Source: Henricia sp. BOLD:AAB3569
Taxonomy: Eukaryota > Echinodermata > Asteroidea > Spinulosida > Echinasteridae
Assembly (NCBI GenBank): GCA_037783545.1
Contig: JBBELK010000068.1
Location: 620,001 to 684,000, forward strand
DNA length: 64,000 bases
Direction of reading: 5' to 3'
Every line of letters begins with the position of its first letter. Within the stretch, counting starts at the first letter, position 1. Below are positions 1-64,000 of this stretch, one piece after another. Under the pieces are notes generated by a model. The model saw only the letters and a list, made by a program, of their open reading frames with translations. It ran no database searches and had not been told where the DNA came from. The position numbers and the translations under genes are program-made.

Positions 1-729
1 TCCACTTTCAGGTTCGTCGTGTTGGTCCCCGTAACTGCCACAACTTCCAGAAGGACGGCAGTCACTTCATCCAATAAACGAATGTTAGGCAAGAGATAGG
101 TCTCCGGTGATTGAAGCTTCAGAGTCAAAGTCACAACCTGCAATGAACAGTTAAAGAAGATTTTTCACATTAGTACACAGCCCGAGAGCAAGTGATGACT
201 AACACACTATTTTCTAAAGGATTTAGATAAATCAGCAGCAAGAACGATGAAGAGTATTCCAAACGTACCGTTTTGCCCGTTTCTTGATCTGGAATTTCAG
301 TGAAGCCGCTGTCTTCCGGGCCCTTGTAAGACACGATAAAGCTGACTACCACTGGCTCAACACCTCGTTCGTCGGCCACGATGGTCAGCCTGATGCCTTT
401 TACAACTGATGGTTTGGACAAGTCAGTGCTAAGCTTTGGTGCTTTCTTTGTGTCATCCGAAATTGGTGCTGGTATCTTCCATGTTTTGGTTTTTGGGTCG
501 ATACTTGACTTGCCAGCTGCGACTTGAGTTATGTCAATTCCTAGTTGTTGATCCATTGGCTCCAGGCAGTACCCTGGTGTTGTGGTGACCAGCGGAACAG
601 AAGTCGTAACTTCAGTCAGCTCTTCACCGGTAGGTGTTGTCACAGTGGTAGTTTTCACTTCTTCAGTTGTGGTGACTGCACCAGTTGTAGTTTCAGTAAC
701 AGTGGAAACCACGTTTGTTGTTTGAGGTG
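1..729 (-). CDS. Unit 0 (partial): exon A 269-729, partial exon B 1-137
   Basis: The most divergent unit and the most C-terminal one in the window. Exon A is 461 nt because it lacks one E-P-V codon triplet found in the array consensus (G-V-E-P-V-V-V-S-F). It also has D-Q-Q-L-G-I-D-I, S-D-D-T-K-K and T-P-T-G. Exon B has L-K-L-Q-S-P, N-I-R-L-L-D-E-V-T-A and N-L-K-V-E; its last 20 nt lie beyond the window. The A-B intron (138-268) is 131 bp. Loop residue R. Confidence 0.8.
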
Positions 730-3700
730 CTGAAAGTAGAGAAAGACAATTTCATTTTAATACTGGTGAAGTCGATGGTACTTAAGAGCCAAAAAGAATA
801 TATCAATGGTAAAGGGGGAAGTTCATAGTAGCACATGAGCATGACTCACCTGGACTAGTGGCCTTTGCTGGCAATGTTGCTTTAACCGTTGTTGTCTCTT
901 CTGTTGTCGTACCAGATGGTGAAGTGACAACATTTATTGTGGTCACCTTCACTTTAGTGGGAGTGGTTCCAGGCTGGTCTGTTACGGGTACTCCCGTGGA
1001 AAGCTCTATAGCACAAAGAAAATTGATCACATTCAGTGAAATCACTACAAAACATTTTAAAAAGTGATTTACTCATATGCAACTGTGGCTCACTTCTCTC
1101 TTGTACCAAAAAAGACATGTAAATCGACTGACCTTTGATACAGCCCAAAATTTCCACTCTCAGGTTCGTCGTGTTGGTCCCCGTAATTGCCACAACTTCC
1201 AGAAGGACGCCAGTCACATCATCCAATAAAGGAATGTTAGGCAAGAGATAGGTCTCCGGTGATTGAGGCTTCAGAGTCAAAGTCACAACCTGCAATGAAC
1301 ATAGAAGCTTTTTCACATTAGTACACAGCCCGACAGCAAGTGATGACTATATTTTCTAAAGGATTTAGATAAATGAGCAGCAAGAATGATGAAAAGTATT
1401 CCAAACGTACCGTTTTGCCTGTTTCTTGATCTGGAATTTCAGTGAAGCCGCTGTCTTCCGGGCCCTTGTAAGACACGATCAAGCTGACTACCACTGGCTC
1501 AACTGGCTCGACACCCCATTCGTCGGCCACGATGGTCAGCCTTATGCCTTTTACAACGGATGGTTTGGACAAGTCAGTGCTAAGCTTTGGTGCTTTCTTT
1601 CTGTCCTCCGAAATTGGTGCTGGTATCTTCCATGTTTTGGTTTTTGGGTCGATACTTGACTTGCCAGCAGCGACTTGAGTTACGTCAATTCCTGGTTCTT
1701 TATCCATTGGCTCCAGGCAGTATCCTGGTGTTGTGGTGACGAGCGGAACAGAAGTCGTAACTTCAGTCAGCTCTTCACCGGCAGGTGTTGTCACAGTGGT
1801 AGTTTTCACTTCCTCAGTTGTGGTGACCGCACCAGTTGTAGTTTCAGTAACAGTGGAAACCACATTTGTTGTTTGAGTTGCTGCAAGCAGAGAAAGAGAA
1901 TTTCATTTTAATACTGGTGAAGTCGATGGCACTTGAGAACCAAACAAGTATTAACATTAATGGTAAGGGGTGAAGTTCTTAGTACTTGGCACACGAGCAT
2001 GACTTACCTGGACTTGTGGCCTTTGCTGGCAATGTTGCTTTGACCGTTGTTGTCTCTTCAGTTGTCGTACCAGATGGTGAAGTGACAACATTTATTGTGG
2101 TAACCTTCACTTTAGTGGGAGTGGTTCCAGGCTGGTCTCTTATGGGTACTCCCGTGGAAAGCACTATAGCACAAACAAAATTGATCACATTCAGTGAAAT
2201 CACTACAAAACATTTAAAAAATGATTTACTCATATGCAACTGTGGCTCGCTTCTCTCTTGTACCAAAAAAAGCATTAAAATCGACTGACCTTTGATACAG
2301 CCCAAAATTTCCACTCTCAGGTTCGTCGTGTTGGTCCCCGTAACTGCCACAACTTCCAGAAGGACGCCAGTCACATCATCCAATAAAGGAATGTTAGGCA
2401 AGAGATAGGTCTCCGGTGATTGAGGCTTCAGAGTCAAAGTCACAACCTGCAATGAACATAGAAGCTTTTTCACATTAGTACACAGCCCGACAGCAAGTGA
2501 TGAATATATTTTCTAAAGGATTTAGATAAATGAGCAGCAAGAATGATGAAAAGTATTCCAAACGTACCGTTTTGCCTGTTTCTTGATCTGGAATTTCAGT
2601 GAAGCCGCTGTCTTCCGGGCCCTTGTAAGACACGATCAAGCTGACTACCACTGGCTCAACTGGCTCGACACCCCATTCGTCGGCCACGATGGTCAGCCTT
2701 ATGCCTTTTACAACGGATGGTTTGGACAAGTCAGTGCTAAGCTTTGGTGCTTTCTTTCTGTCCTCCGAAATTGGTGCTGGTATCTTCCATGTTTTGGTTT
2801 TTGGGTCGATACTTGACTTGCCAGCAGCGACTTGAGTTACGTCAATTCCTGGTTCTTTATCCATTGGCTCCAGGCAGTATCCTGGTGTTGTGGTGACGAG
2901 CGGAACAGAAGTCGTAACTTCAGTCAGCTCTTCACCGGCAGGTGTTGTCACAGTGGTAGTTTTCACTTCCTCAGTTGTGGTGACCGCACCAGTTGTAGTT
3001 TCAGTAACAGTGGAAACCACGTTTGTTGTTTGAGTTGCTGCAAGCAGAGAAAGAGAATTTCATTTTAATACTGGTGAAGTCGATGGCACTTGAGAACCAA
3101 ACAAGTATTAACATCAATGGTAAGGGGTGAAGTTCTTAGTACTTGGCACACGAGCATGACTTACCTGGACTTGTGGCCTTTGCTGGCAATGTTGCTTTGA
3201 CCGTTGTTGTCTCTTCAGTTGTCGTACCAAAGGGTGAAGTGACAACATTTATTGTGGTAACCTTCACTTTAGTGGGAGTGGTTCCAGGCTGGTCTCTTAC
3301 GGGTACTCCCGTGGAAAGCACTATAGCACAAACAAAATTGATCACATTCAGTGAAATCACTACAAAACATTTTAAAAATGATTTACTCATATGCAACTGT
3401 GGCTCGCTTCTCTCTTGTACCAAAAAAAGCATTAAAATCGACTGACCTTTGATACAGCCCAAAATTTCCACTCTCAGGTTCGTCGTGTTGGTCCCCGTAA
3501 CTGCCACAACTTCCAGAAGGACGCCAGTCACATCATCCAATAAAGGAATGTTAGGCAAGAGATAGGTCTCCGGTGATTGAGGCTTCAGAGTCAAAGTCAC
3601 AACCTGCAATGAACATAGAAGCTTTTTCACATTAGTACACAGCCCGACAGCAAGTGATGACTATATTTTCTAAAGGATTTAGATAAATGAGCAGCAAGAA

Positions 3701-6700
3701 TGATGAAAAGTATTCCAAACGTACCGTTTTGCCTGTTTCTTGATCTGGAATTTTAGTGAAGCCGCTGTCTTCCGGGCCCTTGTAAGACACGATCAAGCTG
3801 ACTACCACTGGCTCAACTGGCTCGACACCCCGTTCGTCGGCCACGATGGTCAGCCTTATGCCTTTTACAACGGATGGTTTGGACAAATCAGTGCTAAGCT
3901 TTGGTGCTTTCTTTCTGTCCTCCGAAATTGGTGCTGGTATCTTCCATGTTTTGGTTTTTGGGTCGATACTTGACTTGCCAGCAGCGACTTGAGTTACGTC
4001 AATTCCTGGTTCTTTATCCATTGGCTCCAGGCAGTATCCTGGTGTTGTGGTGACGAGCGGAACAGAAGTCGTAACTTCAGTCAGCTCTTCACCGGCAGGT
4101 GTTGTCACAGTGGTAGTTTTCACTTCCTCAGTTGTGGTGACCGCACCAGTTGTAGTTTCAGTAACAGTGGAAACCACGTTTGTTGTTTGAGTTGCTGCAA
4201 GCAGAGAAAGAGAATTTCATTTTTAATACTGGTGAAGTCGATGGCACTTGAGAACCAAACAAGTATTAACATCAATGGTAAGGGGTGAAGTTCTTAGTAC
4301 TTGACACACGAGCATGACTTACCTGGACTTGTGGCCTTTGCTGGCAATGTTGCTTTGACCGTTGTTGTCTCTTCAGTTGTCGTACCAGATGGTGAAGTGA
4401 CAACATTTATTGTGGTAACCTTCACTTTAGTGGGAGTGGTTCCAGGCTGGTCTCTTACGGGTACTCCCGTGGAAAGCACTATAGCACAAACAAAATTGAT
4501 CACATTCAGTGAAATCACTACAAAACATTTAAAAAATGATTTACTCATATGCAACTGTGGCTCGCTTCTCTCTTGTACCAAAAAAAGCATTAAAATCGAC
4601 TGACCTTTGATACAGCCCAAAATTTCCACTCTCAGGTTCGTCGTGTTGGTCCCCGTAATTGCCACAACTTCCAGAAGGACGCCAGTCACATCATCCAATA
4701 AAGGAATGTTAGGCAAGAGATAGGTCTCCGGTGATTGAGGCTTCAGAGTCAAAGTCACAACCTGCAATGAACATAGAAGCTTTTTCACATTAGTACACAG
4801 CCCGACAGCAAGTGATGACTATATTTTCTAAAGGATTTAGATAAATGAGCAGCAAGAATGATGAAAAGTATTCCAAACGTACCGTTTTGCCTGTTTCTTG
4901 ATCTGGAATTTCAGTGAAGCCGCTGTCTTCCGGGCCCTTGTAAGACACGATCAAGCTGACTACCACTGGCTCAACTGGCTCGACACCCCATTCGTCGGCC
5001 ACGATGGTCAGCCTTATGCCTTTTACAACGGATGGTTTGGACAAGTCAGTGCTAAGCTTTGGTGCTTTCTTTCTGTCCTCCGAAATTGGTGCTGGTATCT
5101 TCCATGTTTTGGTTTTTGGGTCGATACTTGACTTGCCAGCAGCGACTTGAGTTACGTCAATTCCTGGTTCTTTATCCATTGGCTCCAGGCAGTATCCTGG
5201 TGTTGTGGTGACGAGCGGAACAGAAGTCGTAACTTCAGTCAGCTCTTCACCGGCAGGTGTTGTCACAGTGGTAGTTTTCACTTCCTCAGTTGTGGTGACC
5301 GCACCAGTTGTAGTTTCAGTAACAGTGGAAACCACATTTGTTGTTTGAGTTGCTGCAAGCAGAGAAAGAGAATTTCATTTTAATACTGGTGAAGTCGATG
5401 GCACTTGAGAACCAAACAAGTATTAACATCAATGGTAAGGGGTGAAGTTCTTAGTACTTGGCACACGAGCATGACTTACCTGGACTTGTAGCCTTTGCTG
5501 GCAATGTTGCTTTGACCGTTGTTGTCTCTTCAGTTGTCGTACCAGATGGTGAAGTGACAACATTTATTGTGGTAACCTTCACTTTAGTGGGAGTGGTTCC
5601 AGGCTGGTCTCTTATGGGTACTCCCGTGGAAAGCACTATAGCACAAACAAAATTGATCACATTCAGTGAAATCACTACAAAACATTTAAAAAATGATTTA
5701 CTCATATGCAACTGTGGCTCGCTTCTCTCTTGTACCAAAAAAAGCATTAAAATCGACTGACCTTTGATACAGCCCAAAATTTCCACTCTCAGGTTCGTCG
5801 TGTTGGTCCCCGTAACTGCCACAACTTCCAGAAGGACGCCAGTCACATCATCCAATAAAGGAATGTTAGGCAAGAGATAGGTCTCCGGTGATTGAGGCTT
5901 CAGAGTCAAAGTCACAACCTGCAATGAACATAGAAGCTTTTTCACATTAGTACACAGCCCGACAGCAAGTGATGAATATATTTTCTAAAGGATTTAGATA
6001 AATGAGCAGCAAGAATGATGAAAAGTATTCCAAACGTACCGTTTTGCCTGTTTCTTGATCTGGAATTTCAGTGAAGCCGCTGTCTTCCGGGCCCTTGTAA
6101 GACACGATCAAGCTGACTACCACTGGCTCAACTGGCTCGACACCCCATTCGTCGGCCACGATGGTCAGCCTTATGCCTTTTACAACGGATGGTTTGGACA
6201 AGTCAGTGCTAAGCTTTGGTGCTTTCTTTCTGTCCTCCGAAATTGGTGCTGGTATCTTCCATGTTTTGGTTTTTGGGTCGATACTTGACTTGCCAGCAGC
6301 GACTTGAGTTACGTCAATTCCTGGTTCTTTATCCATTGGCTCCAGGCAGTATCCTGGTGTTGTGGTGACGAGCGGAACAGAAGTCGTAACTTCAGTCAGC
6401 TCTTCACCGGCAGGTGTTGTCACAGTGGTAGTTTTCACTTCCTCAGTTGTGGTGACCGCACCAGTTGTAGTTTCAGTAACAGTGGAAACCACGTTTGTTG
6501 TTTGAGTTGCTGCAAGCAGAGAAAGAGAATTTCATTTTTAATACTGGTGAAGTCGATGGCACTTGAGAACCAAACAAGTATTAACATCAATGGTAAGGGG
6601 TGAAGTTCTTAGTACTTGGCACACGAGCATGACTTACCTGGACTTGTGGCCTTTGCTGGCAATGTTGCTTTGACCGTTGTTGTCTCTTCAGTTGTCGTAC

Positions 6701-9700
6701 CAGATGGTGAAGTGACAACATTTATTGTGGTAACCTTCACTTTAGTGGGAGTGGTTCCAGGCTGGTCTCTTACGGGTACTCCCGTGGAAAGCACTATAGC
6801 ACAAACAAAATTGATCACATTCAGTGAAATCACTACAAAACATTTAAAAAATGATTTACTCATATGCAACTGTGGCTCGCTTCTCTCTTGTACCAAAAAA
6901 AGCATTAAAATCGACTGACCTTTGATACAGCCCAAAATTTCCACTCTCAGGTTCGTCGTGTTGGTCCCCGTAATTGCCACAACTTCCAGAAGGACGCCAG
7001 TCACATCATCCAATAAAGGAATGTTAGGCAAGAGATAGGTCTCCGGTGATTGAGGCTTCAGAGTCAAAGTCACAACCTGCAATGAACATAGAAGCTTTTT
7101 CACAATAGTACACAGCCCGACAGCAAGTGATGACTATATTTTCTAAAGGATTTAGATAAATGAGCAGCAAGAATGATGAAAAGTATTCCAAACGTACCGT
7201 TTTGCCTGTTTCTTGATCTGGAATTTCAGTGAAGCCGCTGTCTTCCGGGCCCTTGTAAGACACGATCAAGCTGACTACCACTGGCTCAACTGGCTCGACA
7301 CCCCATTCGTCGGCCACGATGGTCAGCCTTATGCCTTTTACAACGGATGGTTTGGACAAGTCAGTGCTAAGCTTTGGTGCTTTCTTTCTGTCCTCCGAAA
7401 TTGGTGCTGGTATCTTCCATGTTTTGGTTTTTGGGTCGATACTTGACTTGCCAGCAGCGACTTGAGTTACGTCAATTCCTGGTTCTTTATCCATTGGCTC
7501 CAGGCAGTATCCTGGTGTTGTGGTGACGAGCGGAACAGAAGTCGTAACTTCAGTCAGCTCTTCACCGGCAGGTGTTGTCACAGTGGTAGTTTTCACTTCC
7601 TCAGTTGTGGTGACCGCACCAGTTGTAGTTTCAGTAACAGTGGAAACCACATTTGTTGTTTGAGTTGCTGCAAGCAGAGAAAGAGAATTTCATTTTAATA
7701 CTGGTGAAGTCGATGGCACTTGAGAACCAAACAAGTATTAACATCAATGGTAAGGGGTGAAGTTCTTAGTACTTGGCACACGAGCATGACTTACCTGGAC
7801 TTGTGGCCTTTGCTGGCAATGTTGCTTTGACCGTTGTTGTCTCTTCAGTTGTCGTACCAGATGGTGAAGTGACAACATTTATTGTGGTAACCTTCACTTT
7901 AGTGGGAGTGGTTCCAGGCTGGTCTCTTATGGGTACTCCCGTGGAAAGCACTATAGCACAAACAAAATTGATCACATTCAGTGAAATCACTACAAAACAT
8001 TTTAAAAATGATTTACTCATATGCAACTGTGGCTCGCTTCTCTGTTGTACCAAAAAAAGCATTAAAATCGACTGACCTTTGATACAGCCCAAAATTTCCA
8101 CTCTCAGGTTCGTCGTGTTGGTCCCCGTAACTGCCACAACTTCCAGAAGGACGCCAGTCACATCATCCAATAAAGGAATGTTAGGCAAGAGATAGGTCTC
8201 CGGTGATTGAGGCTTCAGAGTCAAAGTCACAACCTGCAATGAACATAGAAGCTTTTTCACATTAGTACACAGCCCGACAGCAAGTGATGACTATATTTTT
8301 TACATGATTTAGATAAATGAGCAGCAAGAATGATGAAAAGTATTCCAAACGTACCGTTTTGCCTGTTTCTTGATTTGGAATTTCAGTAAAGCCGCTGTCT
8401 TCCGGGCCCTTGTAAGACACGATCAAGCTGACTACCACTGGCTCAACTGGCTCGACACCCCGTTCGTCGGCCACGATGGTCAGCCTTATGCCTTTTACAA
8501 CGGATGGTTTGGACAAGTCAGTGCTAAGCTTTGGTGCTTTCTTTCTGTCCTCCGAAATTGGTGCTGGTATCTTCCATGTTTTGGTTTTTGGGTCGATACT
8601 TGACTTGCCAGCAGCGACTTGAGTTACGTCAATTCCTGGTTCTTTATCCAGTGGCTCCAGGCAGTATCCTGGTGTTGTGGTGACGAGCGGAACAGAAGTC
8701 GTAACTTCAGTCAGCTCTTCACCGGTAGGTGTTGTCACAGTGGTAGTTTTCACTTCCTCAGTTGTGGTGACCGCACCAGTTGTAGTTTCAGTAACAGTGG
8801 AAACCACGTTTGTTGTTTGAGTTGCTGCAAGCAGAGAAAGAGAATTTCATTTTAATAGTGGTGAAGTCGATGGCACTTGAGAACCAAACAAGTATTAACA
8901 TCAATGGTAAGGGGTGAAGTTTTTAGTACTTGGCACACGAGCATGACTTACCTGGACTTGTGGCCTTTGCTGGCAATGTTGCTTTGACCGTTGTTGTCTC
9001 CTCAGTTGTCGTACCAGATGGTGAAGTGACAACATTTATTGTGGTAACCTTCACTTTAGTGGAAACGGTTCCAGGCTGGTCTCTTACGGGTACTCCCGTG
9101 GAAAGCACTATAGCACAAACAAAATTGATCACATTCAGTGAAATCACTACAAAACATTTTTAAAATGATTTACTCATATGCAACTGTGGCTCGCTTCTCT
9201 CTTGTACCAAAAAAAGCATTAAAATCGACTGACCTTTGATACAGCCCAAAATTTCCACTCTCAGGTTCGTCGTGTTGGTCCCCGTAACTGCCACAACTTC
9301 CAGAAGGACGCCAGTCACATCATCCAATAAAGGAATGTTAGGCAAGAGATAGGTCTCCGGTGATTGAGGCTTCAGAGTCAAAGTCACAACCTGCAATGAA
9401 CATAGAAGCTTTTTCACATTAGTACACAGCCCGACAGCAAGTGATGACTATATTTTCTAAAGGATTTAGATAAATGAGCAGCAAGAATGATGAAAAGTAT
9501 TCCAAACGTACCGTTTTGCCTGTTTCTTGATCTGGAATTTCAGTGAAGCCGCTGTCTTCCGGGCCCTTGTAAGACACGATCAAGCTGACTACCACTGGCT
9601 CAACTGGCTCGACACCCCATTCGTCGGCCACGATGGTCAGCCTTATGCCTTTTACAACGGATGGTTTGGACAAGTCAGTGCTAAGCTTTGGTGCTTTCTT

Positions 9701-12700
9701 TCTGTCCTCCGAAATTGGTGCTGGTATCTTCCATGTTTTGGTTTTTGGGTCGATACTTGACTTGCCAGCAGCGACTTGAGTTACGTCAATTCCTGGTTCT
9801 TTATCCATTGGCTCCAGGCAGTATCCTGGTGTTGTGGTGACGAGCGGAACAGAAGTCGTAACTTCAGTCAGCTCTTCACCGGCAGGTGTTGTCACAGTGG
9901 TAGTTTTCACTTCCTCAGTTGTGGTGACCGCACCAGTTGTAGTTTCAGTAACAGTGGAAACCACGTTTGTTGTTTGAGTTGCTGCAAGCAGAGAAAGAGA
10001 ATTTCATTTTAATACTGGTGAAGTCGATGGCACTTGAGAACCAAACAAGTATTAACATCAATGGTAAGGGGTGAAGTTCTTAGTACTTGGCACACGAGCA
10101 TGACTTACCTGGACTTGTGGCCTTTGCTGGCAATGTTGCTTTGACCGTTGTTGTCTCTTCAGTTGTCGTACCAGATGGTGAAGTGACAACATTTATTGTG
10201 GTAACCTTCACTTTAGTGGGAGTGGTTCCAGGCTGGTCTCTTACGGGTACTCCCGTGGAAAGCACTATAGCACAAACAAAATTGATCACATTCAGTGAAA
10301 TCACTACAAAACATTTTAAAAATGATTTACTCATATGCAACTGTGGCTCGCTTCTCTCTTGTACCAAAAAAAGCATTAAAATCGACTGACCTTTGATACA
10401 GCCCAAAATTTCCACTCTCAGGTTCGTCGTGTTGGTCCCCGTAACTGCCACAACTTCCAGAAGGACGCCAGTCACATCATCCAATAAAGGAATGTTAGGC
10501 AAGAGATAGGTCTCCGGTGATTGAGGCTTCAGAGTCAAAGTCACAACCTGCAATGAACATAGAAGCTTTTTCACATTAGTACACAGCCCGACAGCAAGTG
10601 ATGAATATATTTTCTAAAGGATTTAGATAAATGAGCAGCAAGAATGATGAAAAGTATTCCAAACGTACCGTTTTGCCTGTTTCTTGATCTGGAATTTCAG
10701 TGAAGCCGCTGTCTTCCGGGCCCTTGTAAGACACGATCAAGCTGACTACCACTGGCTCAACTGGCTCGACACCCTGTTCGTCGGCCACGATGGTCAGCCT
10801 TATGCCTTTTACAACGGATGGTTTGGACAAATCAGTGCTAAGCTTTGGTGCTTTCTTTCTGTCCTCCGAAATTGGTGCTGGTATTTTCCATGTTTTGGTT
10901 TTTGGGTCGATACTTGACTTGCCAGCAGCGACTTGAGTTACGTCAATTCCTGGTTCTTTATCCATTGGCTCCAGGCAGTATCCTGGTGTTGTGGTGACGA
11001 GCGGAACAGAAGTCGTAACTTCAGTCAGCTCTTCACCGGCAGGTGTTGTCACAGTGGTAGTTTTCACTTCCTCAGTTGTGGTGACCGCACCAGTTGTAGT
11101 TTCAGTAACAGTATAAACAACGTTTGTTGTTTGAGTTGCTGCAAGCAGAGAAAGAGAATTTCATTTTAATACTGGTGAAGTCGATGGCACTTGAGAACCA
11201 AACAAGTATTAACATCAATGGTAAGGGGTGAAGTTCTTAGTACTTGGCACACGAGCATGACTTACCTGGACTTGTGGCCTTTGCTGGCAATGTTGCTTTG
11301 ACCGTTGTTGTCTCCTCAGTTGTCGTACCAGATGGTGAAGTGACAACATTTATTGTGGTAACATTCACTTTAGTGGAAACGGTTCCAGGCTGGTCTCTTA
11401 CGGGTACTCCCGTGGAAAGCACTATAGCACAAACAAAATTGATCACATTCAGTGAAATCACTACAAAACATTTTAAAAATGATTTACTCATATGCAACTG
11501 TGGCTCGCTTCTCTCTTGTACCAAAAAAAGCATTAAAATCGACTGACCTTTGATACAGCCCAAAATTTCCACTCTCAGGTTCGTCGTGTTGGTCCCCGTA
11601 ACTGCCACAACTTCCAGAAGGACGCCAGTCACATCATCCAATAAAGGAATGTTAGGCAAGAGATAGGTCTCCGGTGATTGAGGCTTCAGAGTCAAAGTCA
11701 CAACCTGCAATGAACATAGAAGCTTTTTCACATTAGTACACAGCCCGACAGCAAGTGATGACTATATTTTTTAAATGATTTAGATAAATGAGCAGCAAGA
11801 ATGATGAAAAGTATTCCAAACGTACCGTTTTGCCTGTTTCTTGATTTGGAATTTCAGTAAAGCCGCTGTCTTCCGGGCCCTTGTAAGACACGATCAAGCT
11901 GACTACCACTGGCTCAACTGGCTCGACACCCCGTTCGTCGGCCACGATGGTCAGCCTTATGCCTTTTACAACGGATGGTTTGGACAAGTCAGTGCTAAGC
12001 TTTGGTGCTTTCTTTCTGTCCTCCGAAATTGGTGCTGGTATCTTCCATGTTTTGGTTTTTGGGTCGATACTTGACTTGCCAGCAGCGACTTGAGTTACGT
12101 CAATTCCTGGTTCTTTATCCAGTGGCTCCAGGCAGTATCCTGGTGTTGTGGTGACGAGCGGAACAGAAGTGGTAACTTCAGTCAGCTCTTCACCGGCAGA
12201 TGTTGTCACAGTGGTAGTTTTCACTTCCTCAGTTGTGGTGACCGCACCAGTTGTAGTTTCAGTAACAGTGGAAACCACGTTTGTTGTTTGAGTTGCTGCA
12301 AGCAGAGAAAGAGAATTTCATTTTAATAGTGGTGAAGTCGATGGCACTTGAGAACCAAACAAGTATTAACATCAATGGTAAGGGGTGAAGTTCTTAGTAC
12401 TTGGCACACGAGCATGACTTACCTGGACTTGTGGCCTTTGCTGGCAATGTTGCTTTGACCGTTGTTGTCTCCTCAGTTGTCGTACCAGATGGTGAAGTGA
12501 CAACATTTATTGTGGTAACCTTCACTTTAGTGGAAACGGTTCCAGGCTGGTCTCTTACGGGTACTCCCGTGGAAAGCACTATAGCACAAACAAAATTGAT
12601 CACATTCAGTGAAATCACTACAAAACATTTTTAAAATGATTTACTCATATGCAACTGTGGCTCGCTTCTCTCTTGTACCAAAAAAAGCATTAAAATCGAC

Positions 12701-15700
12701 TGACCTTTGATACAGCCCAAAATGTCCACTCTCAGGTTCGTCGTGTTGGTCCCCGTAACTGCCACAACTTCCAGAAGGACGCCAGTCACATCATCCAATA
12801 AAGGAATGTTAGGCAAGAGATAGGTCTCCGGTGATTGAGGCTTCAGAGTCAAAGTCACAACCTGCAATGAACATAGAAGCTTTTTCACATTAGTACACAG
12901 CCCGACAGCAAGTGATGACTATATTTTCTAAAGGATTTAGATAAATGAGCAGCAAGAATGATGAAAAGTATTCCAAACGTACCGTTTTGCCTGTTTCTTG
13001 ATCTGGAATTTCAGTGAAGCCGCTGTCTTCCGGGCCCTTGTAAGACACGATCAAGCTGACTACCACTGGCTCAACTGGCTCGACACCCCATTCGTCGGCT
13101 ACGATGGTCAGCCTTATGCCTTTTACAACGGATGGTTTGGACAAGTCAGTGCTAAGCTTTGGTGCTTTCTTTCTGTCCTCCGAAATTGGTGCTGGTATCT
13201 TCCATGTTTTGGTTTTTGGGTCGATACTTGACTTGCCAGCAGCGACTTGAGTTACGTCAATTCCTGGTTCTTTATCCATTGGCTCCAGGCAGTATCCTGG
13301 TGTTGTGGTGACGAGCGGAACAGAAGTCGTAACTTCAGTCAGCTCTTCACCGGCAGGTGTTGTCACAGTGGTAGTTTTCACTTCCTCAGTTGTGGTGACC
13401 GCACCAGTTGTAGTTTCAGTAACAGTGGAAACCACGTTTGTTGTTTGAGTTGCTGCAAGCAGAGAAAGAGAATTTCATTTTAATACTGGTGAAGTCGATG
13501 GCACTTGAGAACCAAACAAGTATTAACATCAATGGTAAGGGGTGAAGTTCTTAGTACTTGGCACACGAGCATGACTTACCTGGACTTGTGGCCTTTGCTG
13601 GCAATGTTGCTTTGACCGTTGTTGTCTCTTCAGTTGTCGTACCAGATGGTGAAGTGACAACATTTATTGTGGTCACCTTCACTTTAGTGGGAGTGGTTCC
13701 AGGCTGGTCTGTTACGGGTACTCCCGTGGAAAGCTCTATAGCACAAACAAAATTGATCACATTCAGTGAAATCACTACAAAACATTTAAAAAATGATTTA
13801 CTCATATGCAACTGTGGCTCGCTTCTCTCTTGTACCAAAAAAAGCATTAAAATCGACTGACCTTTGATACAGCCCAAAATTTCCACTCTCAGGTTCGTCG
13901 TGTTGGTCCCCGTAACTGCCACAACTTCCAGAAGGACGCCAGTCACATCATCCAATAAAGGAATGTTAGGCAAGAGATAGGTCTCCGGTGATTGAGGCTT
14001 CAGAGTCAAAGTCACAACCTGCAATGAACATAGAAGCTTTTTCACATTAGTACACAGCCCGACAGCAAGTGATGACTATATTTTCTAAATGATTTAGATA
14101 AATGAGCAGCAAGAATGATGAAAAGTATTCCAAACGTACCGTTTTGCCTGTTTCTTGATCTGGAATTTCAGTGAAGCCGCTGTCTTCCGGGCCCTTGTAA
14201 GACACGATCAAGCTGACTACCACTGGCTCAACTGGCTCGACACCCCGTTCGTCGGCCACGATGGTCAGCCTTATGCCTTTTACAACGGATGGTTTTGACA
14301 AATCAGTGCTAAGCTTTGGTGCTTTCTTTCTGTCCTCCGAAATTGGTGCTGGTATCTTCCATGTTTTGGTTTTTGGGTCGATACTTGACTTGCCAGCAGC
14401 GACTTGAGTTACGTCAATTCCTGGTTCTTTATCCATTGGCTCCAGGCAGTATCCTGGTGTTGTGGTGACGAGCGGAACAGAAGTCGTAACTTCAGTCAGC
14501 TCTTCACCGGCAGGTGTTGTCACAGTGGTAGTTTTCACTTCCTCAGTTGTGGTGACCGCACCAGTTGTAGTTTCAGTAACAGTGGAAACCACGTTTGTTG
14601 TTTGAGTTGCTGCAAGCAGAGAAAGAGAATTTCATTTTAATACTGGTGAAGTCGATGGCACTTGAGAACCAAACAAGTATTAACATCAATGGTAAGGGGT
14701 GAAGTTCTTAGTACTTGGCACACGAGCATGACTTACCTGGACTTGTGGCCTTTGCTGGCAATGTTGCTTTGACCGTTGTTGTCTCTTCAGTTGTCGTACC
14801 AGATGGTGAAGTGACAACATTTATTGTGGTAACCTTCACTTTAGTGGGAGTGGTTCCAGGCTGGTCTCTTACGGGTACTCCCGTGGAAAGCACTATAGCA
14901 CAAACAAAATTGATCACATTCAGTGAAATCACTACAAAACATTTTAAAAATGATTTACTCATATGCAACTGTGGCTCGCTTCTCTCTTGTACCAAAAAAA
15001 GCATTAAAATCGACTGACCTTTGATACAGCCCAAAATTTCCACTCTCAGGTTCGTCGTGTTGGTCCCCGTAACTGCCACAACTTCCAGAAGGACGCCAGT
15101 CACATCATCCAATAAAGGAATGTTAGGCAAGAGATAGGTCTCCGGTGATTGAGGCTTCAGAGTCAAAGTCACAACCTGCAATGAACATAGAAGCTTTTTC
15201 ACATTAGTACACAGCCCGACAGCAAGTGATGACTATATTTTCTAAAGGATTTAGATAAATGAGCAGCAAGAATGATGAAAAGTATTCCAAACGTACCGTT
15301 TTGCCTGTTTCTTGATCTGGAATTTCAGTGAAGCCGCTGTCTTCCGGGCCCTTGTAAGACACGATCAAGCTGACTACCACTGGCTCAACTGGCTCGACAC
15401 CCCATTCGTCGGCTACGATGGTCAGCCTTATGCCTTTTACAACGGATGGTTTGGACAAGTCAGTGCTAAGCTTTGGTGCTTTCTTTCTGTCCTCCGAAAT
15501 TGGTGCTGGTATCTTCCATGTTTTGGTTTTTGGGTCGATACTTGACTTGCCAGCAGCGACTTGAGTTACGTCAATTCCTGGTTCTTTATCCATTGGCTCC
15601 AGGCAGTATCCTGGTGTTGTGGTGACGAGCGGAACAGAAGTCGTAACTTCAGTCAGCTCTTCACCGGCAGGTGTTGTCACAGTGGTAGTTTTCACTTCCT

Positions 15701-18700
15701 CAGTTGTGGTGACCGCACCAGTTGTAGTTTCAGTAACAGTGGAAACCACGTTTGTTGTTTGAGTTGCTGCAAGCAGAGAAAGAGAATTTCATTTTAATAC
15801 TGGTGAAGTCGATGGCACTTGAGAACCAAACAAGTATTAACATCAATGGTAAGGGGTGAAGTTCTTAGTACTTGGCACACGAGCATGACTTACCTGGACT
15901 TGTGGCCTTTGCTGGCAATGTTGCTTTGACCGTTGTTGTCTCTTCAGTTGTCGTACCAGATGGTGAAGTGACAACATTTATTGTGGTCACCTTCACTTTA
16001 GTGGGAGTGGTTCCAGGCTGGTCTGTTACGGGTACTCCCGTGGAAAGCTCTATAGCACAAACAAAATTGATCACATTCAGTGAAATCACTACAAAACATT
16101 TAAAAAATGATTTACTCATATGCAACTGTGGCTCGCTTCTCTCTTGTACCAAAAAAAGCATTAAAATCGACTGACCTTTGATACAGCCCAAAATTTCCAC
16201 TCTCAGGTTCGTCGTGTTGGTCCCCGTAACTGCCACAACTTCCAGAAGGACGCCAGTCACATCATCCAATAAAGGAATGTTAGGCAAGAGATAGGTCTCC
16301 GGTGATTGAGGCTTCAGAGTCAAAGTCACAACCTGCAATGAACATAGAAGCTTTTTCACATTAGTACACAGCCCGACAGCAAGTGATTACTATATTTTCT
16401 AAAGGATTTAGATAAATGAGCAGCAAGAATGATGAAAAGTATTCCAAACGTACCGTTTTGCCTGTTTCTTGATCTGGAATTTCAGTGAAGCCGCCGTCTT
16501 CCGGGCCCTTGTAAGACACGATCAAGCTGACTACCACTGGCTCAACTGGCTCGACACCCTGTTCGTCGGCCACGATGGTCAGCCTTATGCCTTTTACAAC
16601 GGATGGTTTGGACAAATCAGTGCTAAGCTTTGGTGCTTTCTTTCTGTCCTCCGAAATTGGTGCTGGTATCTTCCATGTTTTGGTTTTTGGGTCGATACTT
16701 GACTTGCCAGCAGCGACTTGAGTTACGTCAATTCCTGGTTCTTTATCCATTGGCTCCAGGCAGTATCCTGGTGTTGTGGTGACGAGCGGAACAGAAGTCG
16801 TAACTTCAGTCAGCTCTTCACCGGCAGGTGTTGTCACAGTGGTAGTTTTCACTTCCTCAGTTGTGGTGACCGCACCAGTTGTAGTTTCAGTAACAGTGGA
16901 AACCACGTTTGTTGTTTGAGTTGCTGCAAGCAGAGAAAGAAAATTTCATTTTAATAGTGGTGAAGTCGATGGCACTTGAGAACCAAACAAGTATTAACAT
17001 CAATGGTAAGGGGTGAAGTTCTTAGTACTTGGCACACGAGCATGACTTACCTGGACTTGTGGCCTTTGCTGGCAATGTTGCTTTGACCGTTGTTGTCTCC
17101 TCAGTTGTCGTACCAGATGGTGAAGTGACAACATTTATTGTGGTAACCTTCACTTTAGTGGAAACGGTTCCAGGCTGGTCTCTTACGGGTACTCCCGTGG
17201 AAAGCACTATAGCACAAACAAAATTGATCACATTCAGTGAAATCACTACAAAACATTTTAAAAATGATTTACTCATATGCAACTGTGGCTCGCTTCTCTC
17301 TTGTACCAAAAAAAGCATTAAAATCGACTGACCTTTGATACAGCCCAAAATTTCCACTCTCAGGTTCGTCGTGTTGGTCCCCGTAACTGCCACAACTTCC
17401 AGAAGGACGCCAGTCACATCATCCAATAAAGGAATGTTAGGCAAGAGATAGGTCTCCGGTGATTGAGGCTTCAGAGTCAAAGTCACAACCTGCAATGAAC
17501 ATAGAAGCTTTTTCACATTAGTACACAGCCCGACAGCAAGTGATGACTATATTTTTTAAATGATTTAGATAAATGAGCAGCAAGAATGATGAAAAGTATT
17601 CCAAACGTACCGTTTTGCCTGTTTCTTGATTTGGAATTTCAGTAAAGCCGCTGTCTTCCGGGCCCTTGTAAGACACGATCAAGCTGACTACCACTGGCTC
17701 AACTGGCTCGACACCCCGTTCGTCGGCCACGATGGTCAGCCTTATGCCTTTTACAACGGATGGTTTGGACAAGTCAGTGCTAAGCTTTGGTGCTTTCTTT
17801 CTGTCCTCCGAAATTGGTGCTGGTATCTTCCATGTTTTGGTTTTTGGGTCGATACTTGACTTGCCAGCAGCGACTTGAGTTACGTCAATTCCTGGTTCTT
17901 TATCCAGTGGCTCCAGGCAGTATCCTGGTGTTGTGGTGACGAGCGGAACAGAAGTGGTAACTTCAGTCAGCTCTTCACCGGCAGATGTTGTCACAGTGGT
18001 AGTTTTCACTTCCTCAGTTGTGGTGACCGCACCAGTTGTAGTTTCAGTAACAGTGGAAACCACGTTTGTTGTTTGAGTTGCTGCAAGCAGAGAAAGAGAA
18101 TTTCATTTTAATAGTGGTGAAGTCGATGGCACTTGAGAACCAAACAAGTATTAACATCAATGGTAAGGGGTGAAGTTCTTAGTACTTGGCACACGAGCAT
18201 GACTTACCTGGACTTGTGGCCTTTGCTGGCAATGTTGCTTTGACCGTTGTTGTCTCCTCAGTTGTCGTACCAGATGGTGAAGTGACAACATTTATTGTGG
18301 TAACCTTCACTTTAGTGGAAACGGTTCCAGGCTGGTCTCTTACGGGTACTCCCGTGGAAAGCACTATAGCACAAACAAAATTGATCACATTCAGTGAAAT
18401 CACTACAAAACATTTTTTAAATGATTTACTCATATGCAACTGTGGCTCGCTTCTCTCTTGTACCAAAAAAAGCATTAAAATCGACTGACCTTTGATACAT
18501 CCCAAAATTTCCACTCTCAGGTTCGTCGTGTTGGTCCCCGTAACTGCCACAACTTCCAGAAGGACGCCAGTCACATCATCCAATAAAGGAATGTTAGGCA
18601 AGAGATAGGTCTCCGGTGATTGAGGCTTCAGAGTCAAAGTCACAACCTGCAATGAACATAGAAGCTTTTTCACATTAGTACACAGCCCGACAGCAAGTGA

Positions 18701-21700
18701 TGACTATATTTTCTAAAGGATTTAGATAAATGAGCAGCAAGAATGATGAAAAGTATTCCAAACGTACCGTTTTGCCTGTTTCTTGATCTGGAATTTCAGT
18801 GAAGCCGCTGTCTTCCGGGCCCTTGTAAGACACGATCAAGCTGACTACCACTGGCTCAACTGGCTCGACACCCCATTCGTCGGCTACGATGGTCAGCCTT
18901 ATGCCTTTTACAACGGATGGTTTGGACAAGTCAGTGCTAAGCTTTGGTGCTTTCTTTCTGTCCTCCGAAATTGGTGCTGGTATCTTCCATGTTTTGGTTT
19001 TTGGGTCGATACTTGACTTGCCAGCAGCGACTTGAGTTACGTCAATTCCTGGTTCTTTATCCATTGGCTCCAGGCAGTATCCTGGTGTTGTGGTGACGAG
19101 CGGAACAGAAGTCGTAACTTCAGTCAGCTCTTCACCGGCAGGTGTTGTCACAGTGGTAGTTTTCACTTCCTCAGTTGTGGTGACCGCACCAGTTGTAGTT
19201 TCAGTAACAGTGGAAACCACGTTTGTTGTTTGAGTTGCTGCAAGCAGAGAAAGAGAATTTCATTTTAATACTGGTGAAGTCGATGGCACTTGAGAACCAA
19301 ACAAGTATTAACATCAATGGTAAGGGGTGAAGTTCTTAGTACTTGGCACACGAGCATGACTTACCTGGACTTGTGGCCTTTGCTGGCAATGTTGCTTTGA
19401 CCGTTGTTGTCTCCTCAGTTGTCGTACCAGATGGTGAAGTGACAACATTTATTGTGGTAACCTTCACTTTAGTGGAAACGGTTCCAGGCTGGTCTCTTAC
19501 GGGTACTCCCGTGGAAAGCACTATAGCACAAACAAAATTGATCACATTCAGTGAAATCACTACAAAACATTTTTTAAATGATTTACTCATATGCAACTGT
19601 GGCTCGCTTCTCTCTTGTACCAAAAAAAGCATTAAAATCGACTGACCTTTGATACATCCCAAAATTTCCACTCTCAGGTTCGTCGTGTTGGTCCCCGTAA
19701 CTGCCACAACTTCCAGAAGGACGCCAGTCACATCATCCAATAAAGGAATGTTAGGCAAGAGATAGGTCTCCGGTGATTGAGGCTTCAGAGTCAAAGTCAC
19801 AACCTGCAATGAACATAGAAGCTTTTTCACATTAGTACACAGCCCGACAGCAAGTGATGACTATATTTTCTAAAGGATTTAGATAAATGAGCAGCAAGAA
19901 TGATGAAAAGTATTCCAAACGTACCGTTTTGCCTGTTTCTTGATCTGGAATTTCAGTGAAGCCGCTGTCTTCCGGGCCCTTGTAAGACACGATCAAGCTG
20001 ACTACCACTGGCTCAACTGGCTCGACACCCCATTCGTCGGCTACGATGGTCAGCCTTATGCCTTTTACAACGGATGGTTTGGACAAGTCAGTGCTAAGCT
20101 TTGGTGCTTTCTTTCTGTCCTCCGAAATTGGTGCTGGTATCTTCCATGTTTTGGTTTTTGGGTCGATACTTGACTTGCCAGCAGCGACTTGAGTTACGTC
20201 AATTCCTGGTTCTTTATCCATTGGCTCCAGGCAGTATCCTGGTGTTGTGGTGACGAGCGGAACAGAAGTCGTAACTTCAGTCAGCTCTTCACCGGCAGGT
20301 GTTGTCACAGTGGTAGTTTTCACTTCCTCAGTTGTGGTGACCGCACCAGTTGTAGTTTCAGTAACAGTGGAAACCACGTTTGTTGTTTGAGTTGCTGCAA
20401 GCAGAGAAAGAGAATTTCATTTTAATACTGGTGAAGTCGATGGCACTTGAGAACCAAACAAGTATTAACATCAATGGTAAGGGGTGAAGTTCTTAGTACT
20501 TGGCACACGAGCATGACTTACCTGGACTTGTGGCCTTTGCTGGCAATGTTGCTTTGACCGTTGTTGTCTCTTCAGTTGTCGTACCAGATGGTGAAGTGAC
20601 AACATTTATTGTGGTCACCTTCACTTTAGTGGGAGTGGTTCCAGGCTGGTCTGTTACGGGTACTCCCGTGGAAAGCTCTATAGCACAAACAAAATTGATC
20701 ACATTCAGTGAAATCACTACAAAACATTTAAAAAATGATTTACTCATATGCAACTGTGGCTCGCTTCTCTCTTGTACCAAAAAAAGCATTAAAATCGACT
20801 GACCTTTGATACAGCCCAAAATTTCCACTCTCAGGTTCGTCGTGTTGGTCCCCGTAACTGCCACAACTTCCAGAAGGACGCCAGTCACATCATCCAATAA
20901 AGGAATGTTAGGCAAGAGATAGGTCTCCGGTGATTGAGGCTTCAGAGTCAAAGTCACAACCTGCAATGAACATAGAAGCTTTTTCACATTAGTACACAGC
21001 CCGACAGCAAGTGATGACTATATTTTCTAAAGGATTTAGATAAATGAGCAGCAAGAATGATGAAAAGTATTCCAAACGTACCGTTTTGCCTGTTTCTTGA
21101 TCTGGAATTTCAGTGAAGCCGCTGTCTTCCGGGCCCTTGTAAGACACGATCAAGCTGACTACCACTGGCTCAACTGGCTCGACACCCCATTCGTCGGCTA
21201 CGATGGTCAGCCTTATGCCTTTTACAACGGATGGTTTGGACAAGTCAGTGCTAAGCTTTGGTGCTTTCTTTCTGTCCTCCGAAATTGGTGCTGGTATCTT
21301 CCATGTTTTGGTTTTTGGGTCGATACTTGACTTGCCAGCAGCGACTTGAGTTACGTCAATTCCTGGTTCTTTATCCATTGGCTCCAGGCAGTATCCTGGT
21401 GTTGTGGTGACGAGCGGAACAGAAGTCGTAACTTCAGTCAGCTCTTCACCGGCAGGTGTTGTCACAGTGGTAGTTTTCACTTCCTCAGTTGTGGTGACCG
21501 CACCAGTTGTAGTTTCAGTAACAGTGGAAACCACGTTTGTTGTTTGAGTTGCTGCAAGCAGAGAAAGAGAATTTCATTTTAATACTGGTGAAGTCGATGG
21601 CACTTGAGAACCAAACAAGTATTAACATCAATGGTAAGGGGTGAAGTTCTTAGTACTTGGCACACGAGCATGACTTACCTGGACTTGTGGCCTTTGCTGG

Positions 21701-24700
21701 CAATGTTGCTTTGACCGTTGTTGTCTCTTCAGTTGTCGTACCAGATGGTGAAGTGACAACATTTATTGTGGTCACCTTCACTTTAGTGGGAGTGGTTCCA
21801 GGCTGGTCTGTTACGGGTACTCCCGTGGAAAGCTCTATAGCACAAACAAAATTGATCACATTCAGTGAAATCACTACAAAACATTTAAAAAATGATTTAC
21901 TCATATGCAACTGTGGCTCGCTTCTCTCTTGTACCAAAAAAAGCATTAAAATCGACTGACCTTTGATACAGCCCAAAATTTCCACTCTCAGGTTCGTCGT
22001 GTTGGTCCCCGTAACTGCCACAACTTCCAGAAGGACGCCAGTCACATCATCCAATAAAGGAATGTTAGGCAAGAGATAGGTCTCCGGTGATTGAGGCTTC
22101 AGAGTCAAAGTCACAACCTGCAATGAACATAGAAGCTTTTTCACATTAGTACACAGCCCGACAGCAAATGATTACTATATTTTCTAAAGGATTTAGATAA
22201 ATGAGCAGCAAGAATGATGAAAAGTATTCCAAACGTACCGTTTTGCCTGTTTCTTGATCTGGAATTTCAGTGAAGCCGCCGTCTTCCGGGCCCTTGTAAG
22301 ACACGATCAAGCTGACTACCACTGGCTCAACTGGCTCGACACCCTGTTCGTCGGCCACGATGGTCAGCCTTATGCCTTTTACAACGGATGGTTTGGACAA
22401 ATCAGTGCTAAGCTTTGGTGCTTTCTTTCTGTCCTCCGAAATTGGTGCTGGTATCTTCCATGTTTTGGTTTTTGGGTCGATACTTGACTTGCCAGCAGCG
22501 ACTTGAGTTACGTCAATTCCTGGTTCTTTATCCATTGGCTCCAGGCAGTATCCTGGTGTTGTGGTGACGAGCGGAACAGAAGTCGTAACTTCAGTCAGCT
22601 CTTCACCGGCAGGTGTTGTCACAGTGGTAGTTTTCACTTCCTCAGTTGTGGTGACCGCACCAGTTGTAGTTTCAGTAACAGTGGAAACCACGTTTGTTGT
22701 TTGAGTTGCTGCAAGCAGAGAAAGAAAATTCCATTTTAATAGTGGTGAAGTCGATGGCACTTGAGAACCAAACAAGTATTAACATCAATGGTAAGGGGTG
22801 AAGTTCTTAGTACTTGGCACACGAGCATGACTTACCTGGACTTGTGGCCTTTGCTGGCAATGTTGCTTTGACCGTTGTTGTCTCCTCAGTTGTCGTACCA
22901 GATGGTGAAGTGACAACATTTATTGTGGTAGCCTTCACTTTAGTGGAAACGGTTCCAGGCTGGTCTCTTACGGGTACTCCCGTGGAAAGCACTATAGCAC
23001 AAACAAAATTGATCACATTCAGTGAAATCACTACAAAACATTTTAAAAATGATTTACTCATATGCAACTGTGGCTCGCTTCTCTCTTGTACCAAAAAAAG
23101 CATTAAAATCGACTGACCTTTGATACAGCCCAAAATTTCCACTCTCAGGTTCGTCGTGTTGGTCCCCGTAACTGCCACAACTTCCAGAAGGACGCCAGTC
23201 ACATCATCCAATAAAGGAATGTTAGGCAAGAGATAGGTCTCCGGTGATTGAGGCTTCAGAGTCAAAGTCACAACCTGCAATGAACATAGAAGCTTTTTCA
23301 CATTAGTACACAGCCCGACAGCAAGTGATGACTATATTTTTTAAATGATTTAGATAAATGAGCAGCAAGAATGATGAAAAGTATTCCAAACGTACCGTTT
23401 TGCCTGTTTCTTGATTTGGAATTTCAGTAAAGCCGCTGTCTTCCGGGCCCTTGTAAGACACGATCAAGCTGACTACCACTGGCTCGACACCCCGTTCGTC
23501 GGCCACGATGGTCAGCCTTATGCCTTTTACAACGGATGGTTTGGACAAGTCAGTGCTAAGCTTTGGTGCTTTCTTTCTGTCCTCCGAAATTGGTGCTGGT
23601 ATCTTCCATGTTTTGGTTTTTGGGTCGATACTTGACTTGCCAGCAGCGACTTGAGTTACGTCAATTCCTGGTTCTTTATCCAGTGGCTCCAGGCAGTATC
23701 CTGGTGTTGTGGTGACGAGCGGAACAGAAGTGGTAACTTCAGTCAGCTCTTCACCGGCAGATGTTGTCACAGTGGTAGTTTTCACTTCCTCAGTTGTGGT
23801 GACCGCACCAGTTGTAGTTTCAGTAACAGTGGAAACCACGTTTGTTGTTTGAGTTGCTGCAAGCAGAGAAAGAGAATTTCATTTTAATAGTGGTGAAGTC
23901 GATGGCACTTGAGAACCAAACAAGTATTAACATCAATGGTAAGGGGTGAAGTTCTTAGTACTTGGCACACGAGCATGACTTACCTGGACTTGTGGCCTTT
24001 GCTGGCAATGTTGCTTTGACCGTTGTTGTCTCCTCAGTTGTCGTACCAGATGGTGAAGTGACAACATTTATTGTGGTAACCTTCACTTTAGTGGAAACGG
24101 TTCCAGGCTGGTCTCTTACGGGTACTCCCGTGGAAAGCACTATAGCACAAACAAAATTGATCACATTCAGTGAAATCACTACAAAACATTTTTAAAATGA
24201 TTTACTCATATGCAACTGTGGCTCGCTTCTCTCTTGTACCAAAAAAAGCATTAAAATCGACTGACCTTTGATACATCCCAAAATTTCCACTCTCAGGTTC
24301 GTCGTGTTGGTCCCCGTAACTGCCACAACTTCCAGAAGGACGCCAGTCACATCATCCAATAAAGGAATGTTAGGCAAGAGATAGGTCTCCGGTGATTGAG
24401 GCTTCAGAGTCAAAGTCACAACCTGCAATGAACATAGAAGCTTTTTCACATTAGTACACAGCCCGACAGCAAGTGATGACTATATTTTCTAAAGGATTTA
24501 GATAAATGAGCAGCAAGAATGATGAAAAGTATTCCAAACGTACCGTTTTGCCTGTTTCTTGATCTGGAATTTCAGTGAAGCCGCTGTCTTCCGGGCCCTT
24601 GTAAGACACGATCAAGCTGACTACCACTGGCTCAACTGGCTCGACACCCCATTCGTCGGCTACGATGGTCAGCCTTATGCCTTTTACAACGGATGGTTTG

Positions 24701-27700
24701 GACAAGTCAGTGCTAAGCTTTGGTGCTTTCTTTCTGTCCTCCGAAATTGGTGCTGGTATCTTCCATGTTTTGGTTTTTGGGTCGATACTTGACTTGCCAG
24801 CAGCGACTTGAGTTACGTCAATTCCTGGTTCTTTATCCATTGGCTCCAGGCAGTATCCTGGTGTTGTGGTGACGAGCGGAACAGAAGTCGTAACTTCAGT
24901 CAGCTCTTCACCGGCAGGTGTTGTCACAGTGGTAGTTTTCACTTCCTCAGTTGTGGTGACCGCACCAGTTGTAGTTTCAGTAACAGTGGAAACCACGTTT
25001 GTTGTTTGAGTTGCTGCAAGCAGAGAAAGAGAATTTCATTTTAATACTGGTGAAGTCGATGGCACTTGAGAACCAAACAAGTATTAACATCAATGGTAAG
25101 GGGTGAAGTTCTTAGTACTTGGCACACGAGCATGACTTACCTGGACTTGTGGCCTTTGCTGGCAATGTTGCTTTGACCGTTGTTGTCTCTTCAGTTGTCG
25201 TACCAGATGGTGAAGTGACAACATTTATTGTGGTCACCTTCACTTTAGTGGGAGTGGTTCCAGGCTGGTCTGTTACGGGTACTCCCGTGGAAAGCTCTAT
25301 AGCACAAACAAAATTGATCACATTCAGTGAAATCACTACAAAACATTTAAAAAATGATTTACTCATATGCAACTGTGGCTCGCTTCTCTCTTGTACCAAA
25401 AAAAGCATTAAAATCGACTGACCTTTGATACAGCCCAAAATTTCCACTCTCAGGTTCGTCGTGTTGGTCCCCGTAACTGCCACAACTTCCAGAAGGACGC
25501 CAGTCACATAATCCAATAAAGGAATGTTAGGCAAGAGATAGGTCTCCGGTGATTGAGGCTTCAGAGTCAAAGTCACAACCTGCAATGAACATAGAAGCTT
25601 TTTCACATTAGTACACAGCCCGACAGCAAGTGATGACTATATTTTTTAAATGATTTAGATAAATGAGCAGCAAGAATGATGAAAAGTATTCCAAACGTAC
25701 CGTTTTGCCTGTTTCTTGATTTGGAATTTCAGTAAAGCCGCTGTCTTCCGGGCCCTTGTAAGACACGATCAAGCTGACTACCACTGGCTCAACTGGCTCG
25801 ACACCCCGTTCGTCGGCCACGATGGTCAGCCTTATGCCTTTTACAACGGATGGTTTGGACAAGTCAGTGCTAAGCTTTGGTGCTTTCTTTCTGTCCTCCG
25901 AAATTGGTGCTGGTATCTTCCATGTTTTGGTTTTTGGGTCGATACTTGACTTGCCAGCAGCGACTTGAGTTACGTCAATTCCTGGTTCTTTATCCAGTGG
26001 CTCCAGGCAGTATCCTGGTGTTGTGGTGACGAGCGGAACAGAAGTGGTAACTTCAGTCAGCTCTTCACCGGCAGATGTTGTCACAGTGGTAGTTTTCACT
26101 TCCTCAGTTGTGGTGACCGCACCAGTTGTAGTTTCAGTAACAGTGGAAACCACGTTTGTTGTTTGAGTTGCTGCAAGCAGAGAAAGAGAATTTCATTTTA
26201 ATAGTGGTGAAGTCGATGGCACTTGAGAACCAAACAAGTATTAACATCAATGGTAAGGGGTGAAGTTCTTAGTACTTGGCACACGAGCATGACTTACCTG
26301 GACTTGTGGCCTTTGCTGGCAATGTTGCTTTGACCGTTGTTGTCTCCTCAGTTGTCGTACCAGATGGTGAAGTGACAACATTTATTGTGGTAACCTTCAC
26401 TTTAGTGGAAACGGTTCCAGGCTGGTCTCTTACGGGTACTCCCGTGGAAAGCACTATAGCACAAACAAAATTGATCACATTCAGTGAAATCACTACAAAA
26501 CATTTTTAAAATGATTTACTCATATGCAACTGTGGCTCGCTTCTCTCTTGTACCAAAAAAAGCATTAAAATCGACTGACCTTTGATACAGCCCAAAATTT
26601 CCACTCTCAGGTTCGTCGTGTTGGTCCCCGTAACTGCCACAACTTCCAGAAGGACGCCAGTCACATCATCCAATAAAGGAATGTTAGGCAAGAGATAGGT
26701 CTCCGGTGATTGAGGCTTCAGAGTCAAAGTCACAACCTGCAATGAACATAGAAGCTTTTTCACATTAGTACACAGCCCGACAGCAAGTGATGACTATATT
26801 TTCTAAAGGATTTAGATAAATGAGCAGCAAGAATGATGAAAAGTATTCCAAACGTACCGTTTTGCCTGTTTCTTGATCTGGAATTTCAGTGAAGCCGCTG
26901 TCTTCCGGGCCCTTGTAAGACACGATCAAGCTGACTACCACTGGCTCAACTGGCTCGACACCCCATTCGTCGGCTACGATGGTCAGCCTTATGCCTTTTA
27001 CAACGGATGGTTTGGACAAGTCAGTGCTAAGCTTTGGTGCTTTCTTTCTGTCCTCCGAAATTGGTGCTGGTATCTTCCATGTTTTGGTTTTTGGGTCGAT
27101 ACTTGACTTGCCAGCAGCGACTTGAGTTACGTCAATTCCTGGTTCTTTATCCATTGGCTCCAGGCAGTATCCTGGTGTTGTGGTGACGAGCGGAACAGAA
27201 GTCGTAACTTCAGTCAGCTCTTCACCGGCAGGTGTTGTCACAGTGGTAGTTTTCACTTCCTCAGTTGTGGTGACCGCACCAGTTGTAGTTTCAGTAACAG
27301 TGGAAACCACGTTTGTTGTTTGAGTTGCTGCAAGCAGAGAAAGAGAATTTCATTTTAATACTGGTGAAGTCGATGGCACTTGAGAACCAAACAAGTATTA
27401 ACATCAATGGTAAGGGGTGAAGTTCTTAGTACTTGGCACACGAGCATGACTTACCTGGACTTGTGGCCTTTGCTGGCAATGTTGCTTTGACCGTTGTTGT
27501 CTCTTCAGTTGTCGTACCAGATGGTGAAGTGACAACATTTATTGTGGTCACCTTCACTTTAGTGGGAGTGGTTCCAGGCTGGTCTGTTACGGGTACTCCC
27601 GTGGAAAGCTCTATAGCACAAACAAAATTGATCACATTCAGTGAAATCACTACAAAACATTTAAAAAATGATTTACTCATATGCAACTGTGGCTCGCTTC

Positions 27701-30700
27701 TCTCTTGTACCAAAAAAAGCATTAAAATCGACTGACCTTTGATACAGCCCAAAATTTCCACTCTCAGGTTCGTCGTGTTGGTCCCCGTAACTGCCACAAC
27801 TTCCAGAAGGACGCCAGTCACATCATCCAATAAAGGAATGTTAGGCAAGAGATAGGTCTCCGGTGATTGAGGCTTCAGAGTCAAAGTCACAACCTGCAAT
27901 GAACATAGAAGCTTTTTCACATTAGTACACAGCCCGACAGCAAGTGATGACTATATTTTCTAAATGATTTAGATAAATGAGCAGCAAGAATGATGAAAAG
28001 TATTCCAAACGTACCGTTTTGCCTGTTTCTTGATTTGGAATTTCAGTAAAGCCGCTGTCTTCCGGGCCCTTGTAAGACACGATCAAGCTGACTACCACTG
28101 GCTCAACTGGCTCGACACCCCGTTCGTCGGCCACGATGGTCAGCCTTATGCCTTTTACAACGGATGGTTTGGACAAGTCAGTGCTAAGCTTTGGTGCTTT
28201 CTTTCTGTCCTCCGAAATTGGTGCTGGTATCTTCCATGTTTTGGTTTTTGGGTCGATACTTGACTTGCCAGCAGCGACTTGAGTTACGTCAATTCCTGGT
28301 TCTTTATCCAGTGGCTCCAGGCAGTATCCTGGTGTTGTGGTGACGAGCGGAACAGAAGTGGTAACTTCAGTCAGCTCTTCACCGGCAGATGTTGTCACAG
28401 TGGTAGTTTTCACTTCCTCAGTTGTGGTGACCGCACCAGTTGTAGTTTCAGTAACAGTGGAAACCACGTTTGTTGTTTGAGTTGCTGAAAGTAGAGAAAG
28501 ACAATTTCATTTTAATACTGGTGAAGTCGATGGTACTTAAGAGCCAAAAAGAATATATGAATGGTAAAGGGGGAAGTTCATAGTAGCACATGAGCATGAC
28601 TCACCTGGACTGGTGGCCTTTGCTGGCAATGTTGCTTTGACTGTTGTCGTCTCTTCAGTTGTCGTACCAGATGGTGAAGTGACAACATTTATTGTGGTAA
28701 CCTTCACTTTAGTGGGAGTGGTTCCAGGCTGGTCTCTTACGGGTACTCCCGTGGAAAGCACTATAGCACAAACAAAATTGATCACATTCAGTGAAATCAC
28801 TACAAAACATTTTAAAAATGATTTACTCATATGCAACTGTGGCTCGCTTCTCTCTTGTACCAAAAAAAGCATTAAAATCGACTGACCTTTGATACAGCCC
28901 AAAATTTCCACTCTCAGGTTCGTCGTGTTGGTCCCCGTAACTGCCACAACTTCCAGAAGGACGCCAGTCACATCATCCAATAAAGGAATGTTAGGCAAGA
29001 GATAGGTCTCCGGTGATTGAGGCTTCAGAGTCAAAGTCACAACCTGCAATGAACATAGAAGCTTTTTCACATTAGTACACAGCCCGACAGCAAGTGATGA
29101 CTATATTTTCTAAATGATTTAGATAAATGAGCAGCAAGAATGATGAAAAGTATTCCAAACGTACCGTTTTGCCTGTTTCTTGATCTGGAATTTCAGTGAA
29201 GCCGCTGTCTTCCGGGCCCTTGTAAGACACGATCAAGCTGACTACCACTGGCTCAACTGGCTCGACACCCCGTTCGTCGGCCACGATGGTCAGCCTTATG
29301 CCTTTTACAACGGATGGTTTTGACAAATCAGTGCTAAGCTTTGGTGCTTTCTTTCTGTCCTCCGAAATTGGTGCTGGTATCTTCCATGTTTTGGTTTTTG
29401 GGTCGATACTTGACTTGCCAGCAGCGACTTGAGTTACGTCAATTCCTGGTTCTTTATCCATTGGCTCCAGGCAGTATCCTGGTGTTCTGGTGACGAGCGG
29501 AACAGAAGTCGTAACTTCAGTCAGCTCTTCACCGGCAGGTGTTGTCACAGTGGTAGTTTTCACTTCCTCAGTTGTGGTGACCGCACCAGTTGTAGTTTCA
29601 GTAACAGTGGAAACCACGTTTGTTGTTTGAGTTGCTGCAAGCAGAGAAAGAGAATTTCATTTTAATACTGGTGAAGTCGATGGCACTTGAGAACCAAACA
29701 AGTATTAACATCAATGGTAAGGGGCGAAGTTCTTAGTACTTAGCACACGAGCATGACTTACCTGGACTTGTGGCCTTTGCTGGCAATGTTGCTTTGACCG
29801 TTGTTGTCTCTTCAGTTGTCGTACCAGATGGTGAAGTGACAACATTTATTGTGGTAACCTTCACTTTAGAGGGAACGGTTCCAGGCTGGTCTCTTACGGG
29901 TACTCCCGTGGAAAGCACTATAGCACAAACAAAATTGATCACATTCAGTGAAATCACTACAAAACATTTTAAAAATGATTTACTCATATGCAACTGTGGC
30001 TCGCTTCTCTCTTGTACCAAAAAAAGCATTAAAATCGACTGACCTTTGATACAGCCCAAAATTTCCACTCTCAGGTTCGTCGTGTTGGTCCCCGTAACTG
30101 CCACAACTTCCAGAAGGACACCAGTCACATCATCCAATAAAGGAATGTTAGGCAAGAGATAGGTCTCCGGTGATTGCGGCTTCAGAGTCAAAGTCACAAC
30201 CTGCAATGAACATAGAAGCTTTTTCACATTAGTACACAGCCCGACAGCAAGTGATGACTATATTTTCTAAAGGATTTAGATAAATGAGCAGCAAGAATGA
30301 TGAAGAGTATTCCAAACGTACCGTTTTGCCTGTTTCTTGATCTGGAATTTCAGTGAAGCCGCTGTCTTCCGGGCCCTTGTAAGACACGATAAAGCTGACT
30401 ACCACTGGCTCAACTGGCTCGACACCCCGTTCGTCGGCCACGATGGTCAGCCTTATGCCTTTTACAACTGATGGTTTGGACAAGTCAGTGCTAAGCTTTG
30501 GTGCTTTCTTTCTGTCCTCCGAAATTGGTGCTGGTATCTTCCATGTTTTGGTTTTTGGGTCGATACTTGACTTGCCAGCAGAGACTTGAGTTACGTCAAT
30601 TCCTGGTTCTTTATCCATTGGCTCCAGGCAGTATCCTGGTGTTGTGGTGACGAGCGGAACAGAAGTCGTAACTTCAGTCAGCTCTTCACCGGCAGGTGTT

Positions 30701-33700
30701 GTCACAGTGGTAGTTTTCACTTCCTCAGTTGTGGTGACCGCACCAGTTGTAGTTTCAGTAACAGTGGAAACCACGTTTGTTGTTTGAGTTGCTGCAAGCA
30801 GAAAAAGAGAATTTCATTTTAATACTGGTGAAGTCGATGGCACTTGAGAACCAAACAAGTATTAACATCAATGGTAAGGGGTGAAGTTCTTAGTACTTGG
30901 CACACGAGCATGACTTACCTGGACTTGTGGCCTTTGCTGGCAATGTTGCTTTGACCGTTGTTGTCTCTTCAGTTGTCGTACCAGATGGTGAAGTGACAAC
31001 ATTTATTGTGGTAACCTTCACTTTAGTGGGAGTGGTTCCAGGCTGGTCTCTTACGGGTACTCCCGTGGAAAGCACTATAGCACAAACAAAATTGATCACA
31101 TTCAGTGAAATCACTACAAAACATTTTAAAAATGATTTACTCATATGCAACTGTGGCTCGCTTCTCTCTTGTACCAAAAAAAGCATTAAAATCGACTGAC
31201 CTTTGATACAGCCCAAAATTTCCACTCTCAGGTTCGTCGTGTTGGTCCCCGTAACTGCCACAACTTCCAGAAGGACGCCAGTCACATCATCCAATAAAGG
31301 AATGTTAGGCAAGAGATAGGTCTCCGGTGATTGAGGCTTCAGAGTCAAAGTCACAACCTGCAATGAACATAGAAGCTTTTTCACATTAGTACACAGCCCG
31401 ACAGCAAGTGATGACTATATTTTCTAAAGGATTTAGATAAATGAGCAGCAAGAATGATGAAAAGTATTCCAAACGTACCGTTTTGCCTGTTTCTTGATCT
31501 GGAATTTCAGTGAAGCCGCTGTCTTCCGGGCCCTTGTAAGACACGATCAAGCTGACTACCACTGGCTCAACTGGCTCGACACCCCATTCGTCGGCTACGA
31601 TGGTCAGCCTTATGCCTTTTACAACGGATGGTTTGGACAAGTCAGTGCTAAGCTTTGGTGCTTTCTTTCTGTCCTCCGAAATTGGTGCTGGTATCTTCCA
31701 TGTTTTGGTTTTTGGGTCGATACTTGACTTGCCAGCAGCGACTTGAGTTACGTCAATTCCTGGTTCTTTATCCATTGGCTCCAGGCAGTATCCTGGTGTT
31801 GTGGTGACGAGCGGAACAGAAGTCGTAACTTCAGTCAGCTCTTCACCGGCAGGTGTTGTCACAGTGGTAGTTTTCACTTCCTCAGTTGTGGTGACCGCAC
31901 CAGTTGTAGTTTCAGTAACAGTGGAAACCACGTTTGTTGTTTGAGTTGCTGCAAGCAGAGAAAGAGAATTTCATTTTAATACTGGTGAAGTCGATGGCAC
32001 TTGAGAACCAAACAAGTATTAACATCAATGGTAAGGGGTGAAGTTCTTAGTACTTGGCACACGAGCATGACTTACCTGGACTTGTGGCCTTTGCTGGCAA
32101 TGTTGCTTTGACCGTTGTTGTCTCTTCAGTTGTCGTACCAGATGGTGAAGTGACAACATTTATTGTGGTCACCTTCACTTTAGTGGGAGTGGTTCCAGGC
32201 TGGTCTGTTACGGGTACTCCCGTGGAAAGCTCTATAGCACAAACAAAATTGATCACATTCAGTGAAATCACTACAAAACATTTAAAAAATGATTTACTCA
32301 TATGCAACTGTGGCTCGCTTCTCTCTTGTACCAAAAAAAGCATTAAAATCGACTGACCTTTGATACAGCCCAAAATTTCCACTCTCAGGTTCGTCGTGTT
32401 GGTCCCCGTAACTGCCACAACTTCCAGAAGGACGCCAGTCACATCATCCAATAAAGGAATGTTAGGCAAGAGATAGGTCTCCGGTGATTGAGGCTTCAGA
32501 GTCAAAGTCACAACCTGCAATGAACATAGAAGCTTTTTCACATTAGTACACAGCCCGACAGCAAGTGATTACTATATTTTCTAAAGGATTTAGATAAATG
32601 AGCAGCAAGAATGATGAAAAGTATTCCAAACGTACCGTTTTGCCTGTTTCTTGATCTGGAATTTCAGTGAAGCCGCCGTCTTCCGGGCCCTTGTAAGACA
32701 CGATCAAGCTGACTACCACTGGCTCAACTGGCTCGACACCCTGTTCGTCGGCCACGATGGTCAGCCTTATGCCTTTTACAACGGATGGTTTGGACAAATC
32801 AGTGCTAAGCTTTGGTGCTTTCTTTCTGTCCTCCGAAATTGGTGCTGGTATCTTCCATGTTTTGGTTTTTGGGTCGATACTTGACTTGCCAGCAGCGACT
32901 TGAGTTACGTCAATTCCTGGTTCTTTATCCATTGGCTCCAGGCAGTATCCTGGTGTTGTGGTGACGAGCGGAACAGAAGTCGTAACTTCAGTCAGCTCTT
33001 CACCGGCAGGTGTTGTCACAGTGGTAGTTTTCACTTCCTCAGTTGTGGTGACCGCACCAGTTGTAGTTTCAGTAACAGTGGAAACCACGTTTGTTGTTTG
33101 AGTTGCTGCAAGCAGAGAAAGAAAATTTCATTTTAATAGTGGTGAAGTCGATGGCACTTGAGAACCAAACAAGTATTAACATCAATGGTAAGGGGTGAAG
33201 TTCTTAGTACTTGGCACACGAGCATGACTTACCTGGACTTGTGGCCTTTGCTGGCAATGTTGCTTTGACCGTTGTTGTCTCCTCAGTTGTCGTACCAGAT
33301 GGTGAAGTGACAACATTTATTGTGGTAACCTTCACTTTAGTGGAAACGGTTCCAGGCTGGTCTCTTACGGGTACTCCCGTGGAAAGCACTATAGCACAAA
33401 CAAAATTGATCACATTCAGTGAAATCACTACAAAACATTTTAAAAATGATTTACTCATATGCAACTGTGGCTCGCTTCTCTCTTGTACCAAAAAAAGCAT
33501 TAAAATCGACTGACCTTTGATACAGCCCAAAATTTCCACTCTCAGGTTCGTCGTGTTGGTCCCCGTAACTGCCACAACTTCCAGAAGGACGCCAGTCACA
33601 TCATCCAATAAAGGAATGTTAGGCAAGAGATAGGTCTCCGGTGATTGAGGCTTCAGAGTCAAAGTCACAACCTGCAATGAACATAGAAGCTTTTTCACAT

Positions 33701-36700
33701 TAGTACACAGCCCGACAGCAAGTGATGACTATATTTTTTAAATGATTTAGATAAATGAGCAGCAAGAATGATGAAAAGTATTCCAAACGTACCGTTTTGC
33801 CTGTTTCTTGATTTGGAATTTCAGTAAAGCCGCTGTCTTCCGGGCCCTTGTAAGACACGATCAAGCTGACTACCACTGGCTCAACTGGCTCGACACCCCG
33901 TTCGTCGGCCACGATGGTCAGCCTTATGCCTTTTACAACGGATGGTTTGGACAAGTCAGTGCTAAGCTTTGGTGCTTTCTTTCTGTCCTCCGAAATTGGT
34001 GCTGGTATCTTCCATGTTTTGGTTTTTGGGTCGATACTTGACTTGCCAGCAGCGACTTGAGTTACGTCAATTCCTGGTTCTTTATCCAGTGGCTCCAGGC
34101 AGTATCCTGGTGTTGTGGTGACGAGCGGAACAGAAGTGGTAACTTCAGTCAGCTCTTCACCGGCAGATGTTGTCACAGTGGTAGTTTTCACTTCCTCAGT
34201 TGTGGTGACCGCACCAGTTGTAGTTTCAGTAACAGTGGAAACCACGTTTGTTGTTTGAGTTGCTGCAAGCAGAGAAAGAGAATTTCATTTTAATAGTGGT
34301 GAAGTCGATGGCACTTGAGAACCAAACAAGTATTAACATCAATGGTAAGGGGTGAAGTTCTTAGTACTTGGCACACGAGCATGACTTACCTGGACTTGTG
34401 GCCTTTGCTGGCAATGTTGCTTTGACCGTTGTTGTCTCCTCAGTTGTCGTACCAGATGGTGAAGTGACAACATTTATTGTGGTAACCTTCACTTTAGTGG
34501 AAACGGTTCCAGGCTGGTCTCTTACGGGTACTCCCGTGGAAAGCACTATAGCACAAACAAAATTGATCACATTCAGTGAAATCACTACAAAACATTTTTA
34601 AAATGATTTACTCATATGCAACTGTGGCTCGCTTCTCTCTTGTACCAAAAAAAGCATTAAAATCGACTGACCTTTGATACATCCCAAAATTTCCACTCTC
34701 AGGTTCGTCGTGTTGGTCCCCGTAACTGCCACAACTTCCAGAAGGACGCCAGTCACATCATCCAATAAAGGAATGTTAGGCAAGAGATAGGTCTCCGGTG
34801 ATTGAGGCTTCAGAGTCAAAGTCACAACCTGCAATGAACATAGAAGCTTTTTCACATTAGTACACAGCCCGACAGCAAGTGATGACTATATTTTCTAAAG
34901 GATTTAGATAAATGAGCAGCAAGAATGATGAAAAGTATTCCAAACGTACCGTTTTGCCTGTTTCTTGATCTGGAATTTCAGTGAAGCCGCTGTCTTCCGG
35001 GCCCTTGTAAGACACGATCAAGCTGACTACCACTGGCTCAACTGGCTCGACACCCCATTCGTCGGCTACGATGGTCAGCCTTATGCCTTTTACAACGGAT
35101 GGTTTGGACAAGTCAGTGCTAAGCTTTGGTGCTTTCTTTCTGTCCTCCGAAATTGGTGCTGGTATCTTCCATGTTTTGGTTTTTGGGTCGATACTTGACT
35201 TGCCAGCAGCGACTTGAGTTACGTCAATTCCTGGTTCTTTATCCATTGGCTCCAGGCAGTATCCTGGTGTTGTGGTGACGAGCGGAACAGAAGTCGTAAC
35301 TTCAGTCAGCTCTTCACCGGCAGGTGTTGTCACAGTGGTAGTTTTCACTTCCTCAGTTGTGGTGACCGCACCAGTTGTAGTTTCAGTAACAGTGGAAACC
35401 ACGTTTGTTGTTTGAGTTGCTGCAAGCAGAGAAAGAGAATTTCATTTTAATACTGGTGAAGTCGATGGCACTTGAGAACCAAACAAGTATTAACATCAAT
35501 GGTAAGGGGTGAAGTTCTTAGTACTTGGCACACGAGCATGACTTACCTGGACTTGTGGCCTTTGCTGGCAATGTTGCTTTGACCGTTGTTGTCTCCTCAG
35601 TTGTCGTACCAGATGGTGAAGTGACAACATTTATTGTGGTAACCTTCACTTTAGTGGAAACGGTTCCAGGCTGGTCTCTTACGGGTACTCCCGTGGAAAG
35701 CACTATAGCACAAACAAAATTGATCACATTCAGTGAAATCACTACAAAACATTTTAAAAATGATTTACTCATATGCAACTGTGGCTCGCTTCTCTCTTGT
35801 ACCAAAAAAAGCATTAAAATCGACTGACCTTTGATACAGCCCAAAATTTCCACTCTCAGGTTCGTCGTGTTGGTCCCCGTAACTGCCACAACTTCCAGAA
35901 GGACGCCAGTCACATCATCCAATAAAGGAATGTTAGGCAAGAGATAGGTCTCCGGTGATTGAGGCTTCAGAGTCAAAGTCACAACCTGCAATGAACATAG
36001 AAGCTTTTTCACATTAGTACACAGCCCGACAGCAAGTGATGACTATATTTTTTAAATGATTTAGATAAATGAGCAGCAAGAATGATGAAAAGTATTCCAA
36101 ACGTACCGTTTTGCCTGTTTCTTGATTTGGAATTTCAGTAAAGCCGCTGTCTTCCGGGCCCTTGTAAGACACGATCAAGCTGACTACCACTGGCTCAACT
36201 GGCTCGACACCCCGTTCGTCGGCCACGATGGTCAGCCTTATGCCTTTTACAACGGATGGTTTGGACAAGTCAGTGCTAAGCTTTGGTGCTTTCTTTCTGT
36301 CCTCCGAAATTGGTGCTGGTATCTTCCATGTTTTGGTTTTTGGGTCGATACTTGACTTGCCAGCAGCGACTTGAGTTACGTCAATTCCTGGTTCTTTATC
36401 CAGTGGCTCCAGGCAGTATCCTGGTGTTGTGGTGACGAGCGGAACAGAAGTGGTAACTTCAGTCAGCTCTTCACCGGCAGATGTTGTCACAGTGGTAGTT
36501 TTCACTTCCTCAGTTGTGGTGACCGCACCAGTTGTAGTTTCAGTAACAGTGGAAACCACGTTTGTTGTTTGAGTTGCTGCAAGCAGAGAAAGAGAATTTC
36601 ATTTTAATAGTGGTGAAGTCGATGGCACTTGAGAACCAAACAAGTATTAACATCAATGGTAAGGGGTGAAGTTCTTAGTACTTGGCACACGAGCATGACT

Positions 36701-39700
36701 TACCTGGACTTGTGGCCTTTGCTGGCAATGTTGCTTTGACCGTTGTTGTCTCCTCAGTTGTCGTACCAGATGGTGAAGTGACAACATTTATTGTGGTAAC
36801 CTTCACTTTAGTGGAAACGGTTCCAGGCTGGTCTCTTACGGGTACTCCCGTGGAAAGCACTATAGCACAAACAAAATTGATCACATTCAGTGAAATCACT
36901 ACAAAACATTTTTAAAATGATTTACTCATATGCAACTGTGGCTCGCTTCTCTCTTGTACCAAAAAAAGCATTAAAATCGACTGACCTTTGATACATCCCA
37001 AAATTTCCACTCTCAGGTTCGTCGTGTTGGTCCCCGTAACTGCCACAACTTCCAGAAGGACGCCAGTCACATCATCCAATAAAGGAATGTTAGGCAAGAG
37101 ATAGGTCTCCGGTGATTGAGGCTTCAGAGTCAAAGTCACAACCTGCAATGAACATAGAAGCTTTTTCACATTAGTACACAGCCCGACAGCAAGTGATGAC
37201 TATATTTTCTAAAGGATTTAGATAAATGAGCAGCAAGAATGATGAAAAGTATTCCAAACGTACCGTTTTGCCTGTTTCTTGATCTGGAATTTCAGTGAAG
37301 CCGCTGTCTTCCGGGCCCTTGTAAGACACGATCAAGCTGACTACCACTGGCTCAACTGGCTCGACACCCCATTCGTCGGCTACGATGGTCAGCCTTATGC
37401 CTTTTACAACGGATGGTTTGGACAAGTCAGTGCTAAGCTTTGGTGCTTTCTTTCTGTCCTCCGAAATTGGTGCTGGTATCTTCCATGTTTTGGTTTTTGG
37501 GTCGATACTTGACTTGCCAGCAGCGACTTGAGTTACGTCAATTCCTGGTTCTTTATCCATTGGCTCCAGGCAGTATCCTGGTGTTGTGGTGACGAGCGGA
37601 ACAGAAGTCGTAACTTCAGTCAGCTCTTCACCGGCAGGTGTTGTCACAGTGGTAGTTTTCACTTCCTCAGTTGTGGTGACCGCACCAGTTGTAGTTTCAG
37701 TAACAGTGGAAACCACGTTTGTTGTTTGAGTTGCTGCAAGCAGAGAAAGAGAATTTAATTTTAATACTGGTGAAGTCGATGGCACTTGAGAACCAAACAA
37801 GTATTAACATCAATGGTAAGGGGTGAAGTTCTTAGTACTTGGCACACGAGCATGACTTACCTGGACTTGTGGCCTTTGCTGGCAATGTTGCTTTGACCGT
37901 TGTTGTCTCTTCAGTTGTCGTACCAGATGGTGAAGTGACAACATTTATTGTGGTCACCTTCACTTTAGTGGGAGTGGTTCCAGGCTGGTCTGTTACGGGT
38001 ACTCCCGTGGAAAGCTCTATAGCACAAACAAAATTGATCACATTCAGTGAAATCACTACAAAACATTTAAAAAATGATTTACTCATATGCAACTGTGGCT
38101 CGCTTCTCTCTTGTACCAAAAAAAGCATTAAAATCGACTGACCTTTGATACAGCCCAAAATTTCCACTCTCAGGTTCGTCGTGTTGGTCCCCGTAACTGC
38201 CACAACTTCCAGAAGGACGCCAGTCACATCATCCAATAAAGGAATGTTAGGCAAGAGATAGGTCTCCGGTGATTGAGGCTTCAGAGTCAAAGTCACAACC
38301 TGCAATGAACATAGAAGCTTTTTCACATTAGTACACAGCCCGACAGCAAGTGATGACTATATTTTCTAAAGGATTTAGATAAATGAGCAGCAAGAATGAT
38401 GAAAAGTATTCCAAACGTACCGTTTTGCCTGTTTCTTGATCTGGAATTTCAGTGAAGCCGCTGTCTTCCGGGCCCTTGTAAGACACGATCAAGCTGACTA
38501 CCACTGGCTCAACTGGCTCGACACCCCATTCGTCGGCTACGATGGTCAGCCTTATGCCTTTTACAACGGATGGTTTGGACAAGTCAGTGCTAAGCTTTGG
38601 TGCTTTCTTTCTGTCCTCCGAAATTGGTGCTGGTATCTTCCATGTTTTGGTTTTTGGGTCGATACTTGACTTGCCAGCAGCGACTTGAGTTACGTCAATT
38701 CCTGGTTCTTTATCCATTGGCTCCAGGCAGTATCCTGGTGTTGTGGTGACGAGCGGAACAGAAGTCGTAACTTCAGTCAGCTCTTCACCGGCAGGTGTTG
38801 TCACAGTGGTAGTTTTCACTTCCTCAGTTGTGGTGACCGCACCAGTTGTAGTTTCAGTAACAGTGGAAACCACGTTTGTTGTTTGAGTTGCTGCAAGCAG
38901 AGAAAGAGAATTTCATTTTAATACTGGTGAAGTCGATGGCACTTGAGAACCAAACAAGTATTAACATCAATGGTAAGGGGTGAAGTTCTTAGTACTTGGC
39001 ACACGAGCATGACTTACCTGGACTTGTGGCCTTTGCTGGCAATGTTGCTTTGACCGTTGTTGTCTCTTCAGTTGTCGTACCAGATGGTGAAGTGACAACA
39101 TTTATTGTGGTCACCTTCACTTTAGTGGGAGTGGTTCCAGGCTGGTCTGTTACGGGTACTCCCGTGGAAAGCTCTATAGCACAAACAAAATTGATCACAT
39201 TCAGTGAAATCACTACAAAACATTTAAAAAATGATTTACTCATATGCAACTGTGGCTCGCTTCTCTCTTGTACCAAAAAAAGCATTAAAATCGACTGACC
39301 TTTGATACAGCCCAAAATTTCCACTCTCAGGTTCGTCGTGTTGGTCCCCGTAACTGCCACAACTTCCAGAAGGACGCCAGTCACATCATCCAATAAAGGA
39401 ATGTTAGGCAAGAGATAGGTCTCCGGTGATTGAGGCTTCAGAGTCAAAGTCACAACCTGCAATGAACATAGAAGCTTTTTCACATTAGTACACAGCCCGA
39501 CAGCAAATGATTACTATATTTTCTAAAGGATTTAGATAAATGAGCAGCAAGAATGATGAAAAGTATTCCAAACGTACCGTTTTGCCTGTTTCTTGATCTG
39601 GAATTTCAGTGAAGCCGCCGTCTTCCGGGCCCTTGTAAGACACGATCAAGCTGACTACCACTGGCTCAACTGGCTCGACACCCTGTTCGTCGGCCACGAT

Positions 39701-42700
39701 GGTCAGCCTTATGCCTTTTACAACGGATGGTTTGGACAAATCAGTGCTAAGCTTTGGTGCTTTCTTTCTGTCCTCCGAAATTGGTGCTGGTATCTTCCAT
39801 GTTTTGGTTTTTGGGTCGATACTTGACTTGCCAGCAGCGACTTGAGTTACGTCAATTCCTGGTTCTTTATCCATTGGCTCCAGGCAGTATCCTGGTGTTG
39901 TGGTGACGAGCGGAACAGAAGTCGTAACTTCAGTCAGCTCTTCACCGGCAGGTGTTGTCACAGTGGTAGTTTTCACTTCCTCAGTTGTGGTGACCGCACC
40001 AGTTGTAGTTTCAGTAACAGTGGAAACCACGTTTGTTGTTTGAGTTGCTGCAAGCAGAGAAAGAAAATTTCATTTTAATAGTGGTGAAGTCGATGGCACT
40101 TGAGAACCAAACAAGTATTAACATCAATGGTAAGGGGTGAAGTTCTTAGTACTTGGCACACGAGCATGACTTACCTGGACTTGTGGCCTTTGCTGGCAAT
40201 GTTGCTTTGACCGTTGTTGTCTCCTCAGTTGTCGTACCAGATGGTGAAGTGACAACATTTATTGTGGTAACCTTCACTTTAGTGGAAACGGTTCCAGGCT
40301 GGTCTCTTACGGGTACTCCCGTGGAAAGCACTATAGCACAAACAAAATTGATCACATTCAGTGAAATCACTACAAAACATTTTAAAAATGATTTACTCAT
40401 ATGCAACTGTGGCTCGCTTCTCTCTTGTACCAAAAAAAGCATTAAAATCGACTGACCTTTGATACAGCCCAAAATTTCCACTCTCGGGTTCGTCGTGTTG
40501 GTCCCCGTAACTGCCACAACTTCCAGAAGGACGCCAGTCACATCATCCAATAAAGGAATGTTAGGCAAGAGATAGGTCTCCGGTGATTGAGGCTTCAGAG
40601 TCAAAGTCACAACCTGCAATGAACATAGAAGCTTTTTCACATTAGTACACAGCCCGACAGCAAGTGATGACTATATTTTTTAAATGATTTAGATAAATGA
40701 GCAGCAAGAATGATGAAAAGTATTCCAAACGTACCGTTTTGCCTGTTTCTTGATTTGGAATTTCAGTAAAGCCGCTGTCTTCCGGGCCCTTGTAAGACAC
40801 GATCAAGCTGACTACCACTGGCTCAACTGGCTCGACACCCCGTTCGTCGGCCACGATGGTCAGCCTTATGCCTTTTACAACGGATGGTTTGGACAAGTCA
40901 GTGCTAAGCTTTGGTGCTTTCTTTCTGTCCTCCGAAATTGGTGCTGGTATCTTCCATGTTTTGGTTTTTGGGTCGATACTTGACTTGCCAGCAGCGACTT
41001 GAGTTACGTCAATTCCTGGTTCTTTATCCAGTGGCTCCAGGCAGTATCCTGGTGTTGTGGTGACGAGCGGAACAGAAGTGGTAACTTCAGTCAGCTCTTC
41101 ACCGGCAGATGTTGTCACAGTGGTAGTTTTCACTTCCTCAGTTGTGGTGACCGCACCAGTTGTAGTTTCAGTAACAGTGGAAACCACGTTTGTTGTTTGA
41201 GTTGCTGCAAGCAGAGAAAGAGAATTTCATTTTAATAGTGGTGAAGTCGATGGCACTTGAGAACCAAACAAGTATTAACATCAATGGTAAGGGGTGAAGT
41301 TCTTAGTACTTGGCACACGAGCATGACTTACCTGGACTTGTGGCCTTTGCTGGCAATGTTGCTTTGACCGTTGTTGTCTCCTCAGTTGTCGTACCAGATG
41401 GTGAAGTGACAACATTTATTGTGGTAACCTTCACTTTAGTGGAAACGGTTCCAGGCTGGTCTCTTACGGGTACTCCCGTGGAAAGCACTATAGCACAAAC
41501 AAAATTGATCACATTCAGTGAAATCACTACAAAACATTTTTAAAATGATTTACTCATATGCAACTGTGGCTCGCTTCTCTCTTGTACCAAAAAAAGCATT
41601 AAAATCGACTGACCTTTGATACATCCCAAAATTTCCACTCTCAGGTTCGTCGTGTTGGTCCCCGTAACTGCCACAACTTCCAGAAGGACGCCAGTCACAT
41701 CATCCAATAAAGGAATGTTAGGCAAGAGATAGGTCTCCGGTGATTGAGGCTTCAGAGTCAAAGTCACAACCTGCAATGAACATAGAAGCTTTTTCACATT
41801 AGTACACAGCCCGACAGCAAGTGATGACTATATTTTCTAAAGGATTTAGATAAATGAGCAGCAAGAATGATGAAAAGTATTCCAAACGTACCGTTTTGCC
41901 TGTTTCTTGATCTGGAATTTCAGTGAAGCCGCTGTCTTCCGGGCCCTTGTAAGACACGATCAAGCTGACTACCACTGGCTCAACTGGCTCGACACCCCAT
42001 TCGTCGGCTACGATGGTCAGCCTTATGCCTTTTACAACGGATGGTTTGGACAAGTCAGTGCTAAGCTTTGGTGCTTTCTTTCTGTCCTCCGAAATTGGTG
42101 CTGGTATCTTCCATGTTTTGGTTTTTGGGTCGATACTTGACTTGCCAGCAGCGACTTGAGTTACGTCAATTCCTGGTTCTTTATCCATTGGCTCCAGGCA
42201 GTATCCTGGTGTTGTGGTGACGAGCGGAACAGAAGTCGTAACTTCAGTCAGCTCTTCACCGGCAGGTGTTGTCACAGTGGTAGTTTTCACTTCCTCAGTT
42301 GTGGTGACCGCACCAGTTGTAGTTTCAGTAACAGTGGAAACCACGTTTGTTGTTTGAGTTGCTGCAAGCAGAGAAAGAGAATTTCATTTTAATACTGGTG
42401 AAGTCGATGGCACTTGAGAACCAAACAAGTATTAACATCAATGGTAAGGGGTGAAGTTCTTAGTACTTGGCACACGAGCATGACTTACCTGGACTTGTGG
42501 CCTTTGCTGGCAATGTTGCTTTGACCGTTGTTGTCTCTTCAGTTGTCGTACCAGATGGTGAAGTGACAACATTTATTGTGGTCACCTTCACTTTAGTGGG
42601 AGTGGTTCCAGGCTGGTCTGTTACGGGTACTCCCGTGGAAAGCTCTATAGCACAAACAAAATTGATCACATTCAGTGAAATCACTACAAAACATTTAAAA

Positions 42701-45700
42701 AATGATTTACTCATATGCAACTGTGGCTCGCTTCTCTCTTGTACCAAAAAAAGCATTAAAATCGACTGACCTTTGATACAGCCCAAAATTTCCACTCTCA
42801 GGTTCGTCGTGTTGGTCCCCGTAACTGCCACAACTTCCAGAAGGACGCCAGTCACATAATCCAATAAAGGAATGTTAGGCAAGAGATAGGTCTCCGGTGA
42901 TTGAGGCTTCAGAGTCAAAGTCACAACCTGCAATGAACATAGAAGCTTTTTCACATTAGTACACAGCCCGACAGCAAGTGATGACTATATTTTTTAAATG
43001 ATTTAGATAAATGAGCAGCAAGAATGATGAAAAGTATTCCAAACGTACCGTTTTGCCTGTTTCTTGATTTGGAATTTCAGTAAAGCCGCTGTCTTCCGGG
43101 CCCTTGTAAGACACGATCAAGCTGACTACCACTGGCTCAACTGGCTCGACACCCCGTTCGTCGGCCACGATGGTCAGCCTTATGCCTTTTACAACGGATG
43201 GTTTGGACAAGTCAGTGCTAAGCTTTGGTGCTTTCTTTCTGTCCTCCGAAATTGGTGCTGGTATCTTCCATGTTTTGGTTTTTGGGTCGATACTTGACTT
43301 GCCAGCAGCGACTTGAGTTACGTCAATTCCTGGTTCTTTATCCAGTGGCTCCAGGCAGTATCCTGGTGTTGTGGTGACGAGCGGAACAGAAGTGGTAACT
43401 TCAGTCAGCTCTTCACCGGCAGATGTTGTCACAGTGGTAGTTTTCACTTCCTCAGTTGTGGTGACCGCACCAGTTGTAGTTTCAGTAACAGTGGAAACCA
43501 CGTTTGTTGTTTGAGTTGCTGCAAGCAGAGAAAGAGAATTTCATTTTAATAGTGGTGAAGTCGATGGCACTTGAGAACCAAACAAGTATTAACATCAATG
43601 GTAAGGGGTGAAGTTCTTAGTACTTGGCACACGAGCATGACTTACCTGGACTTGTGGCCTTTGCTGGCAATGTTGCTTTGACCGTTGTTGTCTCCTCAGT
43701 TGTCGTACCAGATGGTGAAGTGACAACATTTATTGTGGTAACCTTCACTTTAGTGGAAACGGTTCCAGGCTGGTCTCTTACGGGTACTCCCGTGGAAAGC
43801 ACTATAGCACAAACAAAATTGATCACATTCAGTGAAATCACTACAAAACATTTTTAAAATGATTTACTCATATGCAACTGTGGCTCGCTTCTCTCTTGTA
43901 CCAAAAAAAGCATTAAAATCGACTGACCTTTGATACAGCCCAAAATTTCCACTCTCAGGTTCGTCGTGTTGGTCCCCGTAACTGCCACAACTTCCAGAAG
44001 GACGCCAGTCACATCATCCAATAAAGGAATGTTAGGCAAGAGATAGGTCTCCGGTGATTGAGGCTTCAGAGTCAAAGTCACAACCTGCAATGAACATAGA
44101 AGCTTTTTCACATTAGTACACAGCCCGACAGCAAGTGATGACTATATTTTCTAAAGGATTTAGATAAATGAGCAGCAAGAATGATGAAAAGTATTCCAAA
44201 CGTACCGTTTTGCCTGTTTCTTGATCTGGAATTTCAGTGAAGCCGCTGTCTTCCGGGCCCTTGTAAGACACGATCAAGCTGACTACCACTGGCTCAACTG
44301 GCTCGACACCCCATTCGTCGGCTACGATGGTCAGCCTTATGCCTTTTACAACGGATGGTTTGGACAAGTCAGTGCTAAGCTTTGGTGCTTTCTTTCTGTC
44401 CTCCGAAATTGGTGCTGGTATCTTCCATGTTTTGGTTTTTGGGTCGATACTTGACTTGCCAGCAGCGACTTGAGTTACGTCAATTCCTGGTTCTTTATCC
44501 ATTGGCTCCAGGCAGTATCCTGGTGTTGTGGTGACGAGCGGAACAGAAGTCGTAACTTCAGTCAGCTCTTCACCGGCAGGTGTTGTCACAGTGGTAGTTT
44601 TCACTTCCTCAGTTGTGGTGACCGCACCAGTTGTAGTTTCAGTAACAGTGGAAACCACGTTTGTTGTTTGAGTTGCTGCAAGCAGAGAAAGAGAATTTCA
44701 TTTTAATACTGGTGAAGTCGATGGCACTTGAGAACCAAACAAGTATTAACATCAATGGTAAGGGGTGAAGTTCTTAGTACTTGGCACACGAGCATGACTT
44801 ACCTGGACTTGTGGCCTTTGCTGGCAATGTTGCTTTGACCGTTGTTGTCTCTTCAGTTGTCGTACCAGATGGTGAAGTGACAACATTTATTGTGGTCACC
44901 TTCACTTTAGTGGGAGTGGTTCCAGGCTGGTCTGTTACGGGTACTCCCGTGGAAAGCTCTATAGCACAAACAAAATTGATCACATTCAGTGAAATCACTA
45001 CAAAACATTTAAAAAATGATTTACTCATATGCAACTGTGGCTCGCTTCTCTCTTGTACCAAAAAAAGCATTAAAATCGACTGACCTTTGATACAGCCCAA
45101 AATTTCCACTCTCAGGTTCGTCGTGTTGGTCCCCGTAACTGCCCCAACTTCTAGAAGGACGCCAGTCACATAATCCAATAAAGGAATGTTAGGCAAGAGA
45201 TAGGTCTCCGGTGATTGAGGCTTCAGAGTCAAAGTCACAACCTGCAATGAACATAGAAGCTTTTTCACATTAGTACACAGCCCGACAGCAAGTGATGACT
45301 ATATTTTTTAAATGATTTAGATAAATGAGCAGCAAGAATGATGAAAAGTATTCCAAACGTACCGTTTTGCCTGTTTCTTGATTTGGAATTTCAGTAAAGC
45401 CGCTGTCTTCCGGGCCCTTGTAAGACACGATCAAGCTGACTACCACTGGCTCAACTGGCTCGACACCCCGTTCGTCGGCCACGATGGTCAGCCTTATGCC
45501 TTTTACAACGGATGGTTTGGACAAGTCAGTGCTAAGCTTTGGTGCTTTCTTTCTGTCCTCCGAAATTGGTGCTGGTATCTTCCATGTTTTGGTTTTTGGG
45601 TCGATACTTGACTTGCCAGCAGCGACTTGAGTTACGTCAATTCCTGGTTCTTTATCCAGTGGCTCCAGGCAGTATCCTGGTGTTGTGGTGACGAGCGGAA

Positions 45701-48700
45701 CAGAAGTGGTAACTTCAGTCAGCTCTTCACCGGCAGATGTTGTCACAGTGGTAGTTTTCACTTCCTCAGTTGTGGTGACCGCACCAGTTGTAGTTTCAGT
45801 AACAGTGGAAACCACGTTTGTTGTTTGAGTTGCTGCAAGCAGAGAAAGAGAATTTCATTTTAATAGTGGTGAAGTCGATGGCACTTGAGAACCAAACAAG
45901 TATTAACATCAATGGTAAGGGGTGAAGTTCTTAGTACTTGGCACACGAGCATGACTTACCTGGACTTGTGGCCTTTGCTGGCAATGTTGCTTTGACCGTT
46001 GTTGTCTCCTCAGTTGTCGTACCAGATGGTGAAGTGACAACATTTATTGTGGTAACCTTCACTTTAGTGGAAACGGTTCCAGGCTGGTCTCTTACGGGTA
46101 CTCCCGTGGAAAGCACTATAGCACAAACAAAATTGATCACATTCAGTGAAATCACTACAAAACATTTTTAAAATGATTTACTCATATGCAACTGTGGCTC
46201 GCTTCTCTCTTGTACCAAAAAAAGCATTAAAATCGACTGACCTTTGATACAGCCCAAAATTTCCACTCTCAGGTTCGTCGTGTTGGTCCCCGTAACTGCC
46301 ACAACTTCCAGAAGGACGCCAGTCACATCATCCAATAAAGGAATGTTAGGCAAGAGATAGGTCTCCGGTGATTGAGGCTTCAGAGTCAAAGTCACAACCT
46401 GCAATGAACATAGAAGCTTTTTCACATTAGTACACAGCCCGACAGCAAGTGATGACTATATTTTCTAAAGGATTTAGATAAATGAGCAGCAAGAATGATG
46501 AAAAGTATTCCAAACGTACCGTTTTGCCTGTTTCTTGATCTGGAATTTCAGTGAAGCCGCTGTCTTCCGGGCCCTTGTAAGACACGATCAAGCTGACTAC
46601 CACTGGCTCAACTGGCTCGACACCCCATTCGTCGGCTACGATGGTCAGCCTTATGCCTTTTACAACGGATGGTTTGGACAAGTCAGTGCTAAGCTTTGGT
46701 GCTTTCTTTCTGTCCTCCGAAATTGGTGCTGGTATCTTCCATGTTTTGGTTTTTGGGTCGATACTTGACTTGCCAGCAGCGACTTGAGTTACGTCAATTC
46801 CTGGTTCTTTATCCATTGGCTCCAGGCAGTATCCTGGTGTTGTGGTGACGAGCGGAACAGAAGTCGTAACTTCAGTCAGCTCTTCACCGGCAGGTGTTGT
46901 CACAGTGGTAGTTTTCACTTCCTCAGTTGTGGTGACCGCACCAGTTGTAGTTTCAGTAACAGTGGAAACCACGTTTGTTGTTTGAGTTGCTGCAAGCAGA
47001 GAAAGAGAATTTCATTTTAATACTGGTGAAGTCGATGGCACTTGAGAACCAAACAAGTATTAACATCAATGGTAAGGGGTGAAGTTCTTAGTACTTGGCA
47101 CACGAGCATGACTTACCTGGACTTGTGGCCTTTGCTGGCAATGTTGCTTTGACCGTTGTTGTCTCTTCAGTTGTCGTACCAGATGGTGAAGTGACAACAT
47201 TTATTGTGGTCACCTTCACTTTAGTGGGAGTGGTTCCAGGCTGGTCTGTTACGGGTACTCCCGTGGAAAGCTCTATAGCACAAACAAAATTGATCACATT
47301 CAGTGAAATCACTACAAAACATTTAAAAAATGATTTACTCATATGCAACTGTGGCTCGCTTCTCTCTTGTACCAAAAAAAGCATTAAAATCGACTGACCT
47401 TTGATACAGCCCAAAATTTCCACTCTCAGGTTCGTCGTGTTGGTCCCCGTAACTGCCACAACTTCCAGAAGGACGCCAGTCACATCATCCAATAAAGGAA
47501 TGTTAGGCAAGAGATAGGTCTCCGGTGATTGAGGCTTCAGAGTCAAAGTCACAACCTGCAATGAACATAGAAGCTTTTTCACATTAGTACACAGCCCGAC
47601 AGCAAGTGATGACTATATTTTCTAAATGATTTAGATAAATGAGCAGCAAGAATGATGAAAAGTATTCCAAACGTACCGTTTTGCCTGTTTCTTGATTTGG
47701 AATTTCAGTAAAGCCGCTGTCTTCCGGGCCCTTGTAAGACACGATCAAGCTGACTACCACTGGCTCAACTGGCTCGACACCCCGTTCGTCGGCCACGATG
47801 GTCAGCCTTATGCCTTTTACAACGGATGGTTTGGACAAGTCAGTGCTAAGCTTTGGTGCTTTCTTTCTGTCCTCCGAAATTGGTGCTGGTATCTTCCATG
47901 TTTTGGTTTTTGGGTCGATACTTGACTTGCCAGCAGCGACTTGAGTTACGTCAATTCCTGGTTCTTTATCCAGTGGCTCCAGGCAGTATCCTGGTGTTGT
48001 GGTGACGAGCGGAACAGAAGTGGTAACTTCAGTCAGCTCTTCACCGGCAGATGTTGTCACAGTGGTAGTTTTCACTTCCTCAGTTGTGGTGACCGCACCA
48101 GTTGTAGTTTCAGTAACAGTGGAAACCACGTTTGTTGTTTGAGTTGCTGCAAGCAGAGAAAGAGAATTTCATTTTAATAGTGGTGAAGTCGATGGCACTT
48201 GAGAACCAAACAAGTATTAACATCAATGGTAAGGGGTGAAGTTCTTAGTACTTGGCACACGAGCATGACTTACCTGGACTTGTGGCCTTTGCTGGCAATG
48301 TTGCTTTGACCGTTGTTGTCTCCTCAGTTGTCGTACCAGATGGTGAAGTGACAACATTTATTGTGGTAACCTTCACTTTAGTGGAAACGGTTCCAGGCTG
48401 GTCTCTTACGGGTACTCCCGTGGAAAGCACTATAGCACAAACAAAATTGATCACATTCAGTGAAATCACTACAAAACATTTTTAAAATGATTTACTCATA
48501 TGCAACTGTGGCTCGCTTCTCTCTTGTACCAAAAAAAGCATTAAAATCGACTGACCTTTGATACAGCCCAAAATTTCCACTCTCAGGTTCGTCGTGTTGG
48601 TCCCCGTAACTGCCACAACTTCCAGAAGGACGCCAGTCACATCATCCAATAAAGGAATGTTAGGCAAGAGATAGGTCTCCGGTGATTGAGGCTTCAGAGT

Positions 48701-51700
48701 CAAAGTCACAACCTGCAATGAACATAGAAGCTTTTTCACATTAGTACACAGCCCGACAGCAAGTGATGACTATATTTTCTAAAGGATTTAGATAAATGAG
48801 CAGCAAGAATGATGAAAAGTATTCCAAACGTACCGTTTTGCCTGTTTCTTGATCTGGAATTTCAGTGAAGCCGCTGTCTTCCGGGCCCTTGTAAGACACG
48901 ATCAAGCTGACTACCACTGGCTCAACTGGCTCGACACCCCATTCGTCGGACACGATGGTCAGCCTTATGCCTTTTACAACGGATGGTTTGGACAAGTCAG
49001 TGCTAAGCTTTGGTGCTTTCTTTCTGTCCTCCGAAATTGGTGCTGGTATCTTCCATGTTTTGGTTTTTGGGTCGATACTTGACTTGCCAGCAGCGACTTG
49101 AGTTACGTCAATTCCTGGTTCTTTATCCATTGGCTCCAGGCAGTATCCTGGTGTTGTGGTGACGAGCGGAACAGAAGTCGTAACTTCAGTCAGCTCTTCA
49201 CCGGCAGGTGTTGTCACAGTGGTAGTTTTCACTTCCTCAGTTGTGGTGACCGCACCAGTTGTAGTTTCAGTAACAGTGGAAACCACGTTTGTTGTTTGAG
49301 TTGCTGCAAGCAGAGAAAGAGAATTTCATTTTAATACTGGTGAAGTCGATGGCACTTGAGAACCAAACAAGTATTAACATCAATGGTAAGGGGTGAAGTT
49401 CTTAGTACTTGGCACACGAGCATGACTTACCTGGACTTGTGGCCTTTGCTGGCAATGTTGCTTTGACCGTTGTTGTCTCTTCAGTTGTCGTACCAGATGG
49501 TGAAGTGACAACATTTATTGTGGTAACCTTCACTTTAGTGGGAGCGGTTCCAGGCTGGTCTCTTATGGGTACTCCCGTGGAAAGCACTATAGCACAAACA
49601 AAATTGATCACATTCAGTGAAATCACTACAAAACATTTAAAAAATGATTTACTCATATGCAACTGTGGCTCGCTTCTCTCTTGTACCAAAAAAAGCATTA
49701 AAATCGACTGACCTTTGATACAGCCCAAAATTTCCACTCTCAGGTTCGTCGTGTTGGTCCCTGTAACTGCCACAACTTCCAGAAGGACGCCAGTCACATC
49801 ATCCAATAAAGGAATGTTAGGCAAGAGATAGGTCTCCGGTGATTGAGGCTTCAGAGTCAAAGTCACAACCTGCAATGAACATAGAAGCTTTTTCACATTA
49901 GTACACAGCCCGACAGCAAGTGATGACTATATTTTCTAAATGATTTAGATAAATGAGCAGCAAGAATGATGAAAAGTATTCCAAACGTACCGTTTTGCCT
50001 GTTTCTTGATTTGGAATTTCAGTAAAGCCGCTGTCTTCCGGGCCCTTGTAAGACACGATCAAGCTGACTACCACTGGCTCAACTGGCTCGACACCCCGTT
50101 CGTCGGCCACGATGGTCAGCCTTATGCCTTTTACAACGGATGGTTTGGACAAGTCAGTGCTAAGCTTTGGTGCTTTCTTTCTGTCCTCCGAAATTGGTGC
50201 TGGTATCTTCCATGTTTTGGTTTTTGGGTCGATACTTGACTTGCCAGCAGCGACTTGAGTTACGTCAATTCCTGGTTCTTTATCTAGTGGCTCCAGGCAG
50301 TATCCTGGTGTTGTGGTGACGAGCGGAACAGAAGTGGTAACTTCAGTCAGCTCTTCACCGGCAGATGTTGTCACAGTGGTAGTTTTCACTTCCTCAGTTG
50401 TGGTGACCGCACCAGTTGTAGTTTCAGTAACAGTGGAAACCACGTTTGTTGTTTGAGTTGCTGCAAGCAGAGAAAGAGAATTTCATTTTAATAGTGGTGA
50501 AGTCGATGGCACTTGAGAACCAAACAAGTATTAACATCAATGGTAAGGGGTGAAGTTCTTAGTACTTGGCACACGAGCATGACTTACCTGGACTTGTGGC
50601 CTTTGCTGGCAATGTTGCTTTGACCGTTGTTGTCTCCTCAGTTGTCGTACCAGATGGTGAAGTGACAACATTTATTGTGGTAACCTTCACTTTAGTGGGA
50701 ACGGTTCCAGGCTGGTCTCTTACGGGTACTCCCGTGAAAAGCACTATAGCACAAACAAAATTGATCACATTCAGTGAAATCACTACAAAACATTTTAAAA
50801 ATGATTTACTCATATGCAACTGTGGCTCGCTTCTCTCTTGTACCAAAAAAAGCATTAAAATCGACTGACCTTTGATACAGCCCAAAATTTCTACTCTCAG
50901 GTTCGTCGTGTTGGTCCCCGTAACTGCCACAACTTCCAGAAGGACGCCAGTCACATCATCCAATAAAGGAATGTTAGGCAAGAGATAGGTCTCTGGTGAT
51001 TGAGGCTTCAGAGTCAAAGTCACAACCTGCAATGAACATAGAAGCTTTTTCACATTAGTACACAGCCCGACAGCAAGTGATGACTATATTTTCTAAAGGA
51101 TTTAGATAAATGAGCAGCAAGAATGATGAAGAGTATTCCAAACGTACCGTTTTGCCTGTTTCTTGATCTGGAATTTCAGTGAAGCCGCTGTCTTCCGGGC
51201 CCTTGTAAGACACGATAAAGCTGACTACCACTGGCGCAACTGGCTCGACACCCCGTTCGTCGGCCACGAAGGTCAGCCTTATGCCTTTTACAACTGATGG
51301 TTTGGACAAGTCAGTGCTAAGCTTTGGTGCTTTCTTTCTGTCCTTCGAAATTGGTGCTGGTATCTTCCATGTTTTGGTTTTTGGGTCGATACTTGACTTG
51401 CCAGCAGAGACTTGAGTTACGTCAATTCCTGGTTCTTTATCCATTGGCTCCAGGCAGTATCCTGGTGTTGTGGTGACGAGCGGAACAGAAGTCGTAACTT
51501 CAGTCAGCTCTTCACCGGCAGGTGTAGTCACAGTGGTAGTTTTCACTTCCTCAGTTGTGGTGACCGCACCAGTTGTAGTTTCAGTAACAGTGGAAACCAC
51601 GTTTGTTGTTTGAGTTGCTGCAAGCAGAGAAAGAGAATTTCATTTTAATACTGGTGAAGTCGATGGCACTTGAGAACCAAACAAGTATTAACATCAATGG

Positions 51701-54700
51701 TAAGGGGTGAAGTTCTTAGTACTTAGCACACGAGCATGACTTACCTGGACTTGTGGCCTTTGCTGGCAATGTTGCTTTGACCGTTGTTGTCTCTTCAGTT
51801 GTCGTACTAGATGGTGAAGTGACAACATTTATTGTGGTAACCTTCACTTTAGTGGGAACGGTTCCAGGCTGGTCTCTTACGGGTACTCCCGTGGAAAGCA
51901 CTATAGCACAAACAAAATTGATCACATTCAGTGAAATCACTACAAAACATTTTAAAAATGATTTACTCATATGCAACTGTGGCTCGCTTCTCTCTTGTAC
52001 CAAAAAAAGCATTAAAATCGACTGACCTTTGATACAGCCCAAAATTTCCACTCTCAGGTTCGTCGTGTTGGTCCCCGTAACTGCCACAACTTCCAGAAGG
52101 ACGCCAGTCACATCATCCAATAAAGGAATGTTAGGCAAGAGATAGGTCTCTGGTGATTGAGGCTTCAGAGTCAAAGTCACAACCTGCAATGAACATAGAA
52201 GCTTTTTCACATTAGTACACAGCCCGACAGCAAGTGATGACTATATTTTCTAAAGGATTTAGATAAATGAGCAGCAAGAATGATGAAGAGTATTCCAAAC
52301 GTACCGTTTTGCCTGTTTCTTGATCTGGAATTTCAGTGAAGCCGCTGTCTTCCGGGCCCTTGTAAGACACGATAAAGCTGACTACCACTGGCGCAACTGG
52401 CTCGACACCCCGTTCGTCGGCCACGAAGGTCAGCCTTATGCCTTTTACAACTGATGGTTTGGACAAGTCAGTGCTAAGCTTTGGTGCTTTCTTTCTGTCC
52501 TTCGAAATTGGTGCTGGTATCTTCCATGTTTTGGTTTTTGGGTCGATACTTGACTTGCCAGCAGAGACTTGAGTTACGTCAATTCCTGGTTCTTTATCCA
52601 TTGGCTCCAGGCAGTATCCTGGTGTTGTGGTGACGAGCGGAACAGAAGTCGTAACTTCAGTCAGCTCTTCACCGGCAGGTGTAGTCACAGTGGTAGTTTT
52701 CACTTCCTCAGTTGTGGTGACCGCACCAGTTGTAGTTTCAGTAACAGTGGAAACCACGTTTGTTGTTTGAGTTGCTGCAAGCAGAGAAAGAGAATTTCAT
52801 TTTAATACTGGTGAAGTCGATGGCACTTGAGAACCAAACAAGTATTAACATCAATGGTAAGGGGTGAAGTTCTTAGTACTTAGCACACGAGCATGACTTA
52901 CCTGGACTTGTGGCCTTTGCTGGCAATGTTGCTTTGACCGTTGTTGTCTCTTCAGTTGTCGTACTAGATGGTGAAGTGACAACATTTATTGTGGTAACCT
53001 TCACTTTAGTGGGAACGGTTCCAGGCTGGTCTCTTACGGGTACTCCCGTGGAAAGCACTATAGCACAAACAAAATTGATCACATTCAGTGAAATCACTAC
53101 AAAACATTTTAAAAATGATTTACTCATATGCAACTGTGGCTCGCTTCTCTCTTGTACCAAAAAAAGCATTAAAATCGACTGACCTTTGATACAGCCCAAA
53201 ATTTCCACTCTCAGGTTCGTCGTGTTGGTCCCCGTAACTGCCACAACTTCCAGAAGGACGCCAGTCACATCATCCAATAAAGGAATGTTAGGCAAGAGAT
53301 AGGTCTCTGGTGATTGAGGCTTCAGAGTCAAAGTCACAACCTGCAATGAACATAGAAGCTTTTTCACATTAGTACACAGCCCGACAGCAAGTGATGACTA
53401 TATTTTCTAAAGGATTTAGATAAATGAGCAGCAAGAATGATGAAGAGTATTCCAAACGTACCGTTTTGCCTGTTTCTTGATCTGGAATTTCAGTGAAGCC
53501 GCTGTCTTCCGGGCCCTTGTAAGACACGATAAAGCTGACTACCACTGGCGCAACTGGCTCGACACCCCGTTCGTCGGCCACGATGGTCAGCCTTATGCCT
53601 TTTACAACTGATGGTTTGGACAAGTCAGTGCTAAGCTTTGGTGCTTTCTTTCTGTCCTCCGAAATTGGTGCTGGTATCTTCCATGTTTTGGTTTTAGGGT
53701 CGATACTTGACTTGCCAGCAGAGACTTGAGTTACGTCAATTCCTGGTTCTTTATCCATTGGCTCCAGGCAGTATCCTGGTGTTGTGGTGACGAGCGGAAC
53801 AGAAGTCGTAACTTCAGTCAGCTCTTCACCGGCAGGTGTTGTCACAGTGGTAGTTTTCACTTCCTCAGTTGTGGTGACCGCACCAGTTGTAGTTTCAGTA
53901 ACAGTGGAAACCACGTTTGTTGTTTGAGTTGCTGCAAGCAGAGAAAGAGAATTTCATTTTAATACTGGTGAAGTCGATGGCACTTGAGAACCAAACAAGT
54001 ATTAACATCAATGGTAAGGGGTGAAGTTCTTAGTACTTAGCACACGAGCATGACTTACCTGGACTTGTGGCCTTTGCTGGCAATGTTGCTTTGACCGTTG
54101 TTGTCTCTTCAGTTGTCGTACCAGATGGTGAAGTGACAACATTTATTGTGGTAACCTTCACTTCAGTGGGAACGGTTCCAGGCTGGTCTCTTACGGGTAC
54201 TCCCGTGGAAAGCACTATAGCACAAACAAAATTGATCACATTCAGTGAAATCACTACAAAACATTTTAAAAATGATTTACTCATATGCAACTGTGGCTCG
54301 CTTCCCTCTTGAACCAAAAAAAGCATTAAAATCGACTGACCTTTGATACAGCCCAAAATTTCCACTCTCAGGTTCGTCGTGTTGGTCCCCGTAACTGCCA
54401 CAACTTCCAGAAGGACACCAGTCACATCATCCAATAAAGGAATGTTAGGCAAGAGATAGGTCTCCGGTGATTGAGGCTTCAGAGTCAAAGTCACAACCTG
54501 CAATTAACATAGAAGCTTTTTCACATTAGTACACAGCCCGACAGCAAGTGATGACTATATTTTCTAAAGGATTTAGATGAGCAGCAAGAATGATGAAGAG
54601 TATTCCAAACGTACCGTTTTGCCTGTTTCTTGATCTGGAATTTCAGTGAAGCCGCTGTCTTCCGGGCCCTTGTAAGACACGATAAAGCTGACTACCACTG

Positions 54701-57700
54701 GCTCAACTGGCTCGACACCCCGTTCGTCGGCCACGATGGTCAGCCTTATGCCTTTTACAACTGATGGTTTGGACAAGTCAGTGCTAAGCTTTGGTGCTTT
54801 CTTTCTGTCCTCCGAAATTGGTGCTGGTATCTTCCATGTTTTGGTTTTTGGGTCGATACTTGACTTGCCAGCAGAGACTTGAGTTACGTCAATTCCTGGT
54901 TCTTTATCCATTGGCTCCAGGCAGTATCCTGGTGTTGTGGTGACGAGCGGAACAGAAGTCGTAACTTCAGTCAGCTCTTCACCGGCAGGTGTTGTCACAG
55001 TGGTAGTTTTCACTTCCTCAGTTGTGGTGACCGCACCAGTTGTAGTTTCAGTAACAGTGGAAACCACGTTTGTTGTTTGAGTTGCTGCAAGCAGAGAAAG
55101 AGAATTTCATTTTAATACTGGTAAAGTCGATGGCACTTGAGAACCAAACAAGTATTAACATCAATGGTAAGGGGTGAAGTTCTTGGTACTTAGCACACGA
55201 GCATGACTTACCTGGACTTGTGGCCTTTGCTGGCAATGTTGCTTTGACCGTTGTTGTCTCTTCAGTTGTCGTACCAGATGGTGAAGGGACAACATTTATT
55301 GTGGTAACCTTCACTTCAGTGGGAACGGTTCCAGGCTGGTCTCTTACGGGTACTCCCGTGGAAAGCACTATAGCACAAACAAAATTGATCACATTCAGTG
55401 AAATCACTACAAAACATTTTAAAAATGATTTACTCATATGCAACTGTTGCTCGCTTCTCTCTTGTACCAAAAAAAGCATTAAAATCGACTGACCTTTGAT
55501 ACAGCCCAAAATTTCCACTCTCAGGTTCGTCGTGTTGGTCCCCGTAACTGCCACAACTTCCAGAAGGACGCCAGTCACATCATCCAATAAAGGAATGTTA
55601 GGCAAGAGATAGGTCTCCGGTGATTGAGGCTTCAGAGTCAAAGTCACAACCTGCAATGAACATAGAAGCTTTTTCACATTAGTACACAGCCCGACAGCAA
55701 GTGATGACTATATTTTCTAAAGGATTTAGATAAATGAGCAGCAAGAATGATGAAGAGTATTCCAAACGTACCGTTTTGCCTGTTTCTTGATCTGGAATTT
55801 CAGTGAAGCCGCTGTCTTCCGGGCCCTTGTAAGACACGATAAAGCTGACTACCACTGGCGCAACTGGCTCGACACCCCGTTCGTCGGCCACGATGGTCAG
55901 CCTTATGCCTTTTACAACTGATGGTTTGGACAAGTCAGTGCTAAGCTTTGGTGCTTTCTTTCTGTCCTCCGAAATTGGTGCTGATATCTTCCATGTTTTG
56001 GTTTTTGGGTCGATACTTGACTTGCCAGCAGAGACTTGAATTACGTCAATTCCTGGTTCTTTATCCATTGGCTCCAGGCAGTATCCTGGTGTTGTGGTGA
56101 TGAGCGGAACAGAAGTCGTAACTTCAGTCAGCTCTTCACCGGCAGGTGTTGTCACAGTGGTAGTTTTCACTTCCTCAGTTGTGGTGACCGCACCAGTTGT
56201 AGTTTCAGTAACAGTGGAAACCACGTTTGTTGTTTGAGTTGCTGCAAGCAGAGAAAGAGAATTTCATTTTAATACTAGTGAAGTCGATGGCACTTGAGAA
56301 CCAAACAAGTATTAACATCAATGGTAAGGGGTGAAGTTCTTAGTACTTAGCACACGAGCATGACTTACCTGGACTTGTGGCCTTTGCTGGCAATGTTGCT
56401 TTGACCGTTGTTGTCTCTTCAGTTGTCGTACCAGATGGTGAAGTGACAACATTTATTGTGGTAACCTTCACTTTAGAGGGAACGGTTCCAGGCTGGTCTC
56501 TTACGGGTACTCCCGTGGAAAGCACTATAGCACAAACAAAATTGATCACATTCAGTGAAATCACTACAAAACATTTTTAAAATGATTTACTCATATGCAA
56601 CTGTGGCTCGCTTCTCTCTTGTACCAAAAAAAGCATTAAAATCGACTGACCTTTGATACAGCCCAAAATTTCCACTCTCAGGTTCGTCGTGTTGGTCCCC
56701 GTAACTGCCACAACTTCCAGAAGGACGCCAGTCACATCATCCAATAAAGGAATGTTAGGCAAGAGATAGGTCTCTGGTGATTGAGGCTTCAGAGTCAAAG
56801 TCACAACCTGCAATGAACATAGAAGCTTTTTCACATTAGTACACAGCCCGACAGCAAGTGATGACTATATTTTCTAAAGGATTTAGATAAATGAGCAGCA
56901 AGAATGATGAAGAGTATTCCAAACGTACCGTTTTGCCTGTTTCTTGATCTGGAATTTCAGTGAAGCCGCTGTCTTCCGGGCCCTTGTAAGACACGATAAA
57001 GCTGACTACCACTGGCGCAACTGGCTCGACACCCCGTTCGTCGGCCACGATGGTCAGCCTTATGCCTTTTACAACTGATGGTTTGGACAAGTCAGTGCTA
57101 AGCTTTGGTGCTTTCTTTCTGTCCTCCGAAATTGGTGCTGATATCTTCCATGTTTTGGTTTTTGGGTCGATACTTGACTTGCCAGCAGAGACTTGAGTTA
57201 CGTCAATTCCTGGTTCTTTATCCATTGGCTCCAGGCAGTATCCTGGTGTTGTGGTGATGAGCGGAACAGAAGTCGTAACTTCAGTCAGCTCTTCACCGGC
57301 AGGTGTTGTCACAGTGGTAGTTTTCACTTCCTCAGTTGTGGTGACCGCACCAGTTGTAGTTTCAGTAACAGTGGAAACCACGTTTGTTGTTTGAGTTGCT
57401 GCAAGCAGAGAAAGAGAATTTCATTTTAATACTGGTGAAGTCGATGGCACTTGAGAACCAAACAAGTATTAACATCAATGGTAAGGGGTGAAGTTCTTAG
57501 TACTTAGCACACGAGCATGACTTACCTGGACTTGTGGCCTTTGCTGGCAATGTTGCTTTGACCGTTGTTGTCTCTTCAGTTGTCGTACCAGATGGTGAAG
57601 TGACAACATTTATTGTGGTAACCTTCACTTTAGTGGGAGCGGTTCCAGGCTGGTCTCTTACGGGTACTCCCGTGGAAAGCACTATAGCACAAACAAAATT

Positions 57701-60700
57701 GATCACATTCAGTGAAATCACTACAAAACATTTTAAAAATGATTTACTCATATGCAACTGTGGCTCGCTTCTCTCTTGTACCAAAAAAAGCATTAAAATC
57801 GACTGACCTTTGATACAGCCCAAAATTTCCACTCTCAGGTTCGTCGTGTTGGTCCCCGTAACTGCCACAACTTCCAGAAGGACACCAGTCACATCATCCA
57901 ATAAAGGAATGTTAGGCAAGAGATAGGTCTCCGGTGATTGCGGCTTCAGAGTCAAAGTCACAACCTGCAATGAACATAGAAGCTTTTTCACATTAGTACA
58001 CAGCCCGACAGCAAGTGATGACTATATTTTCTAAAGGATTTAGATAAATGAGCAGCAAGAATGATGAAGAGTATTCCAAACGTACCGTTTTGCCTGTTTC
58101 TTGATCTGGAATTTCAGTGAAGCCGCTGTCTTCCGGGCCCTTGTAAGACACGATAAAGCTGACTACCACTGGCACAACTGGCTCGACACCCCGTTCGTCG
58201 GCCACGATGGTCAGCCTTATGCCTTTTACAACTGATGGTTTGGACAAGTCAGTGCTAAGCTTTGGTGCTTTCTTTCTGTCCTCCGAAATTGGTGCTGGTA
58301 TCTTCCATGTTTTGGTTTTAGGGTCGATACTTGACTTGCCAGCAGAGACTTGAGTTACGTCAATTCCTGGTTCTTTATCCATTGGCTCCAGGCAGTATCC
58401 TGGTGTTGTGGTGACGAGCGGAACAGAAGTCGTAACTTCAGTCAGCTCTTCACCGGCAGGTGTTGTCACAGTGGTAGTTTTCACTTCCTCAGTTGTGGTG
58501 ACCGCACCAGTTGTAGTTTCAGTAACAGTGGAAACCACGTTTGTTGTTTGAGTTGCTGCAAGCAGAGAAAGAGAATTTCATTTTAATACTGGTGAAGTCG
58601 ATGGCACTTGAGAACCAAACAAGTATTAACATCAATGGTAAGGGGTGAAGTTCTTAGTACTTAGCACACAAGCATGACTTACCTGGACTTGTGGCCTTTG
58701 CTGGCAATGTTGCTTTGACCGTTGTTGTCTCTTCAGTTGTCGTACCAGATGGTGAAGTGACAACATTTATTGTGGTAACCTTCACTTTAGTGGGAACGGT
58801 TCCAGGCTGGTCTCTTACGGGTACTCCCGTGGAAAGCACTATAGCACAAACAAAATTGATCACATTCAGTGAAATCACTACAAAACATTTTTAAAATGAT
58901 TTACTCATATGCAACTGTGGCTCGCTTCTCTCTTGTACCAAAAAAAGCATTAAAATCGACTGACCTTTGATACAGCCCAAAATTTCCACTCTCAGGTTCG
59001 TCGTGTTGGTCCCCGTAACTGCCACAACTTCCAGAAGGACACCAGTCACATCATCCAATAAAGGAATGTTAGGCAAGAGATAGCTCTCAGGTGATTGAGG
59101 CTTCAGAGTCAAAGTCACAACCTGCAATGAACATAGAAGCTTTTTCACATTAGTACACAGCCCGACAGCAAGTGATGACTATATTTTCTAAAGGATTTAG
59201 ATGAGCAGCAAGAATGATGAGGAGTATTCCAAACGTACCGTTTTGCCTGTTTCTTGATCTGGAATTTCAGTGAAGCCGCTGTCTTCCGGGCCCTTGTAAG
59301 ACACGATAAAGCTGACTACCAATGGCTCAACTGGCTCGACACCCCGTTCGTCGGCCACGATGGTCAGCCTTATGCCTTTTACAACTGATGGTTTGGACAA
59401 GTCAGTGCTAAGCTTTGGTGCTTTCTTTCTGTCCTCCGAAATTGGTGCTGGTATCTTCCATGTTTTGGTTTTAGGGTCGATACTTGACTTGCCAGCAGAG
59501 ACTTGAGTTACGTCAATTCCTGGTTCTTTATCCATTGGCTCCAGGCAGTATCCTGGTGTTGTGGTGACGAGCGGAACAGAAGTCGTAACTTCAGTCAGCT
59601 CTTCACCGGCAGGTGTTGTCACAGTGGTAGTTTTCACTTCCTCAGTTGTGGTGACCGCACCAGTTGTAGTTTCAGTAACAGTGGAAACCACGTTTGTTGT
59701 TTGAGTTGCTGCAAGCAGAGAAAGAGAATTTCATTTTAATACTGGTGAAGTCGATGGCACTTGAGAACCAAACAAGTATTAACATCAATGGTAAGGGGTG
59801 AAGTTCTTAGTACTTAGCACACGAGCATGACTTACCTGGACTTGTGGCCTTTGCTGGCAATGTTGCTTTGACCGTTGTTGTCTCTTCAGTTGTCGTACCA
59901 GATGGTGAAGTGACAACATTTATTGTGGTAACCTTCACTTCAGTGGGAACGGTTCCAGGCTGGTCTCTTACGGGTACTCCCGTGGAAAGCACTATAGCAC
60001 AAACAAAATTGATCACATTCAGTGAAATCACTACAAAACATTTTAAAAATGATTTACTCATATGCAACTGTGGCTCGCTTCTCTCTTGTACCAAAAAAAG
60101 CATTAAAATCGACTGACCTTTGATACAGCCCAAAATTTCCACTCTCAGGTTCGTCGTGTTGGTCCCCGTAACTGCCACAACTTCCAGAAGGACGCCAGTC
60201 ACATCATCCAATAAAGGAATGTTAGGCAAGAGATAGGTCTCTGGTGATTGAGGCTTCAGAGTCAAAGTCACAACCTGCAATGAACATAGAAGCTTTTTCA
60301 CATTAGTACACAGCCCGACAGCAAGTGATGACTATATTTTCTAAAGGATTTAGATAAATGAGCAGCAAGAATGATGAAGAGTATTCCAAACGTACCGTTT
60401 TGCCTGTTTCTTGATCTGGAATTTCAGTGAAGCCGCTGTCTTCCGGGCCCTTGTAAGACACGATAAAGCTGACTACCACTGGCGCAACTGGCTCGACACC
60501 CCGTTCGTCGGCCACGATGGTCAGCCTTATGCCTTTTACAACTGATGGTTTGGACAAGTCAGTGCTAAGCTTTGGTGCTTTCTTTCTGTCCTCCGAAATT
60601 GGTGCTGATATCTTCCATGTTTTGGTTTTTGGGTCGATACTTGACTTGCCAGCAGAGACTTGAGTTACGTCAATTCCTGGTTCTTTATCCATTGGCTCCA

Positions 60701-63700
60701 GGCAGTATCCTGGTGTTGTGGTGATGAGCGGAACAGAAGTCGTAACTTCAGTCAGCTCTTCACCGGCAGGTGTTGTCACAGTGGTAGTTTTCACTTCCTC
60801 AGTTGTGGTGACCGCACCAGTTGTAGTTTCAGTAACAGTGGAAACCACGTTTGTTGTTTGAGTTGCTGCAAGCAGAGAAAGAGAATTTCATTTTAATACT
60901 GGTGAAGTCGATGGCACTTGAGAACCAAACAAGTATTAACATCAATGGTAAGGGGCGAAGTTCTTAGTACTTAGCACACGAGCATGACTTACCTGGACTT
61001 GTGGCCTTTGCTGGCAATGTTGCTTTGACCGTTGTTGTCTCTTCAGTTGTCGTACCAGATGGTGAAGTGACAACATTTATTGTGGTAACCTTCACTTTAG
61101 AGGGAACGGTTCCAGGCTGGTCTCTTACGGGTACTCCCGTGGAAAGCACTATAGCACAAACAAAATTGATCACATTCAGTGAAATCACTACAAAACATTT
61201 TAAAAATGATTTACTCATATGCAACTGTGGCTCGCTTCTCTCTTGTACCAAAAAAAGCATTAAAATCGACTGACCTTTGATACAGCCCAAAATTTCCACT
61301 CTCAGGTTCGTCGTGTTGGTCCCCGTAACTGCCACAACTTCCAGAAGGACACCAGTCACATCATCCAATAAAGGAATGTTAGGCAAGAGATAGGTCTCCG
61401 GTGATTGCGGCTTCAGAGTCAAAGTCACAACCTGCAATGAACATAGAAGCTTTTTCACATTAGTACACAGCCCGACAGCAAGTGATGACTATATTTTCTA
61501 AAGGATTTAGATAAATGAGCAGCAAGAATGATGAAGAGTATTCCAAACGTACCGTTTTGCCTGTTTCTTGATCTGGAATTTCAGTGAAGCCGCTGTCTTC
61601 CGGGCCCTTGTAAGACACGATAAAGCTGACTACCAATGGCTCAACTGGCTCGACACCCCGTTCGTCGGCCACGATGGTCAGCCTTATGCCTTTTACAACT
61701 GATGGTTTGGACAAGTCAGTGCTAAGCTTTGGTGCTTTCTTTCTGTCCTCCGAAATTGGTGCTGGTATCTTCCATGTTTTGGTTTTTGGGTCGATACTTG
61801 ACTTGCCAGCAGAGACTTGAGTTACGTCAATTCCTGGTTCTTTATCCATTGGCTCCAGGCAGTATCCTGGTGTTGTGGTGACGAGCGGAACAGAAGTCGT
61901 AACTTCAGTCAGCTCTTCACCGGCAGGTGTTGTCACAGTGGTAGTTTTCACTTCCTCAGTTGTGGTGACCGCACCAGTTGTAGTTTCAGTAACAGTGGAA
62001 ACCACGTTTGTTGTTTGAGTTGCTGCAAGCAGAGAAAGAGAATTTCATTTTAATACTGGTGAAGTCGATGGCACTTGAGAACCAAACAAGTATTAACATC
62101 AATGGTAAGGGGTGAAGTTCTTAGTACTTAGCACACGAGCATGACTTACCTGGACTTGTGGCCTTTGCTGGCAATGTTGCTTTGACCGTTGTTGTCTCTT
62201 CAGTTGTCGTACCAGATGGTGAAGTGACAACATTTATTGTGGTAACCTTCACTTCAGTGGGAACGGTTCCAGGCTGGTCTCTTACGGGTACTCCGGTGGA
62301 AAGCACTATAGCACAAACAAAATTGATCACATTCAGTGAAATCACTACAAAACATTTTAAAAATGATTTACTCATATGCAACTGTGGCTCGCTTCTCTCT
62401 TGTACCAAAAAAAGCATTAAAATCGACTGACCTTTGATACAGCCCAAAATTTCCACTCTCAGGTTCGTCGTGTTGGTCCCCGTAACTGCCACAACTTCCA
62501 GAAGGACGCCAGTCACATCATCCAATAAAGGAATGTTAGGCAAGAGATAGGTCTCTGGTGATTGAGGCTTCAGAGTCAAAGTCACAACCTGCAATGAACA
62601 TAGAAGCTTTTTCACATTAGTACACAGCCCGACAGCAAGTGATGACTATATTTTCTAAAGGATTTAGATAAATGAGCAGCAAGAATGATGAAGAGTATTC
62701 CAAACGTACCGTTTTGCCTGTTTCTTGATCTGGAATTTCAGTGAAGCCGCTGTCTTCAGGGCCCTTGTAAGACACGATAAAGCTGACTACCACTGGCGCA
62801 ACTGGCTCGACACCCCGTTCGTCGGCCACGATGGTCAGCCTTATGCCTTTTACAACTGATGGTTTGGACAAGTCAGTGCTAAGCTTTGGTGCTTTCTTTC
62901 TGTCCTCCGAAATTGGTGCTGGTATCTTCCATGTTTTGGTTTTTGGGTCGATACTTGACTTGCCAGCAGAGACTTGAGTTACGTCAATTCCTGGTTCTTT
63001 ATCCATTGGCTCCAGGCAGTATCCTGGTGTTGTGGTGACGAGCGGAACAGAAGTCGTAACTTCAGTCAGCTCTTCACCGGCAGGTGTTGTCACAGTGGTA
63101 GTTTTCACTTCCTCAGTTGTGGTGACCGCACCAGTTGTAGTTTCAGTAACAGTGGAAACCACGTTTGTTGTTTGAGTTGCTGCAAGCAGAGAAAGAGAAT
63201 TTCATTTTAATACTGGTAAAGTCGATGGCACTTGAGAACCAAACAAGTATTAACATCAATGGTAAGGGGTGAAGTTCTTAGTACTTAGCACACGAGCATG
63301 ACTTACCTGGACTTGTGGCCTTTGCTGGCAATGTTGCTTTGACCGTTGTTGTCTCTTCAGTTGTCGTACCAGATGGTGAAGTGACAACATTTATTGTGGT
63401 AACCTTCACTTTAGTGGGAACGGTTCCAGGCTGGTCTCTTACGGGTACTCCCGTGGAAAGCACTATAGCACAAACAAAATTGATCACATTCAGTGAAATC
63501 ACTACAAAACATTTTAAAAATGATTTACTCATATGCAACTGTGGCTCGCTTCTCTCTTGTACCAAAAAAAGCATTAAAATCGACTGACCTTTGATACAGC
63601 CCAAAATTTCCACTCTCAGGTTCGTCGTGTTGGTCCCCGTAACTGCCACAACTTCCAGAAGGACACCAGTCACATCATCCAATAAAGGAATGTTAGGCAA

Positions 63701-64000
63701 GAGATAGGTCTCCGGTGATTGAGGCTTCAGAGTCAAAGTCACAACCTGCAATGAACATAGAAGCTTTTTCACATTAGTACACAGCCCGACAGCAAGTGAT
63801 GACTATATTTTCTAAAGGATTTAGATGAGCAGCAAGAATGATGAAGAGTATTCCAAACGTACCGTTTTGCCTGTTTCTTGATCTGGAATTTCAGTGAAGC
63901 CGCTATCTCCTGGGCCCTTGTAAGACACGATAAAGCTGACTACCACTGGCTCAACTGGCTCGACACCCCGTTCGTCGGCCACGATGGTCAGCCTTATGCC
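1..64000 (-). CDS. Giant mucin-like protein with ~55 tandem discoidin-like domains (internal part of one gene, both ends missing)
   Basis: Seen: 167 minus-strand exons (165 complete) joined by GT..AG introns in the fixed phase series 0, 1, 1. They give about 43.3 kb of coding sequence, roughly 14,440 codons, with no stop inside an exon. Each 261-residue repeat is a Thr-rich linker followed by a Cys-to-Cys domain of about 153 residues that resembles F5/8 type C (discoidin). Known for the families: discoidin domains mediate adhesion or carbohydrate/lipid binding outside the cell, and Thr-rich linkers are usually O-glycosylated. Inferred: a very large secreted or surface adhesive or gel-forming protein. 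No signal peptide, membrane anchor, start codon or stop codon lies in the window, so localisation is not proven. It could in principle be an array of separate genes or a decayed array, but the uninterrupted phases and intact exons argue against both. Confidence 0.85.
730..849 (-). other. Diverged C-A intron, 120 bp (units 1 to 0)
   Basis: Donor GTGAGT instead of GTAAGT, many substitutions against the 127-bp consensus, acceptor TTTCAG. A near copy occurs at 28485-28604 and nowhere else. Confidence 0.8.
850..1880 (-). CDS. Unit 1: exons A 1411-1880, B 1133-1289, C 850-1005
   Basis: Linker type E, loop W, exon B with V-A-I-T-G. The B-C intron (1006-1132) is 127 bp, one base longer than elsewhere, and is diverged. 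The C donor is GTGAGT, followed by the diverged 120-bp C-A intron at 730-849. Intermediate between unit 0 and the homogeneous block. Confidence 0.85.
1881..2007 (-). other. C-A intron (reference copy), 127 bp, phase 1
   Basis: Donor GTAAGT, and an acceptor with the pyrimidine run TTCTCTTTCTCTGCTTGCAG. It interrupts the Thr-rich linker. Read through, it stops after a few codons (..C-S-C-A-K-Y). A diverged 120-bp form with donor GTGAGT occurs at 730-849 and 28485-28604, and a 128-bp form at 4195-4322 and 6510-6637. Confidence 0.85.
2008..2163 (-). CDS. Exon C (reference copy, unit 2): Thr-rich interdomain linker
   Basis: 156 nt, phase 1 to phase 1. The acceptor ends GCTATAG and the donor reads CCAG/GTAAGT. 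The single base from exon B completes its first codon (GTG Val, or GAG Glu in type E units). It reads V-L-S-T-G-V-P, D-Q-P-G-T-T-P, then T-S-P-S-G-T-T-T-E-E-T-T-T-V-K and ends K-A-T-S-P-G. About 15 of 52 residues are Thr and there is no Cys. Together with the start of exon A it forms a mucin-like stalk of about 107 residues between successive globular domains. This exon carries most of the subtype-defining variation between units. Confidence 0.85.
2008..3037 (-). CDS. Unit 2: exons A 2568-3037, B 2290-2446, C 2008-2163
   Basis: Used as the reference unit for exon boundaries. Linker type I (V-P-I-R-D), loop W. The A-B intron start differs from most neighbours (GATGAATATA on the plus strand), a variant shared with units 5 and 9. 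Confidence 0.87.
2164..2289 (-). other. B-C intron (reference copy), 126 bp, phase 1
   Basis: Donor GTCAGT and acceptor ..TTGTGCTATAG. The length is a multiple of three, and in most units there is no stop in the reading frame of the flanking exons, so retention would add 42 residues. Twelve units (8, 11, 21, 23, 30, 32, 36, 38, 40, 42, 49, 51) have an in-frame TAA created at a T-run/A-run boundary, and unit 1 is 127 bp long. This supports the segment being a real intron. Confidence 0.75.
2290..2446 (-). CDS. Exon B (reference copy, unit 2): C-terminal third of discoidin-like domain
   Basis: 157 nt: 52 codons plus one base. The acceptor ends TTGCAG and the donor reads AAAG/GTCAGT. It opens V-V-T-L-T-L-K-P in frame with the T that ends exon A. 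It contains E-T-Y-L-L-P-N, then L-L-D-D-V-T-G, then an N-T-T glycosylation sequon at residues 39-41. It closes with N-L-R-V-E-I-L-G-C, the classic end of an F5/8 type C domain. Cys50 of this exon lies 153 residues after the Cys in exon A, the normal Cys-to-Cys span for the family, and is its likely disulfide partner. Only two Cys occur per repeat unit. Confidence 0.85.
2447..2567 (-). other. A-B intron (reference copy), 121 bp, phase 0
   Basis: Donor GTACGT at its high-coordinate end and acceptor ..TTCATTGCAG at its low end. Read through, it encodes a hydrophobic stretch (S-S-F-L-L-L-I-Y-L) and then a stop. That stop occurs in every unit, so splicing is required for a continuous protein. The length is 131 bp in unit 0 and 117 bp in units 47, 51 and 55. 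Confidence 0.85.
2568..3037 (-). CDS. Exon A (reference copy, unit 2): Thr-rich linker plus first two thirds of discoidin-like domain
   Basis: 470 nt, entered in phase 1 (two bases complete a codon) after a pyrimidine-rich acceptor ending TTGCAG, and left in phase 0 at the donor ACG/GTACGT. Residues 1-54 are Thr-rich (22 Thr), with clusters such as T-E-T-T-T and K-T-T-T-V-T-T. The domain begins at Cys55 (Y-C-L-E-P-M-D). Trp84 lies in K-T-W-K-I-P. Residues about 96-114 (P-K-L-S-T-D-L-S-K-P ... V-V-K-G-I) resemble the W-L-Q-V-D-L-G-x-P-x-V-x-G-I core of discoidin domains, with the usual Trp replaced. Residue 122 is the variable loop site (W, R or Q). V-S-Y-K is at 136-139 and G-F-T-E-I-P at 145-150, both typical of the middle of the fold. 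The discoidin assignment rests on motif order and length, not on a search. Confidence 0.85.
3165..4194 (-). CDS. Unit 3: exons A 3725-4194, B 3447-3603, C 3165-3320
   Basis: Linker type TP with a private T-S-P-F-G instead of T-S-P-S-G. Loop R. Private change T-K-I-P-D in exon A (usually T-E-I-P-D). Confidence 0.86.
4323..5352 (-). CDS. Unit 4: exons A 4883-5352, B 4605-4761, C 4323-4478
   Basis: Linker type TP, exon B V-A-I-T-G, loop W. The C-A intron on its 3' side (4195-4322) is 128 bp, with one extra T in a T run. Unit 6 shares all of these, marking a two-unit duplication (units 4-5 and 6-7). Confidence 0.86.
5480..6509 (-). CDS. Unit 5: exons A 6040-6509, B 5762-5918, C 5480-5635
   Basis: Linker type I, loop W. 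Near copy of unit 2, sharing the A-B intron variant GATGAATATA. Confidence 0.86.
6638..7667 (-). CDS. Unit 6: exons A 7198-7667, B 6920-7076, C 6638-6793
   Basis: Linker type TP, exon B V-A-I-T-G, loop W. The 128-bp C-A intron at 6510-6637 matches that of unit 4. One substitution in the A-B intron (CACAATAGTA) removes the usual early stop when unspliced; this has no effect on the spliced frame. Confidence 0.86.
7795..8824 (-). CDS. Unit 7: exons A 8355-8824, B 8077-8233, C 7795-7950
   Basis: Linker type I, loop R. Exon A has T-P-T-G with P-L-D and I-P-N-Q, an early or recombinant form of the SLN set. Confidence 0.86.
8952..9981 (-). CDS. Unit 8: exons A 9512-9981, B 9234-9390, C 8952-9107
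   Basis: First VS-type linker from the left. Loop W. The B-C intron contains the in-frame TAA. Confidence 0.86.
10109..11138 (-). CDS. Unit 9: exons A 10669-11138, B 10391-10547, C 10109-10264
   Basis: Linker type TP, loop Q. Three clustered substitutions near the exon A start turn N-V-V-S-T-V into N-V-V-Y-T-V; the frame is intact. Confidence 0.86.
11266..12295 (-). CDS. Unit 10: exons A 11826-12295, B 11548-11704, C 11266-11421
   Basis: Linker type VS with private K-V-N-V-T (usually K-V-K-V-T). Loop R with the complete SLN set. Confidence 0.86.
12423..13452 (-). CDS. Unit 11: exons A 12983-13452, B 12705-12861, C 12423-12578
   Basis: Linker type VS, loop W. Private conservative change R-V-D-I-L-G-C at the domain end. 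The B-C intron has the in-frame TAA. Confidence 0.86.
13580..14609 (-). CDS. Unit 12: exons A 14140-14609, B 13862-14018, C 13580-13735
   Basis: Linker type E, loop R without the SLN set (P-M-D, I-P-D-Q). Exon A carries a GGTTTTGACAAATC variant (plus strand) shared only with unit 25. Confidence 0.86.
14737..15766 (-). CDS. Unit 13: exons A 15297-15766, B 15019-15175, C 14737-14892
   Basis: Linker type TP, loop W. Counterpart of unit 27. Confidence 0.86.
15894..16923 (-). CDS. Unit 14: exons A 16454-16923, B 16176-16332, C 15894-16049
   Basis: Linker type E, loop Q with E-D-G-G-F (usually E-D-S-G-F). A-B intron variant GTGATTAC. Counterpart of unit 28. Confidence 0.86.
17051..18080 (-). CDS. 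Unit 15: exons A 17611-18080, B 17333-17489, C 17051-17206
   Basis: Linker type VS, loop R with the SLN set. Counterpart of unit 29. Confidence 0.86.
18208..19237 (-). CDS. Unit 16: exons A 18768-19237, B 18490-18646, C 18208-18363
   Basis: Linker type VS, loop W. The B-C intron has the rare six-T/three-A run, shared only with unit 17. Near-identical neighbour of unit 17. Confidence 0.86.
19365..20394 (-). CDS. Unit 17: exons A 19925-20394, B 19647-19803, C 19365-19520
   Basis: Same linker type, loop residue and six-T/three-A intron marker as unit 16; the pair looks like a recent single-unit duplication. Confidence 0.86.
20522..21551 (-). CDS. Unit 18: exons A 21082-21551, B 20804-20960, C 20522-20677
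   Basis: Linker type E, loop W. Leftmost unit of the block repeated at units 33-38. Confidence 0.86.
21679..22708 (-). CDS. Unit 19: exons A 22239-22708, B 21961-22117, C 21679-21834
   Basis: Linker type E, loop Q with E-D-G-G-F. The A-B intron variant GCAAATGATTAC is shared only with unit 34. Confidence 0.86.
22836..23856 (-). CDS. Unit 20: exons A 23396-23856, B 23118-23274, C 22836-22991
   Basis: Linker type VS with private K-V-K-A-T. Loop R with the SLN set. Exon A is 461 nt: one copy of a 9-nt direct repeat (ACTGGCTC-containing) is lost, removing one E-P-V. The frame is kept. Confidence 0.86.
23984..25013 (-). CDS. Unit 21: exons A 24544-25013, B 24266-24422, C 23984-24139
   Basis: Linker type VS, loop W. 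Exon B carries a synonymous GGA for Gly before the final Cys (also units 16, 17, 30, 32, 36). In-frame TAA in the B-C intron. Confidence 0.86.
25141..26170 (-). CDS. Unit 22: exons A 25701-26170, B 25423-25579, C 25141-25296
   Basis: Linker type E, loop R with the SLN set. Exon B L-L-D-Y-V-T-G (usually L-L-D-D-V-T-G), shared only with units 37 and 39. Confidence 0.86.
26298..27327 (-). CDS. Unit 23: exons A 26858-27327, B 26580-26736, C 26298-26453
   Basis: Linker type VS, loop W. In-frame TAA in the B-C intron. Counterpart of unit 38. Confidence 0.86.
27455..28484 (-). CDS. Unit 24: exons A 28015-28484, B 27737-27893, C 27455-27610
   Basis: Linker type E, loop R with the SLN set. It is preceded in the transcript by the diverged 120-bp C-A intron (28485-28604). 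Confidence 0.86.
28485..28604 (-). other. Diverged C-A intron, 120 bp (units 25 to 24)
   Basis: Nearly the same as the intron at 730-849, including the GTGAGT donor and the seven-base length difference, but flanked by ordinary array exons. Confidence 0.8.
28605..29634 (-). CDS. Unit 25: exons A 29165-29634, B 28887-29043, C 28605-28760
   Basis: Linker type TP with the donor GTGAGT (otherwise only unit 1) and private synonymous changes in the T-V-K stretch. Loop R, P-M-D. Private L-V-T-R-T-P in exon A. Exon A otherwise matches unit 12. Confidence 0.86.
29762..30791 (-). CDS. Unit 26: exons A 30322-30791, B 30044-30200, C 29762-29917 (F-type island)
   Basis: Linker V-P-S-K, loop R, V-S-A-G-K and V-V-V-S-F: all F-subfamily markers, although it sits between L-type units. 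Exon B variants (GGACACCAG and GATTGCGG on the plus strand) and the preceding GGGGCGAAG match unit 53, 27 units away. Confidence 0.86.
30919..31948 (-). CDS. Unit 27: exons A 31479-31948, B 31201-31357, C 30919-31074
   Basis: Linker type TP, loop W; L-type again immediately after the unit 26 island. Counterpart of unit 13. Confidence 0.86.
32076..33105 (-). CDS. Unit 28: exons A 32636-33105, B 32358-32514, C 32076-32231
   Basis: Linker type E, loop Q, E-D-G-G-F, and intron variant GTGATTAC as in unit 14. Confidence 0.86.
33233..34262 (-). CDS. Unit 29: exons A 33793-34262, B 33515-33671, C 33233-33388
   Basis: Linker type VS, loop R with the SLN set; counterpart of unit 15. Confidence 0.86.
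34390..35419 (-). CDS. Unit 30: exons A 34950-35419, B 34672-34828, C 34390-34545
   Basis: Linker type VS, loop W, synonymous GGA in exon B, in-frame TAA in the B-C intron. Confidence 0.86.
35547..36576 (-). CDS. Unit 31: exons A 36107-36576, B 35829-35985, C 35547-35702
   Basis: Linker type VS, loop R with the SLN set. With unit 30 it repeats the pattern of units 29 and 32. Confidence 0.86.
36704..37733 (-). CDS. Unit 32: exons A 37264-37733, B 36986-37142, C 36704-36859
   Basis: Linker type VS, loop W, synonymous GGA in exon B, in-frame TAA in the B-C intron. A private intron substitution just upstream of exon A (GAATTTAATTTT) leaves the acceptor intact. Confidence 0.86.
37861..38890 (-). 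CDS. Unit 33: exons A 38421-38890, B 38143-38299, C 37861-38016
   Basis: Linker type E, loop W. Counterpart of unit 18. Confidence 0.86.
39018..40047 (-). CDS. Unit 34: exons A 39578-40047, B 39300-39456, C 39018-39173
   Basis: Linker type E, loop Q, E-D-G-G-F, A-B intron variant GCAAATGATTAC. Counterpart of unit 19. Confidence 0.86.
40175..41204 (-). CDS. Unit 35: exons A 40735-41204, B 40457-40613, C 40175-40330
   Basis: Linker type VS, loop R with the SLN set. Private N-P-R-V-E near the domain end (usually N-L-R-V-E). Full-length counterpart of the 9-nt-deleted unit 20. Confidence 0.86.
41332..42361 (-). CDS. Unit 36: exons A 41892-42361, B 41614-41770, C 41332-41487
   Basis: Linker type VS, loop W, synonymous GGA in exon B, in-frame TAA in the B-C intron. 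Counterpart of unit 21. Confidence 0.86.
42489..43518 (-). CDS. Unit 37: exons A 43049-43518, B 42771-42927, C 42489-42644
   Basis: Linker type E, loop R with the SLN set, L-L-D-Y-V-T-G. Counterpart of unit 22. Confidence 0.86.
43646..44675 (-). CDS. Unit 38: exons A 44206-44675, B 43928-44084, C 43646-43801
   Basis: Linker type VS, loop W, in-frame TAA in the B-C intron. Counterpart of unit 23. Confidence 0.86.
44803..45832 (-). CDS. Unit 39: exons A 45363-45832, B 45085-45241, C 44803-44958
   Basis: Linker type E, loop R with the SLN set, L-L-D-Y-V-T-G plus private E-V-G-A-V. Copy of unit 37, two units away. Confidence 0.86.
45960..46989 (-). CDS. Unit 40: exons A 46520-46989, B 46242-46398, C 45960-46115
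   Basis: Linker type VS, loop W, in-frame TAA in the B-C intron. Copy of unit 38. Confidence 0.86.
47117..48146 (-). CDS. Unit 41: exons A 47677-48146, B 47399-47555, C 47117-47272
   Basis: Linker type E, loop R with the SLN set. Its A-B intron carries CTAAATGATTT rather than TTAAATGATTT, like units 24 and 43. Confidence 0.86.
48274..49303 (-). CDS. Unit 42: exons A 48834-49303, B 48556-48712, C 48274-48429
   Basis: Linker type VS, loop W. Private I-V-S-D-E (usually I-V-A-D-E). In-frame TAA in the B-C intron. Confidence 0.86.
49431..50460 (-). CDS. Unit 43: exons A 49991-50460, B 49713-49869, C 49431-49586
   Basis: Linker type I but with G-T-A-P-T-K. Loop R with the SLN set. Last unit of the L block on the right. 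Confidence 0.86.
50588..51617 (-). CDS. Unit 44: exons A 51148-51617, B 50870-51026, C 50588-50743 (L/F boundary)
   Basis: Exon C is a mosaic: its low-coordinate part matches VS-type units, while V-P-T-K and everything above it are F-type. Private V-L-F-T-G. Exon A has V-S-A-G-K, I-S-K-D-R, T-F-V-A-D-E and E-P-V-A-P-V. Loop R. Confidence 0.86.
51745..52774 (-). CDS. Unit 45: exons A 52305-52774, B 52027-52183, C 51745-51900
   Basis: Linker V-P-T-K with S-P-S-S-T-T (usually S-P-S-G-T-T). Exon A has the same translation as unit 44, including I-S-K-D-R and T-F-V-A-D-E. Confidence 0.86.
52902..53931 (-). CDS. Unit 46: exons A 53462-53931, B 53184-53340, C 52902-53057
   Basis: Exons B and C match unit 45 (S-P-S-S-T-T). 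Exon A reverts to I-S-E-D-R and T-I-V-A-D-E with E-P-V-A-P-V. A TTTTAGGGTC variant is shared with units 50 and 51. Confidence 0.86.
54059..55084 (-). CDS. Unit 47: exons A 54615-55084, B 54341-54497, C 54059-54214
   Basis: Linker V-P-T-E, loop R, V-S-A-G-K. The A-B intron (54498-54614) is 117 bp. A substitution in that intron near the acceptor (CAATTAACAT) leaves the AG intact. Confidence 0.86.
55212..56241 (-). CDS. Unit 48: exons A 55772-56241, B 55494-55650, C 55212-55367
   Basis: Linker V-P-T-E with private V-V-P-S-P. Exon A has P-L-I-T-T-T, V-I-Q-V-S (private) and W-K-I-S-A-P. Confidence 0.86.
56369..57398 (-). CDS. Unit 49: exons A 56929-57398, B 56651-56807, C 56369-56524
   Basis: Linker V-P-S-K. 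Exon A has P-L-I-T-T-T, W-K-I-S-A-P and E-P-V-A-P-V. In-frame TAA in the B-C intron. Confidence 0.86.
57526..58555 (-). CDS. Unit 50: exons A 58086-58555, B 57808-57964, C 57526-57681
   Basis: Linker A-P-T-K. Private E-P-V-V-P-V in exon A. Exon B nucleotide variants match units 26 and 53. Confidence 0.86.
58683..59708 (-). CDS. Unit 51: exons A 59239-59708, B 58965-59121, C 58683-58838
   Basis: Linker V-P-T-K, exon A E-P-L-V-V, private S-P-E-S-Y in exon B. 117-bp A-B intron (59122-59238). In-frame TAA in the B-C intron. Confidence 0.86.
59836..60865 (-). CDS. Unit 52: exons A 60396-60865, B 60118-60274, C 59836-59991
   Basis: Linker V-P-T-E. Exon A has P-L-I-T-T-T, W-K-I-S-A-P and E-P-V-A-P-V, like unit 48 four units away. 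Confidence 0.86.
60993..62022 (-). CDS. Unit 53: exons A 61553-62022, B 61275-61431, C 60993-61148
   Basis: Linker V-P-S-K, exon A E-P-L-V-V. Closest relative of the unit 26 island across exons B and C and the neighbouring intron. Confidence 0.86.
62150..63179 (-). CDS. Unit 54: exons A 62710-63179, B 62432-62588, C 62150-62305
   Basis: Linker V-P-T-E, exon A E-P-V-A-P-V. Last complete unit on the right. Confidence 0.86.
63307..64000 (-). CDS. Unit 55 (partial): exon A 63863-64000 (3' 138 nt only), B 63589-63745, C 63307-63462
   Basis: Linker V-P-T-K, loop R, private G-P-G-D-S-G in exon A. The A-B intron (63746-63862) is 117 bp. The rest of exon A and all upstream exons lie beyond the window. 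Confidence 0.83.

Follow-up and report, generated by a model that had tools for sequence, protein, structure and literature searches.

In MUC16, several exons encode each repeat. The repeats are 156 residues long and each consists of a SEA domain and a Pro/Ser/Thr-rich linker, within a giant surface protein (PMC10829539, PMC12070838); the protein was modelled with 63 repeats, of which long-read sequencing of transcripts left 19 (PMC10829539). The KIV-2 array of LPA has units of 5.6 kb, from 1 to about 40 in number, each with two exons and two introns (PMC11462820). In Argiope MaSp2 the introns are homogenized within one gene, to a mean of 97.6%, and those of flagelliform silk likewise; unequal crossing-over was proposed as the cause, and the authors knew of no other eukaryotic gene with two alternating types of homogenized intron (PMC9779670). 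Spider AgSp1 has 42,270 nt of coding sequence and a mass of 1,383 kDa (PMC6553539). In chicken Muc13, mucin repeats come from near-identical repeated exons, and VWD or SEA domains have been used as a criterion for mucins (PMC1552070). In the open-licence literature, judged mostly from titles and abstracts, we recognised no paper on the gene described here, and on genes with repeated or homogenized introns the silk paper (PMC9779670) was the only one found among titles and abstracts.

The window, by which we mean the whole stretch of 64 kb that was analysed, is filled completely by a continuous head-to-tail array on its minus strand, and no other sequence is present. The array has 55 full units and a partial piece at each end. 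Units were delimited by an exact 20-base anchor that occurs 56 times on the minus strand, and cutting at the anchor leaves a 137-nt head and a 269-nt tail besides the full units. Unit length is exactly 1,157 bp in 47 of the 55 units and 1,142 to 1,158 bp in the remaining eight. Each unit comprises three exons and three short introns, whose commonest lengths in gene order are 157 nt for exon B, 126 for intron BC, 156 for exon C, 127 for intron CA, 470 for exon A and 121 for intron AB. The exons add up to 783 nt, or 261 codons, and the lengths place intron AB in phase 0 and introns BC and CA in phase 1. Tandem Repeats Finder reported no repeat, because its longest period is 500; searches of the window for tRNAs and against Rfam gave no match. 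The units are numbered u01 to u55, and the main features are as follows.

1..64000, minus strand: tandem array, 55 full units plus a partial piece at either end, from the anchor and the unit alignment
63863..64000, minus strand: 3' portion of an exon A that is truncated at the end of the window
62711..63863, minus strand: unit u01, 1,153 bp, measured from the final base of the preceding exon A
63589..63745, minus strand: exon B of u01, 157 nt, encoding the C-terminal portion of the two-cysteine domain
63463..63588, minus strand: intron BC of u01, 126 nt, phase 1
63307..63462, minus strand: exon C of u01, 156 nt, encoding the first portion of the Thr-rich linker
63180..63306, minus strand: intron CA of u01, 127 nt, phase 1
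62710..63179, minus strand: exon A of u01, 470 nt, which completes the linker and encodes the N-terminal portion of the domain; intron AB (phase 0) comes next
49992..51148, minus strand: u12, a hybrid with the u01–u11 type on the left and the u14 type on the right, 3 differences remaining
31480..45363, minus strand: u17–u28, first copy of a duplicated segment
15298..28015, minus strand: u32–u42, second copy of the duplicated segment, shorter by one unit
18769..19925, minus strand: u39, equal to the left part of u40 plus the right part of u25 with zero differences
28016..29165, minus strand: u31, divergent, with a block around intron CA in common with u55
270..1411, minus strand: u55, the most divergent full unit and the probable array edge
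1..137, minus strand: exon B of the unit after u55, truncated at the start of the window and likewise divergent

Projecting the consensus exon borders onto all aligned units gave 167 exon pieces (56 A, 56 B and 55 C), of which 165 are whole and two are cut by the window ends. The spliced sequence is 43,322 nt long and contains 14,440 whole codons without a stop; the other five frames contain 959, 771, 336, 897 and 243 stops. All 166 introns have the form GT..AG. These results bear out the preliminary description of this DNA, made from the letters alone, which had given at least 14,400 codons in 167 exons and had described every exon as open, with phase kept at every junction over 64 kb. It had also put the number of 261-residue repeats that one transcript could encode at 55 or more. 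There are indeed 55 full units, but the residue count holds for 53 of them, u35 and u55 encoding 258. In both, 9 nt are missing from almost the same position of exon A, with the frame kept. The loss falls in a nine-base duplication of exon A (GAGCCAGTT/GAGCCAGTG), takes away one of the copies of a three-residue domain repeat, and may represent one event or two.

We consider it likely that the window is an internal part of one very large animal extracellular glycoprotein gene, encoded on the minus strand, whose modules are joined by splicing; the assignment to an animal is based on the style of the domain. The product would be a secreted or surface glycoprotein that repeats one 261-residue module at least 55 times, each module having a 105-residue Thr-rich linker, probably O-glycosylated, and a 156-residue two-cysteine domain. 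The anatomy is observed; splicing of the three short introns in each unit would then join the modules in one frame. Such a protein might serve as an extended series of binding domains carried on stiff, sugar-bearing spacers, possibly in mucus, glue, cuticle or a cell-surface coat. The visible part of the encoded protein would have a mass of about 1,514 kDa. Its earlier placement in the size class of the largest known proteins is fair; it sets no record, titin being larger.

The linker occupies consensus residues 53 to 157 (exon C plus the beginning of exon A), and 34% of its 105 residues are Thr. Across all 55 units its content of Ser plus Thr is 39 to 42% and of Pro 7 to 10%, a Pro/Thr/Ser-rich region of the mucin type as judged by composition rather than by a formal published cut-off. 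No VWD or SEA domain was matched by Pfam within the repeat. Exon C resembles the beginning of exon A at about the level expected from composition (256 of 5,000 shuffles). Among the exons, C differs most from unit to unit (mean identity 97.45%, with 24 of 156 sites variable) and B least, with a mean identity of 99.24%.

The domain is encoded by the rest of exon A and exon B. It is 156 residues long with one cysteine near each end, and every one of the 55 units has exactly two cysteines. Because introns BC and CA are both phase 1, the domain is flanked by phase 1 introns, an arrangement that is usual for animal extracellular modules. Nothing in Pfam scored above cut-off for the repeat; there was no F5/8 type C match at E values up to 10, and no match for the whole 261-residue unit or for its C-terminal 99 residues. 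The sole match was to PF24607 (CBM_AftD), a carbohydrate-binding module of AftD, with E values of 0.003 to 0.006 and about 17 bits, below the cut-off of 27. A search of the repeat against NCBIfam gave none. Three PDB matches were dismissed, as they rest on a 19-residue stretch that is repeated in designed proteins, with an E value of at least 370 for each printed stretch. A structure model of exon A alone had a mean pLDDT of 41.9 and was useless.

By eye, the ends of the domain resemble discoidin. The pattern used for the comparison has a cysteine at each end, a C.EP start, a DL...V.GI core and an LRVE.LGC end. Against six discoidins, none of 2,000 shuffles attained the end-to-end alignment score, and 13 of 2,000 attained the local score. 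The discoidin HMM score is just 4.6 bits, yet it was beaten by only 1 of 5,000 shuffles. Hhalign gave a probability of 19% in global mode and 33% in local mode, the latter on the last 21 columns. When the ends were held fixed during shuffling, the discoidin score was reached by 11 of 2,000 shuffles (6 + 13 residues fixed) and by 163 of 2,000 (20 + 21 residues fixed), and for the interior of the domain alone by 144 of 2,000. These fixed-end and interior shuffles show that the resemblance is carried mainly by the ends and should be treated as a lead; we describe the domain as weakly similar to discoidin (F5/8 type C). Pattern searches for relatives produced 45 matches in viral contigs and 395 in GTDB genomes, none of which was confirmed; for an animal gene, these are the wrong places to look.

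Several analyses bear on whether the array is coding. The longest stop-free run in a single unit (u29, six frames, treated as circular) is 194 codons, a length reached by 2 of 1,000 dinucleotide shuffles. Since the units are copies of each other, 55 open units do not amount to 55 independent tests; the variation between them is more informative. The alleles segregating in the exons comprise 40 synonymous, 49 non-synonymous and no stop alleles, where 25.7, 61.0 and 2.2 are expected. Over all units, including u31 and u55, the deficit of non-synonymous alleles has p = 0.0016; the absence of stop alleles is not significant alone (p = 0.10). Neither of the two wrong frames shows a shortage of non-synonymous alleles, and they contain 6 and 9 stop alleles. 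When the divergent units u31 and u55 are left out, the true frame has 26 synonymous and 42 non-synonymous alleles (p = 0.08), and much of the selection signal therefore comes from older units; the ratio stays at 0.58 in the domain and goes from 0.45 to 0.86 in the linker.

Intron BC provides an internal control, with an in-frame stop in 12 of the 55 units and a frameshift in a thirteenth, compared to no exon stop in any of the 55. Relative to the consensus, the introns (partial unit included) have undergone seven insertion or deletion events, of which two are multiples of three and five are not. Overall diversity is equal in exons (0.0147) and introns (0.0145). This is expected if exchange copies whole units, and is equally expected of a young functionless array. 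The combined data support some constraint on the exon frame, and make a coding function of the array likely, although not proven.

Intron BC has some features of its own. In 54 of 55 units its length is divisible by three, and in 42 of the 55 it is open and reads as a Met followed by a hydrophobic stretch that resembles a signal peptide, in frame with exon C. This is probably a chance occurrence in a T-rich intron; it is possible that it is the trace of an old first exon. Retention of the intron was considered as well, and set aside.

Two alternatives would remove the large gene altogether. One is that the array is satellite-like and not transcribed, an amplified coding segment kept uniform through exchange only. 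The equal diversity of exons and introns would fit this, as would the weakening of the selection signal without u31 and u55, but the exons have no stops where intron BC has them in 12 units, the gaps in the exons are of 9 nt, and all the splice sites have been kept. A young array could still look like this, and we regard the explanation as improbable. The other is that each unit is a separate small gene that starts at the Met and signal-like stretch in intron BC, in accordance with the 42 units in which that stretch is in frame. In 12 others, however, a stop comes right after the Met, and in the 42 open units there is no stop from exon B onwards until intron CA of the next unit; simulations of an intron this T-rich left the phase open by chance in 4.8% of the sequences. 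Separate small genes were accordingly set aside, on the stops in intron BC and the missing stop downstream of exon B, and we give them almost no weight.

The units are highly similar to each other, with mean pairwise identities between 97.45 and 99.24% depending on the exon or intron. The three introns are 97.9 to 99.0% alike across the 55 units; compared with each other, the three intron types give low local scores (raw scores, with no null distribution). There are 37 distinct exon sequences among the 55 units, and 17 of the 1,485 unit pairs are identical. Variants are distributed in regional types: one set is common to u01–u11, u12–u48 mix several types, which alternate strictly at u14–u20, and u43–u54 mostly lean to another type. 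Units u17–u23 recur as u32–u38, with 8 substitutions and one 9-nt gap over about 8.1 kb, and u25–u28 recur as u39–u42, with 5, 1, 0 and 0 differences. In eight of the 55 units a fit to two parents is better than a fit to one by at least 4 differences. These fits are exact for u25 and u39, leave 1 difference in u29 and u30 and 3 in u12 and u49, and are poor for u31 (18 left) and u55 (44 left).

As far as the sequence can tell us, the hybrids and the duplicated segment are the pattern left by in-register unequal crossing-over or conversion. Such exchange between whole units would copy introns and exons together, which would keep the units alike and make the number of modules easy to change. The intron phases mean that in-register exchange, like skipping of whole units, keeps the frame. 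An extended form of our proposal, which we hold tentatively and at rather less than even weight, is that one transcript and one protein run over all of the modules, at least 55 of them and over 1.5 MDa before sugars, that the array is a length generator, and that the domain belongs to a family new to Pfam. The three homogenized introns in rotation would supply long identity for in-register exchange, and chain length would evolve fast and differ between individuals, with the frame intact. The preliminary description had likewise proposed that an unstable array sets the length of the protein; the duplicated block and the in-register hybrids fit this proposal, as seen in one haplotype.

Divergence from the consensus is uneven along the array. 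There are 50 substitutions in u55 and 29 in u31, and 4 to 13 in every other unit; the partial unit beyond u55 has 11 substitutions in 269 nt and two intron insertions. The divergence of u55 and of the partial unit that follows it indicates that the edge of the array on the 3' side of the gene is probably close to base 1 of the window. At the opposite end u01 has 9 substitutions, and no edge is in sight. The earlier statement that neither end is in view is therefore literally true, but passes over this sign of an edge on the 3' side. Units u31 and u55 lie some 27 kb from each other and have in common a divergent block, in which intron CA bears two deletions and the donor and acceptor are changed (GTGAGT, TCAG). 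The block gives the impression of edge-type sequence that was copied inwards.

Two further alternatives accept the gene and question its length. The array might be transcribed into messages that skip many units or end early, so that the protein would be far smaller than the array could encode. Three segments are phase-symmetric, namely exon C by itself, exons A plus B, and the unit as a whole, and skipping any of these keeps the frame; it is also likely given splice sites that are identical across all units, and splice variants of MUC16 that omit whole repeats have been reported (PMC12563253). We give this roughly the standing of a one-in-several outcome, and note that it is compatible with our main reading of a single large glycoprotein gene. 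Somewhat less probable, and on balance unlikely, is that the gene is real and its copy number inflated, allelic arrays or mis-joined long reads having been set in tandem so that the true array is shorter. Segments u17–u28 and u32–u42 are near-identical, as two haplotypes could be, and the fall of the MUC16 repeat number from 63 to 19 on re-sequencing (PMC10829539) is a direct warning, by analogy, for the copy number here. Against this, the units differ in many small ways, as their 37 distinct exon sequences show, and the clean hybrid u39 is not readily made by assembly, although the long duplication could be. Over 40 units remain even without the second copy of the segment.

If it is transcribed whole, this array is among the longest coding repeat arrays, built from a repeat that falls under every Pfam cut-off. 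It would provide a clean case for the idea, derived from silk, of repeated introns as guides of unequal exchange that keep the coding repeats alike (PMC9779670), and it exemplifies the kind of sequence on which short-read gene models and proteome databases would fail.

The kind of gene is a known one; what is unusual is its scale, together with the three introns repeated uniformly in each unit. With MUC16 it shares repeats made of a domain and a Pro/Ser/Thr-rich linker, a giant protein, and a repeat number that is hard to establish. It differs in having 261-residue repeats, a two-cysteine domain with no SEA match, and three introns that are 97.9 to 99.0% alike. In chicken Muc13 the repeats are of 20 residues with one exon each, in at least 12 copies (PMC1552070). 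AgSp1 too is a repeat protein of great length whose Ser/Thr regions are probably glycosylated, but its gene has two large exons and one intron; its whole length of 42,270 nt and 1,383 kDa compares with 43,322 nt and about 1,514 kDa for the visible part alone here. The kringle IV type 2 VNTR of LPA is a coding repeat unit with several exons and introns, and the same trait, a multi-exon and multi-intron unit that closes in phase, is present here, with three exons, three introns of about 121 to 127 bp, and another domain. Its two introns per unit suggest that the silk authors' statement was too strict. The MaSp2 and flagelliform genes of spiders also have repeating exon–intron units with introns homogenized within the gene. 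Their proteins are rich in Ala, Gly, Pro and Gln, whereas the protein encoded here is rich in Thr and Val, and they have one intron type or two that alternate (PMC9779670), where this array has three homogenized types in fixed rotation through 55 units.
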